The position numbers and the translations under genes are program-made. Below, piece after piece: positions 1-64,000 of a stretch of DNA of 64,000 nucleotides. Under the pieces are notes generated by a model. The model was not told where the DNA came from. It ran no database searches and saw only the letters and a list, made by a program, of their open reading frames with translations. Each line of letters begins with the position of its first letter. The stretch's first letter is position 1. This DNA comes from Owenia fusiformis (lineage: Eukaryota; Annelida; Polychaeta; Sabellida; Oweniidae): assembly GCA_903813345.2 (NCBI GenBank), contig CAIIXF020000009.1, forward strand, positions 17,137,759 to 17,201,758, given 5' to 3'.

Positions 1-662
1 AACTGTGCAATGATTATTAAGACACTTTGATTGATTGTTGTTCCAAAGGAATTTAGTCTAGGTGCTCTATTAAACATACAGTTCATGAAAATCTAATTGA
101 AGCGACCGTTTTATGTCGGTATCTGACTTCACCGTTGTCAGGCTATTCCGGGGTGATCCTTGGCGTTGCATTATAAACTCTTTCGATAGAAAATAGAAAT
201 TTGACGTTCTCATTTCCTAAACTAAACTGCACCATGACTGCACCGTTCATTCATTCATTCTGGAAACCATTAACATATGGAAAGGTTTAACAACGCATAA
301 GAATGGAGCCAATATAACATGTAGTAAAAATAAAATTAGATCAACTAATCGTTGCTTGTCTTATTAGGATCAGTCAATATGGTACAACGAAAATGGGACT
401 TCTGCGCATGTTAAAATTTTTCGTCAAAACTCAACTTTTGTTCAAGTTGATACGATTGTCTTTCGAACTAGAGACTTACCTCATTCGAAAGATCATAAAA
501 GACTTTATCTATACTGAAAATCTTAGATCCAAACATAGTAGAATACGCCGTCAGTCCGCATTTGATTTTTTGAAGTGAGTTTCGTAGATCGTCAGATTTC
601 TCCGACTGATATCGGGTTATCTCAAACTGGTTCGTTTATAAATACGAATTTGTTTACCGTTG

Positions 663-729
663 TAAGGCGCATGCGCAAAATTGATTTATAAACCTTATTG
701 GTTGATGGTTTTTCTCCTGCGCATGCGCG
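663..729. promoter_or_regulatory. Pair of NRF1-like GCGCATGCGC palindromes
   Basis: GCGCATGCGC occurs at about 668-677 and again as TGCGCATGCGCG at about 718-729, with an inverted CCAAT box (ATTGG) in between. This arrangement is typical of housekeeping promoters, but no gene start was found within reach. Related GCGCATG words occur at 1209 and 12379. Confidence 0.35.
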
Positions 730-1684
730 AAGTCTGATGAACACTTATGACGAAGACCGGAGCAAACATTTCTAGCTCTTGAACGAAATTCCAAGATTCA
801 GGTCATTTCGCCGTGTTTGCTAAGCGTGTATACGTGAATGACAAGCTGTTTTGAGTAGATCGGGTACCTGTTTTAGACACAACATTGATTTAGCTTGACA
901 TTGATGTGCACATTGGCACTTTTGAGCATGTTAATACAAGTTTTTACACTCTTAGCACGAGACGGGTTTTCGAAAAATCTGTTATCTGATTCACTCGATT
1001 ATCGTATGGATATGTATTTCTGCTGACATTTCAACACCACATCACATAGAATTACGATGCAGAATGATAATAAAACACAAAACAACTACTAAATTCCACT
1101 TGTTATTTCACAGGAGGTAAAAATGCAAACTGCCTAGATTCTTTGTAAGGGTCGTCAGACATCGGATTGGCCGCCATATTTGAAATGAAAATATCACTAA
1201 ATAAAGGTCTGCGCATGCCTCAACATTTCGACTGGGATGTGAGGTACACGTCGTCATATTCAAGGAGAATTCCTTATTTTAGATTCAAACATGCTGTTTC
1301 TCAGCCAATCAGCTTAAAGCATTTAGGTGTGTAAATTTATTGATAAATGCATTAAATTGAAAATGCACGGACTGAGCAGTGCTATTCTAACAAAAGGGGT
1401 GACAGCATGTTATCAGTGTGTTAATTTCAGTCAATACTATGATTTTCCAACTAAGTTTTCATAATTTTTCAGCATCAAATTAATTATTTCATTTCCTATA
1501 ATATTTTGACAAACAAAACCTTATTAAATAGTTTTCAAACGAATATCAATTGTAACCCAACACCCCTATATAGTATTTCTAAATAATAAACTTGCCCAAA
1601 TAAAATTTAATCTCCTCAAAGACAGCAATCTTGTAGATGTAAATGATGAACTGATCTACTTCATCATTGACCAGAGTCATGTTT

Positions 1685-1800
1685 GAAATATAAAAGCATT
1701 CGTGTATGCACTAACCCATTCTGATAATGCACCCAGGCTTCGCCTACGTGCATTATGTTTATGGGTAAGTACATACTGTACACTCAAGCTTTTATATTTC
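1685..1800. repeat. Foldback (palindromic) element, about 116 bp
   Basis: The outer arms GAAATATAAAAGC (1685-1697) and GCTTTTATATTTC (1788-1800) are perfect inverted copies. Inner arms TAACCCAT/ATGGGTAA and ATAATGCAC/GTGCATTAT continue the pairing around a small loop containing CCAGGCTTCGCCTAC. The overlapping ORFs on both strands here arise from the palindrome and are not genes. Confidence 0.8.
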
Positions 1801-3432
1801 CAATATAGAATGATGCATGATTCTTTATTCCTTAAATATTGCATGTCTTTTGAAAATAAAAAGATGAAATTAGAGCAGAATTTATTCATAACTGAACTAT
1901 TAACTCATTAATGGGTATTTACGTGTAATAAAGTTTAAATCACAATAAAAATAACAACAATTATTGTTGCCGGTTGTTGTATTTATGACGAGAGGTGACG
2001 TAAACTTATTTACGAGATTTATGAGATGTTATTAAATACAAGGCGTGGTCCATACCTTCTGATAAGAATATGCTCATTATTTATTCCTCGGGTCTTAAGT
2101 CGAGGATATTCTCACAAATTACGAGAAAAGCTGAGAAATGATGAGGGTGCCTGTGAGAAATATTGATGGACTAAATTCAGTCTATTCTAGAATACTTTGA
2201 ATACGCATTCATCAAAAAATTTTCTAGTGTGAATGAATACTCGTGCATTCATTCGACTACGCTTCTTAAAATATCCTCCGATCACAGGGCTTCAAAATCC
2301 AGAATATATTCTTTCTTTTTCCCCCTGCGATAAGCAGTTAGCATTTCCCCGATTAAGAACTCGCAATCTGATTGGCTGTCGCAACACTGCGACAGAAATT
2401 ATGTATAAAAAATTGCGCATAATTAGATCACGTGATTCAATTAAATCGGACGCTTCCAAATTGGTTATATAGCAGGGGGAAGAAGGAGGTAAGGATTCTG
2501 GACACCTGCTTAGGAGGATGTTCTTAAAAGAGAATAGTTAATGACTAGACTCTCCGCAGTGCACTAGTAATGCGAAAACATGGTACAAGGTTCGATTGTA
2601 TCAATCATGGCCTTAATATCATGCTGAATGACTGAGTTCTTAACATTTTTTTGGGTTGCTTTTTGGATCACCCTGTATATCCAATGACTGCCACTCACCA
2701 TTTCCGCTTATATACATATATTTATCCCATACTTGGACGTGTTACGAGTACATAAAGCCGGTTTGTAAAAACTTATATTTTCATCAGCGGGCAAATATAG
2801 CTTTACGTCCCGCTCCGAGATCAATATTATTAGCAAGTTGAAAAAATATGAAAAAGATCAAGTACATATTCTGTGAGAACTGAGAAATTCAAAATAGCAT
2901 GTCAGAAATTCCCATACCAGAGCTCTGATATGAGACCTCTATTGTGTTTGTACCAGCTATCATCTTCCAACACTCTCTTCATCGCGTTCAATGGGAGCAG
3001 GGTGAAGTCCGATTGATTCTTTTCATTCATCCCAAATATCCAAAATCCAATTCGTTCTCAAATTCATCAGAGTTTTTTTTCTCAATATTATGTACAGTAT
3101 ATAAAATGTTGATTTACTTTGAGTTACAAATTATTTTTTATTATTATTATTTATTGCTCTCACTATTTACAACAGTGGCACATGAAGAGTATCAGTGCGG
3201 CAGAATGACATATCATTAAAATACAATATATTACAGCATTAAAAACATTAAAATATACTGGACAATAAATACCAGCTATACAATATTATACATAATAGAC
3301 TTTTATCTTCATAGTCATTTCAGAAAGTGAAAGTGAGTAAAATCAATGTTTTAATATCTCTTTATTGATATCTTTATCTTTATTGGTGTCTTGTGACCAA
3401 GCTTAAACTCATGTAGCGAATAATTGAAAATA

Positions 3433-4323
3433 TCTTTATTGAGTCTTCAAGGAACTTTTTAAATAAATAAAATAATCAATCTGGCGTTTATGTAAAATAT
3501 CACAGATGGGTCTCCACCCAAGGTCACCAAGGAGGGATTCTCTTGCAGGGTTGCACCTGAGTTGCATTAAGGCCTTAGCCATTTTGTATTGCATCGTGCT
3601 AAGATATTTTCGGTGGTCTTATTCAGTAACATTACTCCACAACCATGGAGAATTGCAGGCAAAAACATTCCGTTATACATTGTATTGCCAAAATCAATTC
3701 TTTTCATATTACAATGCTTTGTCAGTGTAGAGCAAATCATAATTTGAATTCTTCTTGACTTCGTTTTAAAATATCATTAATGTGGTAAGTATCCTTCAAA
3801 GAACGGTCAAAATAGATACCCAAATACTTGTAGACTTTTACTTCTGTCAATTCATGTTCCCCTAATATCCATTTTTCTCATAATTGATTCTTTGCCCTAT
3901 AACCATTACTTTCGATTTTTTCGAATTAAATTTAAAACCCCATTCAACTGCAAAAATGTCAGTTACTTTTAAAAGTTTATTCAGCTGCTGCTCAGACTCG
4001 CCCATAAAGAACGATATCATCGACGAAGAATAAAGGTGGAATTTTTTTACCTTTAAAGTCAAAGCCAATGTTTTCCTTTTCAAGTGAGCTTAATAAGTCG
4101 GTCATTATAATAGTAAATAATGTTGGGGAAAGGCAACAACCTTGTTTTAAACCTGTTTCTGAGTCATACCAGGGAGTTGAAAAATTTCCGAAAACCACCT
4201 TATTAGATATACCTTCATATGTTTTCCTCAAGAGTCTCCAAAATTTACTCTGTATCCATTTTCCCATAAATTCGTAAATAAAATATCCCGATCAATCACG
4301 TCGAAAGCCTTAGAATAGATCAC
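3433..4323 (-). mobile_element. Broken, 5'-truncated LINE reverse transcriptase
   Basis: Minus-strand pieces in several frames align with the C-terminal half of a LINE ORF2. In order they are SKAFDVIDRDILFTNLWENG (about 4260-4320), GLKQGCCLSPTLFTIIMTDL and the catalytic FVDD (about 4000-4160), FAVEWGFKFNSKKSKVMVIG (about 3890-3950), KYLGIYFDRSLKDTYHINDI (about 3770-3830), and LLGDLGWRPICDILHKRQID (about 3480-3550). At least two frame changes break it, so it is inactive. No endonuclease domain is present. Confidence 0.85.
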
Positions 4324-4695
4324 TGTTTTTACATTAAATTAGATAATTAAAATCTATGTATGACATCTACTAAAATGTACCACACAGGTCTATTCTGGTA
4401 GAAGCATGAGGTGAAGATATGTGTGCTTACTTACAATATACTATCTTCTCTTACACATAATGAATGAATGCCTCAACGGCAAACTATAACTAATGTTAAT
4501 AGTGAAGAAGAAATAATCTACAATGTCTGATGAAAGATGAAAAATACAACAAATATATTGAATGAAAATTCCATGAGTTGAGTATCAATAAAATAATTCA
4601 ATGTCTCATATGTGTGCGTCCTTCGAGACTTTGGGTCACAATAATATGATGGGGAAAACATGAGGTGTAACGAGATCAGTATGGCCAAACAGATG

Positions 4696-4950
4696 TCACT
4701 TGTTCACACAGTCTCGGATAAATGCACATGTACAAAGCCATTGGCTCGACTGTCTATGGATGTTATATTGTCTATGCTGCCTTGGAGCCCCTTTGCCAAT
4801 ACGTGACTTATGAATATGTGGGATTACACCACCACCAGCTACAGTAGCTTTGATTAAGGAGTCCAATTCTTCATCACCACGGATGGTCAACTGTAAATGA
4901 CGGGGAGTGATTCTCTTAACCTTCAGATCTTTACTGGCAGTACCTGCCAA
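4696..4950 (-). pseudogene. Orphan H2A.Z (H2A.F/Z) last exon with altered tail
   Basis: On the minus strand an acceptor-like TCTAAC...ATATAG precedes [20 protein letters not shown], followed by [20 protein letters not shown] and [10 protein letters not shown]. This is the histone H2A.Z C-terminal half, including the acidic-patch region. The Leu-to-Arg change in HKSLIG and a shift after GKGAP produce a non-histone tail of about 27 residues ending CVNK, unlike any H2A.Z C-terminus I know. No exons for the N-terminal half of the histone fold were recognised at higher coordinates. It is read as a decayed or partial copy; a real gene with distant upstream exons cannot be ruled out. Confidence 0.6.
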
Positions 4951-6350
4951 CTATATCAATATCATCAGAGGTGATATTGTTAGAATAAATACGGAAAGGT
5001 ATTTTTGCTTGGAAATGGATTAATAAGTGACTTTTACATTGATATTGGTTATTTTGACATACTGTCTTTAATTCTAAAATACACACATAATATGAAAACA
5101 ATCTCTTACATATTCATGGCACTTGCAGAAGATACCCCAAAGTGCCTCAGGTAAAGTTATCAAAGGCTTATCTATTGCTGAGAAATTTCTTGTCAAATTG
5201 CTTCTCATTTTTTGATAAAAACGCTAAAGTTCTCATTGCGTTGCTCTGGTATGGGATATTATGACATGCTATCTTGAATTTCTTAGTACTCACATAATAT
5301 TTACTTGATCTTTAATATTTTCACACCTTGCTATTGATGCTCTTGCGCTACTTTATACAAATTTTCAGTGGATTTGGTTTATCAGTTGCCGAGATATATG
5401 TTTTCAAAATGTGGCTCATTTTTTGTAGATGTATTGTATTTCCCTCAGGTATACCCTGTATGAAAAACCTCCAATTAAATAACCTCTATTAATATGGTGT
5501 TTTTGTATGGTGTCTTTTTGTATGAAATGGATACATTTATCTGTTTATTCAATTGCAAGGGCTTCCAAAAACAAATATCTCAATATAATTCTAAACAGCA
5601 TGCTTTCATTATATCGGTAATTGGATGATAATGTCAGAGTGTTCTTATTTATGGCTATTGTCAAATATAATGAACGGGAGAGTTTTTGCAACTTCTACAT
5701 AATACGTTTATAAGAGATTATATACAATTGCAAGTCCTCCGATAGTATTTTGAATGTCAAACTGTCTTGTCGAAATTGTGTTACTCCCCATCCGTTGTCC
5801 ACTAATATTCCAAATGTTTGCATCTCTAAACCTCTCGAGAATGCCGCATTAGATTAAGCATTCACTCGACATAATGAATCCAGTACAAATTAGGCGTTTC
5901 TGATACCTTTTAGGATGATCAATATATATAGGCGTAAAAGAGATAATTTAATTTGACAAAGTGGATCACGGGGTACCATCGAATAATTTTGGCAACGTAC
6001 CGGAGAACGACATTTTACTAAGAAATGGCAATAATTTAGCACAATATATTTTTTAACTAGAGTTCTATTTTGATTTTGACAAAAGTGAGTATTCCATGCA
6101 ATAACTATTTCATTCATGAGTTTGTAGGAATTCTGTTGGGACCCAGTTCTGATCAGGTAAGTTATTGAAATCGGCGCAGACGGACTTTACTCCGAAAGAT
6201 GGTTTTTCGATTATAACTTTTCACAACATTTAAGTATAGACTTTTGAAAAAAGTACAGAATAGTCCTTATACTTTTGAATAATTCTGTTATTTCTGATTC
6301 ACACGACTCTGATTTGTTTAATTAAAAAAAAAATTTAAAAATATTACTTA

Positions 6351-6386
6351 GGAACGTAACCGGAGCTGGGAACGTAACCGGAGCAG
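6351..6386. repeat. Short tandem duplication GGAACGTAACCGGAGC
   Basis: Two adjacent copies of an about 18-bp unit containing GAACGTAACCGGAG. A related CAACGTACCGGAGAACG lies at about 5992-6008, so the motif may mark the edge of the same element that continues at 6437. Confidence 0.6.
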
Positions 6387-6436
6387 ATCAGTTGAATTAT
6401 TTAATCAAAAAATTAAAATATATGAAAACCAGTTTT

Positions 6437-7439
6437 GAAGAACGCAGTGGCAACTTGTTTGGTGTGATAGCTATATTTTTGCTAACTCGTTCATAAGCAG
6501 TGTTAAATACGTTCTTAATCAGTTTAAACCCGTTTGCAATCAGTTCCTCCTCGTTCTCAACACGTCCTCAGACAGTTCGTTGTTAAAACGTCCTGAGGAT
6601 TGAAGTACGACGGTTCCGTTCGTAGTACGTCCAGCTCGTCGTTAATACGTTGTCACTCGTTCTAATTGTAGAACGTGACGACCACGAGAACATTTTTAGC
6701 ATTGTCTAAGTTCTAGAGGACCTACCCGTTCGAGTACGTTCGATGAAGTTTGTAAATAGATCCCAAACGGTTCTTAGTAGGTCCAGTCCGTTCGTATACA
6801 GTTGAAGCCCGTTTTCGAGAACGGAGTGAGAACTAGTTTGGTGTGATAGTAGGGTTAATGAGAGTACGCCATGGCATTTTATGCGTATATGACGCTACGC
6901 CATTGAAACGTCCTGTCCAAAATGTTAAAAAAATATGATGCTCGCTCATAAACAGTCTTCAATACACGAACCTAGCCACTAAAAAGTGAGTAGATCTTTA
7001 TGAGAAACTACTGTTAACGTCTAGAAATTGCAATTGTGATTTCAAGTCTTCCAAAACTCCGTATATTGTTTTGAACGTATTTGCACGGAATAACACTAAG
7101 TTGCATGTTAAGGACGTCCTGTGGTAGAGTTAGATTTATCTGCGAACACGATGAACGAGCTACAGCGTGATACAGCAAAAGATACAGTAAAAAGTTGAAA
7201 CAAAATCTATTCCGTTCAAATACAGTTTGAGGCATCCTTGGTCATGTTCCCGGTCATGTTGGTCCAAGCCTATATCACTTCTTTCTGAATTTAAGCATTA
7301 ATAAAGTCTTTTGAAGAAGGACGAGTTTAAGGGTTTAAGAAAGAATTTGGGTCGAAGTACAGAAGATGGAGGACCTTCCTGTCACAGTTTTAGCACGTTT
7401 TATTTCAAGAACGTAGTGACAAATAGTTAGGTGTGACAG
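6437..7439. repeat. Element with three GAACG(N)AGTG repeats and a 10.5-bp phased GTTC array
   Basis: A conserved block of about 33 bp (GAACGNAGTG...GTTTGGTGTGA) occurs at 6437-6470, 6816-6849 and 7407-7439, always in the same orientation. Between the first two, GTTC/GTCC/GTTT-type words start at 6502, 6511, 6522, 6532, 6543, 6553, 6564, 6575 and again 6618, 6629, 6638, 6649, 6659, then 6728, 6738, 6748, 6770, 6781, 6790, 6801, 6811. No protein is encoded. The family is not recognised. Confidence 0.6.
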
Positions 7440-10100
7440 AGGGGTGACATTTTAATAAGTTTCCGTTGCATGCTAAAAATATATATTCCTATATTTTATA
7501 ATCGATTGTGTATTTGATGTATTTAAAAATAGCAGAAACGTTGCTCACAGAGGCGATTGATGAGGATAGGAAAATAACGTACCTGAACTCCCTCTAGAAA
7601 AGACGAGTAAACCGAGTATAATCCAACGATGACGCAAAATAGTCATTTTAGAAACCATTTCAGTTTTTCATTAACTGATAAAGGCAAATTGAAAATGTTC
7701 TCCTACATTACTTGGAGTCAAGTGTACAAGTCTGTTCCGCTAATAACTGATCCAACTTCATTATTCTATTGACGACGGATATTGCTGGATTATATAGAGA
7801 ACACGCCTCAGTACAATTCCGTAATGCATTAACTTCCTCCAATCCTCTACCAGCACAGTAGAACAAATTAATTCTTATTTGCCGATCAACACATTTGATA
7901 AAGTAAATATGCTTTATATCTCCTTTTAGATTGCTTAATTGAGGCTCTAGATAACAAGTAAAATACACTATTCTTGTAGGTATTCTCGCAGGTCAGATCA
8001 ACTTATGAGAAAGCAGAAAACACTGGGCGGATCATTCCATAATGATGTAGCTCGGGGGGAGGGGTGGGTAATTTAAAAAGTAACTATGTTGACAGACATT
8101 GCGTCTATTATAGGTTTATCCTCTGGGATTCAATCTTACTTACTTTCTTACAATCATAGAGGTACTATTAGTGTGGCCCATTCCAAACTTTAAAGCTCAT
8201 TAGACGTTTTACGTTACTACCTATGCAAAGTAGGGTCAAAAGATTGCCGGTTCCAATACACCATTGGAAAGGTGAGAGTGTTAGCTTGAGGGACCTGGCC
8301 TGATCTCGGATGTTTGGTAGTTACAAAGTTGAAAAATTAACCCTTTCATCACCAAGGGTTAAAATTAAGAAATATATCATAATTTTTCGAATCAAAGTAT
8401 TTTATCATTGATTTTATATTTTCAATGTATTTGTTCATAATAACATATCTAGTGTCCCAAGAGACATGCTAGTGTGTAATTAAGATGTTTGACCTCAATG
8501 GCAATATTAGTATTTTGTCTTTATAGTTATCACTGAAAAATATGTGAAAATAATGCCAACTTTATTTTTAACATCATATTTTTCATTCATTTTTCGTTTA
8601 AAAAGGAGAATACACTTCAATAGTATAAATACTATATTGTCTATATGCTTCTCTACTTAGTTCATATGAGGGCGGGAGAGAGGTTGTATATGAAAATGTA
8701 TGTTTTACTGAATGCCTTTCTGACCTGTTACTCCTGAGAAACTGTTCATTCAAATCACCCCATATTTCATATAATGTATGCCTGTGATAGAACTTGACAT
8801 AAAAATATACTTTATGAGAAAATAGGCATAGAAATAGACGTCAAAGGTCAAGTTTTGACTTTAATGAATTCTCTTATAACCTGATATGTAATCGTACATT
8901 TATCCAAAGGTTTGGACATTTCATCGAAAAGTGTCGAGATAATGATCTAATAAGATTATGGAGCTCTGGTGATCTGGTGATAACGGAGTTGTTTAATTAA
9001 CTCTTTCATCTCCCAGGGGTCATTTTTTGAGAAAAATTAAAACTAAAATCCAAACACTAATGAGAAAAAAATTACTTGTAACATAAGGAAATATTAATAC
9101 TACTTGTATGCCCAAACTGCCAAAGGTCGTGTTGTTATCATGACCTTGACTTTATTTCTTAGAATCTTGCAGTTTGTTCAGCCGAACCAATTCTAATATA
9201 AATGTTTCTTTTTCATAATTTCATTTTGTCGCAGTACTTTATATGATTACCAAACCAATTGTATTAAAATTGCAAATAACAATATGTAACATTCAATGTC
9301 AAAGGTCATTATTTCATGTTTTCAATTTGTTATCTATTATTTCTCATATTACTTCATATTTTACTTTAAAATCTAAATTCTCTGACTCGTGGCTGATGGA
9401 TCATCAGACATCGAATCCAAGTAAAAAATAAGACGTTAACATAGCTTCAGCAACGTTCATTGAAAGTCTGAATACCCAAAGTGCGTAGATTGATTTTTTT
9501 CAAATTCAGATGGATGGAACAATGATATAGGATTCATACTCCATTCCTCTTCCCCTTTGATTGAAAATATGGATGTTCATTAACAAAGCTGACACATGTT
9601 TAATCAATGGTTAAATGTTTTCTCAATATGTTATATTATACTCCACACTGGATTCGACCTAGACATATATATATAATAAAGGTCATAGTCAAGTTTGTCA
9701 GGATAATCTCAATAATAGAACGATGGAAATGTTACCTAACTACATAGGAGATATGGTAAAACATAAAAACTCACCTGTTAACCTTTATTGTCTTTCTATA
9801 AAAGAAAACTGCAACTCCATGGAGTAGAAAATCCCAATGAACAAAATGTTCATGAATCTATACTGTATACTTGTCACAATATGATACTTACCATCATCTA
9901 CTGTACCCTTACTTGCAGATAATTAAAGATAGACCTTCGAACTATGATACAGGATTCTTCCTAAATAAAGAATCCTATATATATTTCTATATTTCGAGTC
10001 GGCGATACTATTACTAAGCCATTCCGATTCCATCATTCACAAGGGTATCCTTGTATGCGACTCTGCCATCTGTATGCTTCTTCATTTCATCTTCAAGTTT
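7440..10100. other. AT-rich stretch with diverged tandem segments, no gene seen
   Basis: No coding sequence is visible. Two diverged related segments, near 8280-8420 and 8930-9060, share a CTTTCATCnCC...AGGGGT context. Both are followed by motifs of the form AAAGGTCA (8843, 9122, 9297), suggesting an old duplication. A solitary 5' head of the hairpin-headed repeat family lies at 9808-9850. Confidence 0.4.
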
Positions 10101-10215
10101 CATCAGTGTCAAGATTTAGGGACAAAAATTTATGTCATTTTTAAGTAAAGCTTTTTTTCTTTACAATGACGAGTTGAGAAATTTAAAAACACCCCACTTA
10201 CTGAACTTTTAAACT

Positions 10216-12000
10216 TTTAAGGCATGTATTTTCAAAAAGCTTTACATTGGCGATATTCCATTACATTCTTGGACTTAGATTATTTTACGATTGAAAGTTG
10301 TGAACTTTTAATGCAGGCATTTTCAAAAAGCTTTACATTGGCCATATTCCTTTACATTCTTGGACTTAGAATATTTTATGATATATAGAAGTGTAATTTA
10401 TGGCATGCATTTTCAAAAAGCTTTACATTGGCCATTTTCCCTTACATTCTTAGACTTAGAATATTTTACGATCTGGAGAGGTGAACTTTTACAGCATGCA
10501 TTTTCAAAAAGCTTTACATTGGCCATATTCCTTTACATTCTTGGACTTAGAATATTTCACGAAGCAAAGTTGTGAACTTTTTATGCAGGCATTTTCAAAA
10601 AGCTTTACAATGGCCATTTTCCTTTACATTCTTGGACTTAAGATTATTTTACGATCTATAGAAATGAAATTTTATGGCATGCATTTTCAAAAAGCTTTAC
10701 ATTGGTCATTTTCCTTTACATTCTTGGACTTAGATTATTTTGTCATATATAGAAGTGAATTTTATGGCATGCATTTTCAAAAAGCTTTACATTGGCCATA
10801 TTCCTTTACATTCTTGGACTTAGAATATTTTACAATCTAACGAGGTGAAATTTTACAGAATGCATTTTCAAAAAGCTTTACATTGGCCATATTCCTTTAC
10901 ATTCTTGGACTTAGATTATTTTACGATCTTATGAGGTGAAATTTTATGGCATGCATTTTCAAAAAGCTTAACATTGGCCATTTTCCTTTACATTCTTGGA
11001 CTTAGAATATTTTACGATATATACTTGATAACTTTTAAGGCATGTATTTTCAAAAAGCTTTACATTGGCCATATTCCTTTACATTCTTGGACTTAGAATA
11101 TTTCACGAAGCAAAATTGTGAACTTTTTATGCAGGCGTTTTCAAAAAGCTTTACATTGGCGAAATTCCATTACATTCATGAACTTAGATTATTTTGTGAT
11201 TGAAAGTTGTGAATTTTTATAGCATGCATTTTCAAAAAGCTTTACATTGGCCATATTCCTTTACATTCTTGGACTTAGATTATTTTACGATCTATAGAAG
11301 TGAAATTTTACAGCATGCATTTCAAAAAGCTTTACATTGGCCATTTTCCTTTACATTCTTGGACTTAGATTATTTTACAATCTATAGAAGTAAAATTTAT
11401 GGCATGCATTTTCAAAAAGCTTTACATTGGCCATTTTCCTTTACATTCTTGGACTTACATTATTTTATGATATATAGAAGGGATATATACTATATATATA
11501 TATACTTGCTAACTTTTAAGGCATGTATTTTCAAAAAGCTTTACATTGGCCATATTCCTTTACATTCTTTGACTTAGAATATTTCACGAAACAAAGTTGT
11601 GAACTTTTTATGCAGGCGTTTTTAAAAAGCTTTACATTGGCAAAATTTCATTACATTCTTGGACTTAGATTATTTTACGATGTAAAGTAGATAACTTTTA
11701 ATTCAGGCATTTTCAAAAAGCTTTACAATGGCCATTTTCCTTTACATTCTTGGACTTAGAATAATTTACAATCTATAGAAGTGAAATTTTATGGCATCCA
11801 TTTTCAAAAAGCTTTACATTGGCCATATTCCATTACATTTTTGGACTTAGATTATTTCAAGATTTAAAGTTGTAAACTATTATGTTATGTATTTTCAAAA
11901 AGGTTTACATTGGCCAAATTCCTTTACATTCCTGGACTTAGCTCATTTTACGATTTAAGTTGTGAACTCTCATAGAATGCTGTACATGACGCTTTACTGT
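10216..12000 (+). repeat. Left array of an about 90-bp unit, roughly 20 copies
   Basis: Each unit contains TTTTCAAAAAGCTTTACATT, GGCCATATTCCTTTACATTC and TTGGACTTAGATTATTTTAC, and then a variable spacer (ACGATCTATAGAAGTGAAAT type) with GCATGCA. Because the unit is near a multiple of three, long repetitive ORFs appear (FQKALHWPFSFTFLDL peptide); they carry no known domain and are treated as artefacts. Confidence 0.9.
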
Positions 12001-12779
12001 CCCCTTTCCTTTAGCCTGTTATTTTGACTTTTAGATTTGGTATTTGTTGGATTCTGTTCTTTCACGACGTACAGTACATGTAGAATTGTAAAAACCATAT
12101 GTCATTGGAGAGAATACAGTAAAGATCGCTAAATATAGAAATGAACTTGCATAGACAATAGTATTGATAGTGATTGAAGAAATCCCCAAGAGAGCCCCTC
12201 GAGTAGACGGGATTGTTTTCCCCGATCATTTTCAATACTTTCACAAGAGATGGTTGGAAATCGATCTAAAGTTATGCCTTATATTTCTAATTTGATGATA
12301 GAGTATGATTCCAGGTGGGAAAGTCGTGTAAAAGGCGAGAAATGTTAAAAGAAATGAGAAAGTTTGACGGGCTTTTGACATGCGCAGAACTCATGCGCAG
12401 AAGCTCTTTTGGTAAAATGGTGATCAAATTTCTAACTTTGAAACATTTCCTTCATTTTATGGACTATTTTGCGATAACATTAGAAATACATGGTGTTGAA
12501 AGCACCCAATGATAGATATTAATCGGGAGGATGTACCGGTCAATACTAATATCGAAGGTAGAATACATATATGGAATTTGACGCGCCGACCTCAGAGAAA
12601 ACACTTCCGGTTTTATAACCAAATACTATCGATCAGAATATCTTATTGTAATGTAATTTCGCCAGACATCTGCTAATATGATATGTGAATATTTGTTGAT
12701 TTGATTGTTAATTACAAATTACTCAGAAGTACACGTAGGTACATGTAAGGTGAAGAACAAGTCAAGGTTTACATCGTAA

Positions 12780-15180
12780 AATAATCCGAGTCCAAGAATG
12801 TAAAGTTCACAACTTTCAATTCACTTCTATACATGTAGATTGTAAAATAATCTATGTCCAAGAATGTAAAGGAAAATGGCCAATGTAAAGCTTTTTGAAA
12901 ATGCATGCCATAAAATTTCACCTCGTTAGATCGTAAAATAATCTAAGTCCAAGAATGTAAAGGAATATGGCCAATGTAAAGCTTTTTGAAAATGCATGCC
13001 ATAAAATTTCACCTCGTTAGATCGTAAAATAATCTATGTCTAAGAATGTAAAGGAAAATGGCCAATGTAAAGCTTTTTGAAAATGCCTGCATAAAAAGTT
13101 CATGACTTTGTTTCGTGAAATATTCTAAGTCCAAGAATGTAAAGGAATATGGCCAATGTAAAGCTTTTTGAAAATGCCTGCATAAAAAGTTCATGACTTT
13201 GTTTCGTAAAATATTCTAAGTCCAAGAATGTAAAGGAATATGGCCAATGTAAAGCTTTTTGAAAATGCATTCTGTAAAATTTCACCTCGTTAGAGTCGTA
13301 AAATATTTTAAGTCCAAGAATGTAAAGGAAAATTACCAATGTAAAGCTTTTTGAAAATGCATGTCATAAAATTTAACCTCGTTAGATCGCAAAATAATCT
13401 AAGTCCAAGAATGTAATGGAATTTCGCCAATGTAAAGCTTTTTGAAAATGCCTGCATAAAAAGTTCACAACTTTGCTTCGTGAAATATTCAAAGTCCAAG
13501 AATGTAAAGGAAAATGGCCAATGTAAAGCTTTTTGAAAATGCATGCCATAAAATTTCACTTCTATACATGTAGATCGTAAAATAATCTAAGTCCAAAAAT
13601 GTAATGGAAAATGGCCAATGTAAAGCTTTTTGAAAATGCATGCCATAAAATTTCACTTTTATAGATCGTAAAATATTCTAAGTCCAAGAATGTAAAGGAA
13701 AATGGCCATTGTAAAGCTTTTTGAAAATGCATGCTATAAAAGTTCACAACTTTCAATCGCGAAATAATCTAAGTCCAAGAATGTAATGGAATTTTGCCAA
13801 TGTAAAGCTTTTTGAAAATGCCTGCATAAAAGTTCACTAAGTCCAAGAATGTAAAGGAAAATGGCCAATGTAAAGCTTTTTGAAAATGCATGCCATAAAA
13901 TTTCACTTCTATAGATCGTAAAATAATCTAAGTCCAAGAATGTAAAGGAATATGGCCAATGTAAAGCTTTTTGAAAATGAATGCTATAAAAGTTCACAAC
14001 TTCCAATCGCAAAATAATCTAAGTCCAAGAATGTAATGGAATTTCGCCAATGTAAAGCTTTTTGAAAATGCCTGCATAAAAAGTTCACAACTTTGCTTCG
14101 TGAAATATTCTAAGTCCAAGAATGTAAAGGAATATGGCCAATGTAAAGCTTTTTGAAAATGCATGCTGCAAAAGTTCACCTCTTCAGATCGTAAAATATT
14201 CTAATTCCAAGAATGTAAAGGAATATGGCCAATGTAAAGCTTTTTGAAAATACATGCCTTGAAAGTTATCAAGTATATATAGTAAAATAATCTAAGTCCA
14301 AGAATGTAAAGGAATATCGCCAATGTAAAGGTTTTTGAAAATGCATGCTATAAAAGTTCACAACTTTCAATCGCAAAATATTCTAGGTCCAAGAATGTAA
14401 AGTAAAATGGCCAATGTAAAGCTTTTTGAAAATGCATGCCATAAATTACACTTCTATATATCATAAAATAATCTTAGTCCAAGAATGTAAAGGAATATGG
14501 CCAATGTAAAGGTTTTTGAAAATGCATGCTTTAAAAGTTAACAACTTTCACTCGCAAAATATTCTAAGTCCAAGAATGTAAAGGAAAATGGCCAATGTAA
14601 AGCTTTTTGAAAATGCAAGCCATAAATTTCAGTTCTCTATATCGTAAAATAATCTAAGTCCAAGAATGTAAAGGAATATGGCCAATGTAAAGCTTTTTGA
14701 AAATGCATGCTATAAAAATTCACAACTTTCAATCACAAAATAATCTAAGTTCATGATTGTAATGGAATTTCGCCAATGTAAAGCTTTTTGAAAATGCCTG
14801 CATAAAAAGTTCACAACTTTGCTTCATGAAATATTCTAAGTCCAAGAATGTAAAGGAATATGGCCAATGTAAAGCTTTTTGAAAATGCATGCTGTAAAAG
14901 TTCACCTCTTCAGATCGTAAAATATTGTAAGTCCAAGAATGTAAAGGAATATGTCCAATGTAAAGCTATTTGAAATGCCTGATATAAAAGTTCACAACTT
15001 TCAATCGTAAAATAATCAAAGTCCAAGAATGTAATGGAATATCGCCAATGTAAAGCTATTTAAAATGCCTGATATAAAAGTTCACAACTTTGAATCGTAA
15101 AATAATCAAAGTCCAAGAATGTAATGGAATATCGCCAATGTAAAGCTTTTTGAAAATACATGCCTTAAAAGTTTAAAAGT
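12780..15180 (-). repeat. Right array of the same about 90-bp unit, inverted, roughly 26 copies
   Basis: The same unit in reverse (AATGTAAAGCTTTTTGAAAA etc.). Several spacer types (CTTCGTGAAATATTC, ATCGTAAAATAATC, CAACTTTCAATCGC) recur in a partly ordered way, suggesting higher-order duplication of blocks of units. One unit near 13830 is fused by an internal deletion. Confidence 0.9.
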
Positions 15181-15292
15181 TCAGTAAGTGGGATGTTTTT
15201 AAATTTCTCAACTCGTCATTGTAAAGAAAAAAAGCTTTACTTTAAAATGACATAAATTTTTGTCCCTAAACCTTGACATATATATCAAGTTT

Positions 15293-16950
15293 ACCATAAT
15301 CCTCTATGTTGGCCACTTGATCACATGTTTTATTCACTACTGGTGGGTATGACGACTGAACGAAAAGAGACCAACATGTATATAATTAACAATAAGACTT
15401 TTACGAAGACTTAACCTAATCTTTTCTTTGAAATCGTTTTTTCTTATTTACTTGTTGATTTCATGTGTTGTTCCAATGAGGTTCGGATAGATGTTTCATT
15501 TCATTCCGAACATATGATACCGAGAACAAAGGAAGTACCTGGTGTGTTTTCAAAAAGTTCACCATATCATGGCAATCCTTTCCCCATTTTCACTCTTCAG
15601 AGATGTAACATCCATTTTCTTACTGAGTTACTGAGTTCATTTTCAAATTCAAGAATTTATGTAAATTTGTTGCACCTTATAGACATATTACTCCCCTCCC
15701 TCCATCCCATCTCAATTATTTTTATATAACGTCTGGAAACTTATTTTGTAAAGTCAACAATGGCATTCATTTATCACTTACAAGTATTTGTTACAATTCG
15801 TGTAGACCATTGTTGCTCGATTTATAGCAAAAACATTGACTTTTGCACGTTAGTGGTGTTGCACCTTTTTTATAGATCTCATAGTATCATTAAAAAATAA
15901 AGGAGTGGTATCGATATGGTGAACTTTTTAAACACACGTTTCTCTTAAACCAGTCATAAAAAAATTCTGAAAATTTTACACATCGTCAATTTAAAGCTCA
16001 TCTTTTGAGTGGTAACAATATTACATAAAGGACCGTGTTTTTTACAGAATGTTTTCAATAATTGGTTTCAGAGAAAAACATTGTTAAATTCAGTTCACCA
16101 TATCGATACCTATCCTTTTCCCGAGTTGCTGAATTTTCTAGCAGAAATTGCCTGCTCCTCCATTCAGTCCCATATTTCTGATCATCGAGCGTGTTATTGA
16201 CATTTTGGAAAGATTTGCAACAATGGAAAGTCGTCTTCTTCTGAACTCAAGGGTTGAAATCTTAATCTACTAGAGTCTAGTAACTCCAAATTATATGTGA
16301 CCCCTCCCTACCTCTACTTGACTACATACCTTCTCACACAGATGTGTAAGGGGGGGGGGGGGTCACAAGGGCTTGTAGTTAAACTAGGTATTCATATGAC
16401 TGAAGAAACCCAGCCACTGCTGTTTCCCAGTCTGCTACCTCAACTAGTGACCAAGACAATACCATTGTAGTGTCCTTGTGTAGTGAACATATTACTTCCC
16501 CTCCAATTACATGGGGTGATATAATAACATATACCATAACCAGAAAACAACATCTCTATGAGTTGAGTAGCATGTAAATCTGAAAATAATCCCCCAGATG
16601 AAATGTACATAGAGATATGAAATCCTGTTACAGATGTCTTTTTTATATTTAATTTTCATAAGTATGAGTAGCTTTGCCCAAGTCGGTCTTTACTTATATT
16701 GATTTCTCTTATCAAGATCGGATAAGTAAAAAACACCGACTTGGGCAAGGCTTACATTTAAGTACAGTATGAGTATACTGACAACTCACACCTAAAACAT
16801 TTTGCCATTTAATTATGGTATATATGACTTGAATTGCATGATAAAATGATTTTCATATTTTCATACAATAATGTACCCTAAGGCATAAATGTCACCGTAT
16901 GGCAGAAATACCAAAGTCATTAAGCAAATAAAACATCCATTACTACAAGG
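15293..16950. other. Intergenic, no gene seen; foldback and G-tract
   Basis: No coding sequence or RNA gene is recognised. The stretch holds a poly-G run at about 16349-16361 and the hairpin at 16674-16748. Confidence 0.4.
16674..16748. repeat. Foldback hairpin near the TOM1 3' end
   Basis: TTGCCCAAGTCGGT (16674-16687) pairs with ACCGACTTGGGCAA (16735-16748), and TTTACTTAT (16689-16697) with ATAAGTAAA (16722-16730), leaving a short bulge and a loop of about 24 nt. Confidence 0.8.
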
Positions 16951-18359
16951 TGTACATCATTTTATTCATAAGTTCATTACTATTATACAAAATAAATAAA
17001 AATCATTTTCTGACGGTAATGTCTGATGTAATATACACTACTATAATAAATATGTACAAGACAACAAAGTCTGTTGTTTAAATGACATCATATCAGGTGA
17101 TGGCATTCAACATTGTTCAAGAGCCCTCACTAATACTACCTACTGTAGAAACTAGAAGCTACCAAACGACGTTTATTTTACACTTTACACCCGGTCAAAA
17201 ATCCAAATCCACAATGGTGCCAGATGAAACAATGTTCCAGGAATGTGAAATGTACATGATTAATAATTGATGACAATTTATAGATGAATGTAGAGAAAGT
17301 AATGGATTCAATTTAGCAGTAACTATTTATGATTATACATTCAATATGTTATGTTTAATTTGTATTTGATGAACCGCAATCAATGAAAATGTTTATGAGA
17401 AATGATGTTAAGTGCACAAAACAGGTCACTGTATTTTATACTCTTTATATTCCAGTACATTGGATGGAGTTCTTTTTGTACTCAAATCTTTAGAATCACT
17501 TTTTGATACTACTGGTGGCATTACATTTCTTATGGCCTTATGCCTCAGTCACACTTGATCTACGGCTGAGTTTACTGATATTAATAAATACTAGTTGGGT
17601 CACCATGGAAATTACAAAAACAGTTTGTTTTCATTTTTATTTTTGCCATAGAAATAAGACAAGCCGTTGCCTTGCCATGCTGTAGCGTCAGACTGGCCAA
17701 AGTCGCCGTTCGTTCAAAGTATGGTCCCATGAGGTATCATCACTTCAATGGCCATACAGCAGCTAATATAAAGGTTGTCTGTATCCACAAATTCAAAATA
17801 AAACATATGTAGCATATGTTACTGTGGAAATACTACGGCGTCCTCATAATTGCAATTACTCAGATGCGAGTAGGTAGTTACCAGGTGGCTGATTCGGGGG
17901 GAAATAACATGGCAGGGTATTACAAAATTCCCTTAAACTTGAACATGCATCAGTTTTAGTGGTTCACTTTTCAAATTACCCATATGTATGTAATAGTAAG
18001 AAAATATTATCTGCCCAACACAAGAAAAGATATTTCACTTTTTGTAGTTTTACAACATGGGGTCTATGGGAATCTCCCCGACCTAGAAGCCACATTTTCA
18101 AAGAAAATTTAATTTTCAAAGTTGATTAACTCTTTTCAAAACAATTTTATATGTAGATTCCAAATATGACACCAGTTTGACTGAATTTAATGATGTAAAT
18201 CAAGATTATTTCTACTCGCATCTAAGATATTGGACATTATAAATATTCGAGCCCAAGGCCGTTGTAGCAAATGTGACTGAGGCATTATGTGGAAATGTAA
18301 TAACCGTACTGACTTAAGTTAAGGTGGGAAGCCTGGAATGACATATTTTGGACATTATC

Positions 18360-18480
18360 CATGACTTAGGTATGTCATTACTTTTGGTGTGACATTACTT
18401 CAGTATGGCATTAGTTTTGGTGTGACATTACTTCAGTATGGCATTACTTTTGGTGTGACATTACTTCAGTATGGGTACTA
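18360..18480. repeat. Short tandem repeat, about 36 bp, three copies
   Basis: Units contain TTTTGGTGTGACATTACTTC and AGTATGGCATTA; the last copy degenerates into AGTATGGGTACTAC. It lies in the presumed TOM1 3' UTR. Confidence 0.8.
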
Positions 18481-19026
18481 CTTTTAAAATGTCCAGTTGA
18501 ATAGGGGTTTACACTACAGCATATAAAAGTAATTACTTACATCCCTACAATATTGCATCTCAGCTTACTTTCAACATTCATATAAATATTCTGAAAATGT
18601 TGTAAAATGCAGTACAAGAGTAACCATGGTAATGACAATGTAATTTATCACAGTAACAAAAGTTTCTATGGTTGCCATGGTACAGAAAATCTATTGCAGT
18701 GACAAATCTTTAATTGTATTTCAGATGTGTTGTAGTGATTAATTTACTAGGAAGCAAAAATATTATGATATTTTATGACTAGCTAACTACAGTGAAAGCA
18801 AATGATTTTCATTGAAATATATATTGATTTAGTAGAAATAACTTGAATAAAAGACAAGTCTATCTGTGAATATTAAATGTCATTGAATTTTCACATATGT
18901 CATCTAGACATCTTCAAAAATACCTACATCTGTGTTCCCCATCCTATCCACAGATATTCAAATCAAAGCAATATTTAACATAGTTATTTCATTCTCTCAG
19001 TAAAAACCTAATGCCATTGTCTAAAC

Positions 19027-19077
19027 ACACTGTTTCTACAATATTGTAAAGGTATTACAATATTGTAGAAATAGTGT
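19027..19077. repeat. Near-perfect 23-bp hairpin with 5-nt loop
   Basis: TTTCTACAATATTGTAA (19033-19049) faces TTACAATATTGTAGAAA (19055-19071). The stem extends outward by six more pairs (one G.U) to 19027/19077. The loop is AGGTA. It would be transcribed if the TOM1 3' UTR is long. Confidence 0.8.
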
Positions 19078-21216
19078 TGATAGTAAAGCATCAGTTGCAA
19101 TAATGGCCTAGGTGCTGAGTAATCATTCTCAACTTCTACATTTAAATGTTAGATTTGCACATTCTACCAAATGTGTATGACCTATACAGGACCCAAAATG
19201 ATTCACTTATTTCTTATCTTTAATGATTCACTAATTTTTTTATAGCAATATTTTTAATTTTAAATTGAAGTATTCTCTGGTCCCAAAGCAGCTAAAAATG
19301 TAGCTTACATTTAAATCTTTAATGAAAACATTGAAATGAAGATTTTTTGGAAGGTTGGGGAATTTGATACAAAGAAAATGTTCTATAAATGAAGTTCTTT
19401 ATAAGAAATGAAACATTACGTTCAAATAATGAAAATCACAAATTTCTTCTTCCAATGGGAGTGGCTAAAATCTGGATGGACTGATGTGAATCTTACCACA
19501 GAACTATGAATAGAGCAGGCCAGCTGTGTCTCAGAGTGGCTTCTACTCCAGACTCAACATTGCATGTCAATAATCTGCAGTAGGATTATATGATTTGTTA
19601 AACATAAACCCATTCCAATCTAGTAATTGACAAATCAAATAGGCATAGGGCTGAATGATTAGCAAGTATTAATAGCAAATATAATTGTGACTATAGAAAA
19701 CATCTTAATGGTACTTATTTCAGAACTACTTCGTAAAAAGTCTCTAAGATATTTCTGTCAGGTAAATTGAATTGATATTTAGTCATTCATCTATCAAACT
19801 GATTTCCTGCCAATTAATAAGCAGCATCTTATTGTGGGATAAAATGATTATTTTTTGCATTCCTGTCTTAGTAAAGTTTTTCAATAGCAAACAGCCATTC
19901 AGTGACTCAATGTGGGGAATAGTTGTGAAAATTAGTTTTCCATTAATAATTTATTATTCATTATCGTGAAGTCTCAATGAACTACAACTGAACCTGCATT
20001 TGTATGTTATTTCAGCTGATCATGAAGATAACACTTTATATTAATCAAAGAAGAAATATGTGCCCAATTAGTGAAAAATCCTTCAATGCATGTATAATGC
20101 AAAATTGTATGAATTAACTAAATCTGAGGGATGTTTCCATGATGAACAGAACAATTTGAAATCAGGTAAAAGGTGAATCCTAATATGAGCAAAAAGATTG
20201 CTTCAACACTAAGCAATTACTGTAAGTCAATTTTCTGACTGAGGATTATAAGTGAAGATGAAGAATATCAATTGCAATTTAAATTGAAGCAGCCTCATGG
20301 GAAATACCATCCAAGAAAAACAATATTAAATGGATGGCCGAACTTCTCATTAATCAATCTTTGTTACATTTTTTTCTTTCTCCTCACAAGTATATTTTTA
20401 AAGCACAAACGCAGCTAAAATGAGTAATATGTGAATATAAACAAGCTATTTCTTCCAATTCCAACATTTTATACTATTTACTTAGTTGTTATAAATAACA
20501 AAATAAGGTGTCAGCGCAAAGCAATCACCACCCCTTTATGAGCATTTCTAATATCAATGTTCGAAGGGAGGTGGTCACTGACTGGTTTGTGAAGAGGTGG
20601 CCAATCATTCATTGAACCAATTAAATCTACTTTCTAAGTATTTTTGTACTGTATCAGTGAAGGGGTCATCTTTAATATTATAATTTCAAATTTTGATTTT
20701 ATACATTTACAATTACATTGAACATTAATTTCGCTTTAATTTAGAATACACATTTATCATCTAATCTATGTTCTATATTCTGGCTCTAATGTGAAAATGA
20801 AGAAAATAAGAATTGCACATCTTAGTATGAATATATTAACTACTGTAGTGAACAGAAGCATAGAACATGACACACCTTGCTTTGCAATAATCATGTAGAA
20901 ATAACCAAAAACAACCAATGGACAAGATTCAATTAATAACAACTTTTTGGAGGTTTGAAATTACCCCTAGAGGCAAATTATTCATGTAATTTATGACATT
21001 TAAGGCATTTTCAATATTCAGATTTTTCTTTGACTTTTCAAAGGATTAACTGTTTAATTCAGTTCTACATTGGCAAAATGACATAATAAATATGAGAACA
21101 GATGATCCAAATTATCCACTGTAGTTGCCAGTATTTAGCTACCTGTTCCACTAACAGATGGCTAATTCAGTGGACCAAAATTCCATCACACCTATTTCAT
21201 TAGTTATATCTTTTAA

Positions 21217-21497
21217 CCTCTTGAATCCCAGGCTCAAAAATCCGTTGAAACCAGAGGATTTTTCATTTTTGACACTTTACACAATACCTATACAACTTTA
21301 GATGCTCAGCTTAGTAAAATCATATGGCAGATATCATTTCTAGGCATTTTAAAATAATTTTTGTGTAAATTGTATGAAAATTGTTCAAAAAAGAGTGATT
21401 TTAGTGGAAAATATTTTGACAGATTTTCTCGTCATTTAGGGTTTCAAGGTAATTTCTGAGGTGACGAGAAATCTCATCACTCCAGGTAGTCAAGAGG
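21217..21497. mobile_element. TTAA-type miniature element, copy 1
   Basis: Begins CCTCTTGAATCCCAGGCTC after TTAA (21213-21216) and ends AGGTAGTCAAGAGG followed by TTTT (a decayed TTAA). A second copy at 41429-41685 shares ends and interior (GTTGAAACCAGAG, TTGTTCAAA, TCTCGTCA...GGGTTTCAAGGT). TTAA targets suggest piggyBac-type mobilisation; no transposase is present. Confidence 0.65.
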
Positions 21498-22197
21498 TTT
21501 TATCTGCTCATTACAAAAATAAGAAATTTTGCTTTTCTTAATTTATGGGGAAATGTTGATGAAATAGATGTAATTTTGCATAGCTTTCAAATATGATATC
21601 ACTTTCAATGGACTTTGGATGAATAATATTAGTTCAAGATCTTTACTGGTATCTAGTCTATTAAAAATAATTGTCAAATCATAGCCAATGCTTATTTCAG
21701 CCATTTATTGCAGCTGTCTATCTGGCAGTGTATAAACACAATTGTTCAATTTTTCACTAAATAACTGTTTGCATGAACGTTTTTCATATTTCTCTCTTAC
21801 CAGTTGGGACAGAAACAAACATATATACTAGATACAAGAAGAAATTATTGACTTGAATATATAAGGTTGTTGGTTAAACCCTCATGAGGGTCACTTGTAT
21901 TCATCATACATGTACTCTTTATACAATTACATAGATCCGCTTGTAATCAAAAGACTTCATGATGGATAGAGGCACCTACTTCATATATGCCAGTACATAG
22001 TTATCCATAACAATGCTACACCAACATTATAGCATTTTCATTATATACATTGCAATACCATGGCCATCAAAGCAATGAAGCAACAATTTTGTAAATGAAT
22101 TGGCAGACATATTCTGAACTGTATAGAAATGAAAAACAGAAATGTGAGCAAAATATGTGAATTTCTCAACCATCATGCAATCTTTTGTTTGAGGTGA

Positions 22198-25100
22198 CTA
22201 AAGTGCAAACATTTTATTGTCAGTGTCTTCCTGTTTCTGCATCTGTCGTGCTTGTTGGTTACTCCTTCCTGCACCACTAGATGTTGCTGCTGTGGTGTCT
22301 GACACACGGTCTGACAGAAACTTGTCGAATTCTGCAAACAGCAATCATTATTAATTAAGCAACGGTACCGGAAATAAATAGTTATACAATCGCAATCCAT
22401 GCAAATGATGTTATAATCTAATTCATTCTTTAATAGTATGATAGACTTGTACTTTTGAGCAAAATAACAGTGTAAACATCATATTTCATCACACATCTGA
22501 TAAATACCAGACATAATTAATCACCAGGCAAGATGATTTTCCAAAAGATGATGTGTCTACTTGCATGAACCTTTTTATAAAAATATCAACAAAATCAATT
22601 TCTCAAGTTATAGTGAAAATTAATATTAAAAATAACACATGGCCGTACTTTGATTTCATTAGTTAGTTAATAATTGTAAATTGTAAGTGTTACTGCAGTA
22701 TTGTTAAAGAGGTTAAGCTACACGTTCAAATGCAAACTGTGAACCTGAAGGCGAAAGTCCACGCTCAAGTACACATTTAAGAAAATTTTCTGTTAAGCTA
22801 CGCGTCTGAAACCATGTCAGTGGATGTCAAGTTATATTTATTTGGTGACAGTGTCTAAGGGTTATGGCTCTATGGTGTAATGGTTAGCACTTAGGACTCA
22901 TGTCCGTTAGGCCTGGGTTCAAACCTAGATGCATGAAAACATTTTGTTTTTTATTTTTGCTTTAATTCATATTCAACCACAATTCAATTACTTTAGTATC
23001 ACTTCTTGCTCATATCAAGGGTGGAAGTAGTAAGAAAGAAAATGCCTCATTCGAAAATCAAATGTACGGATAATGCAATAGTAGGCCCTGGTTGTCATTT
23101 CATTCTGTTTAGTATAAATACTGTCCAAGCCCCAGGTATTAAACTAGCCCTGCCTATTTATATTATACGAAATGAAACCAAACTATCACATTTGAAGTTG
23201 TCATTAATCCATTAAAATGTATTCTTATTTCCTATGAAGGATTGGGGTTTACCAATATAACAAGCAAGAGTATCTGTATCAAATATGGGCTCCTGGGCCA
23301 TCCTAGAACATAGCTAAAATCAATCACGTAATGAGCGACGTGTAATCACTCATCTACATGTAAAAACCTGTAACTTTCACGCTTACCTGTAGAAAGTAGA
23401 CTAATTTGACACCATTTTCCTGCCCGCGCATAGAAGTACACATTCATATTTTGTTGAATACGCGTCTGTAAATTGCACCAATATAATAATCTCATGTAAA
23501 AACCTGTAAACTTCACGCTGGCCCACAGGAAATAAACAAATCTGACGCGCATTGAAGTTCACGTTCAAGTTTTGTTCAATACATGTAGCTTAACCTCTCT
23601 GTTGTTTATTTTATTTACCTGTACTAGTCATACTGGTGTTGGTGTTATTGTCCCCACTTGGCTGAAACATCACAGCATAAATCCGTTCATTAAAAACATA
23701 TTTTTAAAAACAGCAAATCCTCTGAGTAGCAGATCCCATCAAACAAAAACATATTTTATCAAATCAATTGTTATTTTGAATATTTCATGATAAAAATAAC
23801 AAGGTAGTAGGACATGTATTGTCTCATTTTGGCAAAATCTATATTCCTGATACAGGCCTGTCAACTTGGGAACACCTAACATGAGTGACTTGGAAATGTT
23901 GAACACCTCCCCTCAAAATGTGGACACCTTGGTCCAAATCTGAACACCTTGATCCAAATTTTGAACACCTTGGTTTAATTTTATTACATCTTGCCAAATT
24001 TTGAACACCTCAAATTTTTCGCGAAAAATTTCGAACGAAATGCGTGACATATACGTAATTCGCGTGAAAAGTCCGAACGAAATGCGTACATTTTTTTTCG
24101 GCGTTCGTATTTTTGATGTGTAGACGATCTTTTTTAGAAATTTTTCTACAGAAATATTTTTGCTTGACAATTACCAGGTAAAATGCGTATTTGCGTGACA
24201 TTTTCTGTCACGCAAAAATAACTGGCGTGACTTCAAATTCTTCAGCAAATGCGTGACAAATACGCAAATTGCGGGACAGTTGACAGGCCTGCTGATATGA
24301 CACAATATTAGAAATTCCTTATCAGTAAGAGTTTTATAGCAATAAGGCATCACTGTTCCAAGATTTGGATGAATGGTCATGAATTATATTTCTCCTGAAC
24401 AATTGTGGCAATTTTGAATAAAGCAGATATTCTGCAAATTTCCTTTCAAGGGATGTACTTTTTCCATAAGACAATCCCTCCACTTCTATTTCAGTTATAG
24501 CACAAATTGTAAAATAACACACATAGAAATGGCCACCATTTTTCAAAATAGCCACTTACTAGCCAAATTGTCATAAGAAAGTGATCTATGCTTGTAAGTA
24601 GGCACATATGAAATTTCCAACAAAATCGCTCCACTACTTTTTAAGTTAGAGTATAAAACGTAAAATACACACATTAAAATGGCAGACATTTTAAATGCCT
24701 GCCTACTCGCCAATGTGTTATAAGACAGTGTGCCATGCTTATGAGTATTCATATACCAAATATGAACAAAATCCCTATCCTACTTTTTGAGTAACAGTAT
24801 AAAATATATAATGGCAACCATTTTTCAAAATGACTGCCTACTAGCCAGTGTCATTTTAAAACCGGTGGCCTTTTTGAAATTGACTTTCGGGCAGTGTTCT
24901 CCCATGAGGCAAATAAAATATAATCAAAATTGGTTCAACAGTATTTGAGTTATTGCCTGGATGAACAGACAGGCGGACGAAGCCATTCTCTATATCCCCC
25001 TGAACTTTGTCCGATGGGATAAATAAGGCTGTAGCAGACCATGTGGTTCTGTATATGCTGGACATCTAAATTGACCATATACAGGGTGATCAATAAATAA

Positions 25101-28100
25101 GGTAAAAGTATCTGGCATTTTGTAAATATTGGTCCAAACATCCTGAAATTTGGTCAGAATATACCTTGTACATTTCTAAATTAAAACATATAAATATATA
25201 ACTTCTGCCATATGATCGGTTAATATTATATTTACCATGGCAACTGGAGTCAGGGGTACCCGGGGCAATTTCATTGCGTCCAATTTGAACAAAAAATGAT
25301 AAAAAGCACATCTTTTTCAAACTAAAAAGAAATAAACGTGGGTGCCAGCATTTATTGTTTTAATACTTTGTTTCCATTGTTACATATTCTTTTTGCAAAT
25401 TTGATGTTTGATGTCACAGAAAAGATAAATATATAATAAAAACTGATGTGATCATAGAAAGTCTATGACACAGGTCAATGATGAAAAACAATTTCAACGG
25501 AAGAGATTTGATAAGAGCAAAGAGGAAGAAGCTAAGAGGCCCGCAAAACGTTTCACATTGCACTGGGATAATGCCCCGTCTCACAATGCTATTCATGCGA
25601 TACAAACCATTGAAGCACTGGATTTCCCACTGTTAGGTCATGTTCTATACTCTCCTGACTTGTCCCCTTATGATTTTACTTTCATGGTGAGCAGAAGAGG
25701 GAGTTGAGGAAGTTTCTCACGGGAAGACTTGAAGTCAGCTATCTTGAAATTTTGCAGGCTATGGGAAAATGGATTTAAAAAGGTGTTCAAAGACTCTGAC
25801 TGGAGTAGAAGACATGAACTATATGTTAAAAACAAAGAACATTAAGTAGAGTAGTTATGAATCCTAATATAAGAATATGATATGTCATTTCAATTGTGAT
25901 TTGAAGAATATTATCAAAAGTGCTTCGACTGAAAATTTAGTTTTTTGATAGTTGCCCCGGGTCTTCATGCTTTCTGTTGCTATGGCAACCATAACTTCAA
26001 CCAATCACATCACTTTGATCTGTAACTTAATATATCAATTCAATGATGTTGGAACATTATTCTGTACAAATTTTATGAGGATTGGGTAAAATCTGAAGAA
26101 ATGCCAGATACTTTTACCTTATTTATTGATCACCCTGTATGTACTGATTGGCTGAGCTGTGACAGCTTAATTAATACCTTGACCATAGTCCAAGACTGTG
26201 GGCCTTCAAACAATGGTTCTAAGATCATAATTAAACACTAGCATATAAGATTTTAGCCAAATCTGTTTGAGAACTCAAAGATTTTTTATTTCCATAAGTC
26301 ACCAGCCTATAAAGGACTTAATCTGATAACTACAATAGTATGTAATAAATTATATTTTTCGTTAGAAATGGTGGTAATTTTTAATTCAGTTGCTATTGAC
26401 AGATATGCTACATCCATAGGCATTGGCCAATGAAATCTCAACCAAATCCAAAAAATGGTGGTCATTTTTAATTCAGTTGCTATTGACAGATATGCTACTT
26501 CCATAGGCATTGCCCAATGAAATCTCAACCAAATCCAAAAAATGGTGGTCATTTTTAATTCAGTTGCTATTGACAGATATGCTACATCCATAGGCATTGC
26601 CCAATGGAATCTCAACCAAATCCAAAAAATGGTGGTCATTTTTAATTCAGCTGCTATTGACAGATATGCTACGTCTATAGGCATTGCCCAGTGAAATCTC
26701 AACCAAATCCAAAAATTGTGGTCATTTTTAATTCAGCTGCTATTGACAGATATGCTACGTCTATAGGCATTGCCCAATGAAATCTCAACCAAAACCAAAA
26801 AATGGTGGTCATTTTTAATTCAGCTGCTATTGACAGATATGCTACGTCTATAGGCATTGCCCAATGAAATCTCAACCAAATCCAAAAAATGTGGTCATTT
26901 TTAATTCAGCTGCTATTGACAGATATGCTACTTCCATAGGCATTGCCCAATGAAATCTCAACCAAATCCAACAACTGATGTTTGATAAACTGAGGGAAAG
27001 CTTTTCAATATCCCTACTTGAACTATGTCCAGTGGGACAATAATCTGGATTTTATGTCAGACATAGTTTTACATGATATCTGTTTTCATCAAAGTGCACA
27101 AAAAGAGGCTTGCAGAGTATCTTTTAGTTTCCATTAAAAAAATTAACTTGGCAGGTCTGATTCAATGAGTGTATTTTCTTCTTACGAACAAAAAAGAACT
27201 GCACATAAAAGTAAAGGGAAGTAAAAGTGTGACTCAATATTAACAATTTTATTTCATGTTCAAACATTCTTTGATATTCAAAAGAGGAGATTCATGTTTA
27301 TAAAACTGTCAGTTGGGTAGTATGTCTTGTAAAATAACATATTGGATTGTCATTTATTGTATTATCATTGCAATTTGCAATAATGCATTTAATAATAAAG
27401 CTTGATGTAGTTTTAATACTCACAATATTTTTATCTGGCATTTTCCCAGTTTTCAACCAATTTTCCATTTCGGCATAATCACTTTCTTTGTCTAATAACT
27501 GAAAACAAAAATTCAAAAACAATTAAAGACAAGAATTAATTAATTCAATTTATTATAATTATTATCTATTTATATCTTTATGGTTTATTAGTTCACTATT
27601 TAACATTCAAACATGCTTTCTGACAAAGTGTTCCAGCCTATGATCTAGCTCTATGTTTCAAATAACACCGCAACACTTCCCAATTCTAAATGTCATAATA
27701 CACAGGCCCGTAGCCAGGGGGGGTTCGCAGGGTTTGGGCGAACCCCCCCCCCCCCCTGGCCAAAAAATCTTTCAAAATCATGCAGTTTTTCACCATTTTG
27801 AACACTTCTCAAGTGATTTTAGCCATATTTGGGCCAAAATTGTCAAATGTGAACCCCCCCTGGAAATTTCTGAAAAATGAACCCCCCCTTGGCAAATCCT
27901 GGCTACGGGCCTGATACATAAATAGGCCTAAATGATACATTATCTAGGAAATTAACACTTTCAAGCAATAAAATGAAATAAGTCAGTTCAAAAAGCTAAA
28001 AGACGGGAAATGTCAAATAATTTCCCTAAAGTGTTTATGTTTTACTCCTAAAAAGGTCACATGCCATATAACACAAAACCTTTTCTGTAATAACAACAAG

Positions 28101-30258
28101 GATCTGACATGCTTAAATGTCAACATCTGGTTGAACAAGGATATTGCCTAAAATCAGCGCATTTAAACCATGTCAATATTGTATGTTTTTCTTGTTAATT
28201 TGACCATTAACTCTAACGTTATACCACAGCAATGGATATTGCCACTTAAACATGTCCATCTGTGCAAACTGCATGGGTTTCAAGTTAATTTTTGTATTTT
28301 ATCAAGCCATTGTTTCATTACAGATTCATATTAAACGTTCAATAACAAGTTGTCATGGTGATAAATATTGCCTAAATCTTAAGATTCAATAATTTTTTTC
28401 ACCACTTTTTGGTTGTGACAATCGGTTATGTTGTATTGTGTAGTAAACATCATTGCTCATATCAATATTGAATTACACGTACATAATTAACAGCAACGCC
28501 AAGGTGTAGCAAATCCCATTTTGAAAATAGTCGCTTTTTAGCCAAATTGTCATTAGACAGCCTAACATACTTCTAAGTATTCACACGAGAAATATTAACA
28601 AACCCGCTCTCTTACTTTTCCACTTATAGCAAAAAATGTTAAATGAATTAAATCATATTGGGCCTGAAAAATTTAGAGTTATTGTCTGGATCGATGGATG
28701 TATGGACAGACGGAGGTGTTCTCTACATCCCTAGAACTTCATTCGATGGGATAAAAATATGTATGGTGGAAGTCCTTATAAAAGCTGGAACCAAAAATAA
28801 GAATGAAGGACCCACGGTCCTATGCTCACACAGTTTGGAACCTTCAGAGGAATTTATATCCTGACTTTCAAACAAAAATATTGATTTGGATTTGTAGTCT
28901 CGAACTTTGAGAAACTTAGATAGCATAGTTGTGTGACCTAGTTTGATGACCTTTGACCTTGATAATTTTACTTATTCAGAGCTCAGTAAGGACTTTTGTG
29001 ATTAAGCTGACCAAAATTTACATCCAAAAATCAATTTGAAAAATCAACTTTTTTGACCTTTCGAAGGTCACTGAAGGTCAAGTAAAGGTCAAATCCTAAA
29101 ACTAATGTCAGATTTGAACTCCTGGTAACTTGTAGATGATTTTCAAAAAATTGAAGCAAGTTGAAAAATAACTTATTTTTACTGTTTTTTGACGTCAAAT
29201 ATCTCAAAAACGGTAAAAATTTGATGCTGACATATATTGAGAAATATGTAGGGAATGCTTAAATCTATTAATGATGTAATTTATTGCAGGAAATGATCAA
29301 GTATAAGGCAAACTTTAAGAATCTTGTCAATCACAAAACCTGCCATTGACTTTATACATGAGAAAGTTTCCTGAAAATAACTAAGTCCTACTTTTTTTCA
29401 AATTTTATAGAGTAAACACCAAAAACCGTAATTCCAAGAGCTTTAAAATCTTCAGAGGACATAAGTTGCATATACACCAACTACTAAAAGGTATTTGAAA
29501 GTTCTACTTCAACAAAGTGTCTAGTATTTACAGAAAATCCGCAATTTCTCGGAAACCGGGCGAACTTGGGAAATGGCGATGATAGGTCAAATAGGCATTA
29601 TGGATATGCATAAAATGAATGTGGATAGGACTCAATCCGAATAGCAGTTTTAATTTGTGCGGCCAATGTTGACGGACGGACCAACGGACGGACGGACGGA
29701 CGGACCAACGGACGGACGGACGGACGGACCAACGGACGGACGGACGCCTGGTCAATCCCATAGGCTCACTGTGTGAGCCAAAAAAGGGCAGAGGAGTAAA
29801 TAAAGTATACAGGTGATGGTAAAACCATTGAATCCAACCGAATCACAAATGCAACATAAATTAATAGTAAGAGTGTGTATGGAAATACATACTACATATT
29901 GAAATAAAGCAGTGGAAACCATCATACCATAGGTTTAGAAAATTCGGTCAAAAGATTCTAGACACACCTTTAGTTCAAAGCTTGATGAAATATGCTTAGT
30001 TTACTATTTTGAACTTTACATTTATCAATGCAGTCAAGGCCAGTGTGAAGTAAATCAACAATATTATAAGGCTAGAGGCTGGGCTCAAGAACTGTGTAAT
30101 AAGCTGTGCAAACTGCACATGAAACCTGTATACAAAAAGCCTTGTTCAGCATCAACTTAAACCCGCTGCCTAACTCCTAGAACAGACAAGCCTCATGCAA
30201 GATCTAAACATGTACTCTGTATAATGGTTTTTACCTCTGGCTTATCATCTTCATCCAG
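22198..30258 (-). CDS. TOM1: TOM1 exons 14-17 (acidic tail and conserved C-terminus)
   Basis: Exon 14 (30258-30235) is a 24-nt microexon encoding LDEDDKPE. Exon 15 (27498-27424) encodes an acidic segment containing [14 protein letters not shown], matching the MEDIEQWL region of TOM1. Exon 16 (23661-23619) encodes [14 protein letters not shown]. Exon 17 (22331-22198) encodes EFDKFLSDR and ends DTDNKMFAL with stop TAG at 22200-22198, matching the EEFDKFLEER and DMLFAL ends of TOM1. Exon 14 is the least certain because it is short and has no clear family counterpart, but its phase and splice sites fit. Confidence 0.86.
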
Positions 30259-33200
30259 CTGAATGAGAAAACAGCACATAATAAGAGCATATAATTATAT
30301 AAATGAACAGCATGTACAAAGTGCATATAATATATGAATGAACAGCATGTACAGAGTGCATATAATATATGAATGTACAGCATGTACAAAGTGCATATAA
30401 TATATGAATGAACAGCATGTACAAAGTGCATATAATATATGAATGAACAGCATGTACAAAGTGCATATAATATATGAATGAACAGCATGTACAAAGTGCA
30501 TATAATATATGAATGAACAGCATGTACAGAGTGCATATAATATATGAATGAACAGCATGTACAAAGTGCATATAATATATGAATGAACAGCATGTACAAA
30601 GTGCATATAATATATGAATGAACAGCATGTACAAAGTACATATAATATATAAATGAACAGCATGTACAAAGTGCATATAATATATATGAATGAACAGCAT
30701 GTACAGAGTGCATATAATATATATGAATGAACAGCATGTACAGCGTGCATATAATATATGAATGAACAGCATGTACAGAGTGCATATAATATATGAATGA
30801 ACAGCATGTACAGAGTGCATATAATATATGAATGTACAGCATGTACAAAGTGCATATAATATATGAATGAACAGCATGTACAAAGTGCATATAATATATG
30901 AATGAACAGCATGTACAAAGTGCATATAATATATGAATGAACAGCATGTACAAAGTGCATTTAATATATAAATGAACAGCATGTACAAAGTGCATATAAT
31001 ATATGAATGAACAGCATGTACAAAGTGCATATAATATATATGAATGAACAGCATGTACAACGTGCATACAATATATAAATGAACAGCATGTACAAAGTGC
31101 ATATAATATATATGAATGAACAGCATGTACAGAGTGCATATAATATATATGAATGAACAGCATGTACAGCATGCACATAATATATGAATGAACAGCATGT
31201 ACAGAGTGCATATAATATATGAATGAACAGCACGCACAGAGTGCATATGATATATGAATGTACAGCAGGTACAGAGTGCATATAATATATGAATGAACAG
31301 CACGCAGTGTGCATATAATATATGAATGTACAGCACACACAGTGTGCATATAATATATGAATGAACAGCATGTACAAAGTGCATATAATATATGAATGAA
31401 CAGCATGTACAAAGTGCATATAATATATGAATGAACAGCATGTACAAAGTTCAAAAAATATATGAATGAACAGCATGTACAAAGTGCATATACAGGGTGG
31501 GCCAAACCCCCCCCCCCTAGCCATTATTCCTAATAAATATTCATTTTTTTTAACATGCATACCAACAATGATATATCATTTTAAAGATAATTTAATTTGC
31601 AACCAGAACAATGGCAACGCCAAAGCGTAGCGAATCCCATCGAACAGCCATGGATGGCATTTTTACAAACAAAGTATATAGCAAAAATGGCAGACATTTT
31701 TCAAAATGGCCGCCTTCTACCAAAAGTGTCATTAGACCATTTGCCATACTTATAGTATTCACATACCAATTATGAACAAAATCGCTCCACTACTTTTTGA
31801 GTTATAGTAAAATACGTTAAAATGGTGGCCATTTTTCAAAATGGCCGCCTTCTACCAAAAGTGTCATTAGATAGTGTGCCATGCTTACAGTATTCACATA
31901 CCAAATATGAACAAAATCGCTTCACTACTTTTCGAATTATTATAAAATACATTAAAATGGCGGCCATTTTTCAAAAAAATTTTCAAAATGGCCACCTTCT
32001 ACTAAAAATGTCATACGATAGTGTGTCATGCTTTTAGTATTCATATACCAAATATGAACAAAATCGCTCCACTACTTTTCGAGTTATAGTAAAATATGTT
32101 AAAATGGCGGCCATTTTGAAAAATGGCATTTTTACAAACAAAGTATATAGCAAAAATGGCAGACATTTTTCAAAATGGCCGCCTTCTACCAAAAGTGTCA
32201 TTAGACCATTTGCCATACTTATAGTATTCACATACCAAATATGAACAAAATCGCTCCACTACTTTTTGAGTTATAGTAAAATACGTTAAAATGGTGGCCA
32301 TTTTTCAAAATGGCTGCCTTCTACCAAAAGAGTCATTAGACAGTGTGCCATCCTTATAGTATTCACATACCAAATATGAACAAAATCGCTTCACTACTTT
32401 TCGAGTTATAGTAAAATAGGTTAAAATGGCGACCTTCTACCAAAAGTGTCTTTAGACAGTGTGCAATGTTTATAGTATTCACATACCAAATATGAACAAA
32501 ATCGCTCCACTACTTTTCGAGTTACAGCAAAAATCGTAAAATAACGAGTAAAGGCCGCCATTTTTCAAGATGGCTGCCATGTGCTTCTTTAATATCTACA
32601 TTTCTAGCTTTATAAATGTCCTATATAACTTTTTTACATCTAAAAAATATTGCTATTACAGTTTTACATATTGCACCTAAATTACTGTAAATTCGGCACT
32701 AAAATGGCCGCCATTTTAAATTGAGTGGCCATTTTGAAAATCGGCTTTTGAGCAGAACTTCTACCCCCATGGGGTATATGTGTACAAAATATGAACAAAA
32801 TCGGGCCAACGGTACTTGAGTTATTGCCCGGACGGACGTACGTACGTACGGACGGACGGACGGAGGCGTTCCCTATATCCCTCCGAACTTCGTTCGTTGG
32901 GATAACAAAATGATATATTATAGCACCATTTTCAACAACCCCATATAGAAATATAACCAATTACGTGACATGGGGGTCAAAAAACACCTTTTCAATTTTC
33001 AACGATTTTGCGAACAATAGCCTATTTCTACCAAATTTTACTGTTCAGTTAAAAATTGCAACATTGTCATGAATCTTTCATAATTGGATATTATATATTG
33101 TTTTCATTCAGTTTTTTAACCATGCATGCTCAATAAACATTTAGGTCGTTGAAGTCGTTTATTTAGAAGTATTCTTAATTGCTGAGAGGATCATTTCATT

Positions 33201-36200
33201 TATAACTGTTTCTATTAGCCTGGACGCAAATGCATTGTTGACAAACCTAGTCCATAAAGACGTGTTCCAAACCTCCCTTTGATATCCCTTGAAGATTTGT
33301 TCAAGCTGTTGAAATCAGTCCCTTATCGGAATCAAACATATGACCTCTCATATGATGCTTTAGCACCCAAAATGTAGTGAAATGAAGCCCACTGGTGCTT
33401 CATCTGGTGAATATTGTATGGTGAATATGGGGCAGTAACAACTTGTGTGAACCCTAATTCTTCAAGAGTAGTATGGGCAGTTAGAAGGAGTGGGAAGGAG
33501 CATGGCCATAATAGAGGATAACTCCCCACTATTTTGAGTCATGATTGTGACTTTGAGAGTCTGACCAATGATAAAAAAATAGAGCAAAGTACACTCGTAT
33601 ATCACAATACAGAAGTTACTTTAGAAACTAAAGTTGGAAGTATTTGAAAATATAAAATCACAGAAACATCATAATAATATGTCCACCAAATAGGTATTAA
33701 TTAACCATACTTTTGGATCAAGCAAAATTTGAATTCATTTTTATTTTACTTGACCCGCTACGCCATTTGTCATGTTGCTATAGTAACAATAATTATCCAT
33801 TGTGACATCAGATGACAATGAGGCTGTTTTATCCATCCCAAAATCACAATCCCATTTACCTTGAAAATTTCAAGTGAATTGGTTGATAAATAATGAAATG
33901 ACAGATAAATTCCCAGAACTTAGTGATCACCCTGTATATGAATGAACAGCATAACTCAAGTACATATGCATATAATATGTGAATGATAGCACATGCAAAG
34001 TGCATGTAGTATATCAATGAATAGCACAGATAAAGAGCATATAACATATGAACAGCATGTATGTACAAAGAGGCATATATAGTAAATGAATGAACAGCAC
34101 ATATGGAATGCATATAACATCACAGATAAAGTGCATATAATATATAAATGATCAGCACATACAAAGTGCATATGTATAAATGAACATTGCATATCTAGTG
34201 CATATAGTTTATGAACTAGAAAACAGCAACTCCATGGAGTAGCAAATCCCACAGAACAGCACATGTTTGATAAATAGCGATTTTGAAATTCAGCAGCCAT
34301 CTTGAAAAGTTCTTCTTTTGAACCCAATTGATCCACTGGTATTTGAGTTATCAAACATTTTTGTATGAAAAATGTCAGCCATTTTCAAATTCAGCAGCAA
34401 TTTTGAAGATCTCTTTTTGAACAAAGCTCCTTTTTCCCTAGGCAACAGCATACAAAACTTGAACTCAATATGTCAACTAGTAAAGATTACATTTTTCCCT
34501 AAAAATTAAATTGAGCGGACATTTCTTCTTGAGAGAAGTCCTACACCCATAAGATATAAGCCTAAAAATGTAAATAAAATCTGTCAACTGGTATTTGACT
34601 TATCGCCTGGACACACAAATGGACAGGTGAACTGACTGACAGATGGCCGCACAGACAGCTTTTCTATATCCCCTTGAATTTCGTTCAGTGGGATAAAAAT
34701 ACAAGAAGGTATTCATACACCTAGAAACACATAATTTAAGAAATGACAAGAAGATAATAACATACAATTGTTGAATCAAGATTAAAGATTTTACTGTTCA
34801 ACTATTAGAAATATATCAAAACCATAATTTTGCTGAACAATTACATATTGTGTCAAACTTACATTATTTCCATACGGGTTTCCAGTATTTTTAGCATTGA
34901 CTACAGATGCAAGGTTTCCCGCATAGGCATCTTGCTGTTGATTTGAATAAACTGCACCAGCGCTGAAATATGCAAAAAGATAAATGCATGTATTTGGATA
35001 AAATTGATGAACATCTAACAGAAATCCTTATACATTTATATAATTGTTCATCTTTAAATCAATAATATTATCAGCATGATTTATTATCTCTAAAATATTG
35101 AGCAAATGTATCATCATATTAAGCCATCTTAACTAAATTATCACCATCTATCTGATCAATGTCATCAAAAGGCTCAACTCCTCATGAATATCATGAATTG
35201 GAAGTTGATAGAACCATTTCTTTCTCAAAAGGTTTGAGGGAAAGAGATTGTGAAATATTTTCTGTGAGGTATCAACTTGTATAGGCTTACCTAGGGGGTT
35301 GTTGACTATTACTTTCAGCACTGAAATGACACAAAGCTTTTATTTATAGGACTATTAAATGTCAAGCCTACAATATAATGTTATGTTTACAGAAGTAGAG
35401 GGAGACTGCTATACTATTATCGATCAACGTTAATGGAGACATTTATAAAACAATGCCAGCAAATGCATCATTAATAACTCATGAGCACTGATAATAATGA
35501 ATTATGTAATGGCGTTAACAAATTATCTAATTTTTCTAGTTAATCTAATTATAATACTGTAGGCCTAGCTAATATAAAGCAGCATAATTGATAAATGCAA
35601 GTTATCATAAATATTTCATAAATTACTTTCTTAACATACCTTAAATTTTGTCTATTTTGGTCAAAAGCCTGTCTTGACTGGGCAAACATGTCAAAGTCTG
35701 AGTCCTGGGCAGTATTTGTGGTGCTGGTTGTGTTGATGTTGTCCAAAGTGCTGCTCACACTGCCTGCTCCAACACCTGGCAACAAACACAGGAAATGTCA
35801 TGTCTACATGTAGCTACCAGGCTTCAATAAGAGTGAATAGATGTCCTCTGCTAGAGCCTTCAATAAGAGTGAATAGATGTCATCTGCGTGTGTGGTGAAA
35901 CAAGGCATTAACATGAAAAATGTCACAATATGCCATTTGTTACAGATGCCAACCACTACTAAAATTTCTAAAAACTAAAAATTCTGAAAGATATGTTAAT
36001 CTTCTAATTCTGTCACTTGCCTCATGCCTTTTGAAATTAAATAAATAACAGCAATGCCAAGGCGTAGCGAATCCCATCAAACATCTGATGAGTGTCGGAC
36101 AATACTGCTAGAAATCAGGTCTCAAAATGGCCACTTTAGATCTATTGCCAAAAGATAATGTGTCATTCTTGCATGTATTTACAACAGTCCTTTAACATAT

Positions 36201-39200
36201 CAACAAAATCATTCTAACACCATTTTTCAAATATCAATAGTGCCATTTAAGCAAGTTATCAAAAGAAAATGTGCCATGTTTCAAAGTATTTACATATGAA
36301 ATATCAACAAAATAGTTTTCTAGTTTAGTAAAACTGTAAAATAACCTACATAAAAATGGCTGCCATTTTTCGAAATGGCCACCTCTTAGCCAAATTGTCA
36401 TTAGGTAGTGTAAAATGTTTCTAATATATAATATTATATGTTGTAACTAAAATACTGTGAAATCAACACTACAATACATAAAAATAAATATTAGATAGTA
36501 TTAGAATTCTTTTTATGCAGTTGAATCTCCAATCGTATAGGTTGATCGGCAGAAAGAGAAAATTTTTGTTTTTAATTACAAAATTCATCCATGTAGACTA
36601 TTGGTATATAAGGGGATTCCCCTTCCTACATCTTGAAAAGTGCTGAGACATTTCTGATGTAAGATGACTCTCTTTGTTCTGCCTATAAACCCATACAATT
36701 GATGATTCAACTGCATAAAAAGAATCCTAAAATACTCAGGAATGTATCGAGGTATGTATTTTAAGTGTGCAATGAGCAGTATTTTCTCCAGCATTGTAGA
36801 AACACTGCCTGAACAATAATTGGAACACAGGACTATAAGTCCTGGAATCGGATAAACCACAGATGATGTTCAATTAGCTAGTCAAAACATGGGCTTTTAA
36901 GAGAAAGCTCATTGTCAAAACAACAATCAGTGACATCAAAAATGACAATTGTACAAATGTTGCGTTTACATGTACAGTAAAACCTGTCTTAGTGAACACC
37001 TCTCTCTAGTGAACACCTGTCTCTAGTAGACACCCTTCCTCCACATACTCTACTGACTTCTGTATAAATTACCCTCTCTGTAGTGAACACCTACCAGCAC
37101 TAGCTAGCCTAGCATCTACTCACTCATATTAGCTAGCCTAGCAATTGTGGGTGTAGTAAATGGAAATCTTCTCACTCATATTAACTAGCCTAGCATTTAT
37201 ATCCCCTTTGGGTGTAATAAAAAGAAATCTACTCACTCATATTAGCTAGCCTAGCATTTATATCCCCTGTGGGTGTGGTGAATGGGTTAGATGCTGTTGG
37301 TTGAGGACTAGGGGTGCTCAGGTCAATCAGGTTGGCAATTGGTTCAGTGGCAGCAGGCTGAAGTTAAGAAATTTTAGCATTTTAACTATAGTACAGTTGT
37401 GGGAAGGAATATAATTACATAACAGGCATTAAGTGGGGAAGAATTGTTGTTGCATGGCTCAAAAACTCCAACAATATGTCCCCTGGTGCTATAGAAATTG
37501 TTTAGTATGATTTTATGATTTTCAAATTAATTGAATGAATAAAGTGTTGAATAGTAAATACTGCATTAGAATTATGTTTGCTATAAGAGGAATTGTGAAG
37601 GTCACTTTACGCACAACTGGTTACCTGCGAGGTTGGCTGACTTGGTACTGCACTGCTGTATGTTGGAGGAGCCACATTGCCTACACTGGCATTACTCTGT
37701 GACGTCACCTCACCACTTGAAGGTGCATTTTGGCCTGTTCTGTACCGTTCAAATCGATCATAGCGCAGAAAGACATTATTTAAATCATCATTGATGATAA
37801 GCAATTCACCTGAAATATTAACTTATTTGTCATCCATAAATCAAAACTAGCAAACAAACATAGAAGTAGGTAAGAAGAAGAATGTTAAAGTGTTCAAATC
37901 AATATGTATCAGAAAACCAGCTATAGAAATATCAATGGCATATTGCATGCTGTGGTGTAGTCTGAGCATAACAATGAAGCTGAACGGTTATTCAAGAGAA
38001 AAAGCTACATGTATAGGTGATTGATATGTTTACATTTTCGTTTCATTTTTATATGCAAGCTTAGAAGCAAACTTGCAATAGCCAGTGACTTTATTGAAAG
38101 TGCATTCCTACTATACTGTACTATACTGTCTGCCTTTACTGTGTACTGTACTATGTTGTGAAATAATTAATATTACCTGTGACCTCTTCATTTGCTACTT
38201 TATCTATGAGTTCAACCACTCTCTGCTGCATCTGTCTGCATGTTCTGTTCAATTCCTGCAAGTGCAAAGTCTACATTCATGAGATGCATACACACAAGCG
38301 GCTGCCAATTATGGGTTTCGACACAACTTTAAAGAAAAAAAGAACTGTCATAGGTAAAACTGCTCTATGGAATTGTAGCATCACCAGACCAGTTAAATAA
38401 AGTGTAGTCATGGTTATTGAGAGATCATACCCCATCCCTACCTGGAGAAGATCTAGGTCTTCTGGGCTAGATCCTGTAGGTGTCATTTCTGTCAACATCT
38501 CCCCAAATACACGAATATTTCCTTGTACTGTGTCCAATTCACTACGTAGCTTGGCCATCTGCTCTGCATTCAACTGTACTGGGCCTGAAGCCACATAGGC
38601 TGTCTGGGGAGGTTGGCCGACAAAAGGAGCCTGACCTGGTGGAACTTGTGGGGGAGCCTGGTAGGCACTCTGCAATCAGATGAAATACAGCACTGAAATA
38701 CATTTAGATAATATATTTGTTGTTAATCTTGCACCTGGTTATATCTAGTTTTATCATAAAAATATCAGACCTAAAACATAGCAATGTGGGCTTGTTGACC
38801 CAGAAAGCAAGATGGCCACCGAAAAGTTAATCAGCTAGAGCTTACCATGTAACATGTGTAAAAATTTGAAAGAAATCCGTGAAGTGATCTTCATGGAATC
38901 ACAATGACAAGATTTATCTAAAAACTTCTAAAATGGCTGCCAAAAGTTAATCAGTTCTAGAACTTCTTACCATGTAACATGTGTAAAACTTTGAAGTAAA
39001 TCAATAAAGTGATTTTCCTGGAATTGATATGGCAAGATTTATCTAAAAACTTCAAAAATGGCCACCAGAATGCAAGATGGCCGCTGAAAAGTTAATCAGC
39101 TCTATAACTTCTTACCATGTAACATGTGTGAAAATTTGAAGCAAATCCATGAAGTGATTTTTCTGGAATTGTAGATTATAGATTGATCCTGTAGATTATA

Positions 39201-42200
39201 ATTGATTTTATTTATTTGTCATATCCGGACGGATGGACGTAGGTACGAAGGTGTTCCCTATATCCCTCCAAACTTCGTTCGATGGGATAATAATAAAAAC
39301 TTAGGTACAATGACAATTTGTATCACATTTCAAGCCATCAGAAAAATTCCTTCATAAGGTAGAAATTACTGTAACATACAGCTTTCTTTCATTTTACATG
39401 TAAGCCAAAGAGGACTATGCACTTATAGTTTTATTAGGTAGCATTCGCAAATGAAACTGCATGCTGCCATTGATTTAAATATGAAAAGTACCTGCAGTGA
39501 ATCCAGGTAGCTGTAAGCTATCGTGTCAAATCGCTGAATCGCTGACCTAAATAAGTCATGTGATCTATGTTCGTTATTTGGACTTCAAAATGACGGATTT
39601 GATTTATGCAATTGAATATATTAATCTGGCAGCCAGCAGTTGAATTTACAAATGCTAGCTTAGTTTTGTACTTACAGCTCTTGTTGTGGCACTGGGTGTT
39701 CTGGTGGGTGTGTGGGCAGCTGGTACTGTGGGCTCTACATCTGGGGCACTCTATATACAACAATGCAACATGGTCAGAGTCAAGCCAATACTTCATTATT
39801 GTCCAATAAGTAATTAATTACATGTGGCAATAAACATAACATCTTGACATTGGCCATATAAGCATTGTGATTTCCAATGTCAAATCAACAATATTCACAC
39901 CAGGACAAATGTGAAGTCCTCAATCAATATTTTTGATATACTGATACTGTATAATCAAAAATTAGTAAGGTGAAAACAAACCAAAAGTAAAGTTGATATC
40001 AATCCTTTTATGATGCCTTGACAGTACTTTGAGACTGGGGTTTCTCACATGCTAAACTAGTTAATTCATTCTTTCTAATGTCAGAGCAATGTTTACTGGA
40101 CAAGGTAAACTAAGACCATCTTACCTTTGCAGGTGTATGTATGGGTGCAAGTGTGTCCAGATCTGTCATGGGGAACTCTATTCCTTTTTGTTTCAAATCA
40201 AGGTACTGTTTTTCTACTTCTTTTAATTCGGGGGAACCTCGGAATGCATCTGCCCATGTCTAAAAGAACAATCAGATAATCATAACAGGAGCTTTTTTAA
40301 AATGGTTGCAAATTTGCATATGCAATGCTACTAGATAGTATACAGGAACGAATTGTTGTCAAAATGACAAGATGTCATTATCAGAATTGATGGAACTTCA
40401 AAAAATTTCACTTGAGTAAACGCAAAGTTTGGACAAGAAAAACAGGAACTCCCCAGAATAGAACATCCCATCAAATTCCAGATTTTCTATAAAATCACTG
40501 TTTATTTTGAACATATTAAAATGGAAATAACCAGGCAGTAGTATTGACTACCTTTTGTTTGAAGCTTCTAGCCCAATTTTCAAGGATGTTGCATCAAGTT
40601 TTGTTAAATTCAAAAGAAATAAAAAAAAATTTGGGGGGTTGCTTATTTCTTGATCGCACATCCCCCCTGACCAAAAACCGAATTTTTTTTTGGTGAACGC
40701 ATCCCACTGACTGAAAGCTGGCTACTCCTGATCAACCTCAAAATTTGGACCAAATCTAATATAAATACTAAATAGCGCATCAAATTTTTACCAAATCTGA
40801 CACATGACAGTGTTTGAGTCATCAAAGATTTTTTCACAAAAATGGAGACAACTTTGAACTGAGCAGCCATATTGGAATTTGCTTTTTGACTAGAAGTTCT
40901 ATGCCAATAATATCAGCATATTTTAAACTTGATCCATCAACTCACTTGTATTAAGATGTCATCCAGACAGACATACAGAAAGATAAAGAAATGAAAGAAG
41001 AAATGGACAGATGGATGGACAGACAAATAGACAGCTTTTCTATATCCCAACTATATTCCTTGGTATCAAAATGCTATTTATTCACCTATATACAAGACTA
41101 CACACACACACACATACCTACATTAAATTACTCACATATAATTCTGCTATTGGCACTTACCTGACCTATTTATTCATCTATATACAAGACTACACACACA
41201 CATATACCTGTATTAAACTACTGAACTCACATATAGTTCTGCTATTGGCACATACCTGTATTAGACTTAGTATTTTCTCTTGGACAACTTGTGGTGGGTC
41301 ATTCTTTGGGCCAATTATCTTAATCAATTCATGTAAAAAGTCTTTGTTTGCTACATGTACATGAAATCTTCTGCCGCAGTTCTTCACACAAGTTTCAAGG
41401 ACCTGAAACAAAAAATACAGGCCATTAACCTCTTGAATCCCAGGCTCTAAAATCAGTTGAAACCAGAGAATGTTTTACTGGATAGCTATACAAATTTAGA
41501 TGCTCAACCTAGTAAGGGCAGGGGTCATTTATACACATTTTAAAACAATTTTGTTTAAATTGGATGAAAATTGTTCAAATAAGAGCAATTTTAGTGAAAA
41601 AATTTGGGACAAATTTTCTCGTCACTCTGGGTTTCAAGGTCATTTCTAAGGTTATTTTTTCTTGTCACTCCAGGTAGTCAAGAAGTTAACATAGAAAATG
41701 CCACCACCTACCATTTGCTACAGACCCTGAATGCTGATCACCTAACACCCAACACCATCCACAAAAAGTTGGAGACTATAACAATATCTCATCAACTTCT
41801 GGTGGTGACAGAAAAAACATACCATAAACAAAAAAAGAGTAATATAATGAACAGAGGCATATACAATAAAATGTTCATTCAAAGGAAATAATTTCAAATG
41901 TGAGATAACAAATCTCAATAAATATGAGGTTTGAACAGCAAATAGCAGGTAAGAATATGTTAGATTAACACAATGCACAAGGTTAGGGATCCAATGTTGC
42001 AGAAAATCTATCAACCAGTATTTTCTGGACAGACAGACAGGCTGCAAATGGAAGGACAGGAGGATGGCTTCACACTTTCCCACTAAACTTTGGGATGATA
42101 AAGTTAAAACCCCTATACATGAGATATGAAAGAATTTGAATGATGAGGTTTGTGGCATGCCCCATACATGAGGATGAAACTTCAGAGAACAAATACATGT

Positions 42201-45200
42201 ATTCGCAAATTACTTCAAAACTGATTCTTGTTTACATGTACTTTTATCTTTTTATAATTAAATGTACTTTGAAGCTTCATTGTGAATAGGTTGAATTATG
42301 AAAGTATTTCTGATGTCAACCTTTAATTCATATTTCTGATTCATCAGCATAAGACAACCTTACAGAAAATATATGCAAATTAGGCCACTGTGATCACAAA
42401 CAACTGCATAAACAACAACATATATGAATATTGTCAAAACATATGTTTATGAAGCATAATGGAATAAATCATTTGAGAGAAAACTTCAAAAAATAGAAAA
42501 ATATGGCTTAGCTTATTTATATGTTTTGAATCTTTTCAGTAACAACATCAACTCATGGTGAGGTTGAATCATGAATTAGCATATGATTTATTTCTCATCA
42601 TAATTTTATAATGACTTCCATTGATTCATTTCTATGGCTATCTTCTTATGATATTTAAAGTCACCACCACAACTTTTCAGATATTAAATGGAAATGTTTG
42701 AATTTTAGAAATCATTAAAATAACAATGTACAGCATTATTGCATGTAAATGCATATTCCTTATAAACTAAGACCTGGGTACATCAAGTGGCACATATGTG
42801 TTGTATTTAGTGCAGTAAGATATTGCATTAAATGTGAACACAGTGATACAGAAAGAAAATGTAATAAATTCCTTAATTCAAAATTCAAAATGGCCACACG
42901 TTTTCCTGAAATTTGATGACAATATTTATGTGACAGGCTCTTTGAGAGACTGGGTATTTTTTTTCAATGCAAGGTTCACTCTTCAAAACAGGAGACACGA
43001 AAGATTTTCCTTAGAAGGTCATAGTATTTCCCATGATGCAGTTCGCAGAGGAATGTTCATCCAGGGGGTTTCTATGTAGATAATAAAAATAAATGTTAGT
43101 CTTGATGAAGTATCCAAACTTCAATATATTTTGACACTGGTCAATGATCGTTGAATAGCACCTCTGCGCTAATTGTTGCACCTTTAACATGGAGATTTTT
43201 ACACCTATTTTTCAATCGATATATTCGTACATATTCCCGTACCGGAGTACAGAAAAAATTATCAGAAACAATTGATCTCTTATTAATCTTAAAGGACAAC
43301 TGAAATGGCTTTTCTCAGCTTGCAGCTACAAAAATGTGGTTTGCTCCATTGTAAGCCCAACGTAGAGTTGGATCAATCAAATTGGCCCCCACGTGATTAG
43401 TAACGTCATATACAAAATATAGCTTTGGTTTATTGGTTCCTTAGTAATCACAACAGAATAACTGGGAAACATGTGATCATAACACAGTGAACGGTAAAAT
43501 ATTTGGGATTATTTTTTTCGGATGGATGAGATTGGCAGTGGTGAATTGGTCAATGTACATAGATATGATGACGTTTTGGTACTCTAACTATGTAAGAGAG
43601 CAGAACTTTGAAAATCGATGGGCTGCAATTTGAGAAATTCTAATTTGAACTTTGCCAATTTAACATGCATCTCAATGGTACAAAATGTAAGGAGAGTTCT
43701 ACCTAATTCTATTGCAGCTTGACTGCATTATCTATTGTAAAGTAACTCCAGTAACAGAATTATATAAGCAGTAAACCTTATTTTACATTAACACTATCAA
43801 TATAGTCAGAAGTACTTACTGTTAATGTATACATAACAACAGAGTAGTTTTTTCCAGCATTCATTGTCAACTTCTTCCTGATAGCCTTGATGCCATCTTT
43901 GGGTCTGAAAGTGCAATGATTTACATTCAGGATAGCAGAATGTTCAACATTTAATCCTATAATCATGATGAAACAAGTGTATGACTAGCAATGAATATAG
44001 ATATATGTGTGATATCAACATTAATGGCAAATTCCAGGTCAGGAATTGGTCAAACCAGAACATCTTATTGAGCAATATAAGTGCACATAAGGCCATAGAT
44101 ACTTTTTTACATCCTGGTAAAATCCAAACTGTGCAAGAAAACACCCCCTCACCTCACCTCGTATATGAATAATCTAACATCTCTGGAATCTCAATGACTC
44201 TGAAGATATCAACTTGACCTCATTCACTTTCATATTGCAAAGCACTGTGTTTATCACTGTGGTTAAGATGTATAGTATTGGATATATCCTCAAATATATT
44301 ATAAATGTGTAAGAACAGGTATAGTACATGTACTCAGATGCATATTTCATGAAAATGTTGCATGAAACAGGGAAAACCTACATATCTATTTAGAAATTCA
44401 ATGTTATATGAAAATATATTAACATTGGGTGTCCCAAAAAATGTACTATTCCTTGGAATCATGGCTATGGGAAAACAAGGCATTACCATGACAAAATGTC
44501 ATCACCTAGTTGCTCACAATATTAGTAATTCAATCTTAAATCAGATTTGAATTCCTGAAAACTTGTAGAAGATTTTGAAAAAAAATTGGTCAATTTGAAG
44601 CAAGTTGAAAAAGACCTTTTTAACCTTGAGATGGACATTAAGGGTCAAATCTCAAATCTAAAGTTAGATTTGAACTTCTGAGAACTTGTAGATGATTTTG
44701 TAAAAAGAAATTGGTCAATTAGAAGCAAGTTGAAAAAAGACCTTTTTGACCTTGAGAAGATCATTGAAGGTCAAATCTGTTTTGACCTTGAGAATGTCAT
44801 TGAAGGTCAAATCTACATAGTCAGATTTGAACATTTGAGAACTTGATGATTTTGAAAAAAAAATTGGTCAATTTGAAGCAACTTGAAAAAAGACCTTTTT
44901 GACATTTTTTTACCTTGAGAAGGTCAAATCTCAAATCTAAAGTCAGATTTGAACTTCTGATAACTTGAAGATGATTTTGAAAAAAAGATACAGGAATATG
45001 TTTTGTCTTATAATAAATCAGAGTCCCGCAAGCATAAGGAAGAGAAAGGAAGAGAGACTTTGACACTACAGAGTTTACATACTCTACAGCTCATGTATTT
45101 CTTTGTCTTAAATATAATCATCAATCCATATCTTGTTGTATAAATAATGAAAATAAATGCATTAAATTTTGTGTTTTCTTGAGCCATATTCATCATAAAA

Positions 45201-48200
45201 GTCGTATGTGGAACTGTACGCTCATTAGAGAAAATACGGTATCTTAATATTAAAAATCTAGTTGTAATTCAAAAAATAACTGATCATTTATCTAAACAGT
45301 TCATTACTGGGAAGCAAATGCAATCATATACAGTCTGATCATGCTTTAAGTACAATTCAAGATTACTCTTACCCATCTTCAGTTTCATTGATGATGTCAC
45401 ATATCTCCATGTTCAATGCCCAGTTCTCAGAGGCAAGGGAAGCATCTGTAGCTTGGTCTGGAAATCAACAGAAATCAGCTGAGTGAATTAAACTGCTTTA
45501 AAAGAATGGGTGGAATAAGCTCCCATTGCACCAAGACCCTATCTCCTATCTCATGTGAGGATGAACTGTCATTTCCCAGGATCTTTCAAGTATAAAAGCA
45601 TTTGTCATAACACAGTATTTCATATAAAAACACGGAATATACGAGGGTATATCATAAAGTTCTCATAATATCTCTCTAGTTTTTTTATTTTTCATCATAT
45701 TCTCATGAAATTTTCATATAGAATGCTGTATTAATCTATCAAGAAATATTTGGTATAATAGAAATATTAGATAAGTAATGGTTGCCATAGTAACCGGAAA
45801 TCAAGGCACCCGGGGCAAATAAAAATAATTGAGATATAATGAGCTTTATTAACCTTGTTTACATACATAAAAACTCTCATAAATTATCAAACACATTAAA
45901 ATGTTATATTGAATATGTTGTTAAATGCTTTTACTATAAAATAAATTGATCATGTGAATTGTGTGATGTCATAGGGGATGCTTACATGCTTCATTAGATG
46001 TGATACCAGACTCTGAGAACCAAAGCTTAACTAGATAATGGCAACTCCGCGGAGTAGCAAATCCCAACGAACAAAATATCAATTACCGAATTCCAATCAA
46101 TTATACTCATTACTTTGGTTAAAATTGAAAAATTTAGATTTTAGAATTGCAAATTCCTGCAAAGCAGCCATTTTGAATTTTCTGAGGTACAAATCTGAAA
46201 AATAATACCATAATAGTGATCTACTCCAAAATTCCTTCAATTTGAGTATTATATAGCCATACGTTGAAGGGATCGAAAAATTATTGCGAAATCGTACATT
46301 AGACGGCCATTTTGAATTTTACGAGGCTCGAATCAGAAAAAAGATACAATATTTGCAATCATTTGAGTATAATAAACCTATACTTCAGAAAGATCTACAA
46401 ATTAGCGAAAATTTCTGTTTTCCTGACCCCCCATACACGGCCCCTGGGGGTCAGGATGAAAAACACGGAATATATGTGAAATAGATAGATGTTGCGAATA
46501 TACTACCAAAATTTCAAACAATAATATTAATTACTTTGGTTTAGAATGGAAAATTTATGATTTTTGCGAAAAAGTCCCGTCATTTTTAAAGCAGCGGCCA
46601 TCTTGAAAAAATCCATTTTGAATTTTCTGAGGTACAAATCTGAAAAATAATACCATAATTGTTATCTGCTCCAAAATTCCTTCAATTTGAGTATTATATA
46701 GCCATACTTTGAACTAGGGATCGAAAAATCATTGCGAAATCGTACATTAGAAAGCCATTTTGAATTATAAGAGGCTCGAATCAGAAAAAAGATACAATAT
46801 TTGCAATCTACTCTTAATTGCCTTTCATTTGAGTATAATAAAGCTATACTTCAGAAAGATCTAAAAGTTAGCGAAAATTTCTGTTTTCCTTACCCCCCAT
46901 ATACGGCCCCTGGGGGTCAGGATGAAAAACACTGAATACATGTGAAATAGATAGATGTTGCGAATATACTACCAAAATTTCAAACAATAATATTAATTAC
47001 TTTGGTTTAGAATGAAAAATTTATGATTTTTGCGAAAAAATCCCGTCATTTTTAAAGCGGCGGCCATCTTGAAGAAAATTTTTTTTGCATAAAACTTTTC
47101 ATCAATATCCATCTTTCCACCAAATATGAAGAAAATCCGTCTACTAATATTTGAGTTATCTTCCGGACGGACGGACGGACGGACGGACGGACTGACAGAC
47201 TGACGGACTGACGGACGGACGGAGGGCTTCACTATATCCCTACCGAACTTTGTTCGTTGGGATAATTATCAGAAATGACTGAGTTAGATAATGCATAGAT
47301 GCAGGGGTCATCAGAAAAATAATATTCATACTGATAAAAAATTTAGTTTAGTTCGAAAAATCCTTTGCTCATACTACATTGTACTAAAGATGATCTAAAA
47401 CAAATATGTTGCAAAGATATCAACAAAATTACACCCTATGCGTGGTCTATTATTTATTTAAGATGAACTGAAGTGGAATCGAGGAATAATTGACAAAACA
47501 GTTGTAGTGTCTAACATCACTTCTAATGAGACATTACAATCATCCATTATTTTTTTTTATTTTATTTTTTTATTTATTTATTTATTTATTCATATATATT
47601 TCAACATCAAATGTACAGTAAACGGGTGACACTTCTCGTGTATATTCCCGTGTTTATAATCATGAAATGTACAGATTGGGGATCTGCTTGTGTGATGAAT
47701 GCTACTATCTTTGTCTGACTAAGAATGTGTCATATAATGCCCACTATGGTTATCTGAAATTGATATTATTGATTGATAAAATATTTTTTCAATTCTTTTT
47801 TCATAATAAAAATACTTCCAGATGATGTTATTTCAATAGGTAATGAATTCCAAATTGATGGTGCAGTAAAAGATATCAAGGCTTTACCATAATTTGTTCG
47901 AATTTTGGGTTTGTCATAGTTTACCCTATTTCGGGTGTTGTAAGCATGTCTTTCTTGGATGGTACTGAAGAGTTTTGGAAATATTTTATGATAATTATGG
48001 AGTTTATTAATCCATTTGTACATGAAGATGCATTTCAACTGCTTATTAATATCAAATATATTCAAAATGTTCAGTTGTTTGAATAGGGGAAGGGAATGTG
48101 CTCTGTAGTTACTGTTTGTTGCAATACGTGTAAATTTTTTCTGCAAAATATGAAGGGAGTTTAACAAACCACTACCTGCTTCACCCCAGATAAGATTGCC

Positions 48201-51200
48201 ATATATCAAATAAGAGTAAATAAGGGAATAATAGATGCTCAAGAATGCCTTATCATTTAACAGTTGTTTGACCCTATATAGAATACCAATGGTTCTGGAG
48301 ATTTTAGCATTAACGGACATAATATGACGTTTCCAGTTTAAGTTTTGATCAATTGTAATGCCAAGAAAATTAATGCTATCAACCTGCTGAAGCTTCTTTT
48401 TATTAAGATAGATGTTTATGTTATTTGCATTATTATCTTTTTTTTTTATAAAATCAAACTTTATTAATAAACATATTTTACATTACATGCATACAATAAG
48501 ATAAAATACAATTATAGAAATTTCAAGTTACATTACATCTTTCTGATCATTATTTCATTATCAAAAATAGCTTTTACATTACTAGCTGTATTGACCCTTT
48601 TTTTAAAATCATGTATAGCTTTTTTAATTACCAACGTTTTAAGTAAATCTTCTTTTTTAACAATTGCATTTCCAATTCTTTGATCATTTGTAACATTCAC
48701 ATCATCCCAAATTGATTTAATACAGCCACAATTGATAAAGAAGTGGTCAATGTCATATTTTACATGTTATTTGCATTATATCTTTTTTGACTTGAGGTGA
48801 AAATAATATATTTTGTTTTATCCGCATTAAGGGATAATTTATTAGTGATAAGCCACTCCTCTATTAGTTTTAGTTCAGTATTGAGAATTATGATTATGAG
48901 ATCACAAAATTCACATGACCATTATAATAGTTCAAAACAGTCAAGAATACATGGTGTTTAACAATTTGGTGTGTTACATAGCTTATTTGATAACTTATTA
49001 TGCATTTAAACATGGTTAGTTGTGGCTATTCTTGCACAATTCTTTATTTGCCCCGGGTGCCTTGATTTCCGGTTACTATGGCAACCATTTTATAAATAAT
49101 AGTTCTGTTATACCAAATATGTTTTGATAGATTAATGCAGCATTGTATACTACACATTCTGTGAAAAATTCATCAGAATATATTGAAAAATAAAAAAATT
49201 AGAGAGATATTATGAGAACTTTATGATATACCCTCGTATGTGAAATATAATTGAAACAGTGATATTTATTACTTAAATTCCTAAGGCATTAAGGCATAAT
49301 ATGGCATTGTTGTTTCTTCTTGTCTTCTCTCATGTAAAAATAAAACATAAACCAGCCTGGTCTTCATAATTAAATTATTTTGAACTACAAAACAGCAACT
49401 CCACGGAGTAGCAAATCTCACCGAACAAAACATGTCTTGATAAATAGCAGCCATCTTGGAAAATTTTCTTGAACAGACCTCCCCTTTCCTAGGTATATTA
49501 GTTATCAAAGATTACATTTTTTGCAAAAAATGGCGTTTTGATATTCAGCTATCATCTTGAAAATTTCTTTTCAAGCAGAGTTCTTTTGTCCATGGGAATC
49601 AGTATATAAAATTTCAAAGAAATCCGTCCACTCACTGGTATATGAGTTATCAAAGATTACGTTTTTTACAAGAAATGCCAGCCATTTTGAAATTCAATTA
49701 CGTACTATCTTAAAAATGTCTTCTTGAGCAGGGCTTCCTTAACTCTAGGCATCAGAATATATACAGTCAAAACAGAAATGTTTGTGACTACTTTGAATTT
49801 AAAAAATAAGCAATCAAATGACCATATTGAAACAGTTTATGTAAAAATAAAAACATTTATATTTATCCTAACTTTTGTATATTTCAGATAGTAATGCATA
49901 ATGTGCAGCAAAGCTGTATCCTTTTGTAATTTAGGGAGTTTCAGCCATGTTAATTTTTCCAAAAATAACATGGCAGAGAAGTATCAAAATATAAGGGGAC
50001 ACAGATATGATAGCTAAACTACAAAACAAACTAAAATATACAAAAGTTAGGATAAATAAGATAAATAAAAACTATTTGCAAAATAAGTTTGATTCTGATG
50101 GGGGCAGAAAAGGAGGTCTGTTGGGACGGTACCTTTGATAGCAATCTGGAAAATGTATTTTTGAACAGAGCTCCCGCATCATGAGAAATCAGGGCCTTCT
50201 ATTAGCTTCGCACTAGTATGCCATGAGACAGTTGGAGCCTACCTTCGATCTAGGCCCGTACAGTTTTCTTGAAAATGCTGAGGGCCAATCAAATCAATTA
50301 TTTGACCAGTGAGAGATTCATTTTAGAGACTGAACATCTTGATGGACATCCTTATCTTACCCTAATTGGGGTCATAAAACTAAATGGGTTGATACCACTT
50401 GAGACACTAACAAAGTGACAATACAATATTATGTAACACTTTCAATGTGTCAACATTAAAGGGCCATAAATAATGGCGCCTAAATAATGGATAATCATCA
50501 TGCTTAAAATGTTGTACCCTCCCATTTGTCGATATCAGAATTGTAACCAACTAAATCAGAGCATACTTCTGGTTGAAGACAGAAAGATGTGAGAGTATCA
50601 GAATGGAGCTTGCTTGTTCCAAGGTATCAGCATATAAAATCTGAACTTAGTCTATTGGTTTTGAGTAATCAAAGATTAAATCTTTTTACAAAAAATGAAA
50701 GTCATTTTAAATTCAGTGGTTGGGCAAAGCTCCTTTGTCCCTAGGCATCAGCATATAAAATTTGAACCAAATCCGTTAACTAGCATTTGAGTTATCAAAG
50801 ATAACATTTTTTACAAGAAATGGTGGCCATTTTGAATTGAGTGGCCATATTGAGAATTCCTTCTCAAGCAGAGGTCCTACAACCAAAACGAATTTGCCTA
50901 CATACCCCTGAGACTCTTATCTGATAGATAGAATGCACAAATAAAACAAAAGTTTTGCTACTAAAGGTAAAAAGTTCTCTTGAAATTTCGAAGTGATTTT
51001 ACCTGTTAATTCTGTCCATGGTCCGTCATTTTTTGCGGAAGTTACACTGAAATGCAAACTCCATGAAACAAAACGAAATCACTAGAAAAAAAACATGGCA
51101 CACATTGTGCGCATGTGCTGCAAAGTTTAAACAAATCAGATCATTTGATTATTTTGCGCACATGAATTATTTGCTTCTGAGCACTTACAAGCTTACCACA

Positions 51201-51806
51201 ATAAACAAACCTGGCAGAGACTACCCTTAACCTACTTCATTTTGGCGAAAGTTCAGCTCAAACTCGTGACAAATGCATACGCTGGTGTGAAGCCTTAGAG
51301 ACACTCATTTTGGTGAATATGATTTATGGTGTATACTTTTCTGCAGTTTGTGGGAGTTTTGGACATTAAATGTTAAATTCAAGAAAATATGCCAATAAAC
51401 GACATATCAATTAATATATAGCAGCACTGTATATAACAATGATTTTCGAGGAAGAAATTATGACTGACTTCCAAATAAGCGTGTTAGGAAACCCAATTCA
51501 CCATCATGTAAGTGTATCGTAACTTTGAATCAACGTTTACCCTAATGAAAATGAATAAAATTGAGTATATCTACACATTGTAGAATGTAAACAAAGATGA
51601 CTTTTAAAATGCCAGCTCTGTCTTCCTGGTCATTATTTTGAAACGTAATCATATTTATGCCTTCAATATAATATTTCAGGCCAAATATGAGAGAAGCAAT
51701 CGCGCTGGGAAATGCTCATGCATATGCAATGTGTTAACTCACCAATCAATTGACCCACAGGGGTAGAAAAGGGATTTCCACCCAAATGATCTCTGAAGAA
51801 CGACAT
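22198..51806 (-). CDS. TOM1: TOM1-family VHS-GAT endosomal adaptor, complete 17-exon gene
   Basis: Adaptor that binds ubiquitinated cargo, TOLLIP/endosome partners and clathrin on early endosomes. Coding exons (minus strand): 51806-51743, 45457-45373, 43904-43820, 41402-41256, 40259-40125, 39750-39676, 38669-38442, 38255-38177, 37809-37625, 37357-37237, 35775-35640, 35320-35291, 34962-34863, 30258-30235, 27498-27424, 23661-23619, 22331-22198. They total 1746 nt (582 codons with stop) and phases agree at all 16 junctions, each flanked by AG and GT. The product starts [19 protein letters not shown], carries a VHS domain (about residues 22-150), a GAT domain (about 228-325), a clathrin-box-like LIDLS (about 370), an NPF motif (about 385) and the family C-terminus ending KMFAL. 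Human TOM1 is about 490 aa; the extra length is low-complexity linker. It could equally be called TOM1L2, since the split into TOM1 and TOM1L2 is a vertebrate one. Confidence 0.95.
22708..23598. mobile_element. Element with AGAGGTTAAGCTACAYGT inverted ends, in TOM1 intron 16
   Basis: The left end AGAGGTTAAGCTACACGT (22708) is mirrored by ACATGTAGCTTAACCTCT at the right end (23581-23598). Inside is a tRNA-like segment (22866-22932) and two diverged tandem copies of an about 130-bp unit (23351-23595) beginning CATGTAAAAACCTGTAA. It nearly fills intron 16 and stops 18 bases from the exon 16 donor. The family is not recognised. Confidence 0.6.
22866..22932 (+). pseudogene. Decayed tRNA-like sequence (Gln/Glu body)
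   Basis: GGCTCTATGGTGTAATGGTTAGCAC matches the acceptor and D-arm (A box) of tRNA-Gln/Glu, and GGGTTCAAACCT resembles a B box. The anticodon stem does not pair (TAGGA opposite CCGTT) and the T stem has mismatches, so it is not a working tRNA. It may be the head of a tRNA-derived SINE or a pseudogene inside a larger element. Confidence 0.55.
23853..24291. mobile_element. Element with CAGGCCTGTCAACTT ends and 6-bp target duplication
   Basis: Begins CAGGCCTGTCAACTTGGGAA and ends GGGACAGTTGACAGGCCTG, flanked by CTGATA on both sides (23847-23852, 24292-24297). The interior has GAACACCT-type repeats and short segments GCGTGACAnnnACGnAAnT; overlapping ORFs look like artefacts. A second, interrupted copy lies at 52500-53554. 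Confidence 0.75.
24330..25023 (+). mobile_element. Hairpin-headed repeat family member, 3' part
   Basis: The 3' end has GGACGAAGCC, TATATCCCCCTGAACTTTGT and CCGATGGGATAA (to 25023), the family signature. The body contains about 150-bp units with TTTTTCAAAATGG and CAAATATGAACAAAATC. The 5' palindromic head was not found. Confidence 0.65.
25082..26137 (+). mobile_element. Mariner-like transposon with transposase remnant
   Basis: Flanked by TA on both sides. The terminal 39 bp are perfect inverted copies beginning CAGGGTGATCAATAAATAAG, and weaker symmetry continues for about 190 bp. A broken plus-strand transposase (about 25465-25850) shows [10 protein letters not shown] and [10 protein letters not shown], the C-terminal catalytic region of mariner/Tc1 transposases. 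Stops and frame breaks follow, so it is dead. It sits in TOM1 intron 15. An X-box motif is at 25976-25989. Confidence 0.85.
26371..26975 (-). repeat. 87-bp tandem repeat, seven copies
   Basis: Units contain GGTGGTCATTTTTAATTCAG, TATTGACAGATATGCTAC and GGCATTGCCCAATGAAATCT. The period is a multiple of 3, which explains the 131-codon minus-strand ORF with a 29-residue repeat; no domain is recognised. The array runs into a family 3' end at about 27003-27045 (TATCCCTACTTGAACTATGT, GTGGGACAATAA), so it is probably the internal satellite of a hairpin-headed element. Confidence 0.9.
27703..27913. mobile_element. Miniature element with CAGGCCCGTAGCCAGG ends
   Basis: 211 bp with termini CAGGCCCGTAGCCAGG and CCTGGCTACGGGCCTG, flanked by ATACA on both sides (27698-27702, 27914-27918). 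The interior has C-tracts and GAACCCCCC words. A non-autonomous DNA transposon. Confidence 0.8.
28491..28754 (+). mobile_element. Hairpin-headed repeat family, short full-length copy
   Basis: The head AACGCCAAGGTGTAGCAAATCCC (28495 onward) carries the palindrome ACGCC-AA-GGTGT; the tail has GACAGACGGAGGTGTTC and ATTCGATGGGATAA. Only one internal unit remains. A small internal ORF is not considered real. Confidence 0.7.
28960..29765. repeat. Repeat with GGTCA/AGGTCA motifs and GGAC microsatellite
   Basis: Contains TTTGACCTTTCGAAGGTCAC, then CAGATTTGAACTCCTGGTAA and AACTTGTAGATGATTTT, shared with the tandem units at 44530-44990. It ends in an interrupted (GGAC)n tract (29680-29750), then GCCTGGTCAATCCCATAGGC and TCACTGTGTGAGCC. 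It is a different family from the GGGATAA one but with the same kind of GGAC tract. Confidence 0.6.
30284..31490. repeat. 35-bp satellite beside TOM1 exon 14, about 34 copies
   Basis: The unit is GAACAGCATGTACAAAGTGC followed by ATATAATATATGAAT, with some 37-bp variants. All three minus-strand frames stay open because 35 is not a multiple of three and the unit lacks stops, giving spurious ORFs up to 424 codons. The first, degenerate unit overlaps the acceptor of TOM1 microexon 14. A more diverged part continues at 33937-34215 beyond an insertion. Confidence 0.95.
31614..32905 (+). mobile_element. Hairpin-headed repeat family, long copy
   Basis: The head CAACGCCAAAGCGTAGCGAA followed by TCCCATCGAAC; internal units of about 130-150 bp with ACTACTTTTCGAGTTATAGT, AAAATGGCGGCCATTTT and CAAATATGAACAAAATCGCT; the tail has a GGACGGACGTACG tract, CCTATATCCCTCCGAACTTC and GTTCGTTGGGATAA. 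ATCCCAWCGAAC near the head is the inverse of GTTCGTTGGGAT at the tail. ORFs are repeat artefacts. Confidence 0.8.
33332..33529 (-). pseudogene. Mariner transposase fragment
   Basis: [19 protein letters not shown] aligns by eye with [20 protein letters not shown] of the 25-kb mariner. Just upstream, another frame reads APSH, the conserved motif before it, so the fragment is frameshifted and short. The family assignment is by motif only. Confidence 0.5.
33937..34215. repeat. Diverged distal part of the 35-bp satellite
   Basis: Units such as AAAGTGCATATAATATATAA and AATGATCAGCACATAC recur with many substitutions and indels. This contrasts with the nearly uniform units at 30284-31490. Confidence 0.85.
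34225..34695 (+). mobile_element. Hairpin-headed repeat family copy
   Basis: The head carries the perfect palindrome ACTCCATGGAGT (34229-34240) then AGCAAATCCC; the tail is TATATCCCCTTGAATTTCGT and CAGTGGGATAA (to 34695). Internal GCCATTTTCAAATTCAGCAG units. Confidence 0.75.
34863..37357 (-). CDS. TOM1: TOM1 exons 10-13 (clathrin-box and NPF linker)
   Basis: Exons 37357-37237, 35775-35640, 35320-35291 and 34962-34863. Exon 10 contains LIDLS (clathrin-box-like) and NPF (EH-domain ligand). It ends NARLANM plus one base, at a donor that is one of three tandemly duplicated donors. Exon 11 encodes a Ser/Thr/Asn-rich stretch ending [12 protein letters not shown], like the EFDMFA segment of TOM1. 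Exon 12 is a 30-nt microexon. Exon 13 is Asn/Gln/Ala-rich. Phases 1, 2, 2 and 0 at the exon ends connect cleanly. Confidence 0.88.
36047..36440 (+). mobile_element. Hairpin-headed repeat family, 5' part
   Basis: The head AACAGCAATGCCAAGGCGTAG then CGAATCCCATC; palindrome ATGCC-AA-GGCGT with one G.T pair. Internal AAAATGGCTGCCATTTTTCG. No GGGATAA tail was found, so it is truncated or decayed. Confidence 0.6.
37110..37270. repeat. Tandem duplication of the TOM1 exon 10 donor region
   Basis: On the minus strand the sequence GCTAGGCTAGCTAATATGA-GTGAGT occurs at the exon 10 donor (donor 37236-37231) and again with donors at 37175-37170 (GTGAGA) and 37123-37118 (GTGAGT). The first two copies also share GGGGATATAAATGCTAGG. 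Use of either downstream donor would add GTGAGTAG and so an in-frame stop after Met-Ser-Glu. Confidence 0.8.
37625..39750 (-). CDS. TOM1: TOM1 exons 6-9 (linker and GAT domain)
   Basis: Exons 39750-39676, 38669-38442, 38255-38177 and 37809-37625. Exon 6 and the start of exon 7 encode a Pro/Thr/Ala-rich linker; exon 7 then enters the GAT three-helix bundle at [18 protein letters not shown] and continues through [16 protein letters not shown] (exon 8) to [19 protein letters not shown] (exon 9). These are the hallmark GAT segments that bind ubiquitin and TOLLIP. After the GAT domain exon 9 runs into a Ser/Pro-rich linker. Confidence 0.93.
38785..39290 (+). mobile_element. Hairpin-headed repeat family, 3' part with three tandem units
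   Basis: Three units of about 130 bp with AAAAGTTAATCAGCTCTA, CATGTAACATGTGTAAAA and GCAAGATTTATCTAAAAACTT, then GGACGGATGGACGTAGG, CCTATATCCCTCCAAACTTC and GTTCGATGGGATAA. It lies in TOM1 intron 6. Confidence 0.7.
40125..45457 (-). CDS. TOM1: TOM1 exons 2-5 (VHS domain)
   Basis: Four exons (45457-45373, 43904-43820, 41402-41256, 40259-40125) encode the VHS superhelix. Diagnostic stretches are [20 protein letters not shown], the basic [21 protein letters not shown] helix (outline), [15 protein letters not shown], and the end [16 protein letters not shown], all close to TOM1/TOM1L2. The exon 4 donor is followed by a tandem copy of the exon end plus donor (see 41071-41255), giving a possible in-frame alternative donor. 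The 5' splice sites are GTAAGA, GTAAGT, GTATGT and GTAAGA-like. Confidence 0.93.
40441..41068 (+). mobile_element. Degenerate hairpin-headed repeat family copy
   Basis: The head AACAGGAACTCCCCAGAATAG then AACATCCCATC, and a tail with GACAGACAAATAGACAGC then TATATCCCAACTATATTCC, both strongly eroded. Palindrome pairing is largely lost. Confidence 0.5.
41071..41255. repeat. Tandem duplication of the TOM1 exon 4 donor region
   Basis: Two copies of about 95 bp, with TATTTATTCAYCTATATACA, a CA microsatellite, and TTCTGCTATTGGCACWTACC, follow exon 4. The last 14 nt or so of the exon are part of the repeat unit. A second donor (GT at 41207-41206) follows a copy of the exon end; using it would add 48 nt in frame (16 codons, [16 protein letters not shown]) ending in the same SLIQ as the exon. 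Confidence 0.8.
41429..41685. mobile_element. TTAA-type miniature element, copy 2
   Basis: Flanked on both sides by intact TTAA (41425-41428 and 41686-41689). Ends are CCTCTTGAATCCCAGGCTC and CAGGTAGTCAAGAAG, imperfect inverted termini shared with copy 1. It lies in TOM1 intron 3, 27 bases upstream of exon 4. Confidence 0.7.
42200..43800. other. TOM1 intron 3 single-copy stretch, no feature recognised
   Basis: No domain-bearing ORF and none of the repeat families listed elsewhere were seen. A short ORF at 42834-43079 has no recognisable motif. Confidence 0.4.
44530..44990. repeat. Tandem repeat of about 115 bp, four units
   Basis: Units share CAGATTTGAACTTCTGATAA, AACTTGTAGATGATTTTG, AAAAATTGGTCAATTTGAAG, AAGTTGAAAAAAGACCTTTT and TGACCTTGAGAAGGTCA. 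Similar sequence is present as a single unit near 29040-29180. Confidence 0.85.
46038..47265 (+). mobile_element. Hairpin-headed repeat family, long copy
   Basis: The head has the perfect 12-bp palindrome ACTCCGCGGAGT (46044-46055) then AGCAAATCCCAACGAAC. Two internal units of about 530 bp follow (TTGAATTTTCTGAGGTACAA, TTTGAGTATTATATAGCCAT, CCCCTGGGGGTCAGGATGAA), then a (GGAC)n tract at 47164-47223 and a tail CACTATATCCCTACCGAACT, GTTCGTTGGGATAA. Confidence 0.8.
47766..48890 (-). mobile_element. 5'-truncated LINE, C-terminal part of reverse transcriptase
   Basis: The minus strand reads [20 protein letters not shown], then [20 protein letters not shown], and on through [20 protein letters not shown] to [13 protein letters not shown] and [10 protein letters not shown], the typical thumb and C-terminal region of Jockey/CR1-like ORF2. 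When the nested insert at 48434-48763 and one copy of its target duplication are skipped, the frame continues without a break. The 184-codon ORF (47766-48320) is only its tail. Confidence 0.85.
48434..48763 (-). mobile_element. Nested 5'-truncated LINE with 16-bp target duplication
   Basis: About 330 bp bounded by ATGTTATTTGCATTAT on both sides (48418-48433, 48764-48779). On the minus strand it reads [19 protein letters not shown], then about 55 more residues to a stop at 48535-48533, an about 85-nt 3' UTR with AATAAA, and an A-rich tail. The intact reading frame and perfect duplication suggest a fairly recent insertion. It is a different LINE type from its host. Confidence 0.85.
49388..50910 (+). 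mobile_element. Hairpin-headed repeat family, 5' end and divergent body
   Basis: The head palindrome ACTCC-AC-GGAGT (49398-49409) is followed by AGCAAATCTCACCGAAC. The body has repeated GCCATTTTGAAATTCA and TTTGAGTTATCAAAGAT units to about 50870, but no GGGATAA tail. A separate segment (about 49790-50130) containing AACTTTTGTATATTTCAG-like inverted ends (49872; 50038) seems to interrupt it. Confidence 0.55.
51743..51806 (-). CDS. TOM1: TOM1 coding exon 1 (N-terminus with NPF)
   Basis: ATG at 51806-51804 lies about 10 nt downstream of an ETS-like ACTTCCGG on the same strand. The exon encodes 21 residues, [21 protein letters not shown], written here only in outline: the GNPFSxPVGQ stretch matches the start of TOM1/TOM1L2. 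It ends with one base of a split codon and a consensus donor GTGAGT at 51742. It joins exon 2 (45457) to give a D-Q-A-T-D sequence at the start of the VHS domain; the intron between them (about 6.3 kb) contains the nested transposons at 45642-49236. Confidence 0.92.
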
Positions 51807-51995
51807 TTTTCAAAACCGGAAGTAGAATAAAAATAAATGACGTCATTGTCAAGTTTTGTAATTTTATATATGAACATTCAATACTAATATAATATAATAG
51901 CTTTGATTAGTCAATTTATTAATAAAAATTAATATTTTTGCCTTTTAATCAGTTTCTTGGAATTTTCACTCAAACTCTGTCAGTACGAGAGCGTC

Positions 51996-52009
51996 GTTAC
52001 CACAGCAAC
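51996..52009 (+). promoter_or_regulatory. X-box (RFX-type) motif
   Basis: GTTACCACAGCAAC fits the X-box consensus RYYNYY-N(1-3)-RRNRAC with a 2-nt spacer. RFX factors drive ciliary genes, and this site lies directly upstream of DRC3, an axonemal gene. The half-sites are GTTACC and AGCAAC. Confidence 0.6.
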
Positions 52010-52021
52010 AAGCGCCATATT

Positions 52022-52111
52022 GGATGAATTTTGAAATTTGTAAAAAAAATTATATCCAGGCCTATTCTTAGGTTTGATCAACTTTGCATATATACGTTTT
52101 TGAATTTTTAG
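52022..52111 (+). other. DRC3: Candidate DRC3 5' non-coding exon
   Basis: A strong donor GTAAGT begins at 52112. The first DRC3 coding exon opens with an acceptor TTTTTAG at 54339-54345, only six bases before the ATG, so an upstream non-coding exon must exist. The sequence between the X-box/YY1-like motifs and this donor is the natural candidate. The 5' end is unknown. Confidence 0.4.
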
Positions 52112-52499
52112 GTAAGTTTAGTTTTGCTGTATATTGGCCCGTCTGTTGTTGGATACATGTACAAATAATAACTACACATATGGCACAACTCATCGGGAGT
52201 ACAGTAGATCAGTGACTTGAGTTAGCCTATAGGCCTAAGCTAAGTCACCCTAGCCTAATCTGTATGGCTAGATATACTAAATATACAAGCCACCAAGCCA
52301 GCTAGCTAGCCTATATTAATAGGAATATAGAAAATACTAGAGAGGGGGAGGGGTGACTTACTCCATGTGGCACAACTCTGGCCATAACAATTTCATTCAT
52401 ACACAGATCGTCGGAGCGAAAACATTTTTTAAGAAATTGCTAGATCTACTAGCCTATAGGTACATGTTTTCTAAGATATGACGCATCACATCAAATATG

Positions 52500-53554
52500 C
52501 AGGTCTGTCAACTTGGGAACACCTACCAACAACATTTGACCTATCCCGTGGGGCCTCGTTTCTTATTTGACATGTCTTAGCCCCAGCTAGGTCTAACCTC
52601 CATCATCATTTTGGCATTATAAGCGCATAAAGTTAACTAATTTAACCCTGAAAACATGGTAATATTACATAAAGAATGTGATCGAAGCATGCGTACATAC
52701 CTTGTGAATGAATATAGACCATCCCGTATCCCCCTAAGATCTTATTGATGCATAATGACGAAAATATTGGAGACAGGTTTGGAATTAACAAAAATGTCGG
52801 CCAGTTCTGGTAACATCGAAATTGCAAATCGTATCAGATGTTAACCATCATTGCGGCTCTGCATTAACAAACAGTAGGTTTGCAATAAATAACTATTTTG
52901 CATGTATACATGCGCTATATAAATCGATCAAAGATACCTGTTATCCTCCAAATTGATCTCATTATCCTGAGTAATTGTGATAATAATTATCAATCTATTT
53001 GACAACAATTTGGTTTCGCTATGGTTTAATTTTAGCGGGGATGAACAGACACAATGACAGTGTAGTCTCATTTTACTAGTATAAATGAACATTTAACACA
53101 ATAATATTGTGTTAAATTGCTTGATGTTGTGGGTTTTTGTATAATTGTCAAGTATCAGTTGCATATTATCCAGGAAAAGTGGTTTTGATGAATCCAGAAC
53201 TTGCAACTAAGGAAAGAATAGTAAGGAGGTTAAACTCAATAACGGCCAAGATAATTCGAATCGTAAAGAAAGCCGTTATTGAGTTTAACAACGTTGAACT
53301 ACTAACGTCAGTGACTTACAAATGTTGAACAACTTCCTTCAAATTGTGAACACCTTGGTGAACGGAATGTATTCTTTTTTTTCGGCATTCGTTTTTTTTA
53401 CCATTTCAGTGTTTTATAAAAAGCAGATTATTTTAAATATCAACATAATGTGTGATTTGCGTGACATTTTATCATACACACAAAGTTGATGCGTGATTTC
53501 AATATTTCCAGCAAATGCCTGACAATCACACCTAATGTGTGATGGTTGACAGGG
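52500..53554. mobile_element. Second CAGGYCTGTCAACTT element, split by an insertion
   Basis: The left end CAGGTCTGTCAACTTGGGAA (52500) and right end GGTTGACAGG (about 53545-53554) match the 23853-24291 element. Its interior resumes at about 53303 with CTAACGTCAGTGACTTACAA, so about 780 bp of unrelated DNA (about 52525-53302, containing the hairpin at 53229-53289) has been inserted. It lies in the DRC3 5' non-coding intron. Confidence 0.6.
53229..53289. repeat. Perfect 18-bp inverted repeat
   Basis: GTTAAACTCAATAACGGC (53229-53246) and GCCGTTATTGAGTTTAAC (53272-53289) are perfect inverted copies around a 25-nt loop. A short ORF (53137-53328) crosses it but shows no domain. Confidence 0.9.
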
Positions 53555-54351
53555 CAGAACATGACACCAGTGACATATTGCCCAATCAGCAACTAAAACT
53601 AATAAACAATATAAATGTTACACATCACTGTTGATGGGTTTGTAGAAAAACGGATACAGGGTACCAGATACTAAATCCTCCATGCTGGGTTCAAGATGGA
53701 TACCCTGTTAAATAACCGGGTACCCCAAAAAGGTATCAACCGACTATTTATTATATGAACCTTTTCAGCCTGCACAGGGTCATAAGATTTAATGTCACAT
53801 TTGAACGGTGTAGAAAAAATGTCTGGGCATTTTATCCTCTAGATTTGAAATTGTTTTAAGCATACGTGTGAACAACCCAAAGACAAACATATATTACAAA
53901 CTAACCCAACATGTAATCTGAACATCGAATTAAACCTCAGTTATTTTTAAATCTCATCAAAACAATATGCTATCTGTTGCAAGACTTATGCCTGGCACAA
54001 CCGTGACAATGCTATATTATATTGCAAGGCCTGTCATGACTGTGGTAATGTTGAAGCCTGATATGACAGTGACAATAATTGCAAGGTCTGTCATGACTCC
54101 TGATTGTGGTAATTGTTTTCCACCATTTTTGATTTCGGAAAAAATAAAAATCTCATGAGATCTCGATCCATGCAAGAAAAATACCATATGGCTAGTGTCA
54201 AAGTTAATCCATATGTCGAAGATACCCCAAATTGAAACAAATACCTCAGTCTATGAGAAATGACATATGTAAACTAAGCCTCCTGCGGTGATGAAATCAA
54301 GAAATGAAATTGATCAAATATTATCATATTGATTATCATTTTTAGGGGATC

Positions 54352-57300
54352 ATGAGTCGTCTCTATGATACAGTGGAGCCATCTGTAGTTGATGAAGAAA
54401 TGCTCCAAAAAGCTGTTGAAGAGCAAGGTCCTAAAGATGAAGCAGGTCGCCTTGCCAAGGCAGAAGGCATCGATTTCGCAGAGGTTACACAATTACGTCT
54501 TGATTTTAAAAGTGAGTATAAGATACTGGTGAAGATATTTAAAGGCAGAATCAGATCTAAAGGGGAAACAAAATTGCAAGCAACATGTACAATTTACCAA
54601 CCAACATATTCCTTACAATCTCAAATATAGTATCTCCCAAAAGATCTACAATATGTTATCAATTAGTGAAGTTGTTTAAATTTCAAAGTGCAAAAATGGG
54701 GAAAATGATATTGGAGAAAAATGTTTAAATTTCCCGTGGTAACCGCATTTAAAGGAAAATGATTACCGGTACATTATTATACAAATATTGAATTCTGTGG
54801 AGTTGAATACCTGTATATATTTTTGAAAGTGTATTCACCACAGCCCGAAGGGCGAGGTGAATACACCCCTCAGAAATATATACAGATATTAAATGATCAT
54901 AGAAATTCAATATTTGTTTTATTATTTCCTCATTAAAGTGGTACTCAATATTAAAGTTAAAAGTACACATTCCAGGGAATTAAGTGATGTGATGTCATTT
55001 TAATTTCAATAAATAGTGGTATTCACTAAAAATGACGTCACTGCCGGTGAATCCACTCTTCACACATTTGAAAAATAGACAAGACATGGGATGATATGAG
55101 CCAAAAATATCCCAAAAATAAACAAATTTTTGTTGAGGATGGTCTCTAGATCTGATACTACCTTTAAGATTCAAAAGTGCAAAAATGGGGACATTAAAGT
55201 AGTATGTCCTCTGCTCAATCTTCGCAATGGTGTTAAAAAGATAATGTGTTTTAATTTGCACTTGATAGTGGAATATTTGATGGTTAAAAAATTTCAACTT
55301 TTATTTGAAAAAGGGCGGGAAATTTGAATATTTGAAAAATAAAAAGCTGACAACTTTTTCTTCCAAAGAATCTTTTTTCAAAAATCTCTCAAATAACTTT
55401 TAGTCATAAAAATATGAATGATATAAACATATTTTCAAACTTCATACCGGGCTTTAATACAAAAGGCATATTTCGATTCAAATTGTGCAAATAAAGTTAT
55501 CACAAGTTCAAATACCTTTTTCAAATTGAAGTTATTAAAATTGCATTAAACACTTTTATTTGCTATTTAGATATCCTAAAGATTGACAACATGTGGTGTT
55601 TTACCTGTCTGACAAAGCTCCAACTGGACAATAACATAATAGAGAGGATAGAAGGTCTTGATGTCTTGGTGAACCTAACCTGGTTAGGTAAGGAATAACT
55701 CAACATGTAGTATTGTGTTTTGGTTTACACAAACTTAATGTATATTCCTTAATATACTAACATGAGCTATTTTGGGTAGTGCAAATGGATAACCTACTCT
55801 TCTGTGGGTTTTCTGTAATGAAATCTTTTTATCATCCTTTTGTTCATCTGATCAATAATGAAATATCAGAAAAATTATTATGTTTTATCCCATACTTGAA
55901 GTCAAATCTGTAAAATTATAACGTGATAATTTCATGATGTCACATGATGAATGAACAAATGAATGGTGTTTTGAAATGTTTGGTTTAGTTTTTTTAAGTG
56001 AACTACATGTATGCGATAAATAGAACATCCTATGAGATTTTGTGATATCATTTTCATCTACTCATTGATATCGATATCTGAACAATGATCATAGTGAATG
56101 AGTGCAGATATTGATATCAAAGAGATGTTGATCAGATATTGATATCAACTCACTGATAAAAATGATATCACTTAAAATCATAGGATATCCTACACATATT
56201 TGGTGGAAGTACGTATAAATGCTTATAGGTGATACTATTTCAAGAACTAATATAACTTTACTTAGAGATTCAAAACAAGAATAAGAAATATAAGTAAACT
56301 CAAGCACAAATCACAGGATATACAGAAATAAATATATAATTTTCTTAACTGCTACTTTTATTTCCCACTAGTGTAAAAATATTACTTAATCTTCTGTTAA
56401 TCTATTAAAATTTTAAATGAAAGAGTGCAATACACTGTTATGATGTCTATTATGATCAAGTGTTATCATTTAATAGCCTCATTGCTTAAAGTTAAAGCTG
56501 TGAGGAATATTATTCCATAGAAGTTTCATTCGAAATCTATTTTTTGGATTATATGTCCCACTAACCAGCAAGGAATATTCCATGTGAAAGATGCACATGC
56601 ACATTCACTTAAATACAAAGTTTGTATTCCAAGTAAAAGATGCGCACATACATTCACTTACAACTGTAAAATAGTAGTATCTGTTTGTATTTCAGATCTG
56701 TCTTTCAATAACATAGAGGTGATAGAAGGACTTGATAAACTTACAAAACTGACAGATCTGACACTCTACAACAACAGAATAGCTCGCATAGAGAACATGG
56801 ATTCCCTAGTAGATCTCCATGTACTCTCCATCGGCAATAATGACCTAAAAGATCTTGAAAATGTGAGTTGCTTCCATTGCTACTCTAGAGGCCTTTGATT
56901 TGAATACTATCTGGTTGTTTCCTAAATTGCATTACAGTACATATTATTATCGAGACATTTAACTCAGGTGCATGTTTTTCACCCACCCTGTGAATGTAAT
57001 ATCCCTTAGATATTAATTTCTAATGCTAAGAAAGCCTGTTGTAACACCATATGGATAAGAAAAACCCTGTGGCAAGAACAAAAGTTTGAGAACAAGAGGA
57101 ATCACTACAGAGAATCCTGTGTGAAAATATTGCTTAATTTGTTATAGTGCCATCAAAACTATCTAACAACACAAAAAGATAAGACATACCTTCATGTGTC
57201 TTGAATTTCAGCTAACGTATCTGAGAAGGTTTAAAAATTGTAAGACATTAAACTTGAATGGCAACCCCTTCTGTGAGCTTGAGGATTACAAAGTGTTTGT

Positions 57301-59762
57301 CCTGGCCTACCTACCCCACATAGACTACCTGGACTACAGGCTTGTGGATGAGGCATCTGTAAGTATACACTTTAAACAAAAAGGATTTGGACTTCTATGT
57401 AATGTATGTAAAGTATATTACTATGGTTATACCAAACATGTATATTGTTTTTGTCTGTTTTTTTAAAGGCAGAATCAGATAAGGGTGACAAAACTGCAAG
57501 TAATATATACAAAATACAATATCACCCAAAAGATCCGCAATATGTTTCAAATTGGTGACGTTATTTAAGATAAAAATTACAAAAATAGGGAAAATATTAA
57601 TTGTCCCAAATAATGAAGACTGATGATGCAGAGACATATAAAACATATATTATTATGTCTCTGGCTGGTGACAGGGGAATACACATATATCTTTTTAATC
57701 ATGATTGGTTCTTATCCAATGAGAATTGATATATAAATCTATTTATTTTAATGATTTAATGATGCCTATCTACTCTTAAGTAGCCTATATATTATTTGTC
57801 TTATTCCAGAAACACTCTGCATATGAGAAATATCAGATTTCCATAGAAGAGATGCTTCATGATGAAAGGGCAGCACAGAGGAAACTGGATGAACAACTTG
57901 CAAAGGAAAAAGAATTTGAAACACACAAAGTAATTCCAACACTTTTACATCAGCTTGATTTGATGCAAGAAAATATTCTTACGCAATTACTAAGGTGACT
58001 TAAATCCCTGCCAAAAAGATTTTTGTTCTCTACCTACTTCAACATCATTAGCTGATCTATTGACTAGAGACTGTTGAACTGTCAATCAAAACTAACAATT
58101 AATGCCATCCTCTTTTTCAGAAAGCTTATGTTGAAAAGCTGAATGGTCCATACATGTTTGACAGCATGTACCAAGATGACATTGAGGGCAATAAACTCTC
58201 AGCTATGCCTGGTGTGGATGAACTGCTTGTGGTCTATAGGGAAAGCTTCTCTAAAATATGTCAACAAATATTTGAATTCGGCCTTATTGAGCATGAAAAG
58301 CGGGTGGGAGAAATTGATGAATTTTGGAAAGCAATAAATGAAGCCAAAACTGAAAATAAAAATATGGGCATGGTGAAAGTGAATGACTTCATAGATTACA
58401 AGAAAAAGGTAAGAACAAAGTGCATTAACCATGATAACAATTCCAATTTGACTCTGAATTCTTAGATTTTAAAGACAGATGCAATGACTCTCTCCAAACT
58501 GCTACGAAGAAAGTTTAAAGTGAAACGTTTAAGTTCATAATTTAGTTTACAGCCAATATAATCAGTTATTTGTTCAAAACTGTAGCACATCTGAATGAGC
58601 CCAAGATGAATAATATAAACATAGATATACTAGATAGCCAACCATTTCCTTACACATATTCCAGCTATTCCTAGATCTGTTACAACTGGGAGAGCAAGGT
58701 CAGTCCATAGCTGAACAGAGGTTTGCAGAGTATAATGATAAAGTGGCCATTCTCCAAGACGCCCTCATGGGCTATGAGATGCAACTAGTTGACCAACTGG
58801 AGGTAAGTATTCTTAGTAGAGTTCTGGTATGATACTCATTATTCAGTTTTTCACTTTTGAAAAATCTCTGATAAAGATTAAACTGAAAATCAACCACAGC
58901 TGTCATAACAGCATTGTTTGAAAATACTTGGAAATATAGAATAAACTGAGATTACATGTAGCTTCAAACTACGGTTTTGAAAACAAAAGTTGATAATAAA
59001 AAACAATATTGTTTTAAAAGAATAAAGAGAATTGAGATAATAAAATTGTTTTTGAAACATGATAATGTTTTTATTTTTCAGGAAACTGTGAAAGACTTTG
59101 AGCGCAATATGGCTGATATGGTGAGTGGGTTCTTGGAGAATGTCCAGGCATTAATCTCCCAGTGCAGGGACCTGGAGAACATGCATCATGAGAGGATGAT
59201 GGAGATTGCAATCATTACACTAGAGAAAGTCTTGAAGAATGAACTTGATGATGACATTCCTGATGAACTGAGAGAGGTAGGCAAATAGAAGAATATCTGA
59301 TTCAGCACATTCTGAGTTGATGTTGCATGTAAATCTATTTTTAAACTTGTATAGTGCTTTCATTTATCATCCTTACAATCTTTTTCTGCATTGATAAATA
59401 ATTGATCAATCCGCTTGAAGAAAGGTCTTCATTTGGTTAAAACTATACCGGGAAGCTATATATTTGCTCTTTACATGTAGATAATATTACAATCTGTCAT
59501 TCATTGTTTCCAGTTGTGTGTAGACAAAGATACAATTGTGAATGCCGTCCAAACATCACATGACTTACATTTGTTGAAAATAGACAATCGTGAAGATGAT
59601 ATAGTTACTCGCATCAACCAGTTCATGAGTAACATGATTCGTGATGTACATGACAATGAGGAAGTGAAGCGTAATAGGCAACGTGTATCAGAAATTAATA
59701 ATCTTATTGACCATCTCAGAGATGAAATTGACAATTTGGACCTGCAGGGATTAAACTATTAA
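54352..59762 (+). CDS. DRC3: Dynein regulatory complex subunit 3, complete 9-exon gene
   Basis: Subunit of the nexin-dynein regulatory complex that links doublet microtubules in motile cilia and flagella. Coding exons: 54352-54511, 55571-55687, 56696-56862, 57212-57358, 57810-57929, 58121-58408, 58665-58802, 59082-59276, 59514-59762; 1581 nt, 526 aa, close to the roughly 523 aa of human DRC3. The start [18 protein letters not shown] matches the family N-terminus. Residues about 45-170 form leucine-rich repeats (for example [50 protein letters not shown]), closed by an LRR cap ending [16 protein letters not shown]. The rest is helical coiled coil, with [27 protein letters not shown] and the very conserved [20 protein letters not shown]. 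All splice sites are GT-AG and phases agree. Confidence 0.96.
54537..54735 (+). repeat. Dispersed repeat in DRC3 intron 1 (copy A)
   Basis: TTTAAAGGCAGAATCAGAT, then TCTCCCAAAAGATCTACAAT and AAAAATGGGGAAAAT, is shared with 57465-57620 in DRC3 intron 4. A short related block (GGGGACATTAAAGTAGTATG context) occurs near 55165. The family is not identified. Confidence 0.6.
54781..54917. repeat. Foldback element in DRC3 intron 1
   Basis: Nested inverted arms: ACAAATATTGAATT (54781-54794) with AATTCAATATTTGT (54904-54917); CTGTATATAT (54811-54820) with ATATATACAG (54876-54885); GTGTATTCACC (54829-54839) with GGTGAATACAC (54856-54866). The apical loop contains its own mini-hairpin GCCC-GAA-GGGC (54843-54853). 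Confidence 0.85.
57465..57661 (+). repeat. Dispersed repeat in DRC3 intron 4 (copy B) plus small hairpin
   Basis: TTTAAAGGCAGAATCAGATA to about 57620 matches copy A at 54537-54735. It is followed by a hairpin AGAGACATA...TATGTCTCT (57630-57661). Confidence 0.6.
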
Positions 59763-60865
59763 ACTTATTATTTATGAAAATTGTAGATACTGTAATATAT
59801 ATATTTTTTATAAATGACATTGCATAATTTGGGTTGACATTTTAAATACTCTGCCATTTTCCATTTTCATCAGACTGAGTTTCATCAGACTTATTTTTGG
59901 TGAGACTGTTTGCAGCTCATTCATGTATACTGGTATATGTGCTGAATAACTCTGATGGTTATCTGAGATATAGTGATCAACTAAATTCCCCATCTTACAC
60001 TATATGTGTTATACACGTTATGAAATATGAGACAATATGACCCGCCAAAACAGGAATTCAATAATGCAGACCAAACCACAATTACAGATTTACTAAGAAA
60101 CAACTACACACCAAGCAACACTTGCAATACACAACTTACACAATTACAATAGAATCCACAAACACAAAAATTCACAGACTACTGCGGCTCTAGTTTCTGG
60201 AGAGGCTTGAATTCGAGAAGAACACTTGGAAACAATGGAAAATGAATGAGCATTTTCCAGAGAATCATTCTTTTTCCAGAAATTGAATAGAGAAATTCTG
60301 AAAATTGAGTGATCAAATAACATATTTTCTGATATACAAAAAAAAAATGAATTGGCATTAATGCCATTAATTTATATAAGTAAGTGTCAATAATACATTT
60401 GCGCTTATTGTAGAAAATAGTTTGTCTATTTATTATTTGGTGAGTGATTTGTGTCCAAATAAGTAAAGATCTGTTTTGTGCATTTTGAATCTTAAAAGGT
60501 TCGTTCAGATTGGGTTTCTTGAAAGTCCATGTTTTCCAGTAATTGATTCAATTTCTCTATTTGGTACTAATAAGTATAAGGATTTGTTCAGTTTTTAGTA
60601 GGGAGTTGAACAACAAAAGCTCCTCATCCACAGTTCAAATTGTGATGAGATCGGCGCCACTTATCACAGATCACATTCTTAAATTACAATTAAAGTTTAT
60701 TTGTGGACAACGGACGTGGTGATTCTCTTTAATCATAAAACGATATATACGTGAATATATAGACATTAGTCAACATACTCATTTGTGTTTTATTTACCTT
60801 CAAAATAATCTTATACATCATCCATCCAACGTTTTAAGCCTTTTATGTCTGGAGTGCAAATTAAA
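59763..60865. other. DRC3 3' flank, no gene seen
   Basis: Follows the DRC3 stop. No coding sequence; an ATTAAA at about 60686 and a poly-A/AT-rich context could mark transcript ends, but nothing decisive is visible. Confidence 0.35.
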
Positions 60866-61130
60866 TTATCCCACTTATAGAGAAAAAGTTCTCCGTCCTT
60901 TCGTTCGTTTGTTCGTGTGACCGGGCGATGATCTAAATTCCAGTTGACGGATTTGATTCAAATGTCACAACCTTATGCCTTTTAGGGCATCTGCTTGAGA
61001 AGGAATTTTCAATATGGCCGCCCAATCAAAAATGGCCACCATTTTTCATAAAAATGTAATTTTCGATAAAGTAAATGCCACAGTTGATGGATTTGGTTCA
61101 AATTTTATATGCTTATTCTTAGGGATATGT
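60866..61130 (-). mobile_element. Inverted, partial hairpin-headed repeat family copy
   Basis: Read on the minus strand it ends in a GAACGAACGAAAGGACGGAG tract, then CTATAAGTGGGATAA (60866), the family tail. The body has AATGGTGGCCATTTTTGATT. This is the only copy in the window in this orientation. Confidence 0.6.
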
Positions 61131-62026
61131 ATTACATATTATATAGTGCTATAACTTACGACGAGGCAAGAAAGCTTAGAGCACAATTTTAATTTGAAAA
61201 CGGTTTTTAAAATAAATTGTTATGTAAAAGTTTACTTTTGGGAATTCGAACATTTAGGAAAAGTGCGAAATACCTTTCAAATTTTTTTTACTGGGAGTCT
61301 TCGTGCATTTTATTACCATCCCCATAATATGTTGTATTTGGTCCTAATATTGGTAGTCAAAACCATGGGCTTTCAACCATGTCAAAACCTTACAATGTAT
61401 GAAGATAAGATACGAGTGATATATTTCGGAAACGTTTTCATGTTATGAATACTAAATTTATATGGGGATGACAACAAAAAATAATTTGGCATGCTTTTCT
61501 AAAATAGTATTCGGCGGATACTATTTTTCATAAGTTCATAAGTTTTGAATTTACCACCTGAAAAAGTTTTCGCAAATGATTTTAATCTTTCCATGGAACT
61601 ACACGTACTTTGCATTGCCCTAACACCTGTTTAGCTTTAGTAAATATTTGAGTTTTATGTCACCACCACAAGTAGTGACATGTTGTAATGGTCTCCATCT
61701 TTTTTGTGGGGGTGATTGGTGTTCGGCGTTCGGCGTCTGTAACAAATGCCAGGTGGTGTCATTTCTCAAATATTGCCTTCTTGAATGTACGTTTTAATTG
61801 ATTTGATTGTTTAAACGTGCATAGTTTTATTTTGAAATCTATAGGATAGATACATTCTGTGATTTTTAGGCTACCATTTTTATCCACTCTCTCGCTGCGC
61901 TCTCTCGTGAAGATGATCGATATCCGTCCATGGATAAAAATGATATCCCTCAAGTCATACAACATCTTTTATATGTCAAATTGACTATCAATAGTTTCTT
62001 CACAAGTACTCATACTGTCAAAATGT
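61131..62026. other. Convergent intergenic space with a foldback
   Basis: No gene seen. At about 61874-61945 ATTTTTATCCA and TGGATAAAAAT form an inverted pair around a loop containing CTCTCGCTGCGCTCTCTCG. The rest is AT-rich. Confidence 0.4.
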
Positions 62027-63433
62027 TCATTTCTTGTCATGTGGGTGTTTGCATACAACGACTGGACATTCAGAATGATGGACTACATAATCTGATACAC
62101 TTCCCAAAATTGTGCGTCTCAGCTTCCCTTGTCCACGTGTCCCGATGACGACAATGTCACAACTCTCCTCTTTAGCAACCCGGCAAATAACCTCCCCAGG
62201 CTTTCCCCAGTCTGTCCTCGTCTTCAAAACTTCAACCTGAAAACATTCGGTTAAAGACAATTTTAGTTTATTATAATGTTGATGCTCGATTGGTCATATG
62301 TCGTTGAATGGACTCGGGAATACCTCAGTTCCTGGGCTGATTTTTTAATTAAGAGCTCTTGATCTAGATAGGGAATTGCTTGAGCAAGTGTCTGCCACAG
62401 AAACAACTACTGCATTGTGGTCCTACAAACATGCTCTACACTGAGTTGTGTTACATTTTTCGGGTAACGGGCTTTCACTTAAAAATGAGGATTCGAGCAA
62501 GGATGTATTGACTTAACATGGGAATATGCATTATTGACTCAACATGGGGATATAGATATTTATTTATTTGAGTTCAGTTTTTGTCACTCTTATTAGAGGC
62601 AAGGGCCCCTGTTACAATCCAAACAAAATATATTTTCTTTATAAAGGAAGTCAGTACTTTCAAACGGTATGTTCTTTTTTTGTGGTGGAGTGGACAATGA
62701 CACTTCATTTTTAGGAGCAGCTCAGGGACTAACTCTTTAACCTGAATATCCCCAAACATTTCTGTAAATTCTGACGGATTAATTCCTGGAAAATTAAGTG
62801 TTGTTAATTACAGAAGCATTCGTTTTTAGAAATATTTGAAAACTCGCCGTTCATTAAATTTTGAGAACATATTGAAATCGAGGATATCAATGGAAAATAT
62901 TCTATAGTCTATATGAGCAACTGTTTATATTATGGATTGGGCACTAGGACCTCGATTACTGTTATATGTGTTCCGTAGGTCTTACCCCAGCATCCTTTAA
63001 TAATGTTGCGTTTTCTGATGCACAGGCTTGCACACGCGCCTCCTCTTCCCTTAACATCTCTGCAAATGCTGCCCCACTGGCATAATGCAACCCTGATGGA
63101 GCAAAGTAAGAATGATATGTTGAGCAAATCAAACAAAGGTGACGTTGATGATCGATGATGTTTGTGATGTTCGAGGTTGCTGACTGAGGTTAACTGACAT
63201 TAAATCTATTATACACATCAAAACGCATGCATTTAAGCTGGCTTAGCCGTAGTATAGGATACGATTATTGACACATACTTTGTTTTATGTTTTATTCATA
63301 CTGTCGTTTGTGCTTTTCTTAAAAATAGGTTTGTTTGTACTTATTTACTTACGAGCTTGGTCTATATTAAACATCTCTTGACAATGAATGACAATCAGTT
63401 TATCGCCTTCAACTCTAAGCTTGGTAAGGTAAA
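62027..63433 (-). CDS. Universal stress protein (UspA-type), 5' end missing
   Basis: Three exons on the minus strand: 63433-63353, 63092-62986 and 62236-62027 (stop TGA at 62029-62027). They join as phase-compatible exons into about 132 residues: YLTKLRVEGDKLIVIHCQEM, then LHYASGAAFAEMLREEEARV, then the C-terminal ATP-binding segment IVVIGTRGQGKLRRTILGS followed by SDYVVHHSECPVVVCKH. The G-x2-G-x9-G-(S/T) nucleotide-binding motif is intact. The N-terminal beta strand with the usual AVDGS-like sequence is absent; it should be in an exon upstream of 63433, probably beyond the window, and I could not find it in 63434-64000. USP-domain genes occur in many invertebrates but not typically in vertebrates. 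The gene converges with DRC3. Confidence 0.88.
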
Positions 63434-64000
63434 CTGAAAACATAAAAATCTGCACGTAATGAAGGCTAACTACTTCTAGAGGAAATCCTCGAAGCTAATA
63501 TTGTGACGAAGTCATAGCTGACCTCGTTGGTCAGTCTACTTGTTTCACTTCACATCAGTTGATGTCACAATGATCTTATTCTGTTACTCATATTTATAAT
63601 TATTGCGTTATTTTGATTAGTTTATATTTGTATTATAACCATTGTTTTAGTGATCTTTGAACCCAGTGTGATATTTCACAATATCAACAGTTTAATTTCC
63701 AATGTTTTATCATCATATTAGAGCAGTTTTTAGGCATGAACTATATCTAGAGCCAATCAAATGAAAGGATTATTCTTGAGATATGAGTGGCAGAAATGAT
63801 ATATGAAGTCAACTGATGGGAAATTTTGCAATGTTTAGTTAAGATGTTTATAAGTTTCGATAGTTTTTGGCATCATATTGAAGACTGCAAATTTCTGATA
63901 AACAAAGTAAAAAGCGATTAAACCTAATGACCCAGAGTACGACTGACCAAAACATCAATACTGCTGTATATACTTTGCAAATGTTTATACCTTTATATTC

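Follow-up and report, generated by a model that had tools for sequence, protein, structure and literature searches.

The 64-kb stretch of DNA analysed here (the window) carries a family of repeats that, read along the plus strand, have a short palindrome at the head and GGGATAA at the tail, which raises the question of which class of mobile element they belong to. The first-pass annotation found that they fit no class it could name with certainty, and offered a hairpin-ended Helitron-like element or a novel foldback element as possibilities. We conclude, with a probability of about 0.93, that the repeats are decayed HINEs, non-autonomous Helentron (Helitron2) rolling-circle transposons, which run 5' to 3' on the minus strand. 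This assignment follows from how both ends are built, from the microsatellite, from the internal repeats that differ between copies and from the lack of any Helitron-type ORF (of at least 90 aa) in the window. The guess of a Helitron-like element with hairpin ends was right, since the order of the parts matches that of published HINEs, and the class is one already named and described. A repeat that seemed unclassifiable can now be named, and its orientation, which had been reversed, is corrected: what was called the head, with the palindrome, is the 3' end, and the GGGATAA tail forms the 5' end.

The repeat family is real. We built position-weight matrices from the copies and scanned both strands of the window, using ten first-order Markov simulations of 64 kb each as the score baseline. 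Nine heads were found (9814, 23716, 28496, 31617, 34229, 36054, 40448, 46044 and 49398), all on one strand (plus, as previously written), with leave-one-out scores of 28.2–49.8 compared to a simulated best of 13.8. All seven palindromes listed by the annotation are present at their positions, although the scan of both strands reaches nine heads and not the 'at least ten' copies proposed. Six clear tails end at 25022, 28754, 32905, 34696, 39290 and 47265 (leave-one-out scores 22.2–43.9, simulated maximum 14.6), and these account for six of the nine GGGATAA occurrences on the plus strand. An additional, weaker tail ends at 27040 (score 20.6), and the tail at 41068, with a score of 9.2, is within noise; its upstream part resembles the 34229 copy. 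The tail is a hairpin in its own right, and for this reason some tails give scores (up to 21.6) on the opposite strand as well. The copies and parts of copies, designated by the position of the palindrome where there is one, are as follows.

23702..25022, minus strand: two-ended HINE copy of ~1.3 kb (palindrome 23716; 5' end 25022), from the head and tail scans.
28482..28754, minus strand: short two-ended HINE copy of ~0.27 kb (palindrome 28496), from the end scans and subTIR comparison; its 3' subTIR is strongly decayed.
31603..32905, minus strand: two-ended HINE copy (palindrome 31617), from the head and tail scans and tandem repeats; it has a 135-bp internal array and a GTCC-type tract at 32829-32864 (GGAC on the plus strand).
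34216..34696, minus strand: two-ended HINE copy (palindrome 34229), from the head and tail scans.
46030..47265, minus strand: two-ended HINE copy (palindrome 46044), from the scans and subTIR comparison; its GTCC-type tract lies at 47164-47223.
40434..41068, minus strand: probable two-ended HINE copy with decayed ends (palindrome 40448; head 28.2 leave-one-out, tail within noise); 41001-41048 is similar to 34617-34672.
9800..9842, minus strand: HINE 3' end only (palindrome 9814), from the head scan.
36040..36427, minus strand: HINE 3' part (palindrome 36054), from the head scan; its core resembles the 31617 and 23716 copies.
38800..39290, minus strand: HINE 5' part with an internal array (5' end 39290), from the tail scan; separate from the 36054 remnant.
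49384..50882, minus strand: HINE 3' part (palindrome 49398), far edge approximate, from the head scan; its core resembles the 34229 copy.
26366..27040, minus strand: probable HINE 5' part with an 87-bp internal array, from the tail score, the array and the sequence; a weak 5' end lies at 27008-27040 and no head was found.
60866..61125, plus strand: probable 5' part of a HINE that runs the other way (TTATCCC at 60866) and that failed the tail scan.

Three of the nine heads (9814, 36054 and 49398) lack a matching 5' end; the tail scan found none downstream of 9814 and none to match 49398. The 5.2-kb inverted arrays of a 91-bp unit (10107-15278) were considered as the body of the 9814 element and rejected, as the scan shows no HINE 5' end behind the arrays. 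The 34229 copy borders a 35-bp satellite array whose end lies near 34215; since AACAGCA occurs in the satellite unit too, the exact position of the copy's 3' edge is ambiguous.

On the minus strand, the elements begin with TTATCCCAWCGAAC (the 5' subTIR), followed by a short spacer, a complementary stretch (GTTCG..GGGAT) and ATAG; a GTCC-type microsatellite and then internal tandem repeats, which differ among copies, make up the middle. They end with GTTCGWTGGGAT (the 3' subTIR), a few bases, a 12-base palindrome, TGC[TC]RTT (in most copies) and T-rich sequence. The annotation had placed the ends at the palindrome. In the nine heads, information content is high to ~7 bases past the palindrome and fades by ~12–15 bases, an outcome that it had named beforehand as telling against its proposal. 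The last shared letters are CTAGTT in the 34229 and 46044 copies and GTAGTT in 49398, while the other six heads differ. At the 5' end, conservation starts at TTATCCC in all six clear copies, and the third base before TTATCCC is T in all six. Since conservation continues past the palindrome and starts at TTATCCC, the palindrome is subterminal and forms part of the 3' end, with the 3' subTIR ~30 bases from that end and T-rich sequence beyond.

Both ends can form hairpins. Across six copies, 63 of 66 cells are paired between the 5' subTIR and the inverted repeat next to it. Folded as single-stranded DNA, this 5' hairpin is clearly more stable than shuffled sequence in three copies (z scores of −4.0 to −4.9), with −1.0 to −1.7 in the other three. 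The palindrome stem has at least three of five Watson-Crick pairs in all nine heads, and all five in four of them. This 3' stem appears in the minimum-energy DNA fold of five of the nine copies (−0.9 to −6.1 kcal/mol, weak in the one at −0.9); the remaining four copies fold differently or not at all. In the five clear two-ended copies, a copy's own 5' and 3' subTIRs match at 12, 11, 11, 10 and 7 of 12 positions (all 12 in the 46044 copy), and the 46044, 31617 and 34229 copies reach the 11-bp subTIR level used for one HINE family.

The motifs between and near the ends are preserved to different degrees. The subterminal motifs previously described at head and tail are there, but in exact form only in part, with ATCCCAWCGAAC in two of nine heads and GTTCGWTGGGAT in three of six clear tails. 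The (GGAC)n tract said to precede the tail, the GTCY-type microsatellite of the minus strand, was called by Tandem Repeats Finder at two of the six clear 5' ends and is eroded at the other tails; one further GGAC-type tract (29671-29746) has no tail found behind it. That internal satellites differ between copies was borne out: tandem arrays are present inside several copies and vary from copy to copy, while the 23716 and 31617 copies have internal repeats in common.

This layout is that of published HINEs, in which a GTCY-type microsatellite and central tandem repeats are common but not obligatory. The Pacific oyster Cg_HINE, as described in PMC7492417, has a 5' subTIR of 11–12 bp, a complementary IR, a microsatellite (GTCC or GTCY, with GTCC, GTCY and GTCK given for several elements), satellite-like tandem repeats, a 3' subTIR and then a palindrome. 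The DINE-1 elements are described in the same order (subTIR, IR near the 5' subTIR, GTCY-rich microsatellite, central repeats, 3' stem-loop), although they have other subTIR sequences, such as ATACCCGTTACTC in D. melanogaster (PMC2374699, PMC4067079). Helitron2 elements share asymmetric inverted repeats, hairpins at both ends and a 3' repeat ~20–30 bp from the 3' end, but their autonomous protein was not seen among the window's ORFs of at least 90 aa (PMC3627910). Nothing in the copies departs from published HINE anatomy. We therefore regard them as HINEs of apparently new sequence and standard anatomy, as set beside published HINEs by described layout rather than by consensus letters.

A different reading would make the family a cut-and-paste MITE, with GTTCGWTGGGAT and its complement as terminal inverted repeats and the palindrome as incidental flanking sequence. 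Inverted repeats do lie near both ends, and elements of the HINE kind were formerly filed as MITEs; indeed, the bivalve pearl, CvA and DTC84 elements, which are likewise modular with short satellite-like arrays, are termed MITEs in the account of PMC5139131. However, conservation across the nine heads takes in the palindrome and the TGC[TC]RTT that follows it, both of which lie outside the inverted repeat; the repeat is therefore not terminal at that end, and we consider a MITE very unlikely. A non-autonomous family of canonical Helitrons (Helitron1) is a still slimmer prospect: it would agree with a 3' hairpin 12–15 bases from the end and with CTAG near the 3' end in two of nine copies, but the 5' end is TTATCCC and not TC in all six clear copies, and Helitron1 lacks the 5' hairpin and the subTIR that are both present here.

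The annotation had further proposed that third-position changes in the palindrome are matched on the other arm as if pairing is selected, which would fit a novel foldback element held together by such pairing. In the nine copies, 38 of 45 cells are Watson-Crick pairs, a number reached in 3.2% of 20,000 trials in which the arms were re-dealt, a test that ignores relatedness among the copies; when G.T on the minus strand is counted, 41 of 45 cells are standard pairs, reached in 1.5% of trials. With two outer pairs added, the percentage paired was reached by 8 of 500 shuffles and the covariation score also by 8 of 500. However, the cells changed on both sides were reached by 61 of 500 shuffles, and there is only one stem pair with changes on both sides, in two of nine copies, a count reached by 323 of 500 shuffles. 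Six copies have T-A here, two (31617 and 36054) have G-C, and 28496 has an unpaired A/C. The three copies that depart from T-A all have the plus-strand loop AA, and thus one ancestral double change would suffice; the copies with the changed pair, which share this loop, probably form one lineage. The plus-strand G.T cells of 28496 and 36054 are C-to-T changes in CpG if the subgroup majority is ancestral, while in 31617 and 40448 the G.T falls on the minus strand instead. The apparent covariation can thus be explained by one subgroup difference together with CpG decay. The 5' hairpin has one double change as well, C-G to T-A in the 34696 copy, which 229 of 500 shuffles reach or exceed, and it gives no excess over shuffles because most outer columns are invariant. 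Selection on stem pairing is possible, and compensatory change in the 3' stem of DINE-1 was already proposed in 2008 (PMC2374699), but the window does not prove it. As the whole anatomy fits a HINE, a novel foldback element is not supported and deserves almost no weight.

For the window's HINEs, a mode of transposition can be proposed from what is described for the family. An autonomous Helentron elsewhere would supply Rep/helicase in trans, which would nick at the 5' end and displace one strand; the palindrome behind the 3' subTIR would signal the stop of replication, and the product would insert at a T-rich site. HINE insertions are expected between two T residues or in T-rich sequence, with no target-site duplication, and the flanks seen here are T-rich. 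In the model of PMC3627910, the endpoint may be set by the 5' subTIR pairing either with the IR next to it or with its 3' counterpart. For Helraiser, a bat Helitron, the 3' hairpin is described as a terminator whose deletion lowers transposition and raises read-through (PMC4778049), and by analogy we infer that the palindrome may act as a terminator in the HINEs of this window.

A further idea, which we hold tentatively and think rather improbable, is that within one genome the 5' and 3' ends of each HINE lineage evolve in concert. Each hairpin has one compensatory pair, with T-A replaced by G-C in the 3' stem and C-G replaced by T-A in the 5' hairpin. A copy's own 5' and 3' subTIRs match at 62 of 72 positions compared to 58.3 expected (permutation P = 0.033) when the 36054/39290 pair, which is probably not one element, is counted; without this pair the match is 51 of 60 compared to 47.8 expected (P = 0.067). 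If it held in a genome-wide alignment, co-evolution of the ends would support the model in which subTIR-subTIR pairing and the 5' hairpin compete in setting where replication ends. The copies described here could feed a larger test of Helentron end recognition.

The window itself yielded no empty site, target site or autonomous partner. An empty-site test within the window, with 90 joins from six copies with shifted boundaries, gave seven weak hits that span the junction and no convincing empty site. The best spanning hit (E = 5.8e-12) falls in the 35-bp satellite to the left of 34215 and extends only 16 bases into the right flank, and alignment of this flank to the satellite (16, compared to a shuffled mean of 17) was no better than shuffled. 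Pfam scans (E ≤0.01) of every stop-to-stop ORF of 90 aa or more, 37 in all, gave no Helitron protein. Within a limited collection of papers, exact end sequences gave matches for one 12-base palindrome only, none on transposons by title. We also searched viral contigs with four end patterns for stray eukaryotic copies, in part with no match at all, and prokaryote genomes with one end pattern, and accepted no match from either as a HINE. The 33 stretches fetched from these collections scored up to 21.0 (head) and 23.8 (tail), above the simulated maxima, but are not taken as HINEs because much of that score comes from the fetching pattern itself and because of the very large size of the collections.

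The 36054 head and the 39290 tail are in the right order and enclose two exons (37730-37816 and 38442-38582) of TOM1, a gene named from matches to TOM1 chains in PDB and a VHS domain, with exons mapped by a human query sequence. That 36054-39290 is a single large HINE with captured TOM1 exons is nonetheless highly improbable and was rejected, since these exons line up collinearly with the rest of the mapped gene, whose exons reach 51791, and every confident exon match is unique within the window; therefore, the exons are TOM1's own, and two truncated insertions explain the two ends.

Pfam matches above the curated cut-off were reverse transcriptase (3995-4291), VHS (41193-41474) and LRR_4 (56521-56895). 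Below it were LRR_8 and LRR_9, together with two probable chance matches: a galectin model (2929-3216), and a phage tail model that hit the 87-bp array (26310-26732). The window also carries a gene for dynein regulatory complex subunit 3, which together with TOM1 marks the host as an animal or a close relative of animals; from its GTCC-type HINEs the host might, as a guess, be a bivalve or other mollusc. Rfam and tRNA scans of the window found nothing.

The HINE ends between 9814 and 49398 are all co-oriented, and this holds both for the heads, the palindrome-bearing 3' ends of these non-autonomous Helentrons (9 of 9), and for the clear tails, their 5' ends (6 of 6). By simple arithmetic, which assumes that the copies inserted independently, agreement among nine heads has a two-sided p of 0.004. 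The HINE copies that lie inside the mapped exon range of TOM1 have the same sense as the gene. The exception to the shared orientation is a single decayed remnant at 60866, which lies the opposite way. Other features in the window are as follows.

Genes, repeats and a reverse transcriptase fragment in the window
3995-4291, minus strand: fragment of a reverse transcriptase, matching Pfam RVT_1 at E = 7.3e-09
10212-11968 and 12836-15173: arrays of a 91-bp repeat, in mutually opposite orientation
29671-29746: GACG/GGAC-type tract
30283-31492 and 33935-34215: two arrays of a 35-bp satellite
37730-51791, minus strand: TOM1 gene
45639-45973 and 48895-49239: two copies of a separate repeat, in opposite orientation and 77% alike
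47769-48482, minus strand: 238-aa ORF
54346-59762, plus strand: dynein regulatory complex subunit 3 gene

The TOM1 and dynein regulatory complex subunit 3 genes are arranged head to head, and we take their human relatives, TOM1L2 and DRC3, to be neighbours likewise.

Several repeats lie close to HINE ends. Each array of the 35-bp satellite is found near the 3' side of one HINE (those at 31617 and 34229), and the second array stops at, or adjoins, the edge of its HINE. The two copies of the separate repeat lie no more than ∼60-150 bases from the 3' ends of the HINEs at 46044 and 49398. The GACG/GGAC-type tract resembles those that flank HINE 5' ends; no recognisable HINE 5' end was found behind it.

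A Pfam scan of the 238-aa ORF returned no match; only by eye does it resemble the C-terminus of a non-LTR reverse transcriptase.

The 91-bp arrays, separated by a spacer of ∼0.8 kb, are part of an inverted structure of 5.2 kb (10107-15278, outer limits approximate), and the outermost 105 bp of its two arms are 97% alike.
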